This document shows, piece after piece, positions 1 to 64,000 of a DNA stretch of 64,000 nt; position 1 is the stretch's first letter, and each line of letters begins with the position of its first letter. The notes under the pieces are model-generated. The model worked only from the letters and a program-made list of their open reading frames with translations, had not been told where the DNA came from and ran no database searches. Source of the DNA: Opitutaceae bacterium TAV5 (GTDB taxonomy: Bacteria; Verrucomicrobiota; Verrucomicrobiia; Opitutales; Opitutaceae). The DNA lies in the NCBI GenBank assembly GCA_000242935.3, contig CP007053.1:6061001-6125000 (forward strand), given 5' to 3'. The translations under genes and the position numbers were made by a program.

Positions 1-488
1 TCCGGCCCTCCGCTGTCGCGCCAGCGGCCGGCGCGGGCCAGTTCCACCGGCACGGTGCGGACTCTGCGGCCGTTTACCGTGTGCATCCGCACCGGCGCTC
101 CCGCCAGCGCCGCGCTCTCCACGCAAAACGCCACCAGCGCATCCACCCGCGCGGCCTTGGCCGGCGTCAGGCGCATCGATTCCGATTCGTCCACCACCAG
201 ATCCACCAGCGGCGACACCTCGGCGCGGTAGAGTTTCATCGAAAGTTGCCCCGTGCGCGCATACGCCGCCCAGTGAATGTAGCGCGGATCGTCCCCCGGC
301 TGGTAGGCGCGGTGATCCTGAAAGTCGATCGAGCTGCCAATCCCCGCGCCGAGCCAGTTGCCCTGCAACCCGCGCCATGCCCGTCGTCCGAAGGGCAACC
401 GGTAGCGCCGCGCCGCCTGCAAGCCCTCGCGGTGTCCATCGCGTCCGCGTCCGGCATCGCCGGGAAGAGTGCGGGCCGTGGGGCTCAT
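1..488 (-). CDS. DUF58 domain protein, 3' end outside window
   Basis: Translation of the minus strand from the ATG at 486-488 gives about 162 residues running off the left edge. It contains the DUF58 hallmark segment IDFQDHRAYQPGDDPRYIHW, followed by a vWA-like strand with VVDESESM. DUF58 proteins usually accompany MoxR ATPases and act in assembly or maturation of membrane or periplasmic complexes; the exact role here is unknown. The ATG overlaps the stop of the upstream ABC permease gene (ATGA), so the two are probably translationally coupled. A MoxR gene lies upstream on the same strand (5384-6397). The identity is secure; the C-terminal part cannot be seen. Confidence 0.85.
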   Translation of the reverse strand, partial: MSPTARTLPGDAGRGRDGHREGLQAARRYRLPFGRRAWRGLQGNWLGAGIGSSIDFQDHRAYQPGDDPRYIHWAAYARTGQLSMKLYRAEVSPLVDLVVDESESMRLTPAKAARVDALVAFCVESAALAGAPVRMHTVNGRRVRTVPVELARAGRWRDSGGP

Positions 489-1957
489 GTTTCATTCTCC
501 GCCACACCGGCCGCCCGCACCGCGCGCCAGTAACGGCGCGAACGCCACACCACCGCCGCGACCAGCAGGCAGAGCACGATGATCTGCGCCACCCGGGGAC
601 CCTCCCAGCTGCTCCAGGATTTGCCGTCGGCCAGCGTCAGCCAGAAGCTCGCTCCCGGGAGGGCCAGCGCAACCGATTCCAGCACCGCCTCCAGCGAACG
701 GTTGCCTTGCAATATCCAGTTTGCCCCGGAGATCGCGGCGAAGAATCCGATGACGCCCTGCACCAGCAGATAAACCACCATCGCCGCCGCGCGCGGCAGC
801 GGCACAAACGACATCAGCAGCACCGGAAACACCAGGCCGCACCATCCGAGCACCGCCAGCCAGAACGGATAGAACCAGACAAAAGGGGTGGTCTCTCGCG
901 TCACCGCGCTCACGACGAGCATCATCCCCGCGATCAGCGCCAGCCCGATGGCGGCAAAACACACGCCGCTGGGCCAGCCCGGCAGCGCGAACACACCGGC
1001 CGCCTTGCCGAAAAATCCCCGTCGCCACCAGGGCCGCACGTGCGCCGGCATCGGCAGGCGCATGTCGCTCAACTCCACCAGACACACGACGGCAAACGTC
1101 CATACGCCGACGCCGAGCTGCAGCACCGCCTGGTGTTCATTGGCGAAGGCAAACAGCGGCGTCCCCGCGACCGTCAACAGGCCGATGCCGCGCACGCGCC
1201 CCGATGTGCTCAGCGAGGGCGGGGCAAACCAGCGCATCGCCAGCAACAGCAGCAACCACACGAGCAGGCCGCCATTGAACACCACTTGCGCGGTCGTCCA
1301 CCATGCCGAGTCCGCCAGGGACGATCTCCCGGCAAACGACATCACGTTCATGAAGGTGATCACGAGGATGATCGCGCCCGGGATCACCAGCCCGCGCAGC
1401 AATTTCGGCAGCCCCGCCAGGCACAGGCTTGCCGCCGTCAGCACGCCGCAACTCCCGTAGAGGATCGCGATCAGCACGAGATCGGAGACGATGTCGACCG
1501 CGCCGAAAAAGTATCGCACCACCGCATACGGCAGCATCGACACCGTGAGCAACGCCGCCTGCGCCATCAGCGACACCCATTTGCCCGAAACGATGCGCCA
1601 CGGCGTCAGCCGCGTGAGGATCAGCAGGTCGATGGTGCGCGCGTCCAGTTCCTCGCGCAGGCTTGCCATGCCGCGCAGCGGCGTGATGCCGAGAAGCAGG
1701 CAGCAGAGCACCGTCCAGAAAATCCCGCTGCCGCTGCGCATCGCAAGCCGGTCGCCCATCGCCCCGGCGTTGAGCGACCAGATGAAGAGCAGCACCAGCG
1801 CGACCTGGAACACCACCAGCGTGGTGACAAACCCGCGCGTGCGCAGCCCCTGCCGCAGCTCCTTGACGAGCATCGGCGGCAGCCAGCCGGGGAAATCGGT
1901 GCGCTCCGGAGGAGGCGGGGGCAGCGATGCGGCGAGTGTGGAGGAAGAGTCACTCAT
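485..1957 (-). CDS. ABC-2 type transporter permease
   Basis: The 490-residue protein has many hydrophobic segments (for example VTTLVVFQVALVLLFIW) and the opening MLVKELRQGLRTRGF, typical of ABC-2 permeases that pair with GldA/NatA-like ATPases. The cognate ATPase gene lies just upstream (2159-3181) on the same strand. The reading frame stays open upstream to about 2137, but that extension is translated from a palindromic repeat (2038-2137) and a short tandem leader. I therefore start at the ATG at 1955-1957. No Shine-Dalgarno sequence is visible. The stop overlaps the start of the DUF58 gene by four bases. The substrate is unknown. Confidence 0.8.
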   Translation of the reverse strand: MSDSSSTLAASLPPPPPERTDFPGWLPPMLVKELRQGLRTRGFVTTLVVFQVALVLLFIWSLNAGAMGDRLAMRSGSGIFWTVLCCLLLGITPLRGMASLREELDARTIDLLILTRLTPWRIVSGKWVSLMAQAALLTVSMLPYAVVRYFFGAVDIVSDLVLIAILYGSCGVLTAASLCLAGLPKLLRGLVIPGAIILVITFMNVMSFAGRSSLADSAWWTTAQVVFNGGLLVWLLLLLAMRWFAPPSLSTSGRVRGIGLLTVAGTPLFAFANEHQAVLQLGVGVWTFAVVCLVELSDMRLPMPAHVRPWWRRGFFGKAAGVFALPGWPSGVCFAAIGLALIAGMMLVVSAVTRETTPFVWFYPFWLAVLGWCGLVFPVLLMSFVPLPRAAAMVVYLLVQGVIGFFAAISGANWILQGNRSLEAVLESVALALPGASFWLTLADGKSWSSWEGPRVAQIIVLCLLVAAVVWRSRRYWRAVRAAGVAENET

Positions 1958-2037
1958 GAATTTTCGATTCTCGATTCCCGATTTGGCAGACTGTCGCTTC
2001 GCTCGAAACGATTGAGGGAGCGACTGTGCCCATCGAA

Positions 2038-2137
2038 GTGGCACGGCCATCCTGGCCGTGGACGGCGCGAAGCGCCGCCGGTTTGTTTCCGGTTGCTGCG
2101 GAGAGGCAACGCACACGGGCAAGGATGCCCGTGCCAC
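2038..2137. repeat. Palindromic intergenic repeat, GTGGCACGG arms
   Basis: The arms GTGGCACGG (2038-2046) and CCGTGCCAC (2129-2137) bracket about 100 bp with internal inverted segments. The repeat lies between the ABC ATPase stop and the permease start. It resembles the GTGGCGCGGG-armed element at 5160-5329 and is probably a related, non-autonomous palindrome family. Confidence 0.6.
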
Positions 2138-2158
2138 GTCCTGATATCGCTGCCATCT

Positions 2159-3181
2159 TCATCGCCCGCCTCCTTCCCGCAGCATATCCACGAAGGCTTC
2201 CTCCAGCCGCCGCTCGTGCCGGCGAAACTCCACCACGGGCAGGTCGGCGCACAGTTGCCGCAGCTCCGCCGCGATCGCGCCGCCGGTCGTGCCGTTTTCG
2301 GCCACCGGAGCGGCGAACTCCGCGCGCACCCCGTCGCGCCGCGTTTCGGCGAGTCGCCAGCCGGGGCGCACCTGCAACCATTGCGTCAGCGCCTCCACCC
2401 CGTCCGCGCCGCCATGCACGGAGATGTCCCAGGCGGTATTCACCGGGGCGGCTCCGCCACCGGCATTTCCTCCGCCGGGGAGCGGCGGCGGCGCGCCCCG
2501 GTTGAGCAGGCTGTCCTTGTCGCCGTGGTGCACCACGCGGCCGCCGTCCATGAAGATCAGCGTGTCGCACATCTCGCCCAGTTCGGAGAGAATGTGCGAA
2601 CTGATGAGCAGCGTCTTGCCGCGGTCGCGCAGGATGCGCACGAGGTTCTTGAACTCCAGCCGCGCCTTCGGATCGAGTCCGGCCGCCGGTTCGTCGAGGA
2701 TGAGAAACTCCGGATCGCTCAACAGCGTGCGCCCGAGGCAGAGCCGCTGCATCTGGCCCTTGGAGAGTTTGTTCGAGAGCCGGTCGGCGAGCGGCGTGAG
2801 GTCCGTGAAATCCATGATCTCCGTCACCCGTTTCACGAGATCGTGTCCGCGCAGGCCCTGGGCGCGCGCGAAAAAGTCGAGGTAACCCCACACGGTGGTG
2901 TCCGGATACGGCGTGAAATGATCCGGCATCCAGCCGAGGCGCGAGCGCACCCGGGCGGGCTGGTTGATGACATCGATGCCGGCGATCCGCACCCCGCCGT
3001 GATCGGGCAGATCCAGCGAGGCGAGGATGCGCATGGTGGTCGTCTTGCCCGCGCCGTTGGCGCCGATCAGGCCCACGACTTCACCGCGCCCGAGCGTGAA
3101 GGACACGCCATTGACCGCGCGCACCGCCCCGAAGTGGCGGTACAGGTTGCGGACTTCAACAAGAGGAGTGGACGCCGTCAT
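2159..3181 (-). CDS. ABC transporter ATP-binding protein
   Basis: The 340-residue protein carries Walker A GANGAGKT (residues 40-47), signature LSKGQ (139-143) and Walker B FLILDEP (159-165), with the H-loop in LLISSHIL. The length exceeds a minimal ATPase because of an extra C-terminal domain of about 100 residues, as in NatA/GldA-type exporters. It would energise the permease encoded next (485-1957). The start at 3181 places the first strand in the usual position. The gene follows a large nested inverted repeat, which may separate its transcription from the upstream membrane-protein gene. Confidence 0.88.
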   Translation of the reverse strand: MTASTPLVEVRNLYRHFGAVRAVNGVSFTLGRGEVVGLIGANGAGKTTTMRILASLDLPDHGGVRIAGIDVINQPARVRSRLGWMPDHFTPYPDTTVWGYLDFFARAQGLRGHDLVKRVTEIMDFTDLTPLADRLSNKLSKGQMQRLCLGRTLLSDPEFLILDEPAAGLDPKARLEFKNLVRILRDRGKTLLISSHILSELGEMCDTLIFMDGGRVVHHGDKDSLLNRGAPPPLPGGGNAGGGAAPVNTAWDISVHGGADGVEALTQWLQVRPGWRLAETRRDGVRAEFAAPVAENGTTGGAIAAELRQLCADLPVVEFRRHERRLEEAFVDMLREGGGR

Positions 3182-3208
3182 TTTTCAGGGAGGTTCTGAA
3201 AATTCATT

Positions 3209-3472
3209 TTTGAACAGAAGGAAACAAAGGAAACGAAGGTAAAAACAAAGAAGGCTCCGAATAATAATACCAAAGCCTTCGGATTTTTACACCAAGGCCG
3301 CAAAGAGCGCAAAGGATTGCCAGTTGCCTTCTTCGCGTCCTTTGCGGCCTTGGTGTAAAATCAAAAACATTCGGGACGCTAGTATAAGTCATTTATTTTA
3401 AAAAAGTTAAACAGGAACGAAGGGCAAGCATCCTCCGTTGTTCTTCGTTCTCTTCGTTGCCTTCTGTTCAAT
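3209..3472. repeat. Nested inverted repeat, outer element
   Basis: This fills most of the gene-free stretch 3182-3487. The outer imperfect arms, built on TTGAACAGAAGG, lie at about 3209-3239 and 3432-3472. They enclose a second palindromic element (3265-3388) that has another copy at 15711-15842. The arrangement looks like one MITE-like palindrome inserted into another. Strong secondary structure in the transcript is expected. Confidence 0.6.
3265..3388. repeat. MITE-like palindrome, copy 1
   Basis: The element starts TAATACCAAAGCC and ends CTAGTATAAG, giving short terminal inverted repeats of the type TWATACYA. Its centre forms a long hairpin from TTACACCAAGGCCGCAAAG to its complement. The copy at 15711-15842 differs by only three substitutions and an 8-base duplication. 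There is no coding capacity, so it is probably mobilised in trans or propagated by another route. Confidence 0.7.
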
Positions 3473-3487
3473 TTCCGGAAGTCCCCT

Positions 3488-5371
3488 TCAGTTTTTCAGC
3501 GGTTCGGGTTTTTCAATTTTTCCGGTATAGATCACGTCGTCGCTCTGCCAGCGGATCGAGTCGAGCGTCGGCACCGGGGCGAAATCGCTCGCGCCGCCGA
3601 TGGCCGTGAATTCGCCTCGCTTCAGGTTGCTGTCACCGCGCGCCGGTGCGCGCTGCAGGCTGATCCGCTGGCCCGGCGGCAACTCGGCCGCGAGCCAGAG
3701 CTGCTCCCTGTCATCACGGTAGCGAAAATCGCGCAAGGTGACGGGCACGGTCGATTGCACCACCGGCGCCCCGCCGGAACCGGCGGTATCGACCTGCTCG
3801 ATACGCGCACGGGTCGGCACGACGGTCGTCAGCGTGTGGCGCAGGTCGGAACGGCTCGCAAACCAGTCGCCGCCGCCGCGCCCGCCCGTCCGCCGAAACG
3901 AGAGCGCGGTGATGGAGTCGACCACATCACCCGAGCCGGCGGATTCGCGGATCATCGCCACGTCATCGGCCAGCGGAAAATCGCCGCCCGCCAGCACGCC
4001 GGTGCGCGCGAACTGTTCCTGGTAGACCGTCGCCCGGTGGACGCCGGGCAGGAGTCGCACCAGCGCGCGGCGCGCGCCGTGGCCGCCGAAACCGTCGCGC
4101 ACCACGATGAAAACCGAAAGCAGCAACGCCGCCGCCAGCGAGATGAGCGGCACGGTGAGAAACAGCCGCTGGCGTTTCCCCGCCGGCGCGAACACCCAGA
4201 GGTTGACCGGCCCGACGACGACGCCGAAAGCGAGGAGCACGAGCGAAAGCCAGCCGCCTTGGAGAGGCCGCTCCAGGCGATACGCGGCGCTCGTGTCTTC
4301 CAGACCGTTCGCGCTCCAGAGATCGGGCGGCGGCGCGACGGTGGAGCGCTTGACGAGTTCGAGCCCTTTCGCGGTGTCGGTGGCGAAAGGCGCGCCGGGA
4401 TGCCGGATGTGGCCGAGCCCGACCGGTTCATCGTCCGGAGCGACGGGGCGAGCGGAGGCGTCGTTTTTTTCAGGATACACGAGGAGCTGTCCGCCGAGGG
4501 CGGCCCATTCGCGCAGGGCGGCGCGGCGGGCGGCATCGAGCGCGTCGTGTTCGCGTTTCGTCAAGAGGACGCAGTCGAAGGCCGAGAACACGCGCCAGTC
4601 CGCCGGCCAGGTGGCGGCGTTGACGGGTTCGAGGTAAAAATCGTCGCCTGCCGTCGCCCGTGCCGCGCCGACCTCGCGCTCGAGCGCGGGCGATACGGCG
4701 ACCTTCGGCGCGGAGTTGCTGTTGTGGGTGGCCAGCGATTCCTCCTGCCGGCCGGACTGGATGCCGATGCCGCGCACGGTCACCGTTGCCTGCACGCGGC
4801 TGTACCGGTTGTGGAGCGAAACCAGGCCGCTGCCAACGTACACGACCTGCGCGCGCACGCCGTGCGCGGGCACCTCGAGAGCGACCTGCGAGAGGGTGGC
4901 GTGGCGGTAATCGTATTGCGCGGCGAGATCGAATTCGAAGCGGCGGGGTTTGCCGGAGCGGTTTTCGATGTTGATTTCGACCGGCACAAAACCGCGTCCG
5001 TCCCACTCGCTGATCGGCGCGCGCAGCGAGACGGCGGCGAGGGCGTTGTCCTGCATGGATACATTGCGGGTGACATCGGCGCGGGCGGCGAAAGGCGTGG
5101 CGAAGGCGACAAGCGCGAGGACGAAAAAAGCGAGCTGCGTGAAGTGCCGGAGACAGGATGTGGCGCGGGCGCGGCGGTCTCCAGACCGCTGGATGACGCG
5201 TAGCGTCGCACGGTTCGCACGGTTCGGAGGCGAGGCGCGTTGCGCCTCGTCGCAGCGGCAGGTACCGAGGCCGAAGGCCGACAGCTTGCCATGCCGCCGC
5301 TCCCACGGCGGGCGGGACACCCGCGCCACATTGCCGGACAGGCAGCGGGAGGGATTTTTCGGTTGAGGCAT
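3488..5371 (-). CDS. Exported membrane protein of MoxR/DUF58 cluster, N-terminus carrying a repeat
   Basis: The frame gives up to 627 residues. A hydrophobic signal-like segment (FFVLALVAFATPFAARA) ends near residue 98, and two more membrane segments lie around residues 375-425 (GWLSLVLLAFGVVVGPVNLW and LFLTVPLISLAAALLLSVF). The rest looks extracytoplasmic, as in large membrane proteins that accompany MoxR/DUF58 genes; no enzymatic motif is seen. Residues of about 14-70 are translated from a 170-bp palindromic repeat (5160-5329), so the mature gene probably once began with MPQPKNPSRCL joined more closely to the signal segment. The start lies 12 bp after the MoxR stop. The start codon is uncertain because of the insertion. 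Confidence 0.65.
   Translation of the reverse strand: MPQPKNPSRCLSGNVARVSRPPWERRHGKLSAFGLGTCRCDEAQRASPPNRANRATLRVIQRSGDRRARATSCLRHFTQLAFFVLALVAFATPFAARADVTRNVSMQDNALAAVSLRAPISEWDGRGFVPVEINIENRSGKPRRFEFDLAAQYDYRHATLSQVALEVPAHGVRAQVVYVGSGLVSLHNRYSRVQATVTVRGIGIQSGRQEESLATHNSNSAPKVAVSPALEREVGAARATAGDDFYLEPVNAATWPADWRVFSAFDCVLLTKREHDALDAARRAALREWAALGGQLLVYPEKNDASARPVAPDDEPVGLGHIRHPGAPFATDTAKGLELVKRSTVAPPPDLWSANGLEDTSAAYRLERPLQGGWLSLVLLAFGVVVGPVNLWVFAPAGKRQRLFLTVPLISLAAALLLSVFIVVRDGFGGHGARRALVRLLPGVHRATVYQEQFARTGVLAGGDFPLADDVAMIRESAGSGDVVDSITALSFRRTGGRGGGDWFASRSDLRHTLTTVVPTRARIEQVDTAGSGGAPVVQSTVPVTLRDFRYRDDREQLWLAAELPPGQRISLQRAPARGDSNLKRGEFTAIGGASDFAPVPTLDSIRWQSDDVIYTGKIEKPEPLKN
5160..5329. repeat. 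Palindromic repeat inside the 5' coding region
   Basis: The terminal arms GTGGCGCGGG (5160-5169) and CCCGCGCCAC (5320-5329) are exact inverted repeats, with further internal palindromes such as GAGGCGCGTTGCGCCTC. The flanks carry similar sequences (GCCGGAGACAGG and GCCGGACAGGC), possibly a diverged target duplication. The element lies in an open frame at the start of the 3488-5371 gene. Confidence 0.65.
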
Positions 5372-5383
5372 GGCGCGGCGGTG

Positions 5384-6397
5384 TCAGCGGATCTTGGCGG
5401 CGGCGAGGGAATCGGGCAGCGGCTTCGGCTGCACCGGGATTTCGGTGAGGAGTTTTTCGACCACGCCGGCGCTGGTCGCGCCGTCGAGCCGTGCCGAGTG
5501 GTCGAGCAGGATGCGGTGTCCGAGCACCGGGAGCGCCACGGCCTGCACATCCTCGAAACTGGCGTGGCCGCGGCCCTGGCGGAGTCCGCGGGCCTTGGCG
5601 GCGGCGGCGAGCCCGAGGGCCGCGCGCGGGCTGGCGCCGTAGCGGACGCCGGCCGAAGCGGCGGACTCGCCGGGATGCGAGGCGTTGACGAGCCGGGCGA
5701 TGTAGTCGGCCACGACTTCGGGCACGTGCACGCGGCGGGCGAGTGCGACGAGGCCGGCGAACTCCGCGGCGTCGAGCGCCGGGGCGACGTCGGGCTCGAT
5801 GCCCATTTCGCGGTTGAGCACGATGCGTTGAAGCACGGCCGGCGGATTGCGCTTCACGTCGATCTTGAAGAGAAAGCGGTCGAGCTGCGCCTCGGGCAAC
5901 GGGTAGGTGCCTTCGAGTTCGATGGGGTTTTGCGTGGCGAGGACGAAAAACGGATCGGGCAGCCCGTGCGTCTCGCAGCCGGCGGTGACACGGCGCTCCT
6001 GCATGGCTTCGAGCAGGGCGGACTGGGTTTTGGGGGAGGCGCGGTTGATCTCGTCGGCCAGCAGGATGTTGGCGAAAATGGGGCCGCGCTGGAAAACGAA
6101 GCGCCGCTGGCCGTCCACCTCCTGGAGAATCGGGTTGCCGGTGATGTCGCCGGGGAGCAGGTCGGGCGTGAACTGCACGCGGCGGGCTTCGAGGCCGAGC
6201 GCGCGGGCGAGGCCCTTGACAAGCTCCGTCTTGCCGAGGCCGGGCAGGCCTTCGAGGAGAATGTGGCCGCGAGCGAGCACGCCCGTGACCACCAGCTCGA
6301 TCAGCGGCCGCTGGCCGAAGAGCACGCCGTCGAGCGTGGTCAGCAGTTTTTCGAGAGCGGCGGTGGCGGAGGAGAGTTCGGCAGGCGTGAGTGTCAT
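5384..6397 (-). CDS. MoxR-family AAA+ ATPase
   Basis: The 337-residue protein has Walker A GLPGLGKT (residues 50-57), Walker B ILLADE (111-116) followed by INRASPKTQSALLEAM, and sensor-type TQNPIELEGTYPLPEAQLDR, all diagnostic of MoxR ATPases. The family acts as chaperones that insert cofactors or assemble complexes, generally with DUF58 and vWA partners. Both kinds of partner are encoded in this cluster (1-488 and 3488-5371). The start ATG follows a C-rich leader rather than a Shine-Dalgarno site. Its length is normal for the family. Confidence 0.92.
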   Translation of the reverse strand: MTLTPAELSSATAALEKLLTTLDGVLFGQRPLIELVVTGVLARGHILLEGLPGLGKTELVKGLARALGLEARRVQFTPDLLPGDITGNPILQEVDGQRRFVFQRGPIFANILLADEINRASPKTQSALLEAMQERRVTAGCETHGLPDPFFVLATQNPIELEGTYPLPEAQLDRFLFKIDVKRNPPAVLQRIVLNREMGIEPDVAPALDAAEFAGLVALARRVHVPEVVADYIARLVNASHPGESAASAGVRYGASPRAALGLAAAAKARGLRQGRGHASFEDVQAVALPVLGHRILLDHSARLDGATSAGVVEKLLTEIPVQPKPLPDSLAAAKIR

Positions 6398-6425
6398 GAG
6401 AAAGTGGTGACAGCGGGCGGGGGCG

Positions 6426-6481
6426 GGGGGGGGGATGGGAGTTATGGGAGAGATGGGAGTTATGAGACTTATAGAAGACTT
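6426..6481 (-). repeat. Pyrimidine-rich tandem leader before the MoxR gene
   Basis: Read on the minus strand, the leader contains repeated CCCATAACTC and ACTCCCAT units ending in a C-tract, just upstream of the MoxR start. Similar CCCATAACTC units precede sufT (22677-22745), and looser ones precede the heparinase-like gene (30300-30388). It is one of several degenerate pyrimidine-rich leaders in this window that lie where a Shine-Dalgarno site would be expected. Confidence 0.45.
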
Positions 6482-6484
6482 CGC

Positions 6485-7816
6485 TTATTTGAAAAACTCT
6501 GCGAGCGCGGCGCGTTCGGCGGGCGTGAGCGTGTCGATCCAGACCACGTCGCCGCCGGCGGCGGGACCGGCGACGGCGCCGGCCGACGTAGGGCCGGCCG
6601 CCCTGGCGGGATCGACGGCGTGCTCGCCGGTTTCCACGCCGAGCCGGTCGCCGAGCGCGGCGCGTTCCATGTCGGTGTTTTTTACCGTTTCCATCCGGCC
6701 GGGACCGGCGGCGCTTTCGTCGTAGCTGAAGGACAGCGGCACCTCGCCCGGGCCGCGGGAAACATCGCCCGTTCCCGAACCTTGCGCGGAGACGAGCAGC
6801 AGCAGCGCGTCGCCCTCCTTGTCGCCTTCCCCGCCGCCGGGGTTCATGCACACACCGCACACCTTGTCGCCCGCCTCGGCGAGACGTTTGCGGAGCCTGG
6901 CGAGTTCCTCGGGCGTGAGCTGGCGGATTTTTGAGAGATCGAGCGAGGCGAGCTGGCCGAGCAGTTCGGCGTTGGGGGTGAGCGCGCCTTCCCGGAGACC
7001 GCGGAGCGCGGTGTCGAGCCGGGATTCGGCGGCGGCCAGTTGCGCGGAGTCGAGCGGGGCCAGCGCGTTTTGTTCGAAGGGCGCCAGCGCGGCGGCAAAA
7101 TTTTCCAGATCGCGTCCGAAGGAGCCGATCGCCTCGGCGGTCTGCTCGCGGAGCGTGTCGGCGGCTTCGAGCGCGGAGTGCGAATACTGCCGGTCGGGCG
7201 AACGCCGGGCGAGTTCGCGCGCGCGTTCGGCGAGCTCCTCGACGGCTTTCGGCTCGGCCACGTCGAGTTTGGCGAGTTCCTCCAGCCATGCCTCGGTCCG
7301 GGCGAGCGCGGGCGGTTTTTCAGGCGTGAAACGCACACCGGAATCCGGAGCGGGCACGGGCAGCCAGAGTCCGGCGGCAAGCAGGGCGAACGCCGCCGCG
7401 CCCCAGCCGAAGCGGGCCGGCGAGCGCCAGCGGACACAGGCCGGCACGGCGCGCGGCGCGGGCCAGGCGGCCATGCCGGCGGCGGCGGCGCTGAGCGTGG
7501 AATCAAGCTGAAGCCGGTACTCGAGCAGGGCGCGGGCGTCGCCGCGCCGGAAAAAGTTGCCCGCCTGCCGCGCACGCCATCCGGCAAACCCCGCCGCGGC
7601 CAGCAACCCGGCGGCGAGGCCGAGCCACAGCCACGACAACGGTTGCCCGAGCCGGCGAAGGGCGAAGGCGGCGAGCGCGGCGGCAGTGGCGACGCCGAAG
7701 GCGAGCGGGGCAAACCGGTCGAACCAGGCCACAAGGTTGATCCGCACCGCCAGTCGCAGGGCAGCTCTTTCCCAGAACGAGCGGGCGCGAGAGGCTGCGG
7801 CGGGAGGGGAGCTCAT
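6485..7816 (-). CDS. Membrane protein with long helical region, unknown function
   Basis: This 443-residue protein starts at the ATG at 7814-7816; the frame is open further upstream, but only through the unrelated ychF 3' region. Membrane segments near residues 38-75 (FAPLAFGVATAAALAAFAL, WLWLGLAAGLLAAAGFAGW) and 135-155 precede a Glu/Ala/Arg-rich, probably coiled-coil region (about 170-330). The C-terminus is Gly/Ala-rich and ends DTLTPAERAALAEFFK. It is the first gene of the MoxR/DUF58 cluster on the minus strand and may be one of the membrane components of that system. I do not recognise a defined family. Confidence 0.6.
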   Translation of the reverse strand: MSSPPAAASRARSFWERAALRLAVRINLVAWFDRFAPLAFGVATAAALAAFALRRLGQPLSWLWLGLAAGLLAAAGFAGWRARQAGNFFRRGDARALLEYRLQLDSTLSAAAAGMAAWPAPRAVPACVRWRSPARFGWGAAAFALLAAGLWLPVPAPDSGVRFTPEKPPALARTEAWLEELAKLDVAEPKAVEELAERARELARRSPDRQYSHSALEAADTLREQTAEAIGSFGRDLENFAAALAPFEQNALAPLDSAQLAAAESRLDTALRGLREGALTPNAELLGQLASLDLSKIRQLTPEELARLRKRLAEAGDKVCGVCMNPGGGEGDKEGDALLLLVSAQGSGTGDVSRGPGEVPLSFSYDESAAGPGRMETVKNTDMERAALGDRLGVETGEHAVDPARAAGPTSAGAVAGPAAGGDVVWIDTLTPAERAALAEFFK

Positions 7817-7892
7817 GAGGATCAGGCTGGTGCTTCCCGCGCCGGGCGCAAGCCCGGGGAATGGCGAGCGGCCCGTCCGCAAACAGCCGCGC

Positions 7893-8996
7893 TCAGTTGT
7901 TGAACCGGAACAGGGCCACGTCGCCGTCCTGGAACACGTACTCCTTGCCCTCGAGGCGGTACTTGCCGGCTTCGCGGGCGGCGGCGGTGCTGCCGAGGCG
8001 CACGAGGTCATCGTATGAAACCACCTCGGCCTTGATGAATCCCTTCTCGAAATCCGAGTGGATGACGCCCGCCGCCTGCGGGGCCTTCCAGCCCTTCCTG
8101 ATCGTCCAGGCGCGCACCTCCTTTTCGCCCGCCGTGAAATAGGTTTGCAGGCCGAGCAACGCGTAGGTGGCGCGGATCAGCGACGACACGCCGGAGTCGT
8201 CCACACCGAGATCTTTCAGAAAATCCTTCGCCTCTTCCGGGCTCAGCTCGATCAGCTCGGCCTCGATGCGCGCGCTGATCGGCACATAGGCGGCGTCGTG
8301 GTGCTCCTTCACGAACGCAGCCACCTTTTGCACAAACGGGTTTTGCTCCGCCGTGGCGAGGTCGCCCTCGGCGACGTTGCACGCATAGAGCACCGGCTTG
8401 GCGCTGAGGAGCTGGAAAAGTTTCAGCAGCTTCGCCTCCTCCTCGTTCGTTTCGAGGATATTGGCCGGTTTGTTCTGGTCGAGGTGCGGGATGAGGCGTT
8501 CGCAGAGGGCGGCTTCGGCCTGGGCTTCCTTGTCACCGCTCTTCGCCTTTTTCTGCGTTTTTTCGAGGCGCTTCTGGACGGAATCCAGATCGGCGAGCAC
8601 GAGCTCGGTGGTGATGACCTCGATGTCGCGCACCGGATCGATCGAGCCCATGGTGTGGATGATGTCGCTGTCCTCGAAGCAGCGGACGACCTGCACGATG
8701 GCGTCGACCTCGCGGATGTTGGCGAGGAACTGGTTGCCGAGACCTTCGCCCTTGCTCGCGCCTTTGACGAGGCCGGCGATGTCCACCATCTCGATGGCCG
8801 CAGGAATTACGACCTGGGTTTTGGCGATTTTCTGGAGAACATAAGCGCGGTCGTCGGGTACGGTGACGACGCCGACATTGGGGTCGATCGTACAAAACGG
8901 ATAATTGGCCGCCTCCGCCTTGCGGGAGCGGGTGAGCGCGTTGAAGAGGGTGGACTTGCCGACGTTGGGCAGACCGACGATGCCAGCTTTTAACAT
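7893..8996 (-). CDS. ychF: Redox-regulated ATPase YchF (Obg-related)
   Basis: The 367-residue protein opens MLKAGIVGLPNVGKSTLFNALT (P-loop GLPNVGKS at 8-15) and continues with NYPFCTIDPNVGVVTVPD, IEMVDIAGLVKGASKGEGLGNQFL and the C-terminal TGS segment TYFTAGEKEVRAWTI. These are the conserved YchF/OLA1 blocks; the protein hydrolyses ATP in preference to GTP and associates with ribosomes. Full length and start are standard. The downstream gene (6485-7816) follows after 76 bp; whether the two are cotranscribed is unclear. Confidence 0.97.
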   Translation of the reverse strand: MLKAGIVGLPNVGKSTLFNALTRSRKAEAANYPFCTIDPNVGVVTVPDDRAYVLQKIAKTQVVIPAAIEMVDIAGLVKGASKGEGLGNQFLANIREVDAIVQVVRCFEDSDIIHTMGSIDPVRDIEVITTELVLADLDSVQKRLEKTQKKAKSGDKEAQAEAALCERLIPHLDQNKPANILETNEEEAKLLKLFQLLSAKPVLYACNVAEGDLATAEQNPFVQKVAAFVKEHHDAAYVPISARIEAELIELSPEEAKDFLKDLGVDDSGVSSLIRATYALLGLQTYFTAGEKEVRAWTIRKGWKAPQAAGVIHSDFEKGFIKAEVVSYDDLVRLGSTAAAREAGKYRLEGKEYVFQDGDVALFRFNN

Positions 8997-9050
8997 AAGC
9001 CGCGAAACTTCGCAGGCCCTGCGAACAGGATCAAGGACGGAACGGAGCGC

Positions 9051-9680
9051 TCACTCGTAATCGTAAAGCCCCGGATCGCGCCGCGGAGCAAGGGTCCGCG
9101 GCCGGCGGGCCGGTCGCGGGGCCTTCGGTTTTCCATCCCTGTCCACCGGCGCGGACCCGGCGGCTGCGTTTTCCGGCGCCAAGCCGCCTTCGTCATCGTC
9201 GCCATATCCGCCACCCGCGGCGTCCTCGCCGCCGGCATCCCCGAACTGCTCCTCCAGCGATTCGGGGTCCTGGCCCTCTTCGAGCTTGCGGACGACTTCC
9301 TCCATCTCGCCGTCGATTTTTTCGCCCGTCAGCTCCGCCATCCGGCGCATCATGCGGCCCATGGCGCGCGGATCGTTTTCGTCGACATGCGAAAACTCGC
9401 GTTCCATTGCCTGCATGGCTGCATCCATGCGGGCGTCGTTGGACGACACCGGTCCGTTCCCCTCGCCTCCCGTCCCGCCCGCGGTGTTGCCATCGGCGTT
9501 TTCCGGCCCGCGCTCCCCGGCGGCGGAGCCGGATGCGACGGCGAAACGCGAGACGATCTTTTCCATACGCCAGGCCGGATTGGCCGGGCACTTCGGCACG
9601 GTCTGCCCCTGCGCGAGCGTCTTCGCGTAGAACTGGTAGACCGTGTGATTATCGGGACAGTAATACTCGTAGATCGGCAT
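9051..9680 (-). CDS. FmdB-like protein with degenerate zinc ribbon
   Basis: The start at 9678-9680 gives MPIYEYYCPDNH, the N-terminal signature of FmdB-type small zinc-ribbon regulators. The usual two CxxC knuckles are not intact: only CPDNH and KCPAN are visible, so metal binding is doubtful or uses other ligands. The 209-residue length is longer than usual because of an acidic, Gly-rich tail (QFGDAGGEDAAGGGYGDDDEGG) and a basic end. It lies between dedA-like and ychF genes on the same strand. The family role is poorly defined, and the assignment rests on the N-terminal 45 residues. Confidence 0.65.
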   Translation of the reverse strand: MPIYEYYCPDNHTVYQFYAKTLAQGQTVPKCPANPAWRMEKIVSRFAVASGSAAGERGPENADGNTAGGTGGEGNGPVSSNDARMDAAMQAMEREFSHVDENDPRAMGRMMRRMAELTGEKIDGEMEEVVRKLEEGQDPESLEEQFGDAGGEDAAGGGYGDDDEGGLAPENAAAGSAPVDRDGKPKAPRPARRPRTLAPRRDPGLYDYE

Positions 9681-9740
9681 GATGGAATCGGCTGAAACCT
9701 GGAGAGAACGGGGCAAACCGCAACGGTATCCGCGCCCCGC

Positions 9741-10397
9741 TCAGTCGGCCGCCGGATCCTGTTTCGCCCGTGCGCGTGCTTTCCGCCGCGACCGCAGCCA
9801 CAGCAGGAACGCCGCCAGCACGACCACGGCGAGGATGATCGTGCCCCACAGGGTGAACGAATGGGTGCGCTTCAGGGCGCGGTGCAGCTCCTCGATGTCA
9901 TTGTGAAAATGCGCCCACAGCCAGTGGCCGAGCCAGACGAAAACCGGCACGCTGATGAGCGCCGCGAGTCCGTCGAGCGCGAGGAATTTCAGGTACCGCA
10001 CCTTCACCGAGCCCGCCGTGAAAAAGATCGGCATCCGCAATCCCGGCAAAAAGCGCCCGACGAACAGCACCCACGAACCGTAGCGCTCGAAGAGCTGTTC
10101 CACCTTCGCCAGCTTGGCGGGAGAGAGAATGCGCTGCGACCACTTCGTCGCCAGCAACCGCATGCCGAGGTACTTCCCGCCGAGGAAAATCATCGAATCC
10201 CCGCCGACCACGCCGATGTACATGAAGAGCGTGGTCGCCCACCATGGCCGCCCGTCCATCTCGCCGAGGATGCCCGCCGTCACCAGCACGATATCCTCCG
10301 GCAGCGGCAACCCGAGCCCGCACAGCAACAGAACGATAAAGGGTCCCCAAAGCGAAAGGGAGGTGCCTTGGAAATGATCCAGAAGGGTTTCTAGCAT
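9741..10397 (-). CDS. DedA/VTT-family membrane protein
   Basis: The 218-residue protein has the DedA features GLGLPLPEDIVLVTAG near the N-terminus and WVLFVGRFLPGLRMPIFFTAG (109-129), plus membrane segments near 17-43, 53-74, 135-160 and 180-205. DedA proteins act in undecaprenyl-phosphate or phospholipid translocation and membrane homeostasis. The chosen start, MLETLLDHFQG, matches family N-termini; the upstream in-frame extension is repeat-derived. The C-terminal tail is Arg/Lys-rich and cytosolic. Confidence 0.88.
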   Translation of the reverse strand: MLETLLDHFQGTSLSLWGPFIVLLLCGLGLPLPEDIVLVTAGILGEMDGRPWWATTLFMYIGVVGGDSMIFLGGKYLGMRLLATKWSQRILSPAKLAKVEQLFERYGSWVLFVGRFLPGLRMPIFFTAGSVKVRYLKFLALDGLAALISVPVFVWLGHWLWAHFHNDIEELHRALKRTHSFTLWGTIILAVVVLAAFLLWLRSRRKARARAKQDPAAD

Positions 10398-10548
10398 GGG
10401 AAGGAGACGGGAAGCTGGTGACGACGCGCGCGAATATGGTGAATCCTGCACGCTTGAGGGTGGCGCATGGCGCTGCAACCCCCTTCGGTAAAAATCACGC
10501 AACGTCCGTCGCCGCGGGGAATCATCTGCAAAAAAAGAAATGCCGACG

Positions 10549-10642
10549 GATGTTACGCACTCCGACGTGGCCACACGCGTCCTTGCGGGTGGGACGACGC
10601 GAGGCGTCCCTTCCTGCCGCTACGGCACAACTGCGTAACATC
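10549..10642. repeat. Palindromic repeat in the gap before the lipoprotein gene
   Basis: Arms GATGTTACGCA (10549-10559) and TGCGTAACATC (10632-10642) are exact inverted repeats around a GC-rich core with smaller palindromes (GGGACGACGCGAGGCGTCCC). The element occupies about a third of the gene-free stretch 10398-10720. The rest of that stretch holds nothing I recognise beyond possible divergent promoters. Confidence 0.65.
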
Positions 10643-10720
10643 GGATGACAGGAACAGGTTCCGGTTATCCGTATATCTGCGTGCTGGAAATGAAGCCGGG
10701 AAAGTGCATCGTTTTCGTTT

Positions 10721-11161
10721 ATGAAATCCTTGCTCCCTCTGTTTCTGGCTGTGTTGCTGGCCGGTTGCGCCAGCAAGACCACCGGGCTGCCCGCCCCGGA
10801 CTCTCCCGTCGGTTATGGCTGGACGCTCGCCTCCATCGGCGGCGATCCCGTGACGCTGCCCGCCGACAACGCCCGGCCGCTCCGGCTGCAATTCGGCGCC
10901 GACGGCCTGAGCGCCACCGGCTACTCGGGGCTCAACGGATTTCTCGGCCGCACGAACTTCGACGGCAACAAGCTGAAATTCGGTCCGCTTGCCATGACGC
11001 GGCGCGGCGGTCCCGCCGAACTGATGCAACTGGAAAACCGCTACACCGCCGCGCTGACCTCCGTCACCGCCTGGGCGATCCGGGACCGGCAACTTGTTCT
11101 CTCCGCGGGCGACACGCCGGTGCTCGTTTTCGAAATGGAGCCGCCGCGCGTGCAGCAGTAG
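10721..11161 (+). CDS. META-domain (HslJ-like) lipoprotein
   Basis: The 146-residue protein has a lipoprotein signal MKSLLPLFLAVLLAGCASK with the lipobox LAGC (Cys16). The remainder matches the META/DUF306 pattern: YGWTLASIGGDPV near the start, LQFGADGLSATGYSGLNGFLG in the middle and DRQLVLSAGDTPVLVFE at the end. META-domain lipoproteins such as HslJ are outer-membrane or periplasmic and are linked to stress resistance. It is transcribed alone, away from the DedA gene, and is followed by a 26-bp perfect inverted repeat. Confidence 0.78.
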   Translation: MKSLLPLFLAVLLAGCASKTTGLPAPDSPVGYGWTLASIGGDPVTLPADNARPLRLQFGADGLSATGYSGLNGFLGRTNFDGNKLKFGPLAMTRRGGPAELMQLENRYTAALTSVTAWAIRDRQLVLSAGDTPVLVFEMEPPRVQQ

Positions 11162-11232
11162 GCCGATCCCGAAACGGAAGCCGTGGCGAACTGCCTGCGA
11201 ACCTGGTAACTGTATAGCGACTACGGCGTTTG

Positions 11233-11351
11233 ACGGAGCGGCGGCATTCCTGCCGCTGCTGACGACGCAACGCGTCGCCGGTTCGGACGGCGAGGCACCG
11301 GGCGAGGCGCTGACGCGCCTCGTCGCAGCGGCAGGAATGCCGCCGCTCCGT
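11233..11351. repeat. Large palindromic repeat with perfect 26-bp arms
   Basis: The arm at 11233-11258 (beginning ACGGAGCGGCGGCATTCC) is repeated exactly in inverted orientation at 11326-11351. The centre contains CGACGCAACGCGTCG-type palindromes. Partial copies of the arm occur after the heparinase-like gene (about 32526), after the GH105 gene (about 25423) and near 51587. It fills most of the gene-free stretch 11162-11466 together with the gdhA terminator. Confidence 0.75.
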
Positions 11352-11388
11352 CGCTCAACGGATACCGGACTCACGTTCGCGGCTACGC

Positions 11389-11416
11389 AAAAAAGCGCCG
11401 TCCTCGCGGACGGCGC
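11389..11416 (-). terminator. Rho-independent terminator of gdhA
   Basis: On the minus strand a 9-bp perfect stem (11408-11416 with 11395-11403, sequence GCGCCGTCC and its complement) with a 4-base loop is followed by six T residues. It lies about 50 bp after the gdhA stop. Confidence 0.8.
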
Positions 11417-11466
11417 CTTGCCACAAATACAGGAGAAAACCGGCGAGTGAACCGGGGGGACGTCGA

Positions 11467-13284
<1,818 letters not shown>

Positions 13285-13956
13285 ATGCAACCCATCTCCG
13301 TTCTCATCGTTGACGACCACCAGCTGATGCTCGAGGGGATCGCATCTCTTCTCCTGTCGACTCCGGATATCCGGCTTGTCGCCCGGGCCCAGAATGCCCG
13401 TGACGCCCTCGAGCTGATCAAGACCCACCGGCCGGACGTCGTCGTGGCCGACCTCAGCATGCCCGGCGTATCGGGGCTGGATCTCATCCAGCAGATCAAG
13501 GGCCTCGGTCTCCCGAGCCGCGTCGTCATGCTGACGATGCACCGCACGCGCCTCACGGTGCACGAAGCGTTCTCGGTCGGCGCCGAGGCGTTTGTGCTCA
13601 AGAGCGATGCGTTCGAGGATCTCATCGACATCATCCGCCGCGTGCATGCCGGAGAGAGCAAGCTCACGAGCAAGGGCCTGCCGCCTTTCGAGGCCTCCAT
13701 CGCCTCCACGCTTTCACCCCGGGAAAAGGACGTGCTCGAAGGCATCGCCGCCGGCCTCAGCAACAAGGAGATCAGCCGCCGGCTCGCCATCAGCTCCAAG
13801 ACGGTGGAAACCCACCGCAGCCGCATCATGCAAAAGCTCAACGTCACCAAGGCGACCGAACTGGTGCGCGAAGCCATGCGCGCCGGCCTCGGCAATTTCG
13901 ACACCACCCCGCCCTTCACCGTGAATCCGCCGCCCGACGAGCAGAAGCGAGGATAG
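13285..13956 (+). CDS. NarL/FixJ-family response regulator
   Basis: The 223-residue protein has a receiver domain with acidic pair D10-D11, phosphoacceptor D56 (VVVADLSMPG) and K106 (FVLKSDAFED). It is followed by a LuxR-type helix-turn-helix (LSPREKDVLEGIAAGLSNKE, then ISSKTVETHRSRIMQKLNV, residues about 145-205). The internal Met of MQPISVLIVDD is the natural start; the upstream extension does not resemble the family. A histidine kinase gene follows in the same direction after 149 bp, so this is presumably its partner. Confidence 0.93.
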   Translation: MQPISVLIVDDHQLMLEGIASLLLSTPDIRLVARAQNARDALELIKTHRPDVVVADLSMPGVSGLDLIQQIKGLGLPSRVVMLTMHRTRLTVHEAFSVGAEAFVLKSDAFEDLIDIIRRVHAGESKLTSKGLPPFEASIASTLSPREKDVLEGIAAGLSNKEISRRLAISSKTVETHRSRIMQKLNVTKATELVREAMRAGLGNFDTTPPFTVNPPPDEQKRG

Positions 13957-14105
13957 CGGCTCCGGGGCCGCGTTCCCTCCCGCCGCCGTCGGCGGTTGCC
14001 ATTCCGGCCCATGCGGCGCTTTTCCCGGGTCTGACCGGAGTTTTTTCCTTTCCGCACCGGTCCGATGCCGTCCACCAGACCGGGAATCGCCCATCCGTCT
14101 TTCCC

Positions 14106-15713
14106 ATGCCAACCCGAGGTCTTCGCCCTCCTGCGCCGCTCCTTTCCTCAACCGGATACCTGCCTGCCGTGCTCGTGGTCGCGGCGGCCTCCTTCGCCGC
14201 CACGTTTGCCGGACTCTGGCTGGGCCACACGATCCAGGGCTGGAACAATTCGCTCGGATGGGAAGACCTTTTCTGGCCCGAAACCGGCTGCTCCCTCGCG
14301 CTGGTCGTTCTCTTCGGCTACCGTCACCTGCCCTCGGTGTGGCTCGGCTGCACGCTCGCCATCGCCTGTTTCTATCCACTTTCGCTGCCCTGGCTGCTCG
14401 GCGCCCTCTACGCCGTCCAGGCAGGGCTCACCCGCCTGATCATCCGGCGGATCCACCCCAACCCGCGGCTCCGGCCCAATATCCGCTCCTACGTGGTGCT
14501 CATCGGCGTCGGAGGCGTGCTCGTGACCCTGCCCTTCTCGTTCCTCGGCACGAGCCTCCTGTACGGGTTTCCCTTCGCCGATCCCGCCCTCTGGCACAAG
14601 GTCCTCATCTGGTGGATCGGCGAAGTGAGCAGCGTGATCGTCTTCACGCCGCTCGTGCTCATGCCCTTTGCGATCGATGCGCGTTCCGACCGGCGGCGCC
14701 TCCCCGAATTCCTCGTCTATGCCGGTGCCCTGATCGTCGGCGCCTGGTTCGTGTTCAAGACCGACCTGCACAGCGATCCGGCCATCCCCGGCCTGTTCCT
14801 GATGTTTTCCGCCAGCATCATGATCGCCCTGCGCAACGGCGTGGCCCTGAGCATCGTGGCCAACGCCCTCTTTTACTTCGTCTCCGTCGCCGCGCAGATC
14901 GACTGGGCGCGCGACCTCTCCGCCTCGCCGGCCGACAACCAGCTCGTTTTCGCCCATTGCCTGATGATCGACGTGATCGCCACCGGCCTCATCACCGCCG
15001 CCGGCCTCTTCGATCACCGCCGGGCCGAGAACGAGTTGCGCGGTGTTTCCACCCGCGTGCTCAACGCCCAGGAAGCCGAGCGCCGCCGCCTCTCGCGCGA
15101 CCTCCACGACAGCGTCTGCCAGACCGTCCAGGCCGTGGTCATCCGGATGAAACTCCTCGCCCGCGAGGCCGGCAAGGGCGGTGCCACCGGCGGCTGCGTG
15201 CCCGCCGACAGCCTCAACCCCCTGACGCGTGAACTCGACGAGGCGCTCGACGAGCTGCGGCAAAACATCACCGGCCTGCGGCCCGAGACGCTCGACCGCA
15301 GCGATTTCACGGGCATCGTCCGCGACCACTGCGAAGAATTTGCCCGCCGGCACCGGGTCAATGTCGAGCTGATCGGGGACGAAGACCTGCCCGTGCTGCC
15401 GATCCCGGTGCGCGAACATCTTTTCCGCGTGCTCCAGGAATCGCTGGCCAATGCCGTGACACATGGCGGCGCGAAAAACATCTACGTGCAGATGCAGGGC
15501 AAGGAGGAGCGACTTGTGTTTACCGTCCAGGACGACGGACTCGGTTTCGACAATTCGACGCTCCGCGTAGCCCGCCCCCGTTACGGCCTGCGCACGATGC
15601 AGGAACGGGCCTTCCTGATGGGCGGCATGTTCTCCATCGAATCCCGCCCCGGCCACGGCGCGCTCGTCACCGTGGACATCCCCGCCAGCGGCCAGGCGAC
15701 GGAAGACACGTAA
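14106..15713 (+). CDS. MASE1 sensor histidine kinase
   Basis: The 535-residue protein has an N-terminal multi-span region of about 8-9 membrane segments typical of MASE1 (WEDLFWPETGCSLALVVLFG, WIGEVSSVIVFTPLVLMPF). A HisKA_3 domain follows with phosphoacceptor H334 in RRRLSRDLHDSVCQTVQ, then a HATPase with N-box LQESLANAVTHGGA and G-box QDDGLGFD. It pairs with the NarL-type regulator encoded before it. The ligand of MASE1 domains is unknown. The TAA stop codon coincides with the first bases of a MITE-like repeat, so the C-terminus may have been shaped by that insertion. Confidence 0.92.
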   Translation: MPTRGLRPPAPLLSSTGYLPAVLVVAAASFAATFAGLWLGHTIQGWNNSLGWEDLFWPETGCSLALVVLFGYRHLPSVWLGCTLAIACFYPLSLPWLLGALYAVQAGLTRLIIRRIHPNPRLRPNIRSYVVLIGVGGVLVTLPFSFLGTSLLYGFPFADPALWHKVLIWWIGEVSSVIVFTPLVLMPFAIDARSDRRRLPEFLVYAGALIVGAWFVFKTDLHSDPAIPGLFLMFSASIMIALRNGVALSIVANALFYFVSVAAQIDWARDLSASPADNQLVFAHCLMIDVIATGLITAAGLFDHRRAENELRGVSTRVLNAQEAERRRLSRDLHDSVCQTVQAVVIRMKLLAREAGKGGATGGCVPADSLNPLTRELDEALDELRQNITGLRPETLDRSDFTGIVRDHCEEFARRHRVNVELIGDEDLPVLPIPVREHLFRVLQESLANAVTHGGAKNIYVQMQGKEERLVFTVQDDGLGFDNSTLRVARPRYGLRTMQERAFLMGGMFSIESRPGHGALVTVDIPASGQATEDT

Positions 15714-15842
15714 TACCAAAGCCCCAAAGCCTTCGGATTTTTACACCAAGGCCGCAAAGAGCGCAAAGGATTGCCAATTACCTTCTTCGCGTCCTTTGCG
15801 GCCTTGGTGTAAAATCAAAAACATTCGGGACGCTGGTATAAG
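15711..15842. repeat. MITE-like palindrome, copy 2
   Basis: This is nearly identical to 3265-3388, with an extra CCAAAGCC duplication near the left end and three substitutions. It begins TAATACC and ends GGTATAA, giving short terminal inverted repeats, and contains a central hairpin of about 20 bp. The first TAA is the stop codon of the histidine kinase gene. The hairpin could also stabilise or end that transcript. Confidence 0.75.
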
Positions 15843-15977
15843 CCCCCTCCCCCCTCCGGCCGGAGCGAAAATCCGCAGACGCGCGCCGCCGGCATTCCCG
15901 AAACGGCCAGTAGCGGCCCTGTTTTCGCACAATCGTTATTGCAATCAGCTAAAACGTCATTTCAACATCGATACTCC

Positions 15978-16916
15978 ATGACAACCTCCGCTGCCCGTTC
16001 TCCTTTCCCCGCCCGTCTTCGCGGCATTGTTCCGCCGATGGTCACGCCGCTTTCCGGTCCCGACACGCTCGACGTTCCCGGTCTCGAACGGCTCGTCGAA
16101 CACATCCTCGGAGGCGGCGTCCACGGGCTGTTTCTCCTCGGCACCACCGGCGAGGCGCCCAGCCTCGGCTACCGCCTCCGTCGCGAACTCATTGTCCGCG
16201 CCTGCCGCCAGGTGCGCGACCGCGTGCCCGTGCTCGTCGGCATCACCGACACCTCGTTCACCGAATCGCTCGCGCTCGCCCGCCATGCGGCCGAGGCCGG
16301 GGCAACCGCTCTTGTTCTCTCCGCTCCCTATTATCACCCGGCCGGGCAGCCGGAACTCGCCGCCTACATCGAACACCTCGCCCGCGAACTGCCGCTCCCT
16401 GTTTTTCTCTACAACATGCCGGCGATGACCAAGACGGTGTTTGCGCCCGAGACCCTGCGCCGCGCGCTCGACCTCCCCAACGTCATCGGCCTCAAGGACA
16501 GCGGCGGCGATCTCGCCTTCTACGAACAGGCACTTGCCATCGCCCGCCAGCGCCCCGACTGGTCTGTCCTCATCGGACCCGAGGCGCTGCTCCTGAAAAG
16601 CCTCGCGCTCGGCGGAGACGGCGGCGTCGCCGGTGGCGCCAACCTCTTCCCTCGCCTGTTCGTCGGGCTCTTCAACGCCTTCGAGGCGAATGACACCGCC
16701 GCGTGTGCAAGACTCCAGACGCAGATCGAGACGCTCGACCGGCTCTACCGCATCGGGAAACACGCCTCGTCGATCATCAAGGGCCTCAAGTGCGCGCTCG
16801 CCTTGCGCGGCATCTGCGACGATGCCATGGCCGAGCCCTTCGCCCGCTTCGACCCGCCCGAACGCGCGCAGGTCGAGGCGCTGCTCGCCGATGACCTGCG
16901 CGACTTTCCCGCCTGA
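15978..16916 (+). CDS. DHDPS/N-acetylneuraminate lyase family aldolase
   Basis: The 312-residue TIM-barrel protein has GTTGE (55-59), the catalytic tyrosine in FLYNMP (Y145) and the Schiff-base lysine in GLKDSGG (K173), the invariant residues of class I pyruvate-type aldolases of the DapA/NanA family. The family includes dihydrodipicolinate synthase, sialic acid lyase and 2-keto-3-deoxy-sugar-acid aldolases; sequence alone does not fix the substrate. Because an SGNH esterase gene follows, a sugar-acid role is at least as likely as lysine synthesis. The start is the ATG after a short AT-rich leader. Confidence 0.88.
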
Positions 16917-17047
16917 AGAGGCCGGATATCGCCGTCGCCTGCGGATTCCCGCCGGGCGACCTCATCGCCGGGCTTTCCAGAATTGGGAAAATCGTCTTCG
17001 ATACCCTCGTCCATCCGTTTTTCCATGACTCGCAAACCCGTTTTCCC

Positions 17048-18295
17048 GTGATCCGGATCGCACGCATCCTTTCTTCGCTCGCCTGCATCCTTTCCGTCAT
17101 GCCCACGACATTGCCCGCTTCCACCGCGGCAGGTTCCGCCGTCCTGCCCACCGTCGCCGATGTCGCCCGGCGCGCCGAAAACCGTGAACCGCTCTCCATC
17201 GTTTTCCTCGGCGGCTCGCTCACCTGGGGCGCCAACGCCTCCGATCCCAACCGCACCAGCTACCGCGGCCGCATGATGCAGTGGCTGCGCGAAACGTATC
17301 CGCGCACGCCGATCACGTTTCACGACGCCGCCATCGGCGGCACAGGCTCCGCGCTCGCGCTCTTCCGCATCGACCGCGACGTGCTCCCGCACAAGCCCGA
17401 TCTCGTCTTCCTCGATTTCACGGTCAACGACGGCATCACCGGCGCCGACGAACAAAATCTCGCCAGCTACGAGCGCGTGCTCCGCGACCTGCGCGGCTCC
17501 GGCGCCGCCGTCCTCCCTGTGCTCATGTGCATGCACGGGCAAATCACCGCCCCCGCCGGCAGTCCGCTCCCCGCGCGTTACGCCGCGCATGGAGAACTCG
17601 CGACCGCCTACGGCCTCGTCGCCGCCGACACGCTGGCCGCGGCTCGCGCCGCCGTCGCCGCCGGCCGCGCGGACCCCGCGCAGCTTTACTCCATCGGCAA
17701 CGACCGCACCCACCCCGACGACTCCGGCTACGCCCTCTTTTTCGAGGCCGTCCGCGACGCATGGATCAAGGCTGCCGCCACCACCGCCGCTTCCCCCGTT
17801 CCGGACCGGACCCTTCACGCCGACCTCTACTCGCGCCGCGACCGTCATATCCTTGTGGATACGCCGCTCCCCGCCGGCTGGGAGCGGGCGAAGACATACC
17901 GCACCACCATGTGGTTCGACGGCCTCTCCAGCCGCTGGATGGGTGATGTCGCCCGCGCCGGGTCTGCCGACGCCGCTCCGCTCGAAATCACCTTCCGCGG
18001 CTCGATGGTCGGCCTTTTTGGCGAAAGCAATCCGCTCACCCCGCCCTTCCGCGTGTGGATCGATGGCAAGCCCTTGCCGCAGCCCGGGTCGCGCGCCGCC
18101 GATCCGTACCTCTGGAACATCAGCACCGCCCGTTTCGGCAGCCCTGCCGCCGGCGCCGCCAACCTCTTTGCATGGACGCTCCTCACCAGGGCCCTTCCCG
18201 ACGGCGAGCACGTCCTGAAAATCGCCCCCGATTTCACCGGCGCCGCTCCCGGCGCCGAACTCCGCATCGAAAGCGTCTGCGCCGCCGGCCGCTGA
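17048..18295 (+). CDS. Secreted SGNH/GDSL hydrolase
   Basis: The 415-residue protein has a signal peptide (LSSLACILSVMPTTLPASTAA). Block I is GGSLTWGANAS with the catalytic serine, followed by GGTGS, block III FTVNDG and the Asp/His block DRTHPDDSGY. A C-terminal beta-rich domain of about 150 residues (from PVPDRTLHADLYSR) may bind carbohydrate or complete the esterase. Such enzymes commonly deacetylate polysaccharides. The start is GTG; a 9-codon mini-frame at 17025-17051 ends TGA overlapping this GTG, which may couple translation. The gene follows the aldolase gene by 131 bp. Confidence 0.82.
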   Translation: MIRIARILSSLACILSVMPTTLPASTAAGSAVLPTVADVARRAENREPLSIVFLGGSLTWGANASDPNRTSYRGRMMQWLRETYPRTPITFHDAAIGGTGSALALFRIDRDVLPHKPDLVFLDFTVNDGITGADEQNLASYERVLRDLRGSGAAVLPVLMCMHGQITAPAGSPLPARYAAHGELATAYGLVAADTLAAARAAVAAGRADPAQLYSIGNDRTHPDDSGYALFFEAVRDAWIKAAATTAASPVPDRTLHADLYSRRDRHILVDTPLPAGWERAKTYRTTMWFDGLSSRWMGDVARAGSADAAPLEITFRGSMVGLFGESNPLTPPFRVWIDGKPLPQPGSRAADPYLWNISTARFGSPAAGAANLFAWTLLTRALPDGEHVLKIAPDFTGAAPGAELRIESVCAAGR

Positions 18296-18346
18296 CCGGC
18301 AACATACAGCGCCCTCCCCTTCATTACCCCCGCCCTTTCCCTGGCT

Positions 18347-18388
18347 TGGAATAGTTCTAATTATCGCTTGCGATTTAGAACCATTCCA
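18347..18388. promoter_or_regulatory. Paired Fur/PerR-type boxes
   Basis: Two 14-mers face each other: TGGAATAGTTCTAA (18347-18360) and TTAGAACCATTCCA (18375-18388). The second matches the reverse complement of the first at 13 of 14 positions. Each is itself a 7-mer dyad resembling a PerR/Fur box. They lie 44 bp before the Fur-family gene and upstream of the suf operon, so autoregulation and control of suf are likely. Confidence 0.65.
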
Positions 18389-18431
18389 GTTTGTTGCGCC
18401 TTTCAGACGACTCATCCACCGGCACCGCACA

Positions 18432-18863
18432 ATGGTTTCCACCGCATCCAGTCCAGACGATACCGATCTTGCGCAAAAACTTGCGCACAGCGGTCTGCGC
18501 AGCACTCCCCAGCGCGAACTCGTTTACAGCGTGCTCCTTACCCAGCGCGATCACCCGACGGCCGACGAAGTGTTTGCCCGCGTCAAGGCCGACCTCCCCA
18601 CCATCTCGCTCGCCACCGTCTACAACTGCCTCGAGGCCCTCGTCGCCCACGATCTCGTCCGCGCCGTCCATTTCGAGCGCGCCCCCACGCGCTATTGCCC
18701 GCACCTCCAGCCCCACGCCCATTTTCACGACGAGGACACCGGCCACATCCACGACATCGACCTTCCCCCTGCCGTCCTCTCCCGGCTCAAGTCGCTCCTG
18801 CCTCCCGGCTACGAAGCCGATACCATCGACATCACCTTCCGCGGCCACGCCACCAAACGCTGA
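18432..18863 (+). CDS. Fur-family transcriptional regulator
   Basis: The 143-residue protein has the Fur winged helix (LRSTPQRELVYSVLL, HPTADEVFARVKADLPTISL, ATVYNCLEALVAHDLVRAV) and a metal-binding region HAHFHDEDTGHIHDID. The CxxC pairs that form the structural zinc site of many Fur/PerR proteins are absent; only C66 and C89 are present. The protein is therefore a divergent Fur/PerR-like or Irr-like sensor. It lies directly before sufC on the same strand, behind a pair of dyad boxes (18347-18388), which suggests that it controls Fe-S assembly in response to iron or peroxide. Confidence 0.85.
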   Translation: MVSTASSPDDTDLAQKLAHSGLRSTPQRELVYSVLLTQRDHPTADEVFARVKADLPTISLATVYNCLEALVAHDLVRAVHFERAPTRYCPHLQPHAHFHDEDTGHIHDIDLPPAVLSRLKSLLPPGYEADTIDITFRGHATKR

Positions 18864-18931
18864 CCGCCTCCCACGCACCGCGCTCCGCCGCCATTCTTCA
18901 TTCCTGATTCTTCATTCCTGATTTTCCGATC

Positions 18932-19705
18932 ATGCACACCCTCGAAATCCGAGACCTCCGCGTCGCTCTCACCGAGAGCCCTGAAAACGACATCGTCAAA
19001 GGCGTCACCCTGACGATCAAGACCGGCGAAGTTCACGCCATCATGGGCCCCAACGGCACCGGCAAGTCGACGCTCTCCAAAGCCATCGCCGGCCATCCGG
19101 ACTACACCATCACCGGTGGCGATGTCCTCATCGACGGCCAGTCGATCCTCGAAATGGAGCCCGACGAGCGCGCCCGCGCCGGCATCTTTCTCGCCTTCCA
19201 GTACCCGTCCGAAATCCCCGGCGTTTCCATCGCCAACTTCCTGCGCGCCGCCCAGCAGGCCCGCCTCGGCGAAGGCGAGGACATCGACGCCACCGCCTAC
19301 TACAAGAAGCTCTATTCCAAAATGGACCTCCTCAAGATCGACCGCAAATTCACCTCGCGCTCGGTCAACGAAGGGTTTTCCGGCGGCGAGAAAAAACGCT
19401 GCGAAATTCTCCAGATGGCGATGCTCGAGCCCATTTTCGGCCTCATGGACGAAACCGACTCCGGCCTCGACATCGACGCGCTCAAGATCGTCGCCGAAGG
19501 CGTCAACACCCTCCGCGGCGAAAACCTCGGCGTCCTTCTCATCACGCACTATCAACGGCTCCTCAATCACATCATTCCCGACCACGTGCACGTCATGTAT
19601 GACGGCCGCATCGTGAAGAGCGGCGACAAGGATCTCGCCCTCGAACTCGAAGCCCGGGGCTACGACTGGGTCAAGGACCTCGTCGCCGAACCCGCCACCG
19701 CCTGA
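18932..19705 (+). CDS. sufC: Fe-S cluster assembly ATPase SufC
   Basis: The 257-residue protein has Walker [10 protein letters not shown] (39-47), signature FSGGEKKR (149-156) and Walker [11 protein letters not shown] (171-180), all in the characteristic SufC form ([16 protein letters not shown]). SufC drives the SufBCD scaffold that builds Fe-S clusters. It is the first suf structural gene, 68 bp after the Fur-family gene. The leader contains a tandem ATTCTTCATTCCTG repeat just before the ATG. Confidence 0.97.
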
Positions 19706-19762
19706 CCTGCTGCTGCGTCATCTCCAGCATTTCAGTTTTCAGCGTTTCAGCCTTTTCCAAAA

Positions 19763-21223
19763 ATGTCCGACACCGCCACACTCTCCACTGCCGCCGCGAC
19801 CGACGACGAACCCGCCACGATCGAAAACCCGACCGTCGGCATCGACCAGTCCGTCGGCGATTTCACCTACGACGTCGCCTACGAATTCGACGCCGGTTCC
19901 GGTCTCTCCGAGAAAACCGTCCGCTACATCAGCACCGTCAAGAAAGAGGCCCCGTGGATTCTCGAATTCCGGCTGAACGCGCTGAAGACGTTTCTCGACA
20001 AACCCATGCCCACACACTGGGCCACGAAGGATCTCGAAAACATCGATTTCGACAAGATCCGCTACTACCTCTCGCAAGGCCAGAAGCCCAAGCGCACCTG
20101 GGACGAAGTGCCCGCCGACATCAAGAAGACCTTCGAGCGCCTCGGCATTCCCGAGCAGGAACGCAAGTTTCTCGCCGGCGTCGAAGCCCAGTTCGACAGC
20201 GAAGCCGCCTACTCCAACGTCAAGGAGATCGTCGCCAAGCAGGGCGTCATCTTCATGAACTCCACGGAAGCCCTCCGCGAGCACCCGGAGCTCTTTCGCA
20301 AGTGGTTCGGCAAGGTCATCCCGACTTCCGACAACAAGTTCTCCGCGCTCAACAGCGCCGTGTTTTCGGGAGGCTCCTTCATCTACGTGCCCAAGGGCGT
20401 AAAAGTCGCGCAGCCCCTCCAGGCCTACTTCCGCATCAACGCCGAGAATTTCGGCCAGTTCGAGCGCACCCTGATCATTGCCGACGAGGGCGCCGAGGTC
20501 ACCTACATGGAAGGCTGCACCGCGCCCAAGTTCAGCACCTCCACGCTGCACTCCGCCGTCGTCGAGCTCGTCGCGCTCAAAGGCGCCAAGATCCAGTACA
20601 TCACCGTCCAGAACTGGGCGCCCAACGTCTATAACCTCGTGACCAAGCGCGGCCTCGCCATGGAAAACGCCGAGGTCAAGTGGATCGACTGCAACATCGG
20701 CAGCCGCCTCACCATGAAGTATCCCGGCGTCGTGCTCAAAGGCCGCAAGGCCCGCGGCGAAGTCATCTCCATCGCCCTCGCCAACGACGGGCAGCACCAG
20801 GATACCGGCGCCAAGATGATCCACGCCGCCGACGAGACCACCTCGACCATCGTCTCCAAGTCGATCAGCGTCGGCCAGGGCCGCGCCACCTACCGCGGCC
20901 AGGTCCACATCCCGAAGCATCTGAAGGGTTGCAAGAACAACACCGAGTGCGACGCCCTCCTCATCAACACCAACTCCCGCACCGACACCTATCCCGCCAT
21001 CACCGTGCGCGGCGACAGCCACGCCGTGCAGCACGAGGCCAGCGTGTCGAAGGTCAGCGAAGAGCAGATCTTCTACATGCAGCAGCGCGGCCTCACCGAA
21101 GCGCAGGCGATGAGCCTTGCCGTGAACGGTTTCGTCAACGACCTCGTCCGCCAGTTCCCGATGGAATACAGCGTCGAGCTCAAGCGCCTGATCGATCTCG
21201 AAATGGAAGGCTCCGTCGGCTGA
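19763..21223 (+). CDS. sufB: Fe-S cluster scaffold SufB
   Basis: The 486-residue protein shows SufB landmarks: [20 protein letters not shown] near the N-terminus, [60 protein letters not shown] and the C-terminal [13 protein letters not shown]. Together with SufC and SufD it forms the SufBC2D scaffold that builds clusters de novo. It follows sufC by 57 bp; the leader is a TTTCAG-rich pyrimidine tract rather than a Shine-Dalgarno site. Confidence 0.97.
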
Positions 21224-21310
21224 CGCCCGGCTCCGTATCCAGAACTCCACTTCACGCACAAGCCGCATGGGGCTCAGGTCCCGTCGGCGCCATTCTCACA
21301 AACACACCGC

Positions 21311-22663
21311 ATGTCCGCCGCTCCCTCCTCCATCGCCGAACCCGCAGCCTCCGCCTCCGTCACCACGTCGCCGGTCGGCAGTGGCCTCGACGCCGATCGC
21401 TTCGCGCAGCATCTTCGCCAGCGCAATTATCTGCCCGCCTGGTGGCTCGACGCCAAACGCGCCGCCTTCGAGCAGTTCCAGAAAAATCCCTTCCCCGGCC
21501 GCACCGCCGAGACCTGGCGCTTCAGCAGCACGCTCAAGGAGGCCGATCTCTCCGGCTTTGACCTGCCCGAGGATCCCGCCACCAACATCCCCAACTTTTC
21601 CACCTTCGAGCATGCTGCGGAGATCATCTTCTCCAATCGCCAGCTCGTCGCCCGCAGCCCCCTGTCTTCCGATCTCGTCGCGCGCGGCGTGATTTTTTGT
21701 CCGCTCGATGAAGCGCTCCGCAACCACGCCGACATCGTCCAGCGTTATTTCCAGAAACTCCCCGCCAATCTCGGCAGCGAAAAATTCGTCGCCCTCAACA
21801 CCGCCTTCACCGCCGCCGGCGCGCTCCTCTACGTTCCCAAAGGCGTCGAGGTGGCCACGCCCTTCGTCCTCCAGCACACGCTCAGCGGCGACAACAAGGC
21901 CGTTTTCCCGCACACCCTCGTCATCCTCGAAGACCAGGCCCGGGCCACGCTCGTCGAGTTCTTCATCAGCGCCGAAGCCAACGCCCGCCACCTCGCCAGC
22001 GGCGTCAACGACCTTCACGCCGGTCCGGGGGCGCAGCTCACCTACGTCGGCGCGCAAGCCTGGTCCGGACAAACCCTCGCCTTCCAGAGCAACAGCATCG
22101 TGGCCGAGCGCGACGCCCGCGTCCTCTCGCTCAACGTTCACCTCGGCGGCCGCCGCGCCCGCCACGAATCCCACAGCCGCCTCCTCGGTCCCGGCGCGCA
22201 CTCCGAAATGCTCGCGCTCACCATCGCCGACGGCTCCCGGGAGTTCGACCAGCGCACCCTGCAAACCCACGCTGCGCCGCGCACCTCGTCCAATCTTCTC
22301 TATAAAAACGCGCTTCTCGACACCGCGAAGACGATCTTCTCCGGCCTCATCATCGTGGAGCCCGACGCCCAGAAAACGGACGCCTACCAGAGCAATCGCA
22401 ACCTCATGCTCAGCGACGCCGCCGAGGCCAACAGCCTCCCCGGCCTGGAGATCGAGGCCAACGACGTGCGCTGTACTCACGGTTCCACGACAAGCCGCAT
22501 CGAACCCGAGCAGCAGTTCTACCTGCAAGCCCGCGGCATCGACCCGAAGCACGCCCACGAACTCCTCGTCTTCGGCTTCTTCGAGGAAGTCCTCGGCAAG
22601 CTCGAAAACGAGTCCCTCCACGACGCCCTGGTCGCGCTGATCCGCGGCAAGTTCAAAAAATAG
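21311..22663 (+). CDS. sufD: Fe-S cluster assembly protein SufD
   Basis: The 450-residue protein is a SufB paralogue with the SufD pattern: ETWRFSSTLKEADLSGFDLP, YVPKGVEVATPFVLQHTLSG, RRARHESHSRLLGPGA, NLLYKNALLDTAKTIFSGLI, the His in THGSTTSRIEPEQQFYLQARG, and a C-terminal HELLVFGFFEEVLGKL. It partners SufB and SufC. It lies 87 bp after sufB in the same operon. Confidence 0.96.
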   Translation: MSAAPSSIAEPAASASVTTSPVGSGLDADRFAQHLRQRNYLPAWWLDAKRAAFEQFQKNPFPGRTAETWRFSSTLKEADLSGFDLPEDPATNIPNFSTFEHAAEIIFSNRQLVARSPLSSDLVARGVIFCPLDEALRNHADIVQRYFQKLPANLGSEKFVALNTAFTAAGALLYVPKGVEVATPFVLQHTLSGDNKAVFPHTLVILEDQARATLVEFFISAEANARHLASGVNDLHAGPGAQLTYVGAQAWSGQTLAFQSNSIVAERDARVLSLNVHLGGRRARHESHSRLLGPGAHSEMLALTIADGSREFDQRTLQTHAAPRTSSNLLYKNALLDTAKTIFSGLIIVEPDAQKTDAYQSNRNLMLSDAAEANSLPGLEIEANDVRCTHGSTTSRIEPEQQFYLQARGIDPKHAHELLVFGFFEEVLGKLENESLHDALVALIRGKFKK

Positions 22664-22752
22664 CCCGCCTCCACCCACCACCGTTCCCATCACTCCCATA
22701 ACTCACATCAGTCCCATAACTCTCATCAGTCTCTCCCCCCCTCACACACGCC

Positions 22753-23331
22753 ATGTCCGCCACCAAAGATCGCAATCTCACCCGCGAAATCATCGCCACG
22801 CAGATCCCGAGCGGTGACCGGCAGACCCTCTCCGCCGGCACCCGCGTCTACCTGCACCAGACACTCGGCGGCAGCTTCACCGTGCAGACCGACTTCGGCC
22901 TCTACCGCATCGACGGCAAGGACGGCGACGCCCTCGGCGAGGAGATTCTCGACGACAAGGTCCACGCCGAAACGCTGGCCGACGGCGCCCCCGATCCCGA
23001 TGCCATCTGGGATCAGCTCAAGAAAGTCTACGACCCGGAGATTCCGGTGAATATCGTCGACCTCGGTCTCGTCTATTCGATGGACGTCGAGAAGATCGAA
23101 CCCGTTGCCAATGCTCCCGCTCCGGCCGCCGATCCCGGTTACAAGGTGGTCGTGGCGATGACGCTCACGGCTCCCGGATGCGGCATGGGCCCGGCCATCG
23201 CGGAGGATGCCAAAAGCAAGATTCTGCTCGTCCCCGGCGTCAGCGCCGCCGACGTCAACATCACCTGGGAACCGCCCTGGAGCCAGGAAATGATCACCGA
23301 GGAAGGCAAGATGAAGCTCGGCCTGATCTGA
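22753..23331 (+). CDS. sufT: SufT, MIP18-family Fe-S assembly factor
   Basis: The 192-residue protein contains the MIP18/DUF59 domain: WDQLKKVYDPEIPVNIVDLG (about 84-103), LTAPGCGMGP with the reactive Cys, and WEPPWSQEMITEEGKMKLG at the end. An N-terminal extension of about 80 residues marks the SufT subtype. SufT helps mature Fe-S proteins under high demand. It closes the sufCBD cluster; no sufS or sufU is present here, so the cysteine desulfurase must lie elsewhere. The leader carries CCCATAACTC-type tandem units. Confidence 0.93.
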   Translation: MSATKDRNLTREIIATQIPSGDRQTLSAGTRVYLHQTLGGSFTVQTDFGLYRIDGKDGDALGEEILDDKVHAETLADGAPDPDAIWDQLKKVYDPEIPVNIVDLGLVYSMDVEKIEPVANAPAPAADPGYKVVVAMTLTAPGCGMGPAIAEDAKSKILLVPGVSAADVNITWEPPWSQEMITEEGKMKLGLI

Positions 23332-23370
23332 TTTCGGCCTGATCTGATCTCTCCGCCAGGCTCCGCCCGC

Positions 23371-24204
23371 TCACGCTCCTCCGCCAAACCGGGCGCCCAG
23401 CCGCTGCGCCAGCTCATGCGTGCGGGAGAGCGCGCGCCGCTTCGCAGCCAGGGCGCCGCCTGCCTGCGCCGGGCGGAACGCCAGCCCGAGCGCCGCCAGC
23501 AATTCGCCGCGCGAACCCGTCACGGGAAACGCCATCGGCGCCAGGGTCGCTCCGGGTCTGTCCAGGACAGCGCGGCGTTCCTTGCGTATCTTGTCCAGCT
23601 GCGCCTCCAGCGCCTCGAACGATCCCCACAAAGGCGCGCCGAAATCGGCAAACGGATAACGGCTCATGCACGCCTCGCGCCAGGCATTGCTGCCCAACGC
23701 GAGAAACACCAGTGACGTGGCGCTGATATACGGCGGGCTCAACCGGTCCAGCGGCCTCTCCACGCTTGCCGGATTTTCGGGGCTGACCCGCAGCGTCACG
23801 CGCACTTCCGCCCCCGCCGCCTCGACCAGCAACGCCGCCGATCCGGGAAACTCCGCCGCCAGCGCCAGCAACGCCGGCTCCGCCGCCAGGTGCAGCGTAT
23901 TGGCTGAAGCATTACGCCTGGCCAGCGCCGCCAGCGCAGGCCCCGCCGCATAACGCACCGGCTGCGTGAGCCGCGCCAGATAACCGTCCTCCAGCAACGT
24001 CCGGGCAAGATTGTGCACGGTGGTTTTTTTCAGCCCCGTCAGCTCCGAAAGGCGTCCGAGCGTAAGCCCGTCTTCCGCCTGGCTCACCCGCTCGAGAACC
24101 GCCAGTCCGCGCTGTAATGACTGCACGCCGCCACTGCCCGGTTTCCCTTCGCGCAGCTCCCCGTCGTGCTTCGTCCCGTCCGTCATGCCCGTTGCCTGTT
24201 TCAT
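23371..24204 (-). CDS. IclR-family transcriptional regulator
   Basis: The protein has an N-terminal winged helix (GVQSLQRGLAVLERVSQAED, LTLGRLSELTGLKKTTVHNL) and a C-terminal IclR effector domain (LRVSPENPASVERPLDRLSP, SATSLVFLALGS). I place the start at the ATG at 24202-24204, which has AAGGGA nine bases upstream; two further in-frame ATGs at 24262-24267 lie within a dyad operator. IclR regulators often respond to sugar-acid metabolites. The gene is divergent from the GH105 gene (24295), which it probably represses or activates. Confidence 0.88.
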   Translation of the reverse strand: MKQATGMTDGTKHDGELREGKPGSGGVQSLQRGLAVLERVSQAEDGLTLGRLSELTGLKKTTVHNLARTLLEDGYLARLTQPVRYAAGPALAALARRNASANTLHLAAEPALLALAAEFPGSAALLVEAAGAEVRVTLRVSPENPASVERPLDRLSPPYISATSLVFLALGSNAWREACMSRYPFADFGAPLWGSFEALEAQLDKIRKERRAVLDRPGATLAPMAFPVTGSRGELLAALGLAFRPAQAGGALAAKRRALSRTHELAQRLGARFGGGA

Positions 24205-24255
24205 AAGATCGTTTCCCTTGGCACCAGCCTCGCAGTTGTCGCTTGACGGCGCAAG

Positions 24256-24278
24256 ATTATACATCATTAATGGATAAT
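24256..24278. promoter_or_regulatory. Dyad operator between the IclR and GH105 genes
   Basis: ATTATACAT and ATGGATAAT flank CATTA, a 9-5-9 dyad with one mismatched pair (24256-24278), in the AT-rich divergent promoter region. Size and position fit an IclR dimer site controlling both genes. Confidence 0.5.
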
Positions 24279-24294
24279 TATTCCGATTAGCCGA

Positions 24295-25422
24295 ATGAAA
24301 AACAACCACACACCCGTCCCCCCCGTATCCCTGCCCGTCGGTCCCGCGACCGCCGCCGTTGACTGCGCGCACCTCGCCGAGCGCGCCTTTCACCGTAACG
24401 TCGCCACCCACTCGCTCGCCCACTACACCGGCATCGTCTCCCTCCACGGCCTCGCCCGCCTCGCCCTCAGCGTCGCCGACCCCGCCGAACGCGAACGCCT
24501 CCTCGCCCTCGTCCGCGAACACCTCCGCCCCTTCCTCGACAACGGCCTGGACGGTCACCCCAACTGGGCCGGCTCCTGCAACTTCCCCAACTACCGCATC
24601 GGCGGCAACGGCGCCGCCTACCTCCTGAGCCAAGGTCACCTCCCTGCCGCCGACCGCGCCCTCTTCGTCGCCGCTGCCGACCAGATCATGACCAAGGCCC
24701 CCCGCGACCGCAACGGCATCCTCTCGCACCCCGCCGACATCCCCGCCGAAAAAATCTGGATCGACGTGGCCTTTGCCGTCACCCCCTTCCTCCTCTACAC
24801 CGGCCTCGCCCTCAATCGCGACGACCTCATCCAGGAAGCCTGGAACCAAATCCGCGACCACCTGAAACTCCTCCGCGACCCCGCCACCGGCCTCATCAAC
24901 CAAGCCCGCAACTTCCGCGGCCCCGGCCACCGCTCGCAAGACCACTGGAGCCGCGGCAACGGCTGGGGCATCCTCGCTCTCACCGAACTCGTCAACCACC
25001 TCCCCGACACCCACCCCGCGCGGCCCGAAGCCGAAGCCGCCTTCACCGACCTCACCACCGCCTGTATTCGGTCCCAGGATACGGCCGGACTCTGGCACCA
25101 GGAACTCACCCGTCACGACTCCTTTGTCGAGACCTCCGGCACCGGCCTCATCCTCTACGCCATCGGCGCCGGCCTGGAGCGCGGCCTGCTCGGCCCCGAC
25201 GCCCGCGCCGCCTTTGAAAAAGGCCTCCGCGCCCTCCTCCCCTACGTTGCCGTCGATGGCTCCGTGCACAACACCTGCGTCGGCTGCCTCTGCCCCGGCC
25301 AGGGCACCATTGAGGATTACATGAACCACCCCCACCGCCTCAACGATCCGCACGCCTTCGGCCCCGTCACGCTTGCGTACACCCAAGCTCTCCGCCTCGG
25401 CATCGAAAGCATCGCCATCTGA
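24295..25422 (+). CDS. GH88/GH105 unsaturated glucuronyl or galacturonyl hydrolase
   Basis: The 375-residue (alpha/alpha)6-barrel protein has the GH105/GH88 hallmarks: KIWIDVAFAVTPFLLYTGLA with the catalytic Asp, QDHWSRGNGWGILALTELV, and DSFVETSGTGLILYAIGAGL. These enzymes remove the 4,5-unsaturated uronic acid from oligosaccharides released by polysaccharide lyases. There is no signal peptide, so it acts in the cytoplasm on imported oligosaccharides. It is divergent from an IclR regulator gene and ends in a GC-rich hairpin. Confidence 0.87.
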   Translation: MKNNHTPVPPVSLPVGPATAAVDCAHLAERAFHRNVATHSLAHYTGIVSLHGLARLALSVADPAERERLLALVREHLRPFLDNGLDGHPNWAGSCNFPNYRIGGNGAAYLLSQGHLPAADRALFVAAADQIMTKAPRDRNGILSHPADIPAEKIWIDVAFAVTPFLLYTGLALNRDDLIQEAWNQIRDHLKLLRDPATGLINQARNFRGPGHRSQDHWSRGNGWGILALTELVNHLPDTHPARPEAEAAFTDLTTACIRSQDTAGLWHQELTRHDSFVETSGTGLILYAIGAGLERGLLGPDARAAFEKGLRALLPYVAVDGSVHNTCVGCLCPGQGTIEDYMNHPHRLNDPHAFGPVTLAYTQALRLGIESIAI

Positions 25423-25427
25423 CGGAG

Positions 25428-25450
25428 CGGCGGCGTCCCCGCCGCCGTTT
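25428..25450 (+). terminator. Hairpin after the GH105 gene
   Basis: CGGCGGC (25428-25434) pairs with GCCGCCG (25441-25447) across a 6-base loop, followed by TTT and a short T-rich run. It lies between the convergent GH105 and AraC genes and carries the GGAGCGGCGGC motif of the palindromic repeat family. Confidence 0.5.
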
Positions 25451-25453
25451 CTT

Positions 25454-26377
25454 TCACCGCCGCACCATCGGCCGCAACTCCGCCTGCGCATGCTGCCGGT
25501 AGGCCGAAGGTGACATCCCCACATGCTGCCGGAACGTCCGGCTGAAAAACGACAGCGAGTGAAACCCGCACCGCTCCGCGATCACTGTCAGCGTCAGCGC
25601 CGGGTCCAGCAGATGTGTCTTCGCCTCGTTGATCCGCATCTCGCGCACATAGTCGAAAACGCTCCGCCCCGTCTCGCGCTTGAACACGCGGGCCAAGTGT
25701 TCCTCCCCCCGCCCCACGTGCCAGGCGATTTCCCCGAGCGCCATGTCCTCGGCCAGATGCTTCAGCACATACTCCTTGGCCGCCGCCACGATCGTGGCCC
25801 CCGCATGTCCGGCGGCCGGCGCCGCCGCCTTCGTCGACGTGCCCGTGGCCGCTCCCGCCCGCCGCGCCACCGCCACAATCAAATCCGTGCAAATCGACCT
25901 CACGCGGTGCCGGAAGCCCGCGGCGCGCTCTTCCGTCTCGCGTCGCAGCGCCGTGACCAGCTCCGTGATCTCGTTGTCGATGCCCCCCGGGAGTTGCACC
26001 ACCTGCGGGAAGTGGTGGATCACAAAATCGGCAAAATCGGTTTCCGGCTTCCGTGTGCGTCGCGCCGCGCGTTTTTTCAGGAATACGCCATCGAGAAACA
26101 GCCGCACCACATGCGCCTGGGCCGCCTTTCTCGGGTGGGGATTCACATAACAATGCCTCTCGACCAGCGGCGCCACGAGGATGTCGCCGGGCCCCAGTTT
26201 CCGCCGCCCTTCCACGCCCTCGATCTCGTGCTCGAATTCCCCTCCGAGGATGAAGAGAAACTTGAAATGATGCCGCGCCAGCCGCACCTCGCCGCCGCGC
26301 GGGATCACAAAAACCATCTCGTCGACCAGCAAGAACGGCGACCCGAGCCCCTCGACGGAATGAACAGCGTATCCCAT
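25454..26377 (-). CDS. AraC-family regulator with cupin sensor
   Basis: The 307-residue protein has an N-terminal cupin-like sensing domain (ARHHFKFLFILGGEFEHEIE, KLGPGDILVAP) and a C-terminal AraC double helix-turn-helix (residues about 205-295: LAEDMALGEIAWHVGRGEEH, LTVIAERCGFHSLSFFSRTF). It probably senses a sugar or uronate. It is divergent from the RraA-like/GPH transporter operon beginning at 26482, and the intergenic region carries one of the three copies of a conserved promoter-like element (26411-26475), a candidate target. Confidence 0.9.
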   Translation of the reverse strand: MGYAVHSVEGLGSPFLLVDEMVFVIPRGGEVRLARHHFKFLFILGGEFEHEIEGVEGRRKLGPGDILVAPLVERHCYVNPHPRKAAQAHVVRLFLDGVFLKKRAARRTRKPETDFADFVIHHFPQVVQLPGGIDNEITELVTALRRETEERAAGFRHRVRSICTDLIVAVARRAGAATGTSTKAAAPAAGHAGATIVAAAKEYVLKHLAEDMALGEIAWHVGRGEEHLARVFKRETGRSVFDYVREMRINEAKTHLLDPALTLTVIAERCGFHSLSFFSRTFRQHVGMSPSAYRQHAQAELRPMVRR

Positions 26378-26410
26378 AGAACCGCGATCCTTTCCGGTTT
26401 TCCGGTCGAT

Positions 26411-26475
26411 GTCAAAAAAATGAAAATCCCGTCAATCCGGTCTAAAGACAGTCACGCCTTCGATCTGCTTTACTC
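26411..26475 (+). promoter_or_regulatory. Conserved promoter-like element, copy A
   Basis: This shares a long block with copies at 40088-40153 and 58888-58955: an A-tract, TGAAAATCCCGTCAATCC, then CTAAAGAC and, about 18 bp on, TTTACT. I read AAGACA as a possible -35 and TTTACT as a -10; the upstream block with two AATCC units nine bases apart may be the activator site. The downstream ATG (26482) is only seven bases past the element, so if this is the promoter the transcript is nearly leaderless. Confidence 0.55.
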
Positions 26476-26481
26476 GCCGTC

Positions 26482-27210
26482 ATGGAAAAACCGCCCCCCG
26501 CGATGAAACTCGAAGACCTCGAAGCCGAGCGCCAGATCGATCCCCACACGCCGCTTCCGCTGCCCGAGCAGGAAATTTGCGAGCGCTACGAAAAGATCTT
26601 CACCGCCGCGGTGAACGACGCGCTCCGCGAGCGCAAGCTCACCCGCCAGACGCTCCCCAACGGCCTCATGCCGCTGCGCGACCACATGCGCGCCGCCGGT
26701 TTCGCCTTCACTATCAAGGGCGCCAAAAACCTCCAGCTCACCAGCGAGATGGCCCGCCGCGCCGAGATGCTCGACGCCATCACGGAAAACTCGTTCGTCG
26801 TCTGGGACACATCGCTCGACACCGAATCCGCCCACTGGGGCGAGTGCATGACCATGGCCGCCCAGCGCAAACACTGCCGCGGCGCCGTCGTCGATGGCGG
26901 CGTGCGTGACACCGACCAGGTGCTCAATCTCGGCTTCCCGCTCTGGATCCGTTACCGCAGTTCCAACGGCATGCTCGGCCGCTTCCGCATCAGCGGGTGG
27001 CAGACGCCCATCCAGATGGGCGATGTTTTTGTGAATCCCGGCGACTTGATTTTTGCCGACATCGACGGCGCCCTCTGTGTTCCGCGCCAGTTCGCCGTCC
27101 CCATCCTTGAGCGCGCCGAGGAAATCGCCCACGGCGAATCCGACCTCAAGCGCTGGATAAAAGAAGGCATGTCCGCCGTCGAGATCGTGAAACGCGGCGG
27201 GTATTTCTGA
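26482..27210 (+). CDS. RraA-like aldolase/decarboxylase family protein
   Basis: The 242-residue protein has the RraA-fold blocks CRGAVVDGGVRDTDQVLNLG and NPGDLIFADIDGALCVPRQF, where the Arg-Asp pair (GGVRD) and following Asp bind metal and substrate in class II pyruvate aldolases such as HMG/CHA aldolase. True RraA (RNase E inhibitor) is shorter, about 160 residues, so an aldolase or decarboxylase role in sugar-acid breakdown is more likely. It is the first gene of an operon with a GPH transporter, two SDRs and a heparinase-like enzyme. Confidence 0.8.
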   Translation: MEKPPPAMKLEDLEAERQIDPHTPLPLPEQEICERYEKIFTAAVNDALRERKLTRQTLPNGLMPLRDHMRAAGFAFTIKGAKNLQLTSEMARRAEMLDAITENSFVVWDTSLDTESAHWGECMTMAAQRKHCRGAVVDGGVRDTDQVLNLGFPLWIRYRSSNGMLGRFRISGWQTPIQMGDVFVNPGDLIFADIDGALCVPRQFAVPILERAEEIAHGESDLKRWIKEGMSAVEIVKRGGYF

Positions 27211-27352
27211 AAAAGCCCGAAAGCTGAAGGACTGAAGGCTGCAAACCGGCCAGCCACAGTCCTTCGCGCCACAAGTCCCCATCCCATCCCTCTCATTCCT
27301 CCCTCCGTCCCTCCGCGGACCTCCAGCCTTCAGGTTTTCAGCCCCACTCTCC

Positions 27353-28771
27353 GTGTCCTCAAAACTCTTCCACAAAGTCCAGCCCACCGCCACCGAGGAC
27401 AAGGTTTCGCCCTCCCGACGCCTCGCCTACGGCATGGGCAACTTTTCCGATCACATCGGCACGGACACGCTGATGTCCAATGCCAACCCCATCTTCAACA
27501 TCGCGCTCCACATGGACCCGCGCCTGCTCGGCGTGGCCATCGCGATCATGCGCCTTTGGGATGCGATCACCGACCCCGTCGTCGGCGCCCTCTCCGACAA
27601 CGCCCGCACCCGCTGGGGCCGCCGCCGCCCCTTCATGCTCTTCGGCGCGCTCGGCGCCGGCATCACCTTTCCCCTGCTCTGGCTCGTGCCCGGCGGTCTC
27701 TCGCCCACCGGGGTCTTTGTCTGGTTCACCGCTTTCTCGATTCTTTTTTTCACCTTCCAGACCTTCTTTACGATTCCCTGGACCGCCCTCGGTTTCGAAC
27801 TCACGCCCGACTACAACGAGCGCACCCGTGTCATGGAACTGCGTGCCTACATGGGCACCGCCGTCGGACTCGTCGTCCCCTGGACCTACGCCTTCACGCA
27901 ACTTCCCGTCTGGGGCGGCAGCACCATCACCGGCGCGCGCTGGATGGGCGTCTGCGTCGGCATCCTCATTATCCTCTCCGGCCTCATCCCGGTGATTTTT
28001 CTTCGCGAACGTTTTTTCAAAAAAGCGCAAAACCAGGGCCAGATTCCCATTCTGAAATCGATCGGAATGACCCTGAAAAACAAGCCCTTCATCATGATGG
28101 TGCTCATCACCTTTTTCACCGTGGTGGGAGGGCGCACCGTCAACCACCTAGGCTTCTACATCGGGCTCTATTATCTCTTCAACGGCGACACCGTCAAACA
28201 AGGCGTGCTCGCCGGCGTGGGCGGTAATGTCGGCCTCGTCATCGGCCTGGCCTCGGTCTTCTTCCTCAACCGCCTTTCCCAACGTATCGGGAAACGCAAG
28301 ACGCTCGCCCTTTGCCTGATCCTGCTGGTCATCAGCGGATTTGCCAAGTGGCTCTTCTACACGCCGGAAAGCCCGTGGCTCAGCCTTGTGGTGCTGGCCT
28401 TCACCGTGCCCTCCGGTTCCGGCTTCTGGTTGCTCATCGCCTCCATCAAGGCCGACATCTGCGACGACGACGAACTCAACACCGGCTACCGTCGTGAAGG
28501 CGCCATCGGGGCCGTTTCCGCGTGGATCTCCAAACTCTCCACCTCGGCAACCGCCGTCCTCGCCGGATTCGTGCTCGCCGTCACCGGTTACCACGCCGCC
28601 TCCGGCTCCGCCCAGGCCGCCGGTGTCGTCGATGCGATGCGCTGGTGGTTCTACATCATCCCCTCCGCCTCCGCCATCATCGCCCTTTTCCTCCTCTGGT
28701 GGTTCCCCATCACCGAAGAACGCGCCCGCGAAACCCGCCGCCTCCTCGAAGAACGCCGCGGCAAGCTCTGA
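27353..28771 (+). CDS. GPH-family (MelB-like) sugar:cation symporter
   Basis: The 472-residue protein has about 12 membrane segments and GPH signatures: RLAYGMGNFSDHIGTDTL at the N-terminus, IAIMRLWDAITDPVVGALSD and RTRWGRRRPFMLFGA. GPH carriers import glycosides or uronides with Na+ or H+. The start is GTG, preceded by a pyrimidine-rich leader. The neighbours (RraA-like, SDRs, heparinase-like) suggest an acidic-sugar substrate. Confidence 0.9.
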   Translation: MSSKLFHKVQPTATEDKVSPSRRLAYGMGNFSDHIGTDTLMSNANPIFNIALHMDPRLLGVAIAIMRLWDAITDPVVGALSDNARTRWGRRRPFMLFGALGAGITFPLLWLVPGGLSPTGVFVWFTAFSILFFTFQTFFTIPWTALGFELTPDYNERTRVMELRAYMGTAVGLVVPWTYAFTQLPVWGGSTITGARWMGVCVGILIILSGLIPVIFLRERFFKKAQNQGQIPILKSIGMTLKNKPFIMMVLITFFTVVGGRTVNHLGFYIGLYYLFNGDTVKQGVLAGVGGNVGLVIGLASVFFLNRLSQRIGKRKTLALCLILLVISGFAKWLFYTPESPWLSLVVLAFTVPSGSGFWLLIASIKADICDDDELNTGYRREGAIGAVSAWISKLSTSATAVLAGFVLAVTGYHAASGSAQAAGVVDAMRWWFYIIPSASAIIALFLLWWFPITEERARETRRLLEERRGKL

Positions 28772-28800
28772 ACATTTTCTCCAACACACCAACACACACC

Positions 28801-29514
28801 ATGAAAGACCGCATCATTGTCATCACCGGAGCCGGCGGCGGATTTGGCCGCGCGCTCATCGACACCCTCGCCCCGCAAGGCGTCCGCCTCGCCCTCGCCG
28901 ATCTCGGCAGCGCGCCCCTCGCCGAACTCGCCGGCCAGGCCCGCAAACTCGGCGCCGCCGATGTCGTCACCGGCGCCGTTGACATCACCGACGAAGCCTC
29001 CACCGCAGCCTTCTTCGCGAGTGTTAAACAAAAATTCGGACGCGCCGACATCCTCATCAATCTCCCCGGCATGTCCATCGCCGCGCCCGTCGCGGACATG
29101 CCCGTCGAGTCCTACGACAAGATCATCGACGTCAACCTGAAGGGCCTCTTCCTCGCCGCCAAGCACTTCATCCCGTTGACCGACCCGGCGCAAAACCCGC
29201 TCATCAGCTTCATCAGTTCGCAGGCCGCCACCCGTCCCAATCCCAACGCTCCCGTTTATTGCGCCGCCAAGGCCGCCGTTTCCGTTTTCGGTCAGGGGCT
29301 CGCCCTCCAGGTGATGAAGCAGAACATCCGCGTCACCTCGATCAAACCCGGCCCGGTCAATACCGTCGGTTTCTGGGGCGACCGCCCCGTGCCGCGGGAA
29401 AAGTTCATGCAGGCCGCCGACGTCGCCAACGTCATCAACTTCATCCTCACGCTCCCGTCGCACATCGTCATGCACGAGGTCAGCTTCGAGTCGTTCGAGT
29501 TCTTCAAAAAATAA
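28801..29514 (+). CDS. Short-chain dehydrogenase/reductase
   Basis: The 237-residue classical SDR has the cofactor motif TGAGGGFG near residue 9-16 and the catalytic YxxxK as Y153-K157 (VYCAAK), with the serine in ISFISSQA. The usual NNAG is replaced by NLPG. Such enzymes oxidise or reduce sugar or uronate intermediates; the substrate is not evident. It lies 29 bp after the transporter gene and 39 bp before a second SDR, in one operon. Confidence 0.88.
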   Translation: MKDRIIVITGAGGGFGRALIDTLAPQGVRLALADLGSAPLAELAGQARKLGAADVVTGAVDITDEASTAAFFASVKQKFGRADILINLPGMSIAAPVADMPVESYDKIIDVNLKGLFLAAKHFIPLTDPAQNPLISFISSQAATRPNPNAPVYCAAKAAVSVFGQGLALQVMKQNIRVTSIKPGPVNTVGFWGDRPVPREKFMQAADVANVINFILTLPSHIVMHEVSFESFEFFKK

Positions 29515-29553
29515 CCGCGCACCCTCGCCGGCATCTGTCACACTCCGCCCGTT

Positions 29554-30294
29554 ATGCCTACGCACACCTATCTGCAGTCCTCCAAAGACAAGGTCGTCGT
29601 CATCACGGGCGGATCCACCGGCATCGGTCTCGAAGCCGCCCGCCTCTTCGCCGCCGAAGGCGCCCGCGTGACGATCCTCGCCCGCGGCGCCGACAAACTC
29701 GCCGCCGCTATCGAGAACCTCGCCGCCACGCCCGAGGCCGGCATCGCGCGCGACCGTCTCCACAGCGCCGCGGTCGATGTCACCGATGAAGCCGCCGTGC
29801 AAGCCGCTCTCGCCGATATCGAACGCCGCGATGGCCGCATCGACATCCTCGTCAACAATGCCGGCGTCGGCTTCGCCACCGACCTCGCCAGCGTCGGCAC
29901 CGACGACTATCGCCGCATCATCGACACCAACCTCACCGGAGTCTTCCACGCCGTCCGCGCCGTTCTCCCGGGCATGAAAGCCCGGAAGTCCGGCCACATC
30001 ATCAACGTCTCCTCCATTGTCGGCAAAATCGCCAATCCCGTGGCGCCGATCTACTGCGCCAGCAAACACGCTCTCAACGGCTACACCTCCGGACTCCAGC
30101 AACAGGTCGCTGCCGACAACATTCGCGTCTCGCTCGTGTCTCCCGCCTCTGTCGATACCGACTATTGGGCCGGACGCACCGTGGACCGGGCCAAATTCCT
30201 GAAACCCGCCGAAGTCGCCGCCGCGATTCACTTCATCGCCGCCCAGCCCGAAGGCGTCCTGATCAAGGATCTCGATCTCGCCGCCCTCCGCTGA
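29554..30294 (+). CDS. Short-chain dehydrogenase/reductase
   Basis: The 246-residue classical SDR has TGGSTGIG (18-25), NNAG (NNAGVG), a catalytic serine in INVSSIVG and Y167-K171 (YCASK). It is not a close duplicate of the preceding SDR gene, suggesting that the two catalyse successive steps. It is cotranscribed with the GPH transporter and the heparinase-like enzyme. Confidence 0.88.
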   Translation: MPTHTYLQSSKDKVVVITGGSTGIGLEAARLFAAEGARVTILARGADKLAAAIENLAATPEAGIARDRLHSAAVDVTDEAAVQAALADIERRDGRIDILVNNAGVGFATDLASVGTDDYRRIIDTNLTGVFHAVRAVLPGMKARKSGHIINVSSIVGKIANPVAPIYCASKHALNGYTSGLQQQVAADNIRVSLVSPASVDTDYWAGRTVDRAKFLKPAEVAAAIHFIAAQPEGVLIKDLDLAALR

Positions 30295-30388
30295 TTCTAC
30301 CCACAAGTCCCATCCGTCCTCTACGTCCCATGTGTCCCATCAGTCCCATGGGACTCCCCCTCATCACTCTGTCAACCCGCTCGCCACC

Positions 30389-32527
30389 ATGCCACTGTTC
30401 CTCACCGATACCGAAAAAACCGCCTTCGCCGCCGCCCGCGCCCAAAATCCCGCCCGCGCCTTCTTCTGGACGCTCGTCAATCGCGCCGAACGCCGCGCCG
30501 CCAGCCCCTCGCTCGCGACCGGCGAAACCACTACCGACTGGTGGCATTTTGTCGGCGAATACATCACCGATGCCGCGATGGTCCACGCGCTGAAACCCTC
30601 GCCCGCCCTCGACGCCTGGCTTCGCGCCAACACCCTCGCCATTGCCCGCCGTCCGGTCGCCGACTGGGTCGGGCCCGCCTTCCGCAACCACACCAAAAAC
30701 CCGCCCATCGGCCACCTCGAAACCGCCCACCTTTCCTGGGCCGTCGCCGCCGCTCTCGACCTCGCCGGCGACATCTTCACCGAAGCCGAGCGTAACGAAC
30801 TCACCACGACACTCCGCGACACCGCCATCCCGCTCTGCCAGCGCTGGCTCGACGACGGCAACCACCTCGCCAACTGGCGCTGCGTCCTCAACGCCGGCGT
30901 CGCCACCGCCGCCGCCGTCATCGGCGACACCGCCGCGCTCGACCGCGCCGCCGCCGAATTCCACCGTTGCGTCGATGTCTTCCAGCCCGACGGCTCTTAC
31001 GGCGAGTCGCTCCAGTACGGCAACTACGCCGCCTACACCCTCATGCTCGCCCGCGAGGCCCTCACCCGCCACACGCCCGCGCTCGACGCCACCCTCCCCC
31101 TCGCCCCCTACGCGCTGAAACCCCGTTGGGATGCCGCCTCCCATTTTTACACCAAACCCCTCAGCGACTGGGGTTCTTACCCGCGTCCCCGCGCCGCCAA
31201 TTTCAACGATTCCGCCGCCCTCTACCGCGCCTCCGCCGACCTCCTCCTGCACATCGCCACTCGCGCCAAAGAAAAACACCCCGCCGAAGCCGGCCTCGCC
31301 CGCTGGCTTTTCGACACCCACTATACGCCCTGCATCGAGCAACCTCCGCACGACCAGGCCACCTTCGGTTTCGTCAACGACTTCGGCTTCCTCACGCTCT
31401 CCCTCCTCCCCGCCGCACTCGCGACCGCTCCCCTCGCCCCCTCCGCCCCCGAAGCCGGCATCGACCTCGCCGCCGGTTTCAGTTGCGGCGACGTCCTCGC
31501 CCGCGACGCCTGGCCCGAAAACGGCGGACGCACCATCCTCGCCGTCCATGGCGCCCCCGATCCCCTCCATGGCCCCGGTCATCTTCACGGCGACCTCAAC
31601 AGCTTCATCCTCGTGCACAACCGGGAACGCCTCCTCGTTGACCCGGGCCATTCCTGTTACCGCAACCTCATCCACGAACTCGAAGCCCGTACCAACACCC
31701 ATAACACCTGTACCTTCACTGTCGCAAGTGGCGCGGGCGTCCCGCCCGCTACCCCCGACCTCAAACTCCAGGAAGACCAACACCTCAACCGCGAACTCGA
31801 ACAAACCCGCACCGCGCGCCGTCTTTTCGACCGCGCCACCGGCAAAGCCGACGCCCCGGTCACCCGCGGCGGCCGTTCCTCCGGCAACGAGCGCCGCACC
31901 CTCCTCGCCCGCGCCGGCCGCGTCACCGCCATCGCCAGCGAAGCCGCCGCGCTCTACGGAGCCCCGCTCACCGAGTTTACCCGCCTCTGGCTCCTCTGCG
32001 GCACGCACGCCCTTTTTGTCATCGACCGCATCCGGGCCGATGTCCCCGTGACGACCACCTGGCACTGGCTCCTCAACAACCGCGACAACGCCCTCGACCT
32101 CAAGCTCGTCCGCCCGGACCGCCTCGTCGCCCGCCGCGGCAACGCCGGCATGAAGCTCTTCCACTGCGCTGGCGGCAACATGATGGCCTACCCCATGTAT
32201 TCGTATGTCCATGACGCCTATCACCCGCTCCCCAACCAGCTTGGCGAAGGCAAACCCGGCAGCGGCCTCCTCGTCCGCTGGACGGACAAAACCCCCGCCA
32301 CCGACCGCCTCGCCGTCCACGCCATCTGCGTCGACGACCCCGGCGCCACCGCCGGCTGGCACCTGAAAACGCCCGCGCCCGACACCACCGCCCTCGAAAG
32401 CCCCGGCGCCACCGAAACCTGGACCCTCACTCACGCCGACCCGGCCCGCCTCGTCCTCACCGAAAAAACCACCGGCGAAACCCACACCGTCACCCGGTCC
32501 TCCGACGGCACCTGGATCCTCGCCTGA
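30389..32527 (+). CDS. Heparinase II/III-like polysaccharide lyase
   Basis: The 712-residue protein has an N-terminal alpha/alpha barrel-like part (WDAASHFYTKPLSDWGSYPR, FVNDFGFLTLSLLP) and a C-terminal beta-sandwich part with the heparinase II/III hallmark HGPGHLHGDLNSFILVHNRE and HNTCTFTV, similar to uronate-cleaving lyases. No signal peptide is obvious from the chosen ATG (30389); the frame opens slightly earlier, in a TCCCAT-rich leader. Residues around 447-454 (SGAGVPPA) are encoded by a short piece of the palindromic repeat family, which suggests an in-frame insertion. Confidence 0.8.
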   Translation: MPLFLTDTEKTAFAAARAQNPARAFFWTLVNRAERRAASPSLATGETTTDWWHFVGEYITDAAMVHALKPSPALDAWLRANTLAIARRPVADWVGPAFRNHTKNPPIGHLETAHLSWAVAAALDLAGDIFTEAERNELTTTLRDTAIPLCQRWLDDGNHLANWRCVLNAGVATAAAVIGDTAALDRAAAEFHRCVDVFQPDGSYGESLQYGNYAAYTLMLAREALTRHTPALDATLPLAPYALKPRWDAASHFYTKPLSDWGSYPRPRAANFNDSAALYRASADLLLHIATRAKEKHPAEAGLARWLFDTHYTPCIEQPPHDQATFGFVNDFGFLTLSLLPAALATAPLAPSAPEAGIDLAAGFSCGDVLARDAWPENGGRTILAVHGAPDPLHGPGHLHGDLNSFILVHNRERLLVDPGHSCYRNLIHELEARTNTHNTCTFTVASGAGVPPATPDLKLQEDQHLNRELEQTRTARRLFDRATGKADAPVTRGGRSSGNERRTLLARAGRVTAIASEAAALYGAPLTEFTRLWLLCGTHALFVIDRIRADVPVTTTWHWLLNNRDNALDLKLVRPDRLVARRGNAGMKLFHCAGGNMMAYPMYSYVHDAYHPLPNQLGEGKPGSGLLVRWTDKTPATDRLAVHAICVDDPGATAGWHLKTPAPDTTALESPGATETWTLTHADPARLVLTEKTTGETHTVTRSSDGTWILA
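31729..31751. repeat. Repeat-family fragment inside the heparinase-like gene
   Basis: GTGGCGCGGGCGTCCCGCCC followed by GC in the coding strand matches the arm of the palindromic element at 5160-5329, differing at one position. It encodes GAGVPPA in frame. It may be a relic of an inserted palindrome. Confidence 0.5.
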
Positions 32528-32647
32528 AGGAGCGGCGGCATTCCTGCCGCTGCGACGAGGCGCGAACAGCGCCTCGCCGTCCTGGCTACCGGAAACCACA
32601 GCACCGCCCGCCGGCCTGCCATCGTTCGCACACAACGGACCTTCCCC
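32526..32647. repeat. Repeat cluster between the heparinase-like and LacI genes
   Basis: The first part (about 32528-32565) is an arm of the GGAGCGGCGGCATTCCTGCC family. The second (32611-32647), beginning CCGGCCTGCCATCGTTCGCA, recurs directly at 38016-38052 after a PEP-CTERM gene. The stretch lies between convergent genes. Confidence 0.5.
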
Positions 32648-33670
32648 TCACTGCTTTCGCACCGTCTCCCCCTCAACCCATTCGCCCCCGACCAGCGTCA
32701 CCTTGGGCTCCGCCGGCAGCCCGAACTCATTGCGCGCCAGTTCTCCCGCCAGTTGATCCACCGCTGTTGCAAACATCCCTCCCCATGATTGGCCGATGCC
32801 CGAAACGCCCGACCCCGGCGTCACATCAAGACTCGCATAACTCATGTCGCCCGGCACGCGCACCTTCATCCCCCGCAACCACTGCAGCGCATAATCCGGC
32901 TGGTTGCCGATCACTGCATCCGGTTTCTTTTTGCTGAACCACCTTGCAAATTCCGCCTCATCCGGCGGATCGTCCTGCATCAGCGGCACGAGTGCCGCGC
33001 CGCCATACACACGCGGCGCGGCCAGCGCGCCCGCCAGCCAGTAGTGTCGCGCCTTCTCGTCTTCGTTGCGGCGCAACATGCAGCCGATCCGCCTGCATCC
33101 CGCCGCCCGCAACCGCGCGTATGCTGTCATGATGCCGTCAAAATGCGCATTCGCCACCCGGTGCATCTCCCGCTGGCGAAACGAATATCCCACTGCCATC
33201 ACTGCGTACAGATTCCAGTCGATATCCAATGGCCCCAGCTCCAGAGACACTGGCGGCAGAATCAGCCCCCGGATGCCGCGACTGAATAATACCCGCCCCA
33301 CACGCTTTGAATCGCAACCGTGCTGCCCGGTCGGGAACACCTCCACGGCCATCCCGGATTGATGTGCGCGACGCCTGGCGGCTTTCACACCCTCAACTAA
33401 ATCCGGACGCCACTGGGCATCCTGTCCGGAACCTTCCACCAACAAGGCAATCACCTCTCCCGTGCCATCCAGACGCCCTCGCCTCACCTGCGTCAGCAAC
33501 GCCCTTACCAGTATGTTGCCATGATACCCTTCCTTCCTTGCCAGCGTCTGCACACGCGAACGTGTCGCCTCGGAAATCGCCGGGGAATTGCGCAGCGCCA
33601 TCGACACGGTGGCGTGGCTCACACCCAATTTTACCGCCAGATCACGCAAGGTTGGAGGTTTCGTGCTCAT
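32648..33670 (-). CDS. LacI-family transcriptional regulator
   Basis: The 340-residue protein has the LacI helix-turn-helix LRDLAVKLGVSHATVSMALR (8-27) and hinge, followed by a periplasmic-binding-protein-like effector domain. It is divergent from the pseudopilin/beta-helix/PEP-CTERM cassette beginning at 33753 and probably controls it. An imperfect dyad TTTAACGTGGTAAA lies immediately upstream (33675-33688). A second LacI gene (51750-52862) has the same arrangement with a similar cassette. Confidence 0.9.
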   Translation of the reverse strand: MSTKPPTLRDLAVKLGVSHATVSMALRNSPAISEATRSRVQTLARKEGYHGNILVRALLTQVRRGRLDGTGEVIALLVEGSGQDAQWRPDLVEGVKAARRRAHQSGMAVEVFPTGQHGCDSKRVGRVLFSRGIRGLILPPVSLELGPLDIDWNLYAVMAVGYSFRQREMHRVANAHFDGIMTAYARLRAAGCRRIGCMLRRNEDEKARHYWLAGALAAPRVYGGAALVPLMQDDPPDEAEFARWFSKKKPDAVIGNQPDYALQWLRGMKVRVPGDMSYASLDVTPGSGVSGIGQSWGGMFATAVDQLAGELARNEFGLPAEPKVTLVGGEWVEGETVRKQ

Positions 33671-33674
33671 TCTA

Positions 33675-33688
33675 TTTAACGTGGTAAA
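33675..33688. promoter_or_regulatory. Possible LacI operator
   Basis: TTTAACGTGGTAAA matches its reverse complement at 10 of 14 positions and has the size of a LacI-family site. It lies just before the LacI start and 65 bp before the divergent pseudopilin gene. Confidence 0.35.
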
Positions 33689-33752
33689 CTACGATGCGCT
33701 TGTTCCCTTGGGCAATCATGGAAATGTCTCTTCCTGTAATCCCGTCCCCGCC

Positions 33753-34472
33753 ATGTTTACGCAAAAGCCCATCCTCTCTTTCCCGATTCTTCATTCTCGT
33801 CCTCCCTCCGGGACGCGAGCCTTCACCCTCATCGAATTGCTCACCGTCATCGCCATCATTGGCATCCTGGCCGGCATCATGATTCCCGTCGTCGGCAAAG
33901 TCCGGGAAACCGCTCGCAACGTTAACTGCATTTCCAGCCTTCGCAACATCCACAACTGGCTCACGCTTTATGCCGAGGAAAACAAAGGGCTCTATCCCCA
34001 GCCTTCCAATAACCCCGCCCTCCCTCCGCCCAAGGACAATGCCTCCGGTGCCTGGTGGAACATCATCCAGGCCTACTTTACGCCCAAATTCATCTATCCC
34101 GCCGTGGACGAATCCAACCTGGCCATGAACCCGTGGTATTGCGCCGCCGCCCCGAAAGGCGGCCTCTATCCCAACGGCGTCCGCCGCGTCTACGCCATCA
34201 ACGCCCAAGGCGGCACACCCGATGATCGCTTCGCGCCGAACCAGAACACCAAATGGTCGCAGACCCTGATCGTCGCCGACGGGGCGCCCTGGAATCCCGG
34301 CGACTACGATTCGACCGCCTATTTCCGGGCGGCGAACAGCGGCGGCGGCTCCCTCCTTTTCGATCCCCGCCACGGAGGCAAGATCAATGGCGTCTTCCTC
34401 GACGGCCACGTCCTGTCATTCCAGCTCAATGACACCCGCCTCGACGACTGGATCAAAAACCTCCGCAACTGA
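33753..34472 (+). CDS. Pseudopilin-like protein with H-X9-DG motif
   Basis: The 239-residue protein has a type IV prepilin peptide ending A23, then FTLIELLTVIAIIGILAGIM with Glu at position +5, for prepilin-peptidase cleavage. At the C-terminus H207 is followed by nine residues and DG (217-218), in FLDGHVLSF. This N- plus C-terminal combination defines the large H-X9-DG pseudopilin group of Planctomycetes and Verrucomicrobia. The function is unknown; assembly into a pseudopilus or export structure is assumed. It heads a cassette that includes a beta-helix protein and two PEP-CTERM-type proteins. Confidence 0.9.
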   Translation: MFTQKPILSFPILHSRPPSGTRAFTLIELLTVIAIIGILAGIMIPVVGKVRETARNVNCISSLRNIHNWLTLYAEENKGLYPQPSNNPALPPPKDNASGAWWNIIQAYFTPKFIYPAVDESNLAMNPWYCAAAPKGGLYPNGVRRVYAINAQGGTPDDRFAPNQNTKWSQTLIVADGAPWNPGDYDSTAYFRAANSGGGSLLFDPRHGGKINGVFLDGHVLSFQLNDTRLDDWIKNLRN

Positions 34473-34516
34473 TTTTCTCCCTCTCAAACATCCCGCGCCC
34501 ACCCACACACCTCGTA

Positions 34517-36286
34517 ATGACGACCAAGGCCACCCATCGCCCGACCACCCGGATGCAAGCAATCCTCAAGACGCTCCTCACCCTCTCCGCTACCCTCCTT
34601 CCTCTCATCATCACTATCCCTCCCGCCACGGCCGCCCCGGACGCGCTCATCCGGGACGCCATCGCCGCCCGCCAGCCCCGCCTCCGCATTCCCGCCGGAG
34701 TTTACCGGCTGGAAAAAACCGTCGAAATCCGCAACGCCGACAACCTGGAAATCGACGCCACCGGGGTTACCTTCATCATGACCAGCACCCGGCAGCCCAT
34801 CCTCCGCATCCAGGAATCCGGCAACCTCAAGATCCACGGCCTCACCCTCGACTACGATCCGCTCCCCTTCACCCAAGGCACCATCACCCGCGCCGACAGC
34901 GCCGGCATCGAATTCCGTATCCACGACGGCTATCCTGCCCTCGACAACGATTACCAACGCGCCCCGACCCACTTCTTCACCGCCGAAGGACGCCGCCATC
35001 CCGGCTCATGGGACTTCAACCGCCTGCCCCTCACGATAATCAGCCCCCGCGAAGGCCGCCTCAGACTGCAATCCAACCAGCCCGCCCCCCTCGCGCCCGG
35101 CGACCAGCTCGTCATGGACCGCCGCCTGGTCGATGGCACCAGCGCGGTCTATATCCGGCACTGCACCGGCCCCGTCATCATCGAAGACACCACCCTTCAC
35201 GCCTCCCCCGGCCTCGCGTTTGTCGGCCGTTACAGCGAGGACACCGTCACCTTCCGCCGCGTCCACATCCGTCCCGGCCCGCCTCCCCCCGGAGCCACCC
35301 GCCCCCGCCTCCTTTCCAGCAACGCCGACGGCATCAACTTCGTCCAGTGTCGCCGCGGCCCCGTCGTCGAAAACTGCGATTTCTCCGGCATGGGCGACGA
35401 CTCCATCAATCTTCACGGTTTCCTCATCCCCGTCATTCGTCCCCTCACCCCCACCCGTTTCCTCGCCGCCTACAAATACGGCCCCGGCGACATCATCTCC
35501 ACCATCCGGGCGGGCGACGCCCTCCGCCTCTACAACCAGGGCGATTTCTCCCTCGCCGGGAATGCCACCATCACCGCCATCACCCCCCTGGAAACCGACG
35601 AAGGCGTCACCATGGGCGACATTGCCGCCCTTTTTCCGACATATCCGAAAGGCAACTACACCCTTTACCAGGTGGACACCGATGCCCCTCTCGACGTCAA
35701 ACCCGGCCAATGGTTCGACACCCCCGCCAACAACTGCGACGGCTATGTCATCCGTGACAGTTATTTTCACGACCACCGCGGCCGCGGCCTGCGTCTCATG
35801 GCTTCCGACGGCCTGGTCGAAAACAACCGCTTCGAACGCCTCACCAAGTCCGCCATCTCCATCGGTCCCGAACTCGGCCACTGGCGCGAGGCCGGCTGGG
35901 TGAACAACCTTCGCATCACGGGCAACACGATCCGCGACATCGGCACCGACCACAGCCTCGCCGCCCCCGGCTCCTATGTTCCCGGCGCCATCGGCATCTT
36001 TGCCCGGACCGAACGCACGACACCCCCGTATCCGTCCGAAAACCACAACATCGTCATCGAAAACAACCGCATCGAGAACACCACCGTGGCCGCCATCCAC
36101 GCTTACGCCGCCCGCGAAATCATCGTGCGCGACAACACCCTGGTGAACACCAACCGAGTCCTCCGCGCCGGGCACACCGACCCCTTGACCCGGCTTCTCA
36201 CCACCGGCCCCGTTTCGCTCCACGACGTGCCCGGAACCGTCATCGGGAACAATCGCATTCAAAACAACCATACCGTATTACCATGA
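34517..36286 (+). CDS. Secreted right-handed beta-helix protein, possible glycosidase
   Basis: The 589-residue protein has a signal peptide (LKTLLTLSATLLPLIITIPP, cleavage near TAA) and repeated parallel beta-helix turns such as VIRDSYFHDHRGRGLRLMAS and VENNRFERLTKSAISIG. The conserved-looking centre SNADGINFVQCRRGPVVENC followed by DFSGMGDDSINLHG recalls GH110 alpha-1,3-galactosidases and GH28-like folds, with paired Asp residues. I therefore suspect a glycosidase but cannot fix the family. The stop overlaps the next ATG (ATGA). Confidence 0.7.
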   Translation: MTTKATHRPTTRMQAILKTLLTLSATLLPLIITIPPATAAPDALIRDAIAARQPRLRIPAGVYRLEKTVEIRNADNLEIDATGVTFIMTSTRQPILRIQESGNLKIHGLTLDYDPLPFTQGTITRADSAGIEFRIHDGYPALDNDYQRAPTHFFTAEGRRHPGSWDFNRLPLTIISPREGRLRLQSNQPAPLAPGDQLVMDRRLVDGTSAVYIRHCTGPVIIEDTTLHASPGLAFVGRYSEDTVTFRRVHIRPGPPPPGATRPRLLSSNADGINFVQCRRGPVVENCDFSGMGDDSINLHGFLIPVIRPLTPTRFLAAYKYGPGDIISTIRAGDALRLYNQGDFSLAGNATITAITPLETDEGVTMGDIAALFPTYPKGNYTLYQVDTDAPLDVKPGQWFDTPANNCDGYVIRDSYFHDHRGRGLRLMASDGLVENNRFERLTKSAISIGPELGHWREAGWVNNLRITGNTIRDIGTDHSLAAPGSYVPGAIGIFARTERTTPPYPSENHNIVIENNRIENTTVAAIHAYAAREIIVRDNTLVNTNRVLRAGHTDPLTRLLTTGPVSLHDVPGTVIGNNRIQNNHTVLP

Positions 36287-37074
36287 AAACCAACCCGCGC
36301 GTCCTCGCCTCGTTTGCCTTCGGCTTGCTTGCCCTCGCGCCGCTGCCTGCCAGCACCATCACTGACGACCTCAGCGCCTATGCGGTCGGAACCTCCCTCC
36401 GCCCCGGCCAGACCAATGTCGGCACCCCCTCCGGTGGCTGGCTGTCGCCCTGGCGCGTGACCGTCAGCGCGGGAACCACCGCCAGCGCCATCATCGCCGA
36501 TGGCACCCCGCTTGGCGACGGAGGCAATTATTTTTCCACTACCGTGGCCACGTCCCCGGGAGAGACGGCGGGCGGCGGCGGCTCCCTCGCCCGCGCCTAT
36601 GACGCCAACGCGATTTCCGCTTCCGGAGCCGAGACCTTCGGCATCAGCTTCAACTTCCGGGCCGACACCACACCGGCGAATCTGCGCTACAACCTTTCCG
36701 ATGCCAATACCCGCGGCGCCTATTTTGACTCCACCGCCACCTGGGTCTTGTCCGCCTACGATGGCTACTGGCATGTCGGCAATGGGTCCGCCGACAACTT
36801 CATGAGCACCGGAGTGGCCTTCTCTGCCGGCGTCACCTACAATGTTGCCATCCGACAAAATCCCGCGACCCGCAAGTGGAGCATCACGATTTCCGGTGAC
36901 GCCTCCCCGGTTGCGCTCACCGACCTGAATTTCCGCACCGCGTCCTGGGCCACGGGGGGCGCAGGAGCCCCCGGCGGTCGCTGGCTGACGTTCTCCGCTT
37001 CGGAAATCGTCAGCGGCACCTCCGTTGGCGTCACCGGAACCTTCTCCGTGGATTCCATTGTCATCAGCAAATAA
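36283..37074 (+). CDS. Secreted PEP-CTERM paralogue lacking the sorting tag
   Basis: The 263-residue protein has a signal peptide (VLASFAFGLLALAPLPAST) and a beta-rich body with TWVLSAYDGYWHVGNGSADN and LTDLNFRTASWATGGAG. The body is clearly related to the next gene product (37090-37995), but this one ends at TFSVDSIVISK without the PEP-CTERM tail. It overlaps the beta-helix gene by four bases and precedes its paralogue by 15 bp. It may be a soluble or periplasmic counterpart of the tagged protein. Confidence 0.75.
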   Translation: MKTNPRVLASFAFGLLALAPLPASTITDDLSAYAVGTSLRPGQTNVGTPSGGWLSPWRVTVSAGTTASAIIADGTPLGDGGNYFSTTVATSPGETAGGGGSLARAYDANAISASGAETFGISFNFRADTTPANLRYNLSDANTRGAYFDSTATWVLSAYDGYWHVGNGSADNFMSTGVAFSAGVTYNVAIRQNPATRKWSITISGDASPVALTDLNFRTASWATGGAGAPGGRWLTFSASEIVSGTSVGVTGTFSVDSIVISK

Positions 37075-37089
37075 CCGCATCGTATCGCC

Positions 37090-37995
37090 ATGAATACTCA
37101 CTCGTGCCTCCTCCCCACGCTCGCCCTCGGCCTGCTCGCCCTGACTCCGCTGTCCGTTCGCGCCATCGTCATCTCCGACGATTTTTCGTCCTACACCGCC
37201 AGCGACACCACCAACCTCTCCGGCACCTCCTCCGGCCAGTTGGGTCACAGCAACGGCTTCGGCCCCATCGGCGCCGGTTGGCTCAGGGGCTGGCGCAGCT
37301 CTTCAAACAACACCGGAGGCACCACCAGCGCCTATGTTCTGGATACCAATCCTCTGCTCGTGGGCGGAAATTACTTTTCCTACACCGTGACCACGGTGGC
37401 GGGAAACGGCGTCGCAACAAGCAGCCTTCTCCGCCCGTATGATGCCACCGGGGTCTCTGTCGGTGGCACCACGGCCTTCTCCACCCGCTTCGACTTCCGG
37501 GCCGACAGTGTCACAGGCTCCGTGCGCTTCAATCTCTCCAACTCCAATTCCCGCACTGCCAGTTACGACGGCACCGCCACCTGGGTGCTCTCCGCCTACG
37601 ACGGCTACTGGTATGCGGGCAACGGGGCCGGCGACAACTTCGTCAGCACCGGCCTGGCCTTTGAGACCGGCGTCACCTACAGCATCGCCATTCACGAAAA
37701 CCCCGAGACCCTGCGATGGTCGGTCTCCATTTCCGATGGCGCCACCTCGAGGACGCTCACCGACCTGAATTTTCGCACCTCGGTCTGGGCCACAGGCGGC
37801 GGGGACAGTATAGCCGACTCCCGCTGGCTGACGTTCGCCGCTGCGGAAGTGTTCAGCGGCACCTCTGTCGGTGCCTCCGCCACCTTCTCCGTGGACAACA
37901 TACAGATCAGCACCGTCCCCGAACCCGCCGCCGTCGCCCTGATTTTCGGCGCGGCGATCATCGGCTTCGCCGCCCTGCGCCGTCGTTGGCAGTGA
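37090..37995 (+). CDS. PEP-CTERM sorting-domain protein
   Basis: The 301-residue protein has a signal peptide and ends with VPEP, a hydrophobic helix and an RRR-containing basic tail, the PEP-CTERM signal for exosortase-dependent surface sorting. The body repeats the paralogue before it (TWVLSAYDGYWYAGNGAGDN, LTDLNFRTSVWATGG). The exosortase is not in this window. The tandem pair probably arose by duplication. Confidence 0.88.
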   Translation: MNTHSCLLPTLALGLLALTPLSVRAIVISDDFSSYTASDTTNLSGTSSGQLGHSNGFGPIGAGWLRGWRSSSNNTGGTTSAYVLDTNPLLVGGNYFSYTVTTVAGNGVATSSLLRPYDATGVSVGGTTAFSTRFDFRADSVTGSVRFNLSNSNSRTASYDGTATWVLSAYDGYWYAGNGAGDNFVSTGLAFETGVTYSIAIHENPETLRWSVSISDGATSRTLTDLNFRTSVWATGGGDSIADSRWLTFAAAEVFSGTSVGASATFSVDNIQISTVPEPAAVALIFGAAIIGFAALRRRWQ

Positions 37996-38015
37996 ACCGC
38001 ATCGCCGGGTGTCGC

Positions 38016-38052
38016 CCGGCCTGCCATCGTTCGCACACAACGGCCCTTCCCC
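38016..38052. repeat. Direct repeat of 32611-32647
   Basis: CCGGCCTGCCATCGTTCGCA and the following ~17 bases recur here with one difference from the copy after the heparinase-like gene. The two flank the LacI-pseudopilin-PEP-CTERM cassette in the same orientation, suggesting a boundary or recombination substrate. Confidence 0.5.
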
Positions 38053-38098
38053 TTGTTGCACGACCACGGCACGTTCGCGGCGAATCATCCAACAAACG

Positions 38099-38521
38099 AT
38101 GTCCAACGCCACCTCCTCCCAACCCGCCATCAAATTCTCCGCCGAGCACGTCGCCTGGCAGGCCGCCGACCCGGTCGCCGTCGCCGCCTGGTACGTCAAG
38201 CATCTCGGCTTCGAAATCGTGCGCCAGGGCCCCGCGCCCGTGCACATGCACTTCATCGCCGACGCCACACGTCGTCTCGTCATCGAGATCTACAACAACC
38301 CCAAAGCCAGCGTTCCCGACTACCGTACTTACGACCCGCTCCATCTCCACGTCGCCTTCGCCGTGGAAAATCCCGCCGCCGCCCGCGACTATCTCCTCGC
38401 CAACGGCGCCACCCTCGCCGCCGATCTCGAAAACCTCCCCAACGGCGACCAGATCATCATGCTCCGCGATCCCTGGGGTTTCGCCGTGCAAGTCCTCAAG
38501 CGCGCCAAGCCGATGCTCTGA
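38099..38521 (+). CDS. VOC (glyoxalase/dioxygenase) family protein
   Basis: The 140-residue protein has one VOC unit: EHVAWQAADPVAVAAWYVKH with His near residue 18, HLHVAFAVENPAAARDYLL, and the terminal IIMLRDPWGFAVQVLKRAKP. The family binds a metal through His/Glu and covers lyases, isomerases and resistance proteins; the substrate is unknown. It stands alone after the PEP-CTERM cassette. Confidence 0.85.
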   Translation: MSNATSSQPAIKFSAEHVAWQAADPVAVAAWYVKHLGFEIVRQGPAPVHMHFIADATRRLVIEIYNNPKASVPDYRTYDPLHLHVAFAVENPAAARDYLLANGATLAADLENLPNGDQIIMLRDPWGFAVQVLKRAKPML

Positions 38522-38589
38522 CAGCGCGCGGACCCCGTGCCTGTCCGTTCCGCTTGCACACGACGGGGACGCGACCGGACAGGGTGGAA

Positions 38590-38856
38590 ACCGCTAATCT
38601 TCGCTGATCTGCGCCAATCCTGATCCCCGATCCTCGCGCTTGGCGGCACGCCCTGAAAACCGCCTCTTCCCCGACGGTCGCTGTATCCGGATTCAGAAGA
38701 TTGGAAACCGCTAAAGAACGCTGAAAAACGCTAAAATCGAACCGGGAGAGACCGACTAACCGGGCTGCCTTTTTAACCACGGATTCCCTGGGGCAACTGC
38801 GCCGCAACCGAAGTTTTCCGGGATCGGATTAGCGAAGATCAGCGCAGATTAGCGGT
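38590..38856. repeat. Large inverted-repeat element in the gap before the AlkX-like gene
   Basis: The left arm (about 38590-38628, beginning ACCGCTAATCTTCGCTGATC) and right arm (38820-38856, AGCGAAGATCAGCGCAGATT) are imperfect 37-bp inverted repeats. The element spans most of the gene-free stretch 38522-38923 and looks MITE-like. The remainder is a pyrimidine-rich leader before 38924. Confidence 0.55.
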
Positions 38857-38923
38857 CTCCCCTCCCCCGGACCTTCAGTCTTTCAGCTTTTCAGTTTTTC
38901 CATTTCAACCTTTCTTTCGGCAT

Positions 38924-40099
38924 ATGTCCGCCGCCGAAATCAAGGCCACTGTGGAGGCAGCCCGTCGTTTCATGCGGCGTGCCCATCTGTTCGACACGCC
39001 GGCGCCCGATGTCGCCACCGCTCTCGCGCATCACGGTTACATCCAGATCGACCCCATCAACGTCTGCGGACGCATGCACGATCTCATCCTGCGCAATCGC
39101 GTGGCCGGTTACCGGGAAGGTGACCTGATGCGCCACTTGCACGGCGAGGAAGGCAACCCGCAAGACGCGACCACGCGCATGGCATTCGAGCACCACCTGC
39201 CCTCCAGCCACATTCTCGTGGCATTCCCGCAAGACGCCTGGCCGCACCTGCTCGGGACCATGGAGGCCCGCACTCGCCAGTCCGGCGCGTGGTCCGGCCG
39301 GCTCACACCCCGTGAAAAGGAATTTGCTCCCCGGCTGCTGGAGGAACTCGCCTCCCGCGGACCGCTCTCCTCCGAAGATTTGCACGATGGTCGCCGGACC
39401 ACACGCGGATGGGGAGCCAGCACACTCGCCAAATCCACACTCCAGAAACTCTTCTTCCATGGTCGCGTGCTCATCGCCGCCCGTCGTGCCCAGCGGCGTT
39501 ATTATGCGCTGCCGGAGCGTGTGCTGCCTGCCGCCACGCTCGCCCGGCCCCGCCCTGATCCGGAGGAAACGGCCCGCTGGCTCGTGCTCGCCCGCCTGCG
39601 CCAGCACCGGCTCGTGCTCCTCAAAAAGACGGAGCTGCCTCTGGTCGAGGATCGGGTGCAGGCGGTCGCCGTCGAAAACGGCCTTCGTCTTCACTGCCTC
39701 CGCGAGGATGCCGGCGTGTTTTCCCTTCCGCCGGCTCCCGCCGTCGGTCTCCGGGAGACTGCCACCACTTCCATCCGGCTGCTCGCGCCGCTCGACCCGC
39801 TGATTTATGACCGGCGCCTCACGGCCCGGTTGTGGGATTTCAACTACACCTGGGAGGTTTACACGCCTGCGCCCAGGCGCGTGCGCGGGTATTACGCGCT
39901 TCCCGTCCTGTCCGGCCACGACTTTGTCGGCCACGTGGACCCGAAAGCCGACCGGTCCGCCGGCCGGCTCCTCGTCATGGGCCGCTCCGTGCGCCGGGGT
40001 CATGCCGCCGGCGACGCGGTGAAGGAACTGGCGCGTTTCCTCGGAATGCGCCAGGTTGCATCTCTCCCTGCCCGCGAGGGCAGTGGATCAAAAAAATGA
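38924..40099 (+). CDS. YcaQ/AlkX-like winged-helix DNA glycosylase
   Basis: The 391-residue protein has the HTH_42/YcaQ family pattern: GYIQIDPINV with the catalytic QxD motif (Q41, D43), RMHDLILRNRV, LLAPLDPLIYDRRLTARLWD, FNYTWEVYTP and RGYYALPVLSGHDFVGHVD. Family members excise alkylated bases or unhook interstrand crosslinks; QxD rather than QxQ fits the AlkX branch. The last codons and TGA stop lie within the first bases of conserved element copy B, so the two overlap. Confidence 0.82.
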   Translation: MSAAEIKATVEAARRFMRRAHLFDTPAPDVATALAHHGYIQIDPINVCGRMHDLILRNRVAGYREGDLMRHLHGEEGNPQDATTRMAFEHHLPSSHILVAFPQDAWPHLLGTMEARTRQSGAWSGRLTPREKEFAPRLLEELASRGPLSSEDLHDGRRTTRGWGASTLAKSTLQKLFFHGRVLIAARRAQRRYYALPERVLPAATLARPRPDPEETARWLVLARLRQHRLVLLKKTELPLVEDRVQAVAVENGLRLHCLREDAGVFSLPPAPAVGLRETATTSIRLLAPLDPLIYDRRLTARLWDFNYTWEVYTPAPRRVRGYYALPVLSGHDFVGHVDPKADRSAGRLLVMGRSVRRGHAAGDAVKELARFLGMRQVASLPAREGSGSKK

Positions 40100-40153
40100 A
40101 AATCCCGTCAATCCGCGCTAAAGACACGGCGTGCGGGATTTGTTTTAATCACC
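40088..40153 (+). promoter_or_regulatory. Conserved promoter-like element, copy B
   Basis: The A-tract, TGAAAATCCCGTCAATCC and CTAAAGACA block are followed by TTTAAT at 40144-40149, 17 bp after AAGACA (40121-40126). AATCCCG and CGGGATT are inverted arms across the core, as in copy C. The element lies about 80 bp before the Zn-dehydrogenase start and overlaps the end of the preceding coding region. Confidence 0.6.
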
Positions 40154-40234
40154 TGCAGGCATTGGCAAGACATTCCCGCCCGTCCCGCTTCCCCGTTCCA
40201 TTTATTCCGCACTCCGCATTCCACATCCCGCATT

Positions 40235-41251
40235 ATGAAAGCCGCTTACTACGAAGGTAACAAAACATTCCGCGTCGCCGATGCTCCCGCCATTCCGCCG
40301 GCCCCCGGAGAAGTCCGCCTCAAGGTCGCCTACGTCGGCATCTGCGGCACCGACGTCCACATCTATCACGGGCACATGGACCAGCGCGTCAAAATACCTC
40401 AAATCATCGGTCACGAGATGTCCGGCACCATCGCCGAGGTCGGCCCCGGCGTCACCGGCTTCGCCGTCGGCGATTCTGTTGTTGTCCGCCCGCTCGACAA
40501 TCGCGCCGAAACGCCCGCCGACCGCGGCAACAGCCACATCTGCCGCAACCTGAAATTCATCGGCATCGACTCGCCCGGCGGTTTCCAGACGTACTGGAAT
40601 GTTCCCGCTTTCGCCGTCCACAAGGCTCCGCCTGCGACCGATCTCAAGCTCGCCGCGCTGGCCGAACCGCTCGCCGTCGCCTGCCACGACGTGCGTCTCG
40701 GCGGCGTCAAGCCCGGCGAACTCGCCGTCGTCATCGGCGGCGGCCCCATCGGCATCCTCGTGGCGCTCGTCGCCCGCGCCGCCGGTGCGCAGGTCATCAT
40801 CAGCGAAGTCAACGAACTCCGGCTCGCCTTCGCCCGCTCGCTCGGCTTCGAGGCGCACAGCCCGCTCGCGACCGACCTGCCCGCGCTTTGCCGCGAGAAA
40901 AGCGGCGACGCCGGGGCCGACATCGTTTTTGAAGTGTCCGGCGCGAAATCCGCCGCCGCCACCATGACCGACCTCCTCGCCATCCGCGGCCGCATCGTCG
41001 TCGTGGCGATCTACCCCAAACCGGTTGAAATCAACCTCCACCAGTTTTTCTGGAAGGAACTGAAACTCATCGGCGCCCGGGTGTATGAACGTGAGGACTA
41101 CGAAAAAGCCCTCGCCCTGATCGCCAGCCGCGAGCTCCCGCTCGAAAAACTCGTCACCCGCGTCGAACCGCTCACCCGCATCCAGGCGGCCTTCGACAAC
41201 CTCGGCAGCACGCCCGATGCGATGAAAATCCTCATCGACTGCCAGGCGTAA
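40235..41251 (+). CDS. Zinc-type medium-chain alcohol dehydrogenase
   Basis: The 338-residue protein has catalytic-zinc motifs GICGTD (C37) and GHEMSG (H60-E61), and the NAD(P) motif VVIGGGPIGILV (165-176). The structural-zinc loop that normally holds four Cys is reduced to one (C103), so that site is absent. It resembles threonine or L-idonate/galactitol dehydrogenases that oxidise sugar acids or polyols. It heads an operon with a GH28-GH105 fusion, a 2-hydroxyacid dehydrogenase and an esterase, downstream of element copy B. Confidence 0.88.
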   Translation: MKAAYYEGNKTFRVADAPAIPPAPGEVRLKVAYVGICGTDVHIYHGHMDQRVKIPQIIGHEMSGTIAEVGPGVTGFAVGDSVVVRPLDNRAETPADRGNSHICRNLKFIGIDSPGGFQTYWNVPAFAVHKAPPATDLKLAALAEPLAVACHDVRLGGVKPGELAVVIGGGPIGILVALVARAAGAQVIISEVNELRLAFARSLGFEAHSPLATDLPALCREKSGDAGADIVFEVSGAKSAAATMTDLLAIRGRIVVVAIYPKPVEINLHQFFWKELKLIGARVYEREDYEKALALIASRELPLEKLVTRVEPLTRIQAAFDNLGSTPDAMKILIDCQA

Positions 41252-41370
41252 ATCTGGCGGCATTGTTCCCTTCCGGACAACGATCAGGTCGAACCAACCT
41301 GGTCGGATCCGGCCGGTCTTTCATCACCGTGAAACGCCGTCTGCCTGCCGTCGTCCGCACCATCACGCCC

Positions 41371-44121
41371 ATGTCAGTCTTCACCCCTTTCGCGCTTCCC
41401 GTGCCGCCCGTCATCCCCGACCGGCGGGTGGACATCCGGGATCACGGCGCACACCCCGGCGGCGCCCTCCTCAACACCCGTGCCATCGCTGATGCCATCC
41501 AGGCCTGCGCCCGCCAGGGCGGCGGCCGGGTCGTCGTTCCCTCCGGCATCTGGCTCACCGGCGCCATCCACTTCCGCAGCCGCATCGACCTCCACCTCGA
41601 AGCCGGAGCCGAGCTTCGTTTCAGCCAGAATCCCGACGATTACCTGCCCCCCGTGCTTTCCCAGCGCGGCGGCGTCATGATCTACAACTACTCGCCCTTT
41701 CTCTACGCCCACCGTTGCGAGGATATCAGCATCACCGGCGCGGGCCTGCTCAACGGGCAGGGACAAAGCTGGTGGCCCTGGAAGCACTCCCAGCCCGGCA
41801 TGTCCAGCATCCAGGGCCCCGACAACTTCGCCGCCCTGCGCACTCCTCTGGAAGAGCGGGTGTTCGGTACGCGGGAGGCCGGGGTGCGCCCCGTCTTCTG
41901 CCAGCCCATCGAATGCAAACGGGTGCTCATCGAAGGTGTCACCTTCCGCGACAGCCCCTCCTGGACACTCCAGCCCGTCTGGTGCGCCGATCTCACCCTC
42001 CGCCACTCCACCATCCTCAACCCGCCCTCGCCCTTTTCCCACAACACCGACGGCATCGACCCCGATGCCTGCCGCAACGTCCTCATCGAACACTGCGTCG
42101 TCGATACCGGGGACGACGCCATCTGCATCAAGGCCGGGCGCGACGAAGACGCCTGGGAGGCCGGCATCCCCTGCGAAAACATCCTCATCCGCCACTGCGA
42201 AATCCGCTCCGGCCACGGCGGCATCACCATCGGCAGCGAAATGTCTGCGGGCGTGCGCAACCTGCACGCCCACGACTGCACCTGCGATGGCACCGACACC
42301 GCCATCCGCATAAAAACCAAACCCGGGCGCGGCGGCTTCATCAAAGACATCCTCATCGAGAACATCACGGCCCGCCGCATCCGCCACGCGGCGGTGGAAC
42401 TCACCTTCCACTACGGCGACACGCTCGAAAAACCGCCCGATCCCAAAAATCTCAAGCACGTGCCCGCGGTGGAAAACATCCTCATCCGCAACGTGCGCTG
42501 CGACTCGGCGCGGGAGGCTCTGCACCTGCGCGGCCTGCCCGGTCATCCGCTGAAAAACGTCACCCTCCAAAACCTGGAAATCCACGCCTTCCAAAACCCG
42601 CTCCGGGAGGCGATGGAAACCCTGCGCGAGGAACGGGTGATCCTCCATCCGCTCGCCTCGCCCGACATCCTCCGCCACCCGCCCCAAATCCCCGCCGCCG
42701 TAGCCACCGCCCGCCGCGTCGCCGACATCATCGAAGCGCCCGAAATCCTCTTCCCGCCGGAAAAGCGTCCCATGGCCCGCCGCCGGGTCATCCCCGTGGC
42801 CCCGGCCGAAACAGGCCCCGCCCGCCTGCGCTGGAAACCGGCCCCCGGCGTCGGCACTGTCCGCCCCATGAGCCTGCGCATCGTCGCCGCCGTGGACGAA
42901 CGCGTTCCCCATCAGGTTGACGTCGCCAATGCCGCCACCGGCGAGCACTACGGCGCCATCGACGTGCTCTACGCCTGCCCCGGCCAGGTTTTTGAACTCG
43001 CCCTCACCACGGAACAGACCGCCGCCGCCCTCCGCGACGGTCTCTCTCTCAGCGCGAAGAACGGAGCGTCCCCTCTCTGGATTGTCGCCCCCGGCCCCAA
43101 CGCGCCTGATGCCGTCCTGCCCCAGCTCTACGCCGACAACGCCCCGCCCACCCTCGAAAACTTCCTCGCCCTCTTCTGTTCCGCCGCCTCCCTGCAGCCT
43201 TGCGACTGGATGGAAATCTGCGTCCTCGACGGCCTGTTCGACTGGGCCATGAAAGGCCGCAAGGACGCGCAGCAGACCGTCTTCGACCACCTCGACACCT
43301 TCCTTCACCCCGGGACCGGCCAGCGCGAGAACATCCGAAGCCACCCCTGCGACGACGAAGCCGGCGGCCCCGAGTCCACCGGCCCTTTCGCCATCCTTGC
43401 CGCCCTCGCTCCCGGACACCCCGCCCTGCGTTTCGCCGATGAAGGTTTCGAAAAACACCTCCGCCCCGGGACCGGAACCATCGGGCTGAATACCATTGTC
43501 ACGGAAAGTAACTACAATATCGCCTACCCCATGATGATGATGGCGACCGAGGCCGGACGCGCGGACTTGCGCGAACGTGCCCTCCGCCAGCTCGAGGTCG
43601 CCCGTGAACGGCTCACCGCGCCCGACGACCTTTACCTCCGGCACTTTTTCGATACCGGCGAAAAAACCTTCCGCAACTGGAGTCGCGGCGTCGCGTGGTA
43701 TTACCTCGGCCTCGTCCGCACCCTCGCCCTGCTTCCGCCAAAAGAACGTCCCGCATCGCTCGTCGCTGAAGCCGGACGCGTCGCCGCCTGGGTCACCCGG
43801 CATCAACTGCCCGACGGACTCTGGCCCTGCTTCCTCAAGGAAAACGATCTTCTCCCCGACTCCTCCGGCAGCGCCGGCATTGCCGCCGCCCTCGCCCTCG
43901 GTGTCCGGCACGGCATGGTCGATGCCTCTCTCCTTCCCGCCGCCGCCAAAGCCTTCGACGGCCTGATGACCTTCATGACGCATGACGGCTGGCTTCGCGG
44001 CACCGCGCAGAGCAACAAAAGGGAAACGCACCACATGGACATCCAGCGCTCCACTTTCCGCGTCATCGCCCCCTGGGGCATGGGCCTTTTCGCGCAGCTC
44101 GCCGCCGCCCTCGACCATTGA
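41371..44121 (+). CDS. GH28-GH105 bifunctional pectin-type hydrolase
   Basis: The 916-residue protein has an N-terminal GH28 polygalacturonase beta-helix with D227 (NTDGID), D248-D249 (DTGDDA), H282 (GHGG) and R313-K315 (RIK), all catalytic or binding residues. A linker with proline and arginine precedes a C-terminal GH105/GH88-like barrel (about 585-910: TESNYNIAYPMMMMATEAGR, WSRGVAWYYLGLVRTL, DSSGSAGIAAALAL). The fusion would cleave galacturonan-like chains and then process the released unsaturated or terminal residue. The ATG at 41371 is preferred over an upstream TTG. No signal peptide is obvious. Confidence 0.87.
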   Translation: MSVFTPFALPVPPVIPDRRVDIRDHGAHPGGALLNTRAIADAIQACARQGGGRVVVPSGIWLTGAIHFRSRIDLHLEAGAELRFSQNPDDYLPPVLSQRGGVMIYNYSPFLYAHRCEDISITGAGLLNGQGQSWWPWKHSQPGMSSIQGPDNFAALRTPLEERVFGTREAGVRPVFCQPIECKRVLIEGVTFRDSPSWTLQPVWCADLTLRHSTILNPPSPFSHNTDGIDPDACRNVLIEHCVVDTGDDAICIKAGRDEDAWEAGIPCENILIRHCEIRSGHGGITIGSEMSAGVRNLHAHDCTCDGTDTAIRIKTKPGRGGFIKDILIENITARRIRHAAVELTFHYGDTLEKPPDPKNLKHVPAVENILIRNVRCDSAREALHLRGLPGHPLKNVTLQNLEIHAFQNPLREAMETLREERVILHPLASPDILRHPPQIPAAVATARRVADIIEAPEILFPPEKRPMARRRVIPVAPAETGPARLRWKPAPGVGTVRPMSLRIVAAVDERVPHQVDVANAATGEHYGAIDVLYACPGQVFELALTTEQTAAALRDGLSLSAKNGASPLWIVAPGPNAPDAVLPQLYADNAPPTLENFLALFCSAASLQPCDWMEICVLDGLFDWAMKGRKDAQQTVFDHLDTFLHPGTGQRENIRSHPCDDEAGGPESTGPFAILAALAPGHPALRFADEGFEKHLRPGTGTIGLNTIVTESNYNIAYPMMMMATEAGRADLRERALRQLEVARERLTAPDDLYLRHFFDTGEKTFRNWSRGVAWYYLGLVRTLALLPPKERPASLVAEAGRVAAWVTRHQLPDGLWPCFLKENDLLPDSSGSAGIAAALALGVRHGMVDASLLPAAAKAFDGLMTFMTHDGWLRGTAQSNKRETHHMDIQRSTFRVIAPWGMGLFAQLAAALDH

Positions 44122-44155
44122 GTATCCAATCCGCCACTCTCCCGGCTCTCCATCC

Positions 44156-45148
44156 ATGAAAAAAATCCTGTTCGCCTGCACCATCGAAGATCCCTCCGCC
44201 CGCGCGCGTATTGAAAAAGTCACCACGCTCGTCGAGGCACCCGAAGCCGGCACTCCGGAAAAAATCCTCGCCGCCGCCGTCCGCGAGCACGCCGAGGCGA
44301 TCATCGTGCCCTTCACCGCGCAGCACCTCATCACCCGCGAAGTGATCGACGGCCTGCCCGGCCTCAAACTCATCGGCAGCACCTACGGAGGAGTCCGCCA
44401 GAACATCGACGAACTCCACGCGCTCGCCAAGGGCCTGTGCGTCATCCACACCGGGCCCACGCGGGTGCGTCCGATGGCCGAGTATACGCTGGCGCTCGCT
44501 CTCACCGCCCTCACCCGGATTGCCAACTACCATCACTGCATGCGCAGCGGCGAAGTCTGGCCGCGCATGAAATTTGGCCGCACCCGCATCCTTCACAACC
44601 GCAAGGTGGGCGTCATCGGCTTCGGCTGGATCGGCAAAGGCATCGCGGAGCTTTTTCGCCAGTTCAGCGATCACGTCGTGGTCCATTCCGAACACTCCAC
44701 CGAGGCCGCGCTGCGCGAGCAGGGATTCCGCAAGGCGGCTTCGCTGCTCTCGCTGTTTGCCGAATGCGAAGTCATCATCCTCGCTGGCGGGCACAACCCC
44801 AGGACGCATCACATGATCCGCCGCGAACACTTCGAGGCAATGGCCGACGAGGCCCTTTTTATCAACATCGCCCGCGGCAAGATGGTGCGCCAGGAGGACA
44901 TGATCGCCGTGGTGGAAAAGAAAAACATCCTGCTCGCCCTCGACGTTTTCGAGGAGGAGCCGCTGGAGGCCGACAGTCCGCTGCGACGCAACGACCGGGT
45001 TCTCCTCGCGCCGCATCGCGCCAACGCTCCGCGCGAGTTCGAACAACGCTGGCAGTTTCTCGCCGACGAACTGGAGCGGTTCGCCCGCGGCGAACGCCCG
45101 CTCACCGCGCTCAACGTGGACCGCGCCAAGGTCATGAGCGAATCCTGA
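44156..45148 (+). CDS. D-isomer 2-hydroxyacid dehydrogenase
   Basis: The 330-residue protein has the NAD motif GFGWIGKG (155-162) and the active-site set: R240 (NIARGKMV), a Glu cluster at 266-268 (VFEEEPL) and H287 (APHRAN). It is related to phosphoglycerate and glyoxylate/hydroxypyruvate dehydrogenases. In this pectin-type operon it may reduce a keto acid derived from galacturonate. It is 34 bp after the fusion hydrolase gene and 26 bp before the esterase gene. Confidence 0.88.
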   Translation: MKKILFACTIEDPSARARIEKVTTLVEAPEAGTPEKILAAAVREHAEAIIVPFTAQHLITREVIDGLPGLKLIGSTYGGVRQNIDELHALAKGLCVIHTGPTRVRPMAEYTLALALTALTRIANYHHCMRSGEVWPRMKFGRTRILHNRKVGVIGFGWIGKGIAELFRQFSDHVVVHSEHSTEAALREQGFRKAASLLSLFAECEVIILAGGHNPRTHHMIRREHFEAMADEALFINIARGKMVRQEDMIAVVEKKNILLALDVFEEEPLEADSPLRRNDRVLLAPHRANAPREFEQRWQFLADELERFARGERPLTALNVDRAKVMSES

Positions 45149-45174
45149 TGCCTTTTGCACCGCCAACCTCTATC

Positions 45175-46086
45175 ATGAAACACCTGCCTCCTCTTTTCGC
45201 CGCTCTTGCCATGTCCACCCTCCTCGCCACTGCCGCCCCCGGCATTGAAAGCGACATTTCCTACCTCGGCCCCGATCGCGCCGAAAAACTCGATGTCTGG
45301 CTGCCCTCCGCCGACGCCTTTCCCGGCCCCCACCCCGCTGTGCTCCTCATCCACGGCGGCGGGTGGCGCGGCGGCGACAAGGCCGCCGCTCGCGAAAAAA
45401 ACATCGGCAACACGCTCACCTCACACGGCTACGCGGTCTTCTCCATCAACTATCTCCTCAACGTCGGGGAAAACGACCCCGCCACCGGCAAACTGAAACT
45501 CACCCGCCTCGCCTGGCCGCAAAACCTCTACGATTGCAAGACCGCCCTGCGCTTCATGCGCGCCAATGCCGCCCGCTTCAACATTGCCCCCGACCGCATC
45601 GCCGTCATGGGCGGCTCCGCCGGCGGACACCTTGCCCTGCTCGTCGGCGCCACCGCCCGTCACGAGGAGTTCAACCGCCACGGTCTCTACACCGACCAGT
45701 CCAACGCCGTCTCGGCCATCATCGACTTTTACGGCGACTACGACATCCGCGGCCGCCGCGTCTCTCCCTTCGCCGGCGCCACCCCCGAGGAAACCGCCGC
45801 CAATGAAACTGCCGCCTCCCCCATCACCTGGATCGACAAAAACACCCCGCCCGTGCTCATCGCCCACGGCTCAGCCGACAAAACCGTCTCCGTCGAACGC
45901 TCGCGCCTCCTCGCCGAACACCTCCGGAAACTCGGCCTCGACTACTGGTATGTCGAAGTCGGCGGCGCGCCGCACACCTTCCACCTCCAGCCCAAGCAGA
46001 TGGACCTCCGCCCCACCGTGCTGGCCTTCTTGGAAAAACACCTCGGCAAACCGGCGGCCACCCCGGTTCCCCTACCGGCCCCATAA
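45175..46086 (+). CDS. Secreted alpha/beta hydrolase (BD-FAE/esterase-like)
   Basis: The 303-residue protein has a signal peptide (LFAALAMSTLLATAAPG), oxyanion HGGG (60-63), nucleophile S148 (GGSAGG), D235 and H267 (PHTFH), a complete triad of the carboxylesterase/BD-FAE type. It may remove acetyl or feruloyl groups from pectin or xylan side chains. It is the last gene of the operon starting at 40235. Confidence 0.87.
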   Translation: MKHLPPLFAALAMSTLLATAAPGIESDISYLGPDRAEKLDVWLPSADAFPGPHPAVLLIHGGGWRGGDKAAAREKNIGNTLTSHGYAVFSINYLLNVGENDPATGKLKLTRLAWPQNLYDCKTALRFMRANAARFNIAPDRIAVMGGSAGGHLALLVGATARHEEFNRHGLYTDQSNAVSAIIDFYGDYDIRGRRVSPFAGATPEETAANETAASPITWIDKNTPPVLIAHGSADKTVSVERSRLLAEHLRKLGLDYWYVEVGGAPHTFHLQPKQMDLRPTVLAFLEKHLGKPAATPVPLPAP

Positions 46087-46135
46087 GCCCCCCCCTCCCC
46101 CCCCGCGGGTCACGTGTCCGTGTCCTTCTTGCCGT

Positions 46136-46906
46136 TCAGATCGTCGGGCGGTGGGTTTTGCGGTATTCGCCGGGCGGCATTTTGCAGTGGCGGGTGAACA
46201 TCCTGCAAAAATGCTCGGCGCTGCCGAAACCGCACAACAGACCGATCTCGCCCACCCGGTAGTCGCTGCTCGCCAGATAAATCCTCGCATGTTCGAGACG
46301 CTCGGCGACCAGCAGGGCCGAGAAACTTTTGCCGAACAGCGTCCTCGTCAGGTGGCAGGTTCTCGAAACCGAAAGCGACAGCTTGCGCGCCAGATCCGCC
46401 ACCGAAACCGGCCGGTTGAAATGCGCCTCGACAAATCCGGCGATCTCGTCCCGGTAGCGAAATCCGCTCTCCGGATGGCGTCGCAGAAACTCCGCCCGCC
46501 GCAACAGCCCCTCTCCGAACACCGGCAGCACGTTGCACAAACGGCGAATCCTCTCCGCTTCCGCTCCCGACGGATGCTTCCAGAGCCCCGCGAAAAGCGT
46601 GGCCACCTGATTCTGCTGCCGGTAAAGCGGAATCGCGACCTCCAGCAATCGCCTCCGGCAACGTTTCAGATAACAAGGCCGGCCGCTCTCGTTCACCCTG
46701 CGGTTGAAATCGAACATGCAATGCTTCACGCAATAATCGCGCTCCTCCGCCGCGCATTCGGTGTAGGACTGGCGGTGTGACGCACGTACCTCGCCCAGCA
46801 TCGGCTTGCGGTCCCGGTGAGCAAAAACCCCGGCCAGATCGTGCACGGTGATTTTGCAGCCGCACACTTTCTCGAAATCGACAACGGCAGGTTCGAGGTC
46901 ATACAT
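46136..46906 (-). CDS. AraC-family regulator with PocR-like sensor
   Basis: The 256-residue protein starts at MYDLEP (46904-46906); an upstream ATG at 46999 would add a basic, dissimilar 31-residue extension. The N-terminal domain, with VCGCKITVHDLAGVF and a Cys/His-rich RDYCVKHCMFDF, resembles PocR/PAS-like sensors. The C-terminus is an AraC helix-turn-helix (SVADLARKLSLSVSRTCHLT, EIGLLCGFGSAEHFCRMFTR). It is divergent from the ferredoxin/FAD-oxidoreductase pair at 47059-48749, which it probably controls. Confidence 0.85.
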   Translation of the reverse strand: MYDLEPAVVDFEKVCGCKITVHDLAGVFAHRDRKPMLGEVRASHRQSYTECAAEERDYCVKHCMFDFNRRVNESGRPCYLKRCRRRLLEVAIPLYRQQNQVATLFAGLWKHPSGAEAERIRRLCNVLPVFGEGLLRRAEFLRRHPESGFRYRDEIAGFVEAHFNRPVSVADLARKLSLSVSRTCHLTRTLFGKSFSALLVAERLEHARIYLASSDYRVGEIGLLCGFGSAEHFCRMFTRHCKMPPGEYRKTHRPTI

Positions 46907-47058
46907 GATCACCCGCCAGCAAGACCTTTCCGGCTGCCCTTGGCAATCTTCACGCCTGTTTTCGACAAGGCGCGTCAAGACTACGGCATTCGCGGTCATT
47001 GTCCCCGGCGGGCGGGGCGGTTATGATGACGTCGCACTGACCCACCCACCCACACTCC

Positions 47059-47280
47059 ATGAAGAATCAGTATGTCATAGATCGCGGCTGCAAATTTTGC
47101 TTCAACTGCAAGTGGACTTGCCCGGCTGATGCAATCGTCGTGGTCGATGATCTCATGCAGATCGATCAGGAGCGGTGCCGCCATTGCGGACGATGTTACG
47201 AAAACTGCCCCAACGAGGCGGTCCGGATCATCCCGCTCGCGGAAAAAACCACAGCCACCACAGGAGAAACACACACATGA
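47059..47280 (+). CDS. 2[4Fe-4S] ferredoxin-like protein
   Basis: The 73-residue protein has two four-Cys sets, C11-C14-C17-C21 (GCKFCFNCKWTCP) and C40-C43-C46-C50 (RCRHCGRCYENCP), for two [4Fe-4S] clusters. Its stop overlaps the ATG of the FAD oxidoreductase gene (ATGA), so the two products are probably made together, with the ferredoxin passing electrons to or from the flavoprotein. Confidence 0.92.
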   Translation: MKNQYVIDRGCKFCFNCKWTCPADAIVVVDDLMQIDQERCRHCGRCYENCPNEAVRIIPLAEKTTATTGETHT

Positions 47281-48749
47281 TCCCACTGATCGAACGCAAC
47301 GGGAAGTTTATCAATCCCGAGATTTCCATGCCGTCATGCGGCGAGTATGACATCGTCGTTTGCGGAGGCGGCATGGCCGGCATCGGCGCCGCGCTGTCCG
47401 CCGCCCGCGCGGGCTGCAAAACCCTGCTGCTCGAACGCGAATCCATGCTGGGCGGACTGGCCACCGCCGGCCTCGTCAACATCCCGCTCGATTTTGCCAA
47501 GGGCATCAGCGCCGAAATGCTCCGCCGCCTCGACGCCGTCAACGGCCACTGGCACCGCAACAGCGATCCGGAAAAGCACAAGCTGATCCTCGACCGCATG
47601 ACCGCCGAAGCCGGCGTGGAGGTCCTGTTCGTTTCCCACGCCGTCGATGCCATGGTCGAAAACGGCCGCATCCGCGGCGTGGTCATCGAAAACAAGAGCG
47701 GCCGCCAGGTCGTCCTCGCCGGGCGTGTGATCGACTGCACCGGCGACGCCGACATCGCCTTCTTCGCCGGTTGCGAATGCATGGCGGGCCGCCCCTCGGA
47801 CGGCAAACACCAGGCGTGTTCGCTGGAGTTCCGTCTCGGCGGCGTCGACTGGGACCGCTATCAGGAATCGGAACTGAAACGCACCGATCCCTCCTGGATC
47901 AACCTGATCGGGAAAGCCGTTGCCGACGGGGATATGCCGTATCCGATCGACAACCACCTGAACTGGGTGACGCACGTCCCCGGACGCCCGCAACACTGCG
48001 GCAAGGACGAAATCTCGATGTGCTTCGCCCACTCGCGCAACTGCCGCCCGCTGGACGCCAGAGACCTGACCCGCATGTATATCGAGGGACGCGAACAGGC
48101 GGACATCCTCTCGAAATTCATCAAGAAGTGCGTGCCCGGTTTCGAGGACAGCTACCTCATCGACACCGGCAGCCTGCTCGGCGTGCGCGAAAGCCGCCGC
48201 GTCGTGGGCGAATATGTCCTGACCACGCTGGATTTCGCCCGCGCCACTCCCTTTGACGACACGGTCTGCATGACCGGTCATCACTACGACCTCCACAACC
48301 CCGATGGCCCCGGCAACGTCAAATGGGCGGAGATCGAGATCGACGGGAAAATCCGCTACGTTTCGACGCACGGCAAAGGCGGCTCGTGGGCGCCGCCGGG
48401 CGGTTACGAAGCGATTTCCGACGGCTGGGGGCGCACCGGAGCGGATTTCCGGCGCAAGGAACTGCCCAGCTCGATTCCGTACCGTTCGCTGGTGCCGCTC
48501 GGGATCGACAACCTCCTGGTGGCGGGACGTTGCCTGTCGAGCGAGTTTATGGCGCAGGCCGGGTGCCGCCTGATCCTGACGTGTTGCAACATGGGGCAGG
48601 CGGCGGGCACGGCGGCGGCGCTGTCGCTCGAGGCCGGCGTTACGCCGCGCAAGGTGGATACAACAAAACTCCGCCAGCGGCTCATCACCGACGGTTGCGA
48701 GGTCGGACAAAGCTTCCTGAAGCAACGGATGTTACTCGAACCGGCGTAG
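47277..48749 (+). CDS. FAD-dependent oxidoreductase
   Basis: The 490-residue protein has the FAD-binding Rossmann motif VVCGGGMAGIGAALSAARAG (about 28-47) and a second glycine-rich strand near GRVIDCTGDADIAFFAGCEC, with C-terminal VPLGIDNLLVAGRCLSSEFM, the pattern of the FAD_oxidored family common in Planctomycetes and Verrucomicrobia. The substrate is unknown. It is translationally coupled to a ferredoxin gene and divergent from an AraC regulator gene, so it is likely part of an inducible catabolic module. Confidence 0.85.
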   Translation: MIPLIERNGKFINPEISMPSCGEYDIVVCGGGMAGIGAALSAARAGCKTLLLERESMLGGLATAGLVNIPLDFAKGISAEMLRRLDAVNGHWHRNSDPEKHKLILDRMTAEAGVEVLFVSHAVDAMVENGRIRGVVIENKSGRQVVLAGRVIDCTGDADIAFFAGCECMAGRPSDGKHQACSLEFRLGGVDWDRYQESELKRTDPSWINLIGKAVADGDMPYPIDNHLNWVTHVPGRPQHCGKDEISMCFAHSRNCRPLDARDLTRMYIEGREQADILSKFIKKCVPGFEDSYLIDTGSLLGVRESRRVVGEYVLTTLDFARATPFDDTVCMTGHHYDLHNPDGPGNVKWAEIEIDGKIRYVSTHGKGGSWAPPGGYEAISDGWGRTGADFRRKELPSSIPYRSLVPLGIDNLLVAGRCLSSEFMAQAGCRLILTCCNMGQAAGTAAALSLEAGVTPRKVDTTKLRQRLITDGCEVGQSFLKQRMLLEPA

Positions 48750-48771
48750 CCACAGGCCTCCGCGCCTGTGG
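48750..48771. repeat. Palindrome after the FAD oxidoreductase gene
   Basis: CCACAGGC (48750-48757) and GCCTGTGG (48764-48771) form an 8-bp hairpin immediately after the stop codon. There is no T-run, so it resembles the intergenic palindrome families rather than a classic terminator. Confidence 0.45.
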
Positions 48772-48974
48772 TGACGACGCGAAGCGCAGGTATCTGTTTA
48801 GCCAGCCCGCGCCCTGTAGCTGAACGGATACAGGCGTCGCCCCCGGCTTCCGGCTGCGCGGCGCATGAGCACGCCGCCGGGCAATCACTTCGTATTGCCA
48901 GACAGATTCCAGCCCTTCTATCTTTCGTCCGGAAGTCATTCCGCAATCACCATCCACGACTGCCCGCCACGCTC

Positions 48975-50003
48975 ATGCCTGTCTGCACGCCTCCCTCCAC
49001 CCTCGAATTTCACAACTGCCACCCCGAACCCCGCGAAGGCGGCGTCTGGCAGCTTCCCCGCTATCCGGCCAATGTCCGCCACGCGCTCAACGAACGCGGC
49101 CGCATGGTCTCGATGGATTCCTGCGGCGTGGAGCTCCGCTTCGTCACTCCCGCACAGAATATCCGCATCACCCTCACCGCCGAGGACGCCGACGTCGAGG
49201 TGCAGGTTTACCGCGGCCCCTTTCTCCTGGCCACGCACCGCCTCGCCCGCGGTGTCCCCACCGCGCTCCACCTCACGCCGCCCGAACGTTTCCCCGAGGC
49301 CACCGACGCCGCACTCGCTTCCGGCGGGTGGTCGCCCGATGTCTGGCGGATCGCCCCCGGCCGCGCCGCGTGCCTCTTCCACCACATCGAAACCTTCGGT
49401 CACCCCGTACGCCCGCCAGCCGCTTCCGAAAAGCCCGCCATCACCTGGCTCGCGTACGGGTCGTCGATCACGCACTCGCACCATGGCGGCTATCCTTACC
49501 ACGCCGCCCGCCTCCTCCACTGGAATCTCCTCGGCAAGGGCCTCTCCGGCGCGTGCCACATCGAAAAAGAAGCCGCCGACTATCTCGCTGCCACCGCCGC
49601 CGAAGTGAAGGCTGACATCGTCACCGCCGAACTCGGCGTGAACATGCGCGGCGGCTACACCGTCGAGGAATTTTCCCGCCGCGCCGCCGGCTTCGTGAAA
49701 ACGATGCGTGCGGTCAATCCCGATACACCGCTCGTTCTCATCACCGCCTTCACCAACAGCGCCCACCACTCTCGCGCCCCGCGTGACGACTTCGAGCGTC
49801 TTCACGGTTTCGATGCCGTCCTCCGGGATATAGCCTCCCGCGCAAGCGCCGCCGGCGATTCCCGGCTCCACCTGATCGAAGGCGCGGAAATTCTGCCCGA
49901 TCTCACGCTCCTCTCCGCCGACCTCCTCCACCCTTCCCCCTCCGGCCACGCCCTCATGGGCCACAATCTGGCGGAGCGGTTGCGCCCCCTCGCAGGAACC
50001 TGA
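48975..50003 (+). CDS. SGNH/GDSL hydrolase
   Basis: The 342-residue protein has an N-terminal beta domain of about 130 residues, then SGNH blocks: TWLAYGSSITHSHHGGYPYH with the catalytic serine, VTAELGVNMRGGY with Gly/Asn, and LLHPSPSGHALMG with Asp/His-type catalytic residues. There is no clear signal peptide. It follows the FAD oxidoreductase gene by 225 bp. A decayed partial copy lies at 50799-51712, so this gene has been locally duplicated. Confidence 0.85.
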   Translation: MPVCTPPSTLEFHNCHPEPREGGVWQLPRYPANVRHALNERGRMVSMDSCGVELRFVTPAQNIRITLTAEDADVEVQVYRGPFLLATHRLARGVPTALHLTPPERFPEATDAALASGGWSPDVWRIAPGRAACLFHHIETFGHPVRPPAASEKPAITWLAYGSSITHSHHGGYPYHAARLLHWNLLGKGLSGACHIEKEAADYLAATAAEVKADIVTAELGVNMRGGYTVEEFSRRAAGFVKTMRAVNPDTPLVLITAFTNSAHHSRAPRDDFERLHGFDAVLRDIASRASAAGDSRLHLIEGAEILPDLTLLSADLLHPSPSGHALMGHNLAERLRPLAGT

Positions 50004-50140
50004 GCCAGGAACTGCCGCTTGCGACCCACTCCATCGCGTCACGCCTCTCCGGTCTGATGACGATGGAACGCCTGCAAACGTGGCAGCGCGGAAATGCCGC
50101 CCAAGGTTTTGACGGCCGGGATTGCACTGCGCGGGTCGAG

Positions 50141-50407
50141 TCAGTCTTGAGGTGGCTGGAATGTTTCGTAGACAGTGCTTCGTCCCTTGAGGAATCTGAT
50201 CATGAGTTCGCCGGTGAGGGAATCAAAGGAGTAGATCGCCCGATATTTCCCGATGCGAAGTCGATAGTATCCGGAGAGATCATCAGAGAGTGCCTTGGTG
50301 TCACGTTTTTTGCCGGCATTGAGGTCGTCAAGTGCCCGTCGAATATCCCTGCGGACGCCCGGATGCATGGCTGCAAGGGCGGCGATGACTTGTTGGGAAA
50401 ATTTCAC
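50141..50407 (-). CDS. RelE/ParE-family toxin
   Basis: The 88-residue protein has the RelE-superfamily pattern: ALAAMHPGVRRDIRRALDDL then SGYYRLRIGKYRAIYSFDS with Arg/Lys-rich active-site strands and a basic C-terminus (IRFLKGRSTVYETF). Such toxins cut mRNA at the ribosome or, in the ParE type, poison gyrase; the sequence does not tell which. The GTG start overlaps the antitoxin stop (GTGA), giving the usual antitoxin-first gene order. Confidence 0.85.
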   Translation of the reverse strand: MKFSQQVIAALAAMHPGVRRDIRRALDDLNAGKKRDTKALSDDLSGYYRLRIGKYRAIYSFDSLTGELMIRFLKGRSTVYETFQPPQD

Positions 50408-50682
50408 AGGGGGACGTCACTGGCGTCGGTGTATTTGATTTTCCCTGCCCTGTCGTCGGCCAGGAATTGGCGGAATTCGGCATCAGCCATCAGTTCTGCG
50501 GTTTCGGGGTCTGCTGTAAGAATGAACGGAATGGCGTTGCGGATCTCGACCTGGGCGAGGAATGCGTTGATGGCATCGCCCGGCTTGAGCCCCAGTCGGG
50601 CGAATATCTTTTCGGTCCTGCGCATGCGTCCGGTCGGGACGCGTGCCCTGAGCAGTACGGTTTTTTGAGTGGTGGTTGGCAT
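50404..50682 (-). CDS. RelB/DinJ-type antitoxin
   Basis: The 92-residue protein begins MPTTTQKTVLLRARVPTGRM, an RHH-type N-terminus, followed by RTEKIFARLGLKPGDAINAF, the RelB/DinJ dimerisation and DNA-binding segment. Its acidic C-terminus (MADAEFRQFLADDRAGKIKY) would bind the toxin. I chose the ATG at 50680-50682 because the upstream extension MVDLGSKETHLCL is unlike the family. It is the first gene of the pair with the toxin at 50141-50407. Confidence 0.85.
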   Translation of the reverse strand: MPTTTQKTVLLRARVPTGRMRRTEKIFARLGLKPGDAINAFLAQVEIRNAIPFILTADPETAELMADAEFRQFLADDRAGKIKYTDASDVPL

Positions 50683-51050
50683 AGAAAGACACAAATGTGT
50701 CTCTTTTGAGCCAAGGTCAACCATCAGGGTCTGTCAGTGTGCATCAGTGGATCACCGGCAACTCGAACCGCCCATCGCCTTCGAAAAAGCCGGCGTCGGC
50801 CGCTGCCGAAAAGCCCTCCGTTACCTGGCTCGCCTACGGCTCGTCGATCACCCATTCGCATCATGGCGAGTATCCCTACCACGCCGCCCGCCTCCTCCGC
50901 TGGAACGTGGCCGACATCGTCACCGCCGCACTCGGCGTGAACACGCGCGGCGGCCCTTGCTGTTCCCGGGCGCTGGCCCCCGACCATTTTCCTGATGGTC
51001 AGCTGCCAGTTTCATCATCCGCCTGGATTGCCAGGGGGTGAAACTGTCGA

Positions 51051-51287
51051 TCAGGAAGCCCTGGCCTTGCTGCCCGCGCCACCACCGTCGGCATTCTTTT
51101 GCAGTGCCCTTATTCGCTGGATGTCCGGGATGTGTTCTCCGCCCGGATAGTCGATCAGATCGAGTGCAATCAGATCCACGACATAGGCCGCAAACGACTG
51201 TCGCCTCGATATAGCTTTCTTTTGAGCAAGCAGATACAAGGTCTTGTCCATCTTCAGGCCGGTTCTTGCATCGGAATTTCTTGGCAT
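51051..51287 (-). CDS. Small putative ribbon-helix-helix regulator
   Basis: The 78-residue protein starts at the ATG at 51285-51287 behind AAGAGGA, a rare clear Shine-Dalgarno site in this window. It is basic at the N-terminus (MPRNSDARTGLKMDKTLYLL) with a helical segment SFAAYVVDLIALDLIDYPG. The size and composition resemble RHH DNA-binding proteins or orphan antitoxins, but I do not recognise a family. About 60 bp upstream lies an array of four ATAGTG half-sites, suggesting autoregulation. It lies within a decayed SGNH gene copy. Confidence 0.6.
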   Translation of the reverse strand: MPRNSDARTGLKMDKTLYLLAQKKAISRRQSFAAYVVDLIALDLIDYPGGEHIPDIQRIRALQKNADGGGAGSKARAS

Positions 51288-51346
51288 GTGTCCTCTTGGG
51301 AAGCTTTTCGCCGTTTTGTGCAAGAAAGGGGAAAACAAACACCTCA

Positions 51347-51386
51347 AATAGTGATTATATTCACTATTTATAGTGATCAAATAGTG
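51347..51386. promoter_or_regulatory. Four-half-site operator before the small regulator
   Basis: AATAGTGA (51347-51354) and TCACTATT (51361-51368) are perfect 8-bp inverted arms with a 6-base spacer; further ATAGTGA (51370-51376) and ATAGTG (51381-51386) half-sites follow. Such arrays are typical of RHH repressors that bind cooperatively. The AT-rich context also suits a promoter. Confidence 0.65.
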
Positions 51387-51749
51387 CAATCAGGCCTGAG
51401 AACCGGGCCATCCACCCTCAACAGAAGCAGCGTTTCGCCAGGATTCTCCAATACCCGATGATAGCTGCGAAGGTAACGGAGCGCAGCAGAGCGGAGAAGG
51501 CGTCGCCGCAGGCGATGGCCCGAAGGGCTGGGCGTGGCAACGCCCACAATTCGCAGGCTCCGGGGGGGGGGAGCGCGGGAGTAATGGAGCGGCAGCGTCC
51601 CGCCGCTCCGGACCGTAGGGGCGCACTTTTACTGTCTTGTGCGCCCGTTCCCCTTTGCGCCCGCCATTCTCGCGCCCCGCGTGACGACTTCGAGCGACCG
51701 CCTGCGTTCGATCATGAACGCCTGAAGCCTTTCCTTCTGTTGGACCTGG

Positions 51750-52862
51750 TCAAACGCCATCCACGCCGGAGGAGACGCGTGTTTTCCCCTTCATGGTGGA
51801 TGGGTCGCGGGCAGGTCGGGTCGACCGCCGCCGGGTGGTGGTTCCGTCCATCCATTCGCTGGCCAGCATGACGGTCTTGGCCTGCGCAGGCACGCCGCGC
51901 TCGTTGTGGTTGATCTGCTCCACCACCAGATCGACCGCCACCGCGCCGAGCAGCCGGTTGTTCTGGTTGATGCCGGAAAATCCCGCCTGATCGCCCTGGA
52001 GGTTGAGACTCGCCAGGCCGATGTCGCGCGGCACGCGTTTCCCGAGTTTCTGCAACCAGCCGCGCACCTCCGCATGGAGCGTGATGATCACCTCCGGTTT
52101 CTCGTGTGCCACCCACTCTCCGAATCCGTCGGGCTGCCAGTCATGCCAGAGAAAAACCGGCAGGTGGTGATCACGGGGAAGCAGCGAGCTGAATGACAGG
52201 AACGCCCCCGTCCACTTGTGCTCCACGCGGGCGTCGTCCTCGTACCGGATCGCCAGCCCGATGCGCCGGTAACCCAGGTCGCGCAGTCGCGTGACGGCCA
52301 GCCGCATCGAAGAAAATTGGTCGTTCACGGCCCGGTGCAGCACGGCTCCGCGATAGCTGAACCCGATCGTGGCGCTGGCAAACCCGCTCCAGTCGAAATC
52401 GATGTCCGGAATCGGGTCCGAAAGCGGAGCGAGGATCACCCCGAGGATGCCGCGCGCCCGGAGCACCTTTTCCATCCGCGCGGTGCTCATGTCGGGCGCG
52501 TTGAGCGCAAAACGCTCCAGTTTGTAACCGAGCGTCCGGGCGCGCGCGTTGCCCCCTTCGTAAATCGACGACAGCCACAGGCCGGCCTTCTCGTCGTAAA
52601 CATGCTTGTCCAGATGCCAGGTCAGAAACGCGATCACCGGCGATCCGGGTGTCTGCCCCGTCCTGTTGCTGCGCACATGGGCCATCAGCGCGGCCAGCAT
52701 CGGATTCGGCCGCCAGCCGATATCCATCGCGATTTTCTGGATACGAGCCCGCGTCTCCGCCGACTGGCGCGGATGGTTTTTCAGCGCGCGCGACACCGTC
52801 ATCACCGACACTCCGGCCAGTTCCGCGATTTGCGTCATCGTTGGGGTGGTCTGCTCAGCCAT
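51750..52862 (-). CDS. LacI-family transcriptional regulator
   Basis: The 370-residue protein has the LacI helix-turn-helix MTQIAELAGVSVMTVSRALK, hinge and effector domain (AIRYEDDARVEHKWTGAFLS, DIGLASLNLQGDQAGFSGIN). The ATG at 52860-52862 is chosen; 52871 is a close alternative. It is divergent from the PEP-CTERM/pseudopilin/glycosidase cassette at 52957-57100, the same arrangement as LacI 32648-33670 with its cassette. GTTAAC lies in the divergent region, but no convincing extended operator is visible. Confidence 0.9.
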   Translation of the reverse strand: MAEQTTPTMTQIAELAGVSVMTVSRALKNHPRQSAETRARIQKIAMDIGWRPNPMLAALMAHVRSNRTGQTPGSPVIAFLTWHLDKHVYDEKAGLWLSSIYEGGNARARTLGYKLERFALNAPDMSTARMEKVLRARGILGVILAPLSDPIPDIDFDWSGFASATIGFSYRGAVLHRAVNDQFSSMRLAVTRLRDLGYRRIGLAIRYEDDARVEHKWTGAFLSFSSLLPRDHHLPVFLWHDWQPDGFGEWVAHEKPEVIITLHAEVRGWLQKLGKRVPRDIGLASLNLQGDQAGFSGINQNNRLLGAVAVDLVVEQINHNERGVPAQAKTVMLASEWMDGTTTRRRSTRPARDPSTMKGKTRVSSGVDGV

Positions 52863-52956
52863 TTGTGACATTTGTGTGTTATGGTTAACGCATCCTGTCA
52901 ATTGCGCTCCGAAGCAAATGATTTTGAAAGGCTGTCTACTTCACCCTGTTATTACT

Positions 52957-53835
52957 ATGAATTACAAAACAACTCCCGATTCCCTGTTCCCACGCGAGGT
53001 TTCTCGCCTCATGGCGGCTCTTGCCATTTTTTTGACCACGTGCGTGTTCGCTTTGGCTGCCACTGCTCAAACGGTCATCATTGAAGATACTTTCTCCCTT
53101 TCTGGCACTCGCATTGAAGGTAGCAGACTGGGCGGGACCTCTCCGGAAACACAGTTGGGGAATGCGACCTGGGTAGCCGCCACGACCTTGCTGAATGGCG
53201 TATTCACTGCAGATGGCAAAATTACCTCCTACAAAAATACTGCTGGAACCATTTATCCAACCGCAATGGGTATTGCGGTTCCTTCCGCTTACATCGGAGG
53301 AGTAATGACGATCACCGCGGATATCATTACAGATACCACAGGTTGGATCAGCGTTGGTTTCTGGAAAACAACTCCGTCAGGCGATACTTGGGCAGGATCC
53401 ACCGACAATGTTCTTTCGGTTTTTGTTAAGAGCAATGGTGACTGGAACCTCATAGTGAATGGCGAAGTTTCGACTATCAAAGGAAAGATCAATGGCTATA
53501 ACGCCTCAGTTTCCTACAACATTGGATTGAGCTTGGACATGGACACTCAAAAGGTCCGTGTGTTTTTGACCAATGGGACGACCGATACCACTCTTAAGGA
53601 TTGGGTGGACGCAGGGCTCTCCACGGCAGACACGGCATCAATTGGAGTGACCGCTTTTCGTATTCATACGAGCGCGGGCGTGTCGGATACTGACAAGTAT
53701 TCCATCGATAATTTCAAACTGACAACCTCGCTGGCCATTGTGCCCGAACCAGGGAATGTTGCCCTGTTGCTGGCGCTGACGGCAGGTCTGGCAGTTGGCT
53801 TGCTTGCCTGGAGGAAGAGCCATCTTTCCCGATAG
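52957..53835 (+). CDS. PEP-CTERM sorting-domain protein
   Basis: The 292-residue protein has a signal peptide (LAIFLTTCVFALAATAQT) and ends with VPEP, a hydrophobic helix and a basic tail (LAWRKSHLSR), the PEP-CTERM signal for exosortase-dependent surface sorting. The beta-rich body (TTGWISVGFWKTTPSGDTWA) is only loosely like the proteins at 36283-37995. G+C is visibly lower than in most of the window. Confidence 0.85.
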   Translation: MNYKTTPDSLFPREVSRLMAALAIFLTTCVFALAATAQTVIIEDTFSLSGTRIEGSRLGGTSPETQLGNATWVAATTLLNGVFTADGKITSYKNTAGTIYPTAMGIAVPSAYIGGVMTITADIITDTTGWISVGFWKTTPSGDTWAGSTDNVLSVFVKSNGDWNLIVNGEVSTIKGKINGYNASVSYNIGLSLDMDTQKVRVFLTNGTTDTTLKDWVDAGLSTADTASIGVTAFRIHTSAGVSDTDKYSIDNFKLTTSLAIVPEPGNVALLLALTAGLAVGLLAWRKSHLSR

Positions 53836-53883
53836 CACGGCTTCCACTCTTTCCCCGACTTATCCTTCAAAATCAAATTCATC

Positions 53884-54582
53884 ATGAATCCCCTCCTCCC
53901 CCGCCCCCGCCATCGTTCATCCGGTTTCACCCTTGTCGAGTTACTCACGGTTATTGCCATTATCGGCATTCTGGCGGGGATTCTGATTCCCGTAGTGGGG
54001 CGGGTTCGCGAGACAGCCAAAGCCTCTCTCTGCACCAGTAATCTTCGGCAAATAGGTCAGGCTTTCATCGCGTTTGCGACCGATCATAAAGACCACTATC
54101 CCCTCAGTTGGGCAAAGGGGGACGGATCTTATGATAACAACTGGCAATACAACACGGCTCCCTACTTGGGTCTGGTTGTGCAGCCGAGTTGGAATGGGAC
54201 GGTGGCCGCGTGCAATCCCAAAGGACCATTAGGGTGCCCTGGCTCGGTCGGAGTAGAAGGTATCACATGGATCACTTACAAAATGACCGCCGCACATAGA
54301 TACTACTTGGGAAATACTCTCAAGAGAGACCCGAAGGAAATCAAGCCCGTGGGTCTTGCCATGTCCTATATCAGGACTCCCTCCCAATCATTGCTCGTCA
54401 CCGATGGAAGAACAGGAAATCCCGATTTCAACTCATCGGATCCAACTGTCTTTGATGGTGTGTCGTATCCGCATCGCGAACGCACCAATGCCCTGTTTGC
54501 CGATGGCCATGTAAGGTCTTTTTCCCGGCAGGAGATCGAGAATCGCTGGGACGTGTTTTATACCAAATCGGTCGGGAACTGA
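53884..54582 (+). CDS. Pseudopilin-like protein with H-X9-DG motif
   Basis: The 232-residue protein has the prepilin peptide RHRSSG (G14) followed by FTLVELLTVIAIIGILAG with Glu19. The C-terminal motif is H197, nine residues, then DG (207-208, FADGHVRSF). It belongs to the same H-X9-DG pseudopilin group as 33753-34472 and, like it, lies in a LacI-controlled cassette next to a PEP-CTERM gene. The glycosidase gene follows after 79 bp. Confidence 0.92.
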   Translation: MNPLLPRPRHRSSGFTLVELLTVIAIIGILAGILIPVVGRVRETAKASLCTSNLRQIGQAFIAFATDHKDHYPLSWAKGDGSYDNNWQYNTAPYLGLVVQPSWNGTVAACNPKGPLGCPGSVGVEGITWITYKMTAAHRYYLGNTLKRDPKEIKPVGLAMSYIRTPSQSLLVTDGRTGNPDFNSSDPTVFDGVSYPHRERTNALFADGHVRSFSRQEIENRWDVFYTKSVGN

Positions 54583-54661
54583 TTCGTCCCCGTTGCGCTC
54601 CGCCTCAGCAGACCGATGCCTTCCTGCTGATCATTGCCACCATTCCCCTTTCATTTTATCC

Positions 54662-57100
54662 ATGATCTCGCTACGCCGCCGCATCATTCAATGCCTGTGC
54701 ATTCTTCCTTCAGCGGGAATATGCCTGTCCTCCGCACTTGTTCCGGAGAATATCACCGAACTATTCCCTCTGGACAAAGAGGCCGTTCGGCTGACTTTTG
54801 CCGCAAAGGGAGATAAAGGTCCGATATTGGCGGGAGAACCCCATTATCGTATTCTCAACTACGAGGGGAAGGAGATCGCGCGAGGACGGGCATCCATGGA
54901 TGACGCCGGGAAAGTCTCGGTTCAAGCCGCGTTGCCTGCCGGTTTTTATGAGCTGATTTTTCCGGAAGCTTCCCCGGACAGTCCCGCCACGGGCATATGG
55001 AGCCGGAATCGTCATTCCTTGTTGAATGTCCCGGTCAACCAGGTGGATTCGTTTTTAGACATTGATGCGGCCTTGTCCTGGCTGACGAAACCGGAAGAGC
55101 GCCCCGAACTAATTCGGAACCTGCGAAACGTAATCGGTTCGTCAGCATTGGTCCGGGAGAGAATGGCGTGGCAAGACATACATGTGCGGGAAGATAAGTG
55201 GAATTGGGAAACGAAGTCTGCTTATGAGAGCACGCGCAAGATGTACGCGGAGGCCGGGATATCCCTGTTGGAAGTTTTTCACAATGCCCCCATGCGATGG
55301 GGCAGGTCGCAAGGAGGACGCTTCCCCGATGATCTTTTGGCGGCATCACGTTCATGGCGTGAACTTGCGCGTCGGTGGCATGCTTATTGGGGTGCGCTGG
55401 AAGTTTGGAATGAGCCGGATATTGCCTTTGGTGGGCATCAGCCGGCCGACCAGTATCTGCCTTTGCTCAAGACGATTCGTTACACGATGCGTGAGGCGGG
55501 CATTGATACGCCGATTGGAGGCGGCGTGTTTGCGACGAACGGTCGCGCCTACATCTCACTTGCCGCGCGCAATGGACTGTTGGATGAATGCGAATTCGTT
55601 TCATTTCATTATTATGGCGACCCGCTTGGGCTGGAGCGACTGATTGGACAGCACCGCATGTGGCTGGCGGAATTCGGCCAACCCCACAAACCACTCTGGT
55701 TGACGGAAACCGGAATTACCCGGCCCGGGAAATCAGGAGTGCGTCCAGATCGCGAAGTCCAGGCAAGAACGGCCCTCACCTACGCCATGCAAGCGGTGGA
55801 ATCCCGGGCTTGTGGAATTGAGCGGTTCTTCCCCTTTGTGTATCCGGCTTATAGTGAACGTTCAGGTTCGAGACATTATGGGATGCTGGATCATATGAGG
55901 ACGCCATTGCGAACGCTGGCCGCTTCCGCTCAGGCGGCGCACGCCTTGTCAGGAACTGTTTATGCGGGGGATCTGCCAGAGGAAACCGCCAAGGATGCCA
56001 AACGATTTCGTGTGTTTGAAATACCTGACGACAAGGAATCGATGTTAGTCGTGGCGTATTCCGGGACGGTGGCATTGGGCGCCATAATGAAGGTGCCGTT
56101 CCCGGTGCAATCCGCCCAAGGCATTGATGGACGCCTGTTAGAGCTGGCGGACGGGCAAACATTTCCCATTCCGGATGGCATCGCTTATCTAAAAGTGGCA
56201 GCCAGAGACGTGAAAAATCTGCTGGTCGAGGATACGGAAGCCATGCGCCTCTATCAATTGGCCCAAAAGAAATCTCCTCCGCCGCCATCAGCCACCCCCA
56301 TTGTTTTGCAGCCTCAGATGGACATGAAATCCCTGTCCGCCGTGTCCTCATCAGGTTACTTCTTCCCTAAGGAAATGACGCGAATTCCGGTTAATGTAGG
56401 AGTCAATAATTTGGGCAAAGACGCCCGCCGAATTACGCTTCAGGCAGGCGCGAGCGCGTCCCGGAAAACAATTACCGTGGCAGGTGGGGCGCGTGAGATT
56501 GTGACGATGGAAGTCGATGTTGAAACATTGCCTGCTGGATTTGCTGAGACAAAACAGCTTGATATCACCACAACTTCCGATGGCGGTGAACGGGTTGCTC
56601 CTGTTGTTCTGCTGCTAAATGCGTCGGGTGGCTGGGACATCGGAAGGCATCTCAAGGAGAGCAATTATCAATTTCCGCTGTCTCTGGGGGAATCTTATCG
56701 CTGGACGAATCATTCCAGTGGCCGGATTGTATTCGAACATCAGGCACCAACGACATGGGGCTTTCGTGTGGATTTCCCCGAAGGCGTGGACCGCTGGGCG
56801 TATCCCCGCTTTACCTTGCCTCAGGAAGTGGATTCCGCCCGCACCACAGGCGTATTGCTGAGAGCGCGTTGTGCAAATCCTGCGACCATTCGGCTTATGG
56901 CCTGGGATGATCAAGGACGACAGAGCTACACTCCCTTTTCATTATTTCCTGCCGATGGCGAATGGCATGTAGTTTACGTCTCCTATGAGAACTTCTTGCA
57001 GGCCGATGTTGGAAAACCAATGAAGATCTCAATCGGACTCAACTCCAAAACCGAGAGCAATACCCTTGAAGTTAGCGACTTATATATAATCGGAAAATGA
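54662..57100 (+). CDS. Exported clan GH-A-type glycoside hydrolase
   Basis: The 812-residue protein has a possible N-terminal signal (IQCLCILPSAGICLSSAL) and a TIM barrel with acid/base E251 (EVWNEPD) and nucleophile E349 (WLTETGI), the arrangement of clan GH-A, most like GH39 or GH5-type enzymes. A C-terminal beta-sandwich (about 600-812) follows. Low G+C and relaxed codon use set it apart from most genes here. The substrate is unknown; with a LacI regulator, PEP-CTERM protein and pseudopilin it forms the second cassette. Confidence 0.83.
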   Translation: MISLRRRIIQCLCILPSAGICLSSALVPENITELFPLDKEAVRLTFAAKGDKGPILAGEPHYRILNYEGKEIARGRASMDDAGKVSVQAALPAGFYELIFPEASPDSPATGIWSRNRHSLLNVPVNQVDSFLDIDAALSWLTKPEERPELIRNLRNVIGSSALVRERMAWQDIHVREDKWNWETKSAYESTRKMYAEAGISLLEVFHNAPMRWGRSQGGRFPDDLLAASRSWRELARRWHAYWGALEVWNEPDIAFGGHQPADQYLPLLKTIRYTMREAGIDTPIGGGVFATNGRAYISLAARNGLLDECEFVSFHYYGDPLGLERLIGQHRMWLAEFGQPHKPLWLTETGITRPGKSGVRPDREVQARTALTYAMQAVESRACGIERFFPFVYPAYSERSGSRHYGMLDHMRTPLRTLAASAQAAHALSGTVYAGDLPEETAKDAKRFRVFEIPDDKESMLVVAYSGTVALGAIMKVPFPVQSAQGIDGRLLELADGQTFPIPDGIAYLKVAARDVKNLLVEDTEAMRLYQLAQKKSPPPPSATPIVLQPQMDMKSLSAVSSSGYFFPKEMTRIPVNVGVNNLGKDARRITLQAGASASRKTITVAGGAREIVTMEVDVETLPAGFAETKQLDITTTSDGGERVAPVVLLLNASGGWDIGRHLKESNYQFPLSLGESYRWTNHSSGRIVFEHQAPTTWGFRVDFPEGVDRWAYPRFTLPQEVDSARTTGVLLRARCANPATIRLMAWDDQGRQSYTPFSLFPADGEWHVVYVSYENFLQADVGKPMKISIGLNSKTESNTLEVSDLYIIGK

Positions 57101-57115
57101 CGACCTATTATCTGG

Positions 57116-57360
57116 TCACAGATCAAAGATCGGAAGTCCAAGTTTGCCCGCTGCCTCCAACTGCCACCACAGATAGAGGAATGACCTCGCAAATGTCTTG
57201 GGATCTTCCGTGGACTCGCGCGCCAGATCTTCCGGAGTGATCCAGCGCCCGTCGTCGATTTCCTCCGGATGCAGTGTAAACGGCCCCTCGTGTTCCAGTC
57301 GATAAACCCACACAAACTCCCAAGCCGTCTCCCGGGCACGGGACGGCGCGCAACCAGCGC
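57116..57360 (-). pseudogene. Nudix hydrolase remnant
   Basis: On the minus strand, ETAWEFVWVYRLEHEGPFTL followed by HPEEIDDGRWITPEDL matches the C-terminal half of Nudix (YfcD-like) hydrolases, but the catalytic Nudix box and N-terminus are missing; upstream sequence does not restore them in any frame. It lies within the gene-free stretch 57101-57501 and is probably a deleted copy. Confidence 0.65.
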
Positions 57361-57501
57361 GATGGAGGATTCCATGCGCGGCGTGTTCTTTTGTGCCTTT
57401 TTGTGGCTGTCAAATCCGGCATTTCCTTCTTCTTTCTGCGCATTCTGTTAACTTACCAAACCAGAACTAATGACAATCGACAGCTCTTCGGCCGGCGCAG
57501 G

Positions 57502-58794
57502 CTATGGCGCCGCGAGATATCGGGAACGAAGATTTTCTATCGCCTGAAAAACCTCGTCGGGGATCTTTTTCAGCGGCTCGACGCCGCGCCAGTGTTGTCC
57601 TGAAACGAATTTTTCAATCGCCGGATTGCCCGTGCGCTCGCCGTTAAATTCGCGGAAAATATCGCGAAGCGCGTCAAAATCGGCGGCCACGCGATCGGGC
57701 TTGCCGCCAAAATTTTTCTCGGGCTGGCGTTTGTTGAAACTGCCAAGACGTCCGATGAAACGTTCCGTTTCCTGCGCGTTCATCGGGAAAAAAACCAGGT
57801 AATACAGGACGTGAATGTTGTCCGCATCCGTCGGACGGAAGTGGTGGAGTTCGCGGGTGAGGAACTCTTTTTTCCGGGCATCCGGTTTCCATTCGTCGGA
57901 CGAGGGCGCGAGAAGGCGCACGACGGGAGGCGTCAACGTCGGCAATTTTTCACGGGCGCGCGCCTCGTTTTTGTTGAGTGATTTGTTTTCGCCGAAGAGC
58001 GGACGCGTGGCGATGTAGCGGTCGAAGGGATCGAGGCGGATGGAGAAGGTGGCTTTCCCGATGACGCCGCCCGCCCAGCTCGCGCCGGTGGCAGTCACAT
58101 AACTGAACCATTCGACCATGCAGTCAGCCAGGTTTTCCTGCCAGTCGGGGTAATCCGTGTCGGGCCACTTCTGTCCCGGCCGCCAGTAGGTCGCCCCCAT
58201 GCTGACAGCAATCGGTATCTGGTAAGAGACGCGCAGGTTTTTGGTTTCGTCGGGAGCGAAATCCATATCCCACATAAAAAGGCTGCGGAATTTTTTCTTT
58301 TTGTCGCCGGGAACATGGCGTAGCGAATACGTGCGCTGGCCGTCGTGCGCGACGAAGCGGTAATGTTCCACATGCGCCCCAAGGTCGGTATTTTGGGCGT
58401 CGGGACTGCGATCTGCTTCGAGATACTCGCTGTCGAGCGGGAACCCGACTTGCACGCTCACAGGCTCGGCGCGAAGGTTCTGGAGAACGAAGTGACAGGT
58501 AAAACTCACCCGGTCGAGCCCGGGCAGTCCGCCGTCAAACGGTTCGCGTCCGCGTCCTGGCACGATCGTTACGGTTTCGCTGACCATCCGGATATCGTCG
58601 TTCCGGATGAGTTCGATATCGTAACCCGAACCGCCAAAAACCCCGGCGTTGGCGGAGAGTTTTGAGGGGACCGCCATCACAACAATCCACAGGCAAAGGA
58701 TGCCCGTAATGTTCGGATAACGCGTGCCGACCGGCTGCACCCGGTGGCGAACGGAAGAGCGCCAGGCGAGAGGAAAACACAGGTTCATCAACAT
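57502..58794 (-). CDS. Exported protein of unknown function
   Basis: The protein (about 430 residues from the Met at 58792-58794; an upstream start is possible) has a hydrophobic signal-like segment (ITGILCLWIVVMAVPSKLSA) followed by NAGVFGGSGYDIELIRNDDI. The mature part is rich in aromatic and Asp residues (SMGATYWRPGQKWPDTDYPD, ASWAGGVIGKATFSIRLDPF) and has no recognised catalytic motif. It looks extracytoplasmic. It is isolated between the Nudix remnant and kduD. Confidence 0.55.
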   Translation of the reverse strand: MLMNLCFPLAWRSSVRHRVQPVGTRYPNITGILCLWIVVMAVPSKLSANAGVFGGSGYDIELIRNDDIRMVSETVTIVPGRGREPFDGGLPGLDRVSFTCHFVLQNLRAEPVSVQVGFPLDSEYLEADRSPDAQNTDLGAHVEHYRFVAHDGQRTYSLRHVPGDKKKKFRSLFMWDMDFAPDETKNLRVSYQIPIAVSMGATYWRPGQKWPDTDYPDWQENLADCMVEWFSYVTATGASWAGGVIGKATFSIRLDPFDRYIATRPLFGENKSLNKNEARAREKLPTLTPPVVRLLAPSSDEWKPDARKKEFLTRELHHFRPTDADNIHVLYYLVFFPMNAQETERFIGRLGSFNKRQPEKNFGGKPDRVAADFDALRDIFREFNGERTGNPAIEKFVSGQHWRGVEPLKKIPDEVFQAIENLRSRYLAAP

Positions 58795-58887
58795 GCAGGC
58801 GAACCTGTTACCCGGCCTTGCCGATGTCAAAAGAACAACGGCAGGGTATCCGGAGAGATGCATGACCCGCACCTGCGAGCCCGGCAC

Positions 58888-58955
58888 GTCAAAAAAGTGA
58901 CAATCCCGTCAATCCGCGCCAAAGACGCGGGAGGCGGGATTTGCTTTAATCACTC
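58888..58955 (+). promoter_or_regulatory. Conserved promoter-like element, copy C
   Basis: It carries an A-tract, TGACAATCCCGTCAATCC, CCAAAGACG and TTTAAT at 58945-58950, 17 bp after AAGACG (58922-58927). AATCCCG and CGGGATT form inverted arms across the core as in copy B. kduD starts about 80 bp downstream. Confidence 0.6.
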
Positions 58956-59030
58956 TTCGCCAGTTCCGCCGCATTGCATGCCGTCACTCCGAACACCAAA
59001 CTCCGAATCCTGAACCCTGAACCGAAACCC

Positions 59031-59798
59031 ATGTTCTCCCTCACTGGAAAAACCGCCCTCGTCACCGGCTGCAAACGCGGCATCGGCCGCGCCATGGCCG
59101 TCGCTCTCGCCGAAGCCGGCGCCGACATCGTCGGCGTCAGCGCCACGCTCGAAACCACCGCCAGCGGCGCGGTCAGCGGTGTCGCCCGCGACGTCGCAGC
59201 GCTCGGCCGCACCTTCACCGGCTACGCTGCCGACTTCTCGAAGCGAGACGCCTTCACCGCCTTCATCGCCGAGGTCAAGGCTGCCCATCCGGTCATCGAC
59301 ATCCTCGTCAACAACGCCGGCAACATCCTCCGCAAGCCCGCCGCCGAACATCCCGACGAGTACTGGGACGCCATCATCGAAACCAACCTCAGCGCCCAGT
59401 TCATCCTCTCGCGCGAGATCGGTCGCGACATGATCGCCCGGGGCTCCGGCAAGATCATCTTCACCGCCTCGCTGCTCACCTTCCAGGGCGGCATCAACGT
59501 CCCCGGCTATGCCGCCAGCAAGGGCGGCGTCGGGCAACTGACCAAGGCCCTCGCCAACGAGTGGGCCGGCAAGGGTGTCAACGTCAACGCCATCGCTCCC
59601 GGCTACATCGCCACCGACAACACCGAGGCCCTGCGCAACGATCCCGCCCGCGCCAAATCCATCCTCGACCGCATCCCCGCCGGACGCTGGGGCGAACCCG
59701 ACGACTTCAAGGGCCCCGTCGTCTTCCTCGCCAGCGACGCCTCCCGCTACGTCCACGGCTCCATCCTCCTCGTCGACGGCGGATGGATGGGACGATGA
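59031..59798 (+). CDS. kduD: 2-dehydro-3-deoxy-D-gluconate dehydrogenase KduD
   Basis: The 255-residue SDR has the KduD-specific pattern: ALVTGCKRGIGRAMAVALAE, NNAGNILRKPAAEH, ASLLTFQGGINVPGYAASKG with Y160-K164, and NVNAIAPGYIATDNTEALRN then ILDRIPAGRWGEPDDFKGPV. KduD oxidises or reduces the DKI/KDG pair in the breakdown of unsaturated galacturonate from pectin. It fits the GH28/GH105 enzymes encoded in the same window and lies behind element copy C. The start ATG follows a CTCCGAATCCTGAA-type tandem leader. Confidence 0.93.
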   Translation: MFSLTGKTALVTGCKRGIGRAMAVALAEAGADIVGVSATLETTASGAVSGVARDVAALGRTFTGYAADFSKRDAFTAFIAEVKAAHPVIDILVNNAGNILRKPAAEHPDEYWDAIIETNLSAQFILSREIGRDMIARGSGKIIFTASLLTFQGGINVPGYAASKGGVGQLTKALANEWAGKGVNVNAIAPGYIATDNTEALRNDPARAKSILDRIPAGRWGEPDDFKGPVVFLASDASRYVHGSILLVDGGWMGR

Positions 59799-60000
59799 TC
59801 GAAACCCGGGTCCCCGATACCGTTCGGTCAACGGGCGACTCCCGGTTCCCGCCATCATTCTCCGCCGACGCGCTCCCGTCGCGGTGACCCGACAGAATCG
59901 CTCACGCCAGCACCGGCGCTGTTGCAAGTTGCTTATACAAACACGGAGTCCCTTGAAAATCATGACGTCCGGCATTCTCTCCGTCCGGAATTCATCCGTT

Positions 60001-61017
60001 ATGATCACACATCTGTTCCGGCTGCCTGTCGTTTCGCTTTTCCTCTTTGTTGCGGCGGCGGCAAGCGTCCTTGCCGTCACACCGGCCGACTTGCGACGCA
60101 ATCCGCTGTGGTTGCCCGAAACCACCACCCTGAAGAAGGGCCTCGCCTTTGCCGACGGCACGTCCATCCAGGCCGGCCAGAGCTTGCGCATTTCCGGCAT
60201 CGACAACAAAGGCTGCCAGCTCTGGTTCCCCGACGGAAAAAGCATCTTCAGTGTCGATATTTCCGATACAACCCTTATCCAGGACGCGGATGCGCGGCTG
60301 GCGACATTCACGCCCGAACAACAAAAACTCACGCCCGCCGCCCTGCGGAACCGCAAGGAGCTGTGGCCCTATACCGTGCAACTCAGGGACGAGCAGGCCT
60401 GGAACGACGGCACGGTGCTGGCCGCGGGAAAATCATTTCCGCTGATGGAGTTCGACGGTCGGCAACTCAACATCCTCCAGCCGGAAAAAAACGTCACTTA
60501 TCGCGTCGATCCCGCCGCGACCGATTTTTATGCCGCCTGCCTTCAGGCGGTGGTCACGCCGCCCCCGGCCTCGCGCCTCTATCAGGAACTGGCCACCGGC
60601 GTGGTCGATGCCGCGACGCTCGAGCCCGTCGATTTTCTGCATGACGGCGGCCCCGAGTATCTCGCCATCTACTACACCGCCGGCTGGTGTCCCTATTCCG
60701 CCCAAGCCACGCCCGACGTCATGAAATGGTATGCCGGACTGAAAGACCGCGACGACAGCCACATCAAGCTGCTCATCGTTTCCAGAGACAAAAGCATTCC
60801 CGAGATGAAGGACTACCTGAAGAAGATCGACTTCAGCTCGCTGCTGGTACCCTTCGACAAGGTCAACCGGATGTTCCTGCTCAACCAGACAACCGTCCTT
60901 GGTTCCATACCCCATCTCGTCGTCGTGGACAGGTCCGGCAAACTCGTCATTCCCGGAGGCAGCGGCCAGCCCAAGGACCGAATCGACAAGGTGCTCAAGC
61001 AGATCGAGGCACTGTAG
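60001..61017 (+). CDS. Exported thioredoxin-fold protein without the CxxC pair
   Basis: The 338-residue protein starts MITHLFRLPVVSLFLFVAAA, a signal peptide. The C-terminal part is a TlpA/nucleoredoxin-like thioredoxin domain (AIYYTAGWCPYSAQATPDVM, cis-Pro in GSIPHLVVVDRSG). The second active-site Cys is replaced by Ser (WCPYS), so it cannot act as a dithiol oxidase but may act as a monothiol or binding protein. The N-terminal 170 residues are an uncharacterised region with repeated short motifs (ADGTSIQAGQSLRI, NDGTVLAAGKSFPL). Confidence 0.78.
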   Translation: MITHLFRLPVVSLFLFVAAAASVLAVTPADLRRNPLWLPETTTLKKGLAFADGTSIQAGQSLRISGIDNKGCQLWFPDGKSIFSVDISDTTLIQDADARLATFTPEQQKLTPAALRNRKELWPYTVQLRDEQAWNDGTVLAAGKSFPLMEFDGRQLNILQPEKNVTYRVDPAATDFYAACLQAVVTPPPASRLYQELATGVVDAATLEPVDFLHDGGPEYLAIYYTAGWCPYSAQATPDVMKWYAGLKDRDDSHIKLLIVSRDKSIPEMKDYLKKIDFSSLLVPFDKVNRMFLLNQTTVLGSIPHLVVVDRSGKLVIPGGSGQPKDRIDKVLKQIEAL

Positions 61018-61091
61018 CTCCGGTGCCGTCCGGCACGAAACCCGAGTGCGGGCACGCTCGCATTTCGAAAAAAATGCACCCGGCGCTTGTA

Positions 61092-61109
61092 GTTTACCAT
61101 TTAGTCAAC
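61092..61109. promoter_or_regulatory. TetR operator, copy 1
   Basis: GTTTACCATTTAGTCAAC is an imperfect dyad lying 13 bp before the TetR ATG. The same 18-mer with one change recurs before the efflux operon at 61756-61773. Confidence 0.8.
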
Positions 61110-61122
61110 AAGGTCCTTTCCC

Positions 61123-61737
61123 ATGGGCCGACCAAGTGACGCCAAGGAACGTTTGCTCAAAGCCGCTCGCGATCTGATCTGGGAGCGCAGCTACGGCATG
61201 GTCACGATCGACGCCATCTGCGACAAGGCCGGTGTCAAGAAAGGCAGTTTTTATTACTTCTTCGATTCCAAGTCGGATCTCGCCGTCGCCGCGATCGACA
61301 CCAACTGGACCGACAACAGCAAGCCCGTCTGGGACAGCCTTTTTTCCGCCTCCCTGCCTCCGCTCGAACGCATCCGCAATTTTTTCCAGTCCAGCCACAA
61401 CAACCAGGCACGCCTGCAAAAGGAGCACGGCTGCGTCCTCGGATGCCCATGCTTTTCCCTCGGTTCGGAAATCTGCACGCAGGACGAAGCCATCCGCCTC
61501 AAGGTGCAGGAAATTCTCCAGCGCCAGATCCGCTATTTCGAATCCGCCATCCGCGATGCCCAGGCCGAAGGCTCCCTGCCTCCCGGCGATGCCACCGCCA
61601 AGGCACGCAGCCTTTTCGCCCTCTTCGAAGGCAGCCTCGGCCAGGCGCGCATCCAGAACGACCTCGCCTTTCTCCGCATCCTTCCCGACCTCGCGCTCGA
61701 AACTCTCGGCGTCAACCGCTTGCCCGAACCGGCATAG
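61123..61737 (+). CDS. TetR-family regulator of the efflux operon
   Basis: The 204-residue protein has the TetR helix-turn-helix VTIDAICDKAGVKKGSFYYF (27-46) and a helical ligand domain. It ends 63 bp before the RND membrane-fusion gene. Identical-type operators before this gene and before the efflux operon indicate that it represses both. It is probably released by an efflux substrate. Confidence 0.92.
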   Translation: MGRPSDAKERLLKAARDLIWERSYGMVTIDAICDKAGVKKGSFYYFFDSKSDLAVAAIDTNWTDNSKPVWDSLFSASLPPLERIRNFFQSSHNNQARLQKEHGCVLGCPCFSLGSEICTQDEAIRLKVQEILQRQIRYFESAIRDAQAEGSLPPGDATAKARSLFALFEGSLGQARIQNDLAFLRILPDLALETLGVNRLPEPA

Positions 61738-61755
61738 CGTTTTTTTGCCCAGATT

Positions 61756-61773
61756 GTTTACTATTTAGTCAAC
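61756..61773. promoter_or_regulatory. TetR operator, copy 2
   Basis: GTTTACTATTTAGTCAAC lies 27 bp before the start of the membrane-fusion gene and differs from copy 1 at one position, supporting shared control by the TetR protein encoded at 61123-61737. Confidence 0.8.
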
Positions 61774-61800
61774 TACTACCACGTCATCCATCCATTCGTT

Positions 61801-63075
61801 ATGAATCCAGCCGACTCAGTCTCCGGCAACGACACGACCACACCCGTTGCTGCCGCCGCGGGAACCACCGGGGTTTCCCTCGCTTCCCGCTTCCGTCTGC
61901 CATTTGTCCTGCTCTTCCTCGCCGCGCTCGGGGTGGGCGGAGGCGTTTATCTCACCAGTGGCGTGACCGCCGCGGAAACCGGTTCGCCCACTCCCCCGCC
62001 GGCGCCCAAGGTCACCGTCGCCCCGGTCGAGCAACGCATCGTCACCGATCACCGCGAACTGCTCGGCCGTGTCGATGCCACCGAAACGGTGGAAGTGCGT
62101 CCCCGCGTTTCCGGCTATATCGACGAAGTCCGGCTCAAGTCCGGCGAACTCGTCAACAAGGGCGACGTGCTCTTCCTGATTGACCCGCGCCAGTACCGGG
62201 CGCAGGTCGACCAGGCCACGGCCGGGGTCGAACGCGCCCGCGTCCGCCTCAGCATCGCCGAACGCGAGGCACGCCGTTCCGACGCCCTGCTCAAGGCCCG
62301 CGTCATCTCGGTCGAGGAAGCCGACACCCGCAGCACCCGCGTCGCCGAGGCCCGCGCCGAACTGCTCTCCGCCGAAGCCACCCTCGCCACCGCACAACTC
62401 GACCTCGAACACACCGAGGTGCGCGCACCGGTCAGCGGACGCGTCAGCCGCGCCTACGTCACCGCAGGCAATCTCGTCTCGGGTTCGCCCGCCGGCGCAA
62501 CCCTGCTGACCTCCATCGTCTCGGTCGGCGAGGTCTATGTGTACGCCGATGTGGACGAGGACACCGTTCTCGCCTTCAACCGCCTCCGCGCCGCCGGCCG
62601 CATCGCCACGGACAAGGACGGCCGCGTGCCGGTCGAGATGCAGTTGAGCGACGAGGAAAACTTCCCGCACCGTGGCGTTATCGAATCCACCGACAACCGC
62701 ATCGATCCCGCCACCGGCAGTCTCGTCGTGCGTATGGTTTTCCCGAATACCGATGGCCGGCTCGTCCCCGGGCTCTTCGCCCGCGTCCGCCTGCCGGTCA
62801 GCTCGCCCGAGCCGTCGCTGCTCGTCAGCGAACGCGCCATCGGCACCGACCAGAACCAGAAATTCGTCTTCACGGTCGGCACGGACAACACCGTCGCCTA
62901 CCGCACCGTCAGGATCGGCCCGGCGCTCGACAGCCAGCGCGTCGTCCGCGACGGCCTCAAGCCCGGCGAGCGTGTCATCGTCAACGGCCTCCATCGTGTG
63001 CGCCCCGGCATGACCGTCACGCCGGAACTCGCCAGTGACGCGCCCGCCGCCGCCACCGCCGTCGCACTCAGATAA
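61801..63075 (+). CDS. RND efflux membrane-fusion protein
   Basis: The 424-residue protein has one N-terminal membrane segment (LPFVLLFLAALGVGGGVYLT), a lipoyl/barrel-sandwich half VEVRPRVSGYIDEVRLKSGE, a helical hairpin (about 130-200) and its second half TEVRAPVSGRVSRAYVTAGN, then beta-barrel and membrane-proximal domains. It links the inner-membrane RND pump to an outer-membrane channel. It is followed by the RND pump gene after a strong palindrome at 63089-63176. Confidence 0.93.
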   Translation: MNPADSVSGNDTTTPVAAAAGTTGVSLASRFRLPFVLLFLAALGVGGGVYLTSGVTAAETGSPTPPPAPKVTVAPVEQRIVTDHRELLGRVDATETVEVRPRVSGYIDEVRLKSGELVNKGDVLFLIDPRQYRAQVDQATAGVERARVRLSIAEREARRSDALLKARVISVEEADTRSTRVAEARAELLSAEATLATAQLDLEHTEVRAPVSGRVSRAYVTAGNLVSGSPAGATLLTSIVSVGEVYVYADVDEDTVLAFNRLRAAGRIATDKDGRVPVEMQLSDEENFPHRGVIESTDNRIDPATGSLVVRMVFPNTDGRLVPGLFARVRLPVSSPEPSLLVSERAIGTDQNQKFVFTVGTDNTVAYRTVRIGPALDSQRVVRDGLKPGERVIVNGLHRVRPGMTVTPELASDAPAAATAVALR

Positions 63076-63088
63076 AACCGATACACCT

Positions 63089-63176
63089 CCCGTAGGGGCG
63101 CACTTCACGTGCGCCCGCGAATGGCGTTTGTCGCTTCGTTCTGCGAACGGGCGCACATGAAGTGCGCCCCTACGGG
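63089..63176. repeat. Long palindrome between the efflux genes
   Basis: 29-bp arms (63089-63117 and 63148-63176, starting CCCGTAGGGGCGCACTTCA) match at 28 of 29 positions around a 30-base loop. It sits between the fusion-protein and pump genes of one operon and may tune relative expression or mRNA stability. A related arm, CCGTAGGGGCGCACTT, occurs near 51615. Confidence 0.75.
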
Positions 63177-63218
63177 ATTTTGCACGCCACCGAACAAGCC
63201 CGCGTCCAGTCCACTCGC

Positions 63219-64000
63219 ATGAACTTCTCCGACTTCTTCATCAAGCGCCCGATTTTCGCCGGCGTTTTGTCCATCATCATTTTCCTCGTCGGCGCCATCG
63301 CGCTCTTCCGCCTGCCGATCAGTGAATATCCCGAGGTCGTGCCGCCGACCGTCGTGGTCCGTGCCACCTATTCCGGCGCCAACCCGAAAACCATTTCCGA
63401 GACCGTCGCCGCGCCGCTCGAACAGGCCATCACCGGCGTCGAGAATTCGCTCTACATGTTCTCGCAGGCCACGGCCGACGGCGTGATGACGCTCACCATC
63501 ACCTTCCGCCTCGGCACCGACCTCGACACCGCCCAGGTGCAGGTGCAGAACCGCGTCGCCCAGGCGCTGCCCAAGCTGCCGGAGGAAGTCCGTCGTGTCG
63601 GTGTCACGACAACGAAAACCTCGCCCGATCTGCTCATGGTCGTGCACCTCTTCTCGCCCGACGGCCGCTACGACGACATCTACGTGCGCAACTACGCCAC
63701 GATCCAGGTCAAGGACGTGCTCTCCCGCGTCGAGGGCGTCGGCGAGGTCCGGCTCTTCGGCTCGGGCGACTACGCCATGCGCATCTGGCTCGATCCCGGC
63801 AAGGTCGCCGCGCGCGGCCTCACCGCCTCCGATATCGTCGCCGCCATCCGCGAGCAAAACGTGCAGGTCGCCGCCGGCGCCGTCGGCCAGCAACCCGCCG
63901 GCTCCCGCCTCTCCGAAACCGAACTCCTCATCAACGCCGGCGGCCGCCTCATCACCGAGGAGGAATTCGCCGACATCATCATCAAGACCGGACCCGGCGG
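63219..64000 (+). CDS. RND efflux pump (AcrB/MexB-like), 3' end outside window
   Basis: The visible 260 residues start MNFSDFFIKRPIFAGVLSII, the RND N-terminus, followed by LFRLPISEYPEVVPPTVVVR, TISETVAAPLEQAITGVENS and VQVQNRVAQALPKLPEEVRR, all conserved in HAE-1 pumps. It uses proton motive force to extrude drugs or other amphiphiles. It continues past the right edge. Confidence 0.95.
   Translation, partial: MNFSDFFIKRPIFAGVLSIIIFLVGAIALFRLPISEYPEVVPPTVVVRATYSGANPKTISETVAAPLEQAITGVENSLYMFSQATADGVMTLTITFRLGTDLDTAQVQVQNRVAQALPKLPEEVRRVGVTTTKTSPDLLMVVHLFSPDGRYDDIYVRNYATIQVKDVLSRVEGVGEVRLFGSGDYAMRIWLDPGKVAARGLTASDIVAAIREQNVQVAAGAVGQQPAGSRLSETELLINAGGRLITEEEFADIIIKTGPG

Follow-up and report, generated by a model that had tools for sequence, protein, structure and literature searches.

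The window analysed here is a stretch of 64,000 nucleotides (positions 6061001-6125000) from the 7,317,842-base chromosome of Opitutaceae bacterium TAV5, whose genome comprises 7,417,673 bases together with a second contig. Within the window, an RraA-like gene, a Zn-dependent dehydrogenase gene and kduD each lie downstream of a co-oriented copy of an element of about 65 bp (copies A, B and C, counted from the first T of TCAAAAAA; Table 1), at the three places and in the one orientation given by an earlier note on this DNA. The common core of the copies differs by at most one mismatch and has no other occurrence in the 7.4-Mb genome, and TGAAAATCCCGTCAATCC with up to three mismatches matched the window three times against 0.02 matches expected from shuffled sequences. 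The boxes AAAGAC and TTTAAT or TTTACT described by the note are also present. AAAGAC has the same offset of +32 in all three copies and is separated from TTTAAT or TTTACT by 18 nt in B and C and by 19 nt in A, so that AAGACR taken as a -35 hexamer gives a spacer of 17-18 bp.

Table 1. Element copies and neighbouring genes (window positions; copies D and E are given by chromosome position)
Feature	Position	Strand	Remark
GH88-family gene	24295..25422	+	PF07470, 166 bits; without an element of its own
AraC-type regulator gene	25454..26377	-	product proposed to bind the element
Copy A	26412..26474	+	upstream of RraA-like gene
Copy A, half-sites 1 and 2	26412-26429, 26432-26449	+	
Copy A, -35-like AAGACA	26445-26450	+	
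Copy A, extended -10 TGC-TTTACT	26466-26474	+	
RraA-like aldolase-family gene	26482..27210	+	first behind copy A; PF03737, 104.6 bits
MFS sugar transporter, two SDRs, heparinase II/III-like protein	27353..32527	+	rest of cluster A
Copy B	40088..40149	+	upstream of Zn-dependent dehydrogenase gene; holds TGA stop of AlkZ-like gene
Copy B, half-sites 1 and 2	40088-40105, 40108-40125	+	
Copy B, -35-like hexamer	40121-40126	+	
Copy B, -10 TTTAAT	40144-40149	+	
Zn-dependent dehydrogenase gene	40235..41251	+	first behind copy B
GH28-GH88 fusion, D-2-hydroxyacid dehydrogenase, BD-FAE-type esterase	41329..46086	+	rest of cluster B
Copy C	58889..58950	+	upstream of kduD
Copy C, half-sites 1 and 2	58889-58906, 58909-58926	+	
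Copy C, -35-like hexamer	58922-58927	+	
Copy C, -10 TTTAAT	58945-58950	+	
kduD-like 2-dehydro-3-deoxy-D-gluconate 5-dehydrogenase gene	59031..59798	+	behind copy C
Copy D	6130128		precedes glcD-glcF (TIGR00387, 491 bits, below cut-off 567.9)
Copy E	6626422		precedes oligogalacturonate-lyase-like (OGL) gene

Two further copies were first seen by a pattern search, D at 5 kb beyond the window end and E at 0.5 Mb from it. A sequence-only model of eight sites gave exactly five matches in the genome, scoring 67.8-79.9 bits, and the next match scored 13.1 bits. All five copies are located upstream of metabolic genes and co-oriented with them; the shared regulon for uronate- or pectin-type sugar acids proposed by the earlier note was supported and reaches beyond the window, with five copies instead of three. 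The short core AAAATCCCGTCAATCC with up to three mismatches had 124 genome matches versus 9 for the reversed pattern; only the five full copies were retained, since no site scored between 67.8 and 13.1 bits with the full-length model.

The GH88, GH28, heparinase II/III-like, KduD and OGL-like genes point to the breakdown of unsaturated uronides as the common theme, with pectin or a similar acidic glycan as the presumed substrate, and the co-orientation of the genes suggests that each cluster is an operon. The KduD assignment rests on a TIGR01832 score of 322 bits, slightly under the cut-off of 338.85, and no NCBIfam model at its cut-off names the step of the RraA-like protein. The gene behind copy E, which we take from its sequence to be OGL-like, was assigned to no Pfam family. 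Copy B overlaps the end of a gene as the note had claimed, its TGA stop (40097-40099) lying inside the element, but this gene is AlkZ-like (PF06224, a DNA-glycosylase family) and not alkX-like. The orthologous promoter in the family genome G001 also bears the element, and the reading frame before it showed no real AlkZ match within the 186 nt examined.

The presence of five similar copies of about 65 bp in one genome, with B and C 80% identical over 82 bp and with loosely inverted ends of copy B seen by eye, might suggest a dispersed repeat or small mobile element lying before genes by chance. Against this, there are just five full copies in 7.4 Mb, all co-oriented before metabolic genes, and the scatter into unrelated genes that the note had named as the mark of a dispersed repeat was not seen, no copy being found inside such a gene. 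Moreover, orthologous promoters in G001 keep the element, ten relatives have one copy at the homologous place, the spacing of half-sites and promoter is constant, and the likeness fades outside the block. We regard chance dispersal as hardly credible and the element as no dispersed repeat.

Operator and promoter layout

We aligned 16 sites from ten genomes. TCAA is invariant at positions 0 and +20 in all of them, marking two tandem half-sites 20 bp apart, and the further invariant letters include TG at +9/+10, C at +30, A at +32, G at +35 and C at +37. The second unit has the form C[CT]A[AT]AG[AC]C from +30 to +37, with a one-letter exception in G179. Spacing through the operator is constant across the 16 sites; a 1-base insertion in copy A and in G615 falls in the spacer behind it. 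Since TCAA recurs at 0 and +20 together with the second-unit pattern, the repeat is a tandem direct one of 20 bp (TCAA-N8-AA), the second unit of which ends in a -35-like AAGACR or TAGCCA. The earlier note had instead proposed two AATCC units nine bases apart as a possible activator site, but AATCC is not conserved in other genomes, and the repeat conserved over the 16 sites is TCAA...AA with the 20-bp period.

Behind the operator, an extended -10 of the form TGnTTTAAT was recognized, with TG in 15 of the 16 sites and TTTAAT in nine; the remaining sites have variant hexamers, of which those of G179 and G384 are the least good, and T is invariant at both ends of the hexamer. Half-site 2 ends in AAAGAC and thus meets the -35-like AAGACR, 17-18 bp from the -10. 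The promoter-like nature of the element and its -35/-10 boxes were in this way borne out, with the -10 being of the extended TGn type. The layout is that of AraC/XylS-type promoters in class-II style.

The inverted arms AATCCCG/CGGGATT reported for copies B and C are complete in both and also in the G001 copy of B, but they are not conserved, as these are the only three complete pairs among the 16 sites, and we rejected the arms as an operator or hairpin on this ground. In copy E and its G001 counterpart the right arm is retained while the left one has changed; hence the two arms have not been preserved together. A riboswitch or leader RNA was likewise rejected, with no Rfam match in the window at gathering scores. 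The distance from the -10 to the start codon is 7 (A), 85 (B), 80 (C), 178 (D) and 29 nt (E), which leaves very little space for a leader RNA behind copy A, where the first possible start codon of rraA is 7 nt after the -10, or 28 nt if its second in-frame ATG is used.

An upstream A-tract, a -35-like hexamer at 17-18 bp spacing and an extended -10 could by themselves make up a plain constitutive or alternative-sigma promoter with a UP-like A-tract and no dedicated activator. However, the most conserved bases include both TCAA, which stand 20 bp apart outside the -35/-10; the -35 letters vary (AAGACA, TAGCCA) while half-site 2 stays; and the presence of the element tracks one AraC gene across the phylum (see below). 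A promoter of this kind is, in our judgement, highly improbable.

The adjoining AraC-type protein has a C-terminal double HTH of about 100 aa (PF12833, HTH_18, 84.7 bits vs a cut-off of 33.6) and, in its AlphaFold model (pLDDT 86.6), an N-terminal cupin-like domain. Compared with PDB structures, the model matched AraC-type DNA-binding domains (target TM 0.69-0.90), the sensor domain of BgaR (target TM 0.63-0.67) and cupins, while the TM of whole-chain matches (Rns, ToxT) was only 0.30-0.38, so that the modelled arrangement of the domains is provisional. Such a combination of cupin-like sensor and double HTH would fit a sugar-acid sensor.

We propose that the 65-base element is very probably the operator and promoter on-switch for this regulator. 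An AraC dimer would bind the two tandem half-sites of 18-20 bp, TCAAAAAAGTGAAAATCC and TCAAGCCGCGCTAAAGAC in the 16-site consensus, probably when switched on by a uronate breakdown intermediate in the cupin domain. With half-site 2 running into the weak -35, the dimer would touch RNA polymerase, which would start from the extended -10.

Co-occurrence of the element and the AraC-type gene

The scan of related genomes suggested by the earlier note was performed, and the element was found to track the AraC gene and to precede uronide genes. In all ten other genomes in which an AraC of at least 50% identity was found, the element is located upstream of araC; two of them (G682 and G744) belong to another class and are independent of both the search model R2 and the matrix described below. 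Among 252 genomes of the family, AraC matches at E 1e-40 occurred in 17, and those of at least 57% identity were in TAV5, G001, G180 and G179; the search model R1 detected the element strongly in TAV5 (G000), G001 and G180 and weakly in G179 (18.2 bits). Of 384 genomes of the class, eight had AraC at 1e-40, six of them at 55% identity or more, and the same six have the element (E 0.001). In the phylum set of 288 genomes, which shares G000, G092, G331 and G432 with the class set, AraC was present in seven and at least 50% identical in six; the same six scored 44 bits or more with R2, and the next scores, in nine genomes, were weak at 22.2 bits and below. G682 and G744 scored 44-45 bits; in both, the element ranks above every other site in the stretch and is about 80-90 bp away from araC. 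Most of the sites that R1 and R2 detect had themselves served to build these models, and R2 includes the sites of all six class genomes, so that its detection of those sites is no test while its silence in other genomes is.

We also used a matrix derived only from the eight sites of TAV5 and G001, with about 5,000-7,700 positions per locus. The araC-divergent site was ranked first in 13 of 17 loci from other genomes, whereas 20 column-permuted matrices ranked it first in 2.35 loci on average and in six at most. The site was not first in L089, L090, L092 and L097, being second in L090 and L092. Outside this count were L095 and L096, which share their araC upstream region with L094, as well as L093, which is truncated by a contig end, and L111, a partial second AraC copy in G615 (61%, 144 residues) near which no site was found. 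In addition to the 17 loci, the matrix of TAV5 and G001 sites ranked the site first in the phylum genomes G682 and G744. Despite an AraC identity of just 36%, the element is also present in G234, where the matrix found it and R1 did not.

Several weaker candidates were set aside. An AAAGAC-containing pattern matched eight of 95 relatives (reversed control, one), and the single matches with three mismatches in G075, G089, G033, G023, G034 and G038 were taken as chance, as was a match in Pyrinomonadaceae at bases 24-48 of a contig, without the rest of the element. R1 at E 0.5 matched 114 of the 252 family genomes, nearly all weakly; of nine R1 loci inspected by eye, two (L053 and L057) were retained and seven (L054, L055, L056, L058, L059, L060 and L072) discarded.

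The agreement between genomes with the element and genomes with a close AraC supports the earlier note's choice of the neighbouring AraC as the likely regulator. Another regulator might bind the element instead, such as the IclR-type protein encoded at about 23371-24150 or an IclR-type protein encoded divergently from copy E in G001. The former gene lies 2 kb from copy A and has a homologue near copy A in G001 (69%), a different IclR-type gene (33%) flanks copy E in G001, and KdgR, of the IclR family, controls pectin genes elsewhere. However, a search with the IclR of the window (E 1e-8) detected none in stretches of 13-18 kb around the element in ten genomes other than TAV5 and G001, each of which has AraC there, and the site is a tandem direct repeat with no conserved palindrome, unlike the palindromic operators of IclR-type proteins. 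Binding by such a regulator is improbable in our view. A first look gave 119 AraC-like candidates in the TAV5 genome, and the sites could therefore be shared by a different AraC.

Single clusters in relatives and dispersed pieces in TAV5

In ten relatives (G179, G180, G331, G092, G615, G432, G384, G234, G682 and G744), one element lies between araC and one co-directional cluster, which in most of them includes GH88, RraA, SDR, HepII/III, ZnDH, KduD and OGL. The order in G682 is GH88-RraA-SDR-HepII/III-ZnDH-OGL-acetyltransferase-KduD-2HADH. In G384 fewer of these genes were seen, and its matches to SDR and KduD are short; G180 showed no OGL, and its kduD is farther along the same contig; and the view of the G179 cluster ends with a 13-kb contig. 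A GH88 homologue is first behind the element in seven of these genomes (G179, G331, G092, G615, G432, G682 and G744), and the RraA-like homologue's promoter bears the element in G180, G384 and G234, as well as in G001; the TAV5 GH88 gene at 24295 lacks one of its own.

Four of the five TAV5 copies precede pieces of the relatives' cluster, namely RraA-MFS-SDR-SDR-HepII/III (A), ZnDH-GH28/GH88-2HADH-esterase (B), KduD (C) and OGL with acetyltransferase (E), and copy D adds glcD-glcF, the nearest homologue of which in G179 is on a different contig. In G001, the element precedes RraA, ZnDH and OGL; the kduD and glcD orthologues (92% and 91%) are without it, and a weak match on C207 has nothing within 10.8 kb. 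TAV5 was obtained from a termite hindgut according to an excerpt of PMC4358385. In the AraC tree, the inner forks of which are partly open and which has G682 and G744 outside it, TAV5 and G001 fall inside a supported group (98/98) of nine. The split cluster is most simply read as the derived state, because the seven other members of this group all have the single cluster. In the ancestor, a single element would have separated araC from a single divergent operon serving unsaturated uronides; in the TAV5 genus this operon would have broken up, with block copies before the RraA, Zn-dehydrogenase, KduD and OGL-like clusters, and the glcD-glcF pair would have been recruited, also with a block copy.

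We compared the five copies with one another. They agree at 0.78 over ten core positions where other genomes vary freely, against 0.28 among the single-copy genomes. Over 13 free positions of the spacer, the mean agreement is 0.42 over a background of 0.22, with 0.58-0.83 among B, C and E and 0.17 for A with C and E, while the flanks outside the block agree at 0.30 vs the background of 0.22. This pattern speaks for the copying of a block whose ends are close to TCAA and the -10, and B, C and E may descend from one secondary copy because they have the common spacer variant CGGGATTTG. The order of copying was not read from the site tree, as none of its 13 inner branches was starred. Alternatively, the copies could have arisen independently under selection by AraC, without any copying of a promoter block. 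The barely alike flanks and the divergent spacer of A are in line with this, and a genus-specific AraC preference could account for part of the agreement in the core letters; the core agreement of the five copies and the B/C/E spacers, on the other hand, speak against it, and we consider independent origin unlikely, if well worth keeping in mind. We lean towards the regulon having been built by copying one operator-promoter block of about 65 bp during breakup of the cluster in the termite-gut genus, with glcD-glcF added by a further copy; the block would have multiplied as the cluster broke, so that most pieces were kept under the same AraC. Overall, the best explanation, which we hold to be highly likely, is an AraC-activated promoter block that was once single and now stands before the pieces of a split operon and before glcD-glcF.

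Comparison with known systems

Pectin and uronate catabolic genes (kduD and relatives) are controlled by KdgR, an IclR-type repressor. The gene targets in TAV5 are similar, but the proposed regulator is an AraC-type protein acting on tandem direct repeats. The breakup of conserved operons in some lineages is likewise a known part of the operon life cycle; most of the pieces in TAV5 have their own copy of a common promoter-operator block. The system offers a natural case for the open question of how genes stay co-regulated after operon breakage, since the state before (one operator, one cluster) and the state after (scattered pieces, mostly with that promoter block) can both be read in living genomes. 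It also supplies a uronide cluster, in which names alone do not account for the RraA-like, SDR and Zn-dehydrogenase steps, with a defined candidate regulator-operator pair that is conserved across two classes of one phylum.

Among the titles and opening lines of abstracts on AraC and pectin regulation in Verrucomicrobia, no description of this operator or regulon was found. One close likeness is with XylS/Pm of Pseudomonas (AraC/XylS family), for which an excerpt of PMC5481539 describes direct repeats of 15 bp, box A and box B with 6 bp between them, bound by two AraC-type monomers beside RNA polymerase, and a title cited there speaks of overlapping activator and polymerase sites. The TAV5 element, as known from its sequence, has the same tandem layout, with a predicted place next to RNA polymerase; its letters are TCAA...AA with a 20-bp period, whereas those of Pm are TGCA...GGTA. 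It further differs from XylS/Pm in its divergent cluster and dispersed copies, in its place in Verrucomicrobia and in its inducer, likely a sugar acid. In MtlR/PmtlE of Pseudomonas fluorescens, also of the AraC/XylS family, the tandem-repeat consensus AGTGC-N5-AGTAT-N7-AGTGC-N5-AGGAT is located upstream of the -35 and a poly-A tract directly follows the first repeat, as in TCAAAAAA; in contrast to TAV5, the period counted from that consensus is 22 bp, the letters are others, the inducer is mannitol and the excerpted account concerns one promoter instead of five (PMC4514859). In sum, the kind of system is known, while this member of it and its evolutionary layout are new.

The IclR–GH88 gene pair

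In seven relatives that carry a single copy of the operator-promoter element, a homologue of the GH88 gene is the first gene behind the element. The GH88 gene itself lacks the element in TAV5 and lies divergent from an IclR-type regulator gene, and its control may therefore have passed to IclR in this genome.

Features in the window
Feature	Coordinates	Strand	Arrangement
IclR-type regulator	23371-24150	-	divergent from GH88 gene
GH88 gene	24295-25422	+	divergent from IclR-type regulator
119-nt repeat	3270-3388; 15724-15842		between called genes
GCAGCGGCAGGAATGCCGCCGCTCC unit	11232-11259; 11325-11352; 32526-32564		both orientations
Regions with 112-nt stretch	49414-49655; 50794-50954		first copy within GDSL-type reading frame
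Hairpin	63088-63177		between RND adaptor gene and pump-like reading frame (latter by eye)

Half-site-like stretches outside the window

Upstream of copy D (the element copy before glcD-glcF), 65 bp from its start, L016:1425-1457 contains an additional half-site-like stretch ACAAAAAAATCAAAC followed by GTGATTTG. This stretch has no second half-site; it may be one more binding site for AraC or the remains of a degenerated element copy. The araC upstream regions of more distant AraC relatives (42-47%; loci L085, L086, L087, L088, L089 and L090) also contained an additional half-site-like TCAA...CAA stretch, located downstream of the promoter; in these relatives the gene behind the site resembles a TonB-dependent receptor, as judged by eye.

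Repeats and duplications in the window

The two copies of the 119-nt repeat were 97% identical with internal inverted arms TTTTACACCAAGGCCGCAAAG..., and the repeat looks like a dispersed REP-like element. The three copies of the GC-rich GCAGCGGCAGGAATGCCGCCGCTCC unit were 97-100% alike, and a near-perfect 30-bp hairpin (TCCCGTAGGGGCGCACTTCACGTGCGCCCG, 97% complementary) was found at 63088-63177. The two copies of the 112-nt stretch were 87% alike. Both have another shared stretch (93%) behind them, at unequal offsets, and the position of the first copy within a GDSL-type reading frame suggests duplication of a gene fragment.
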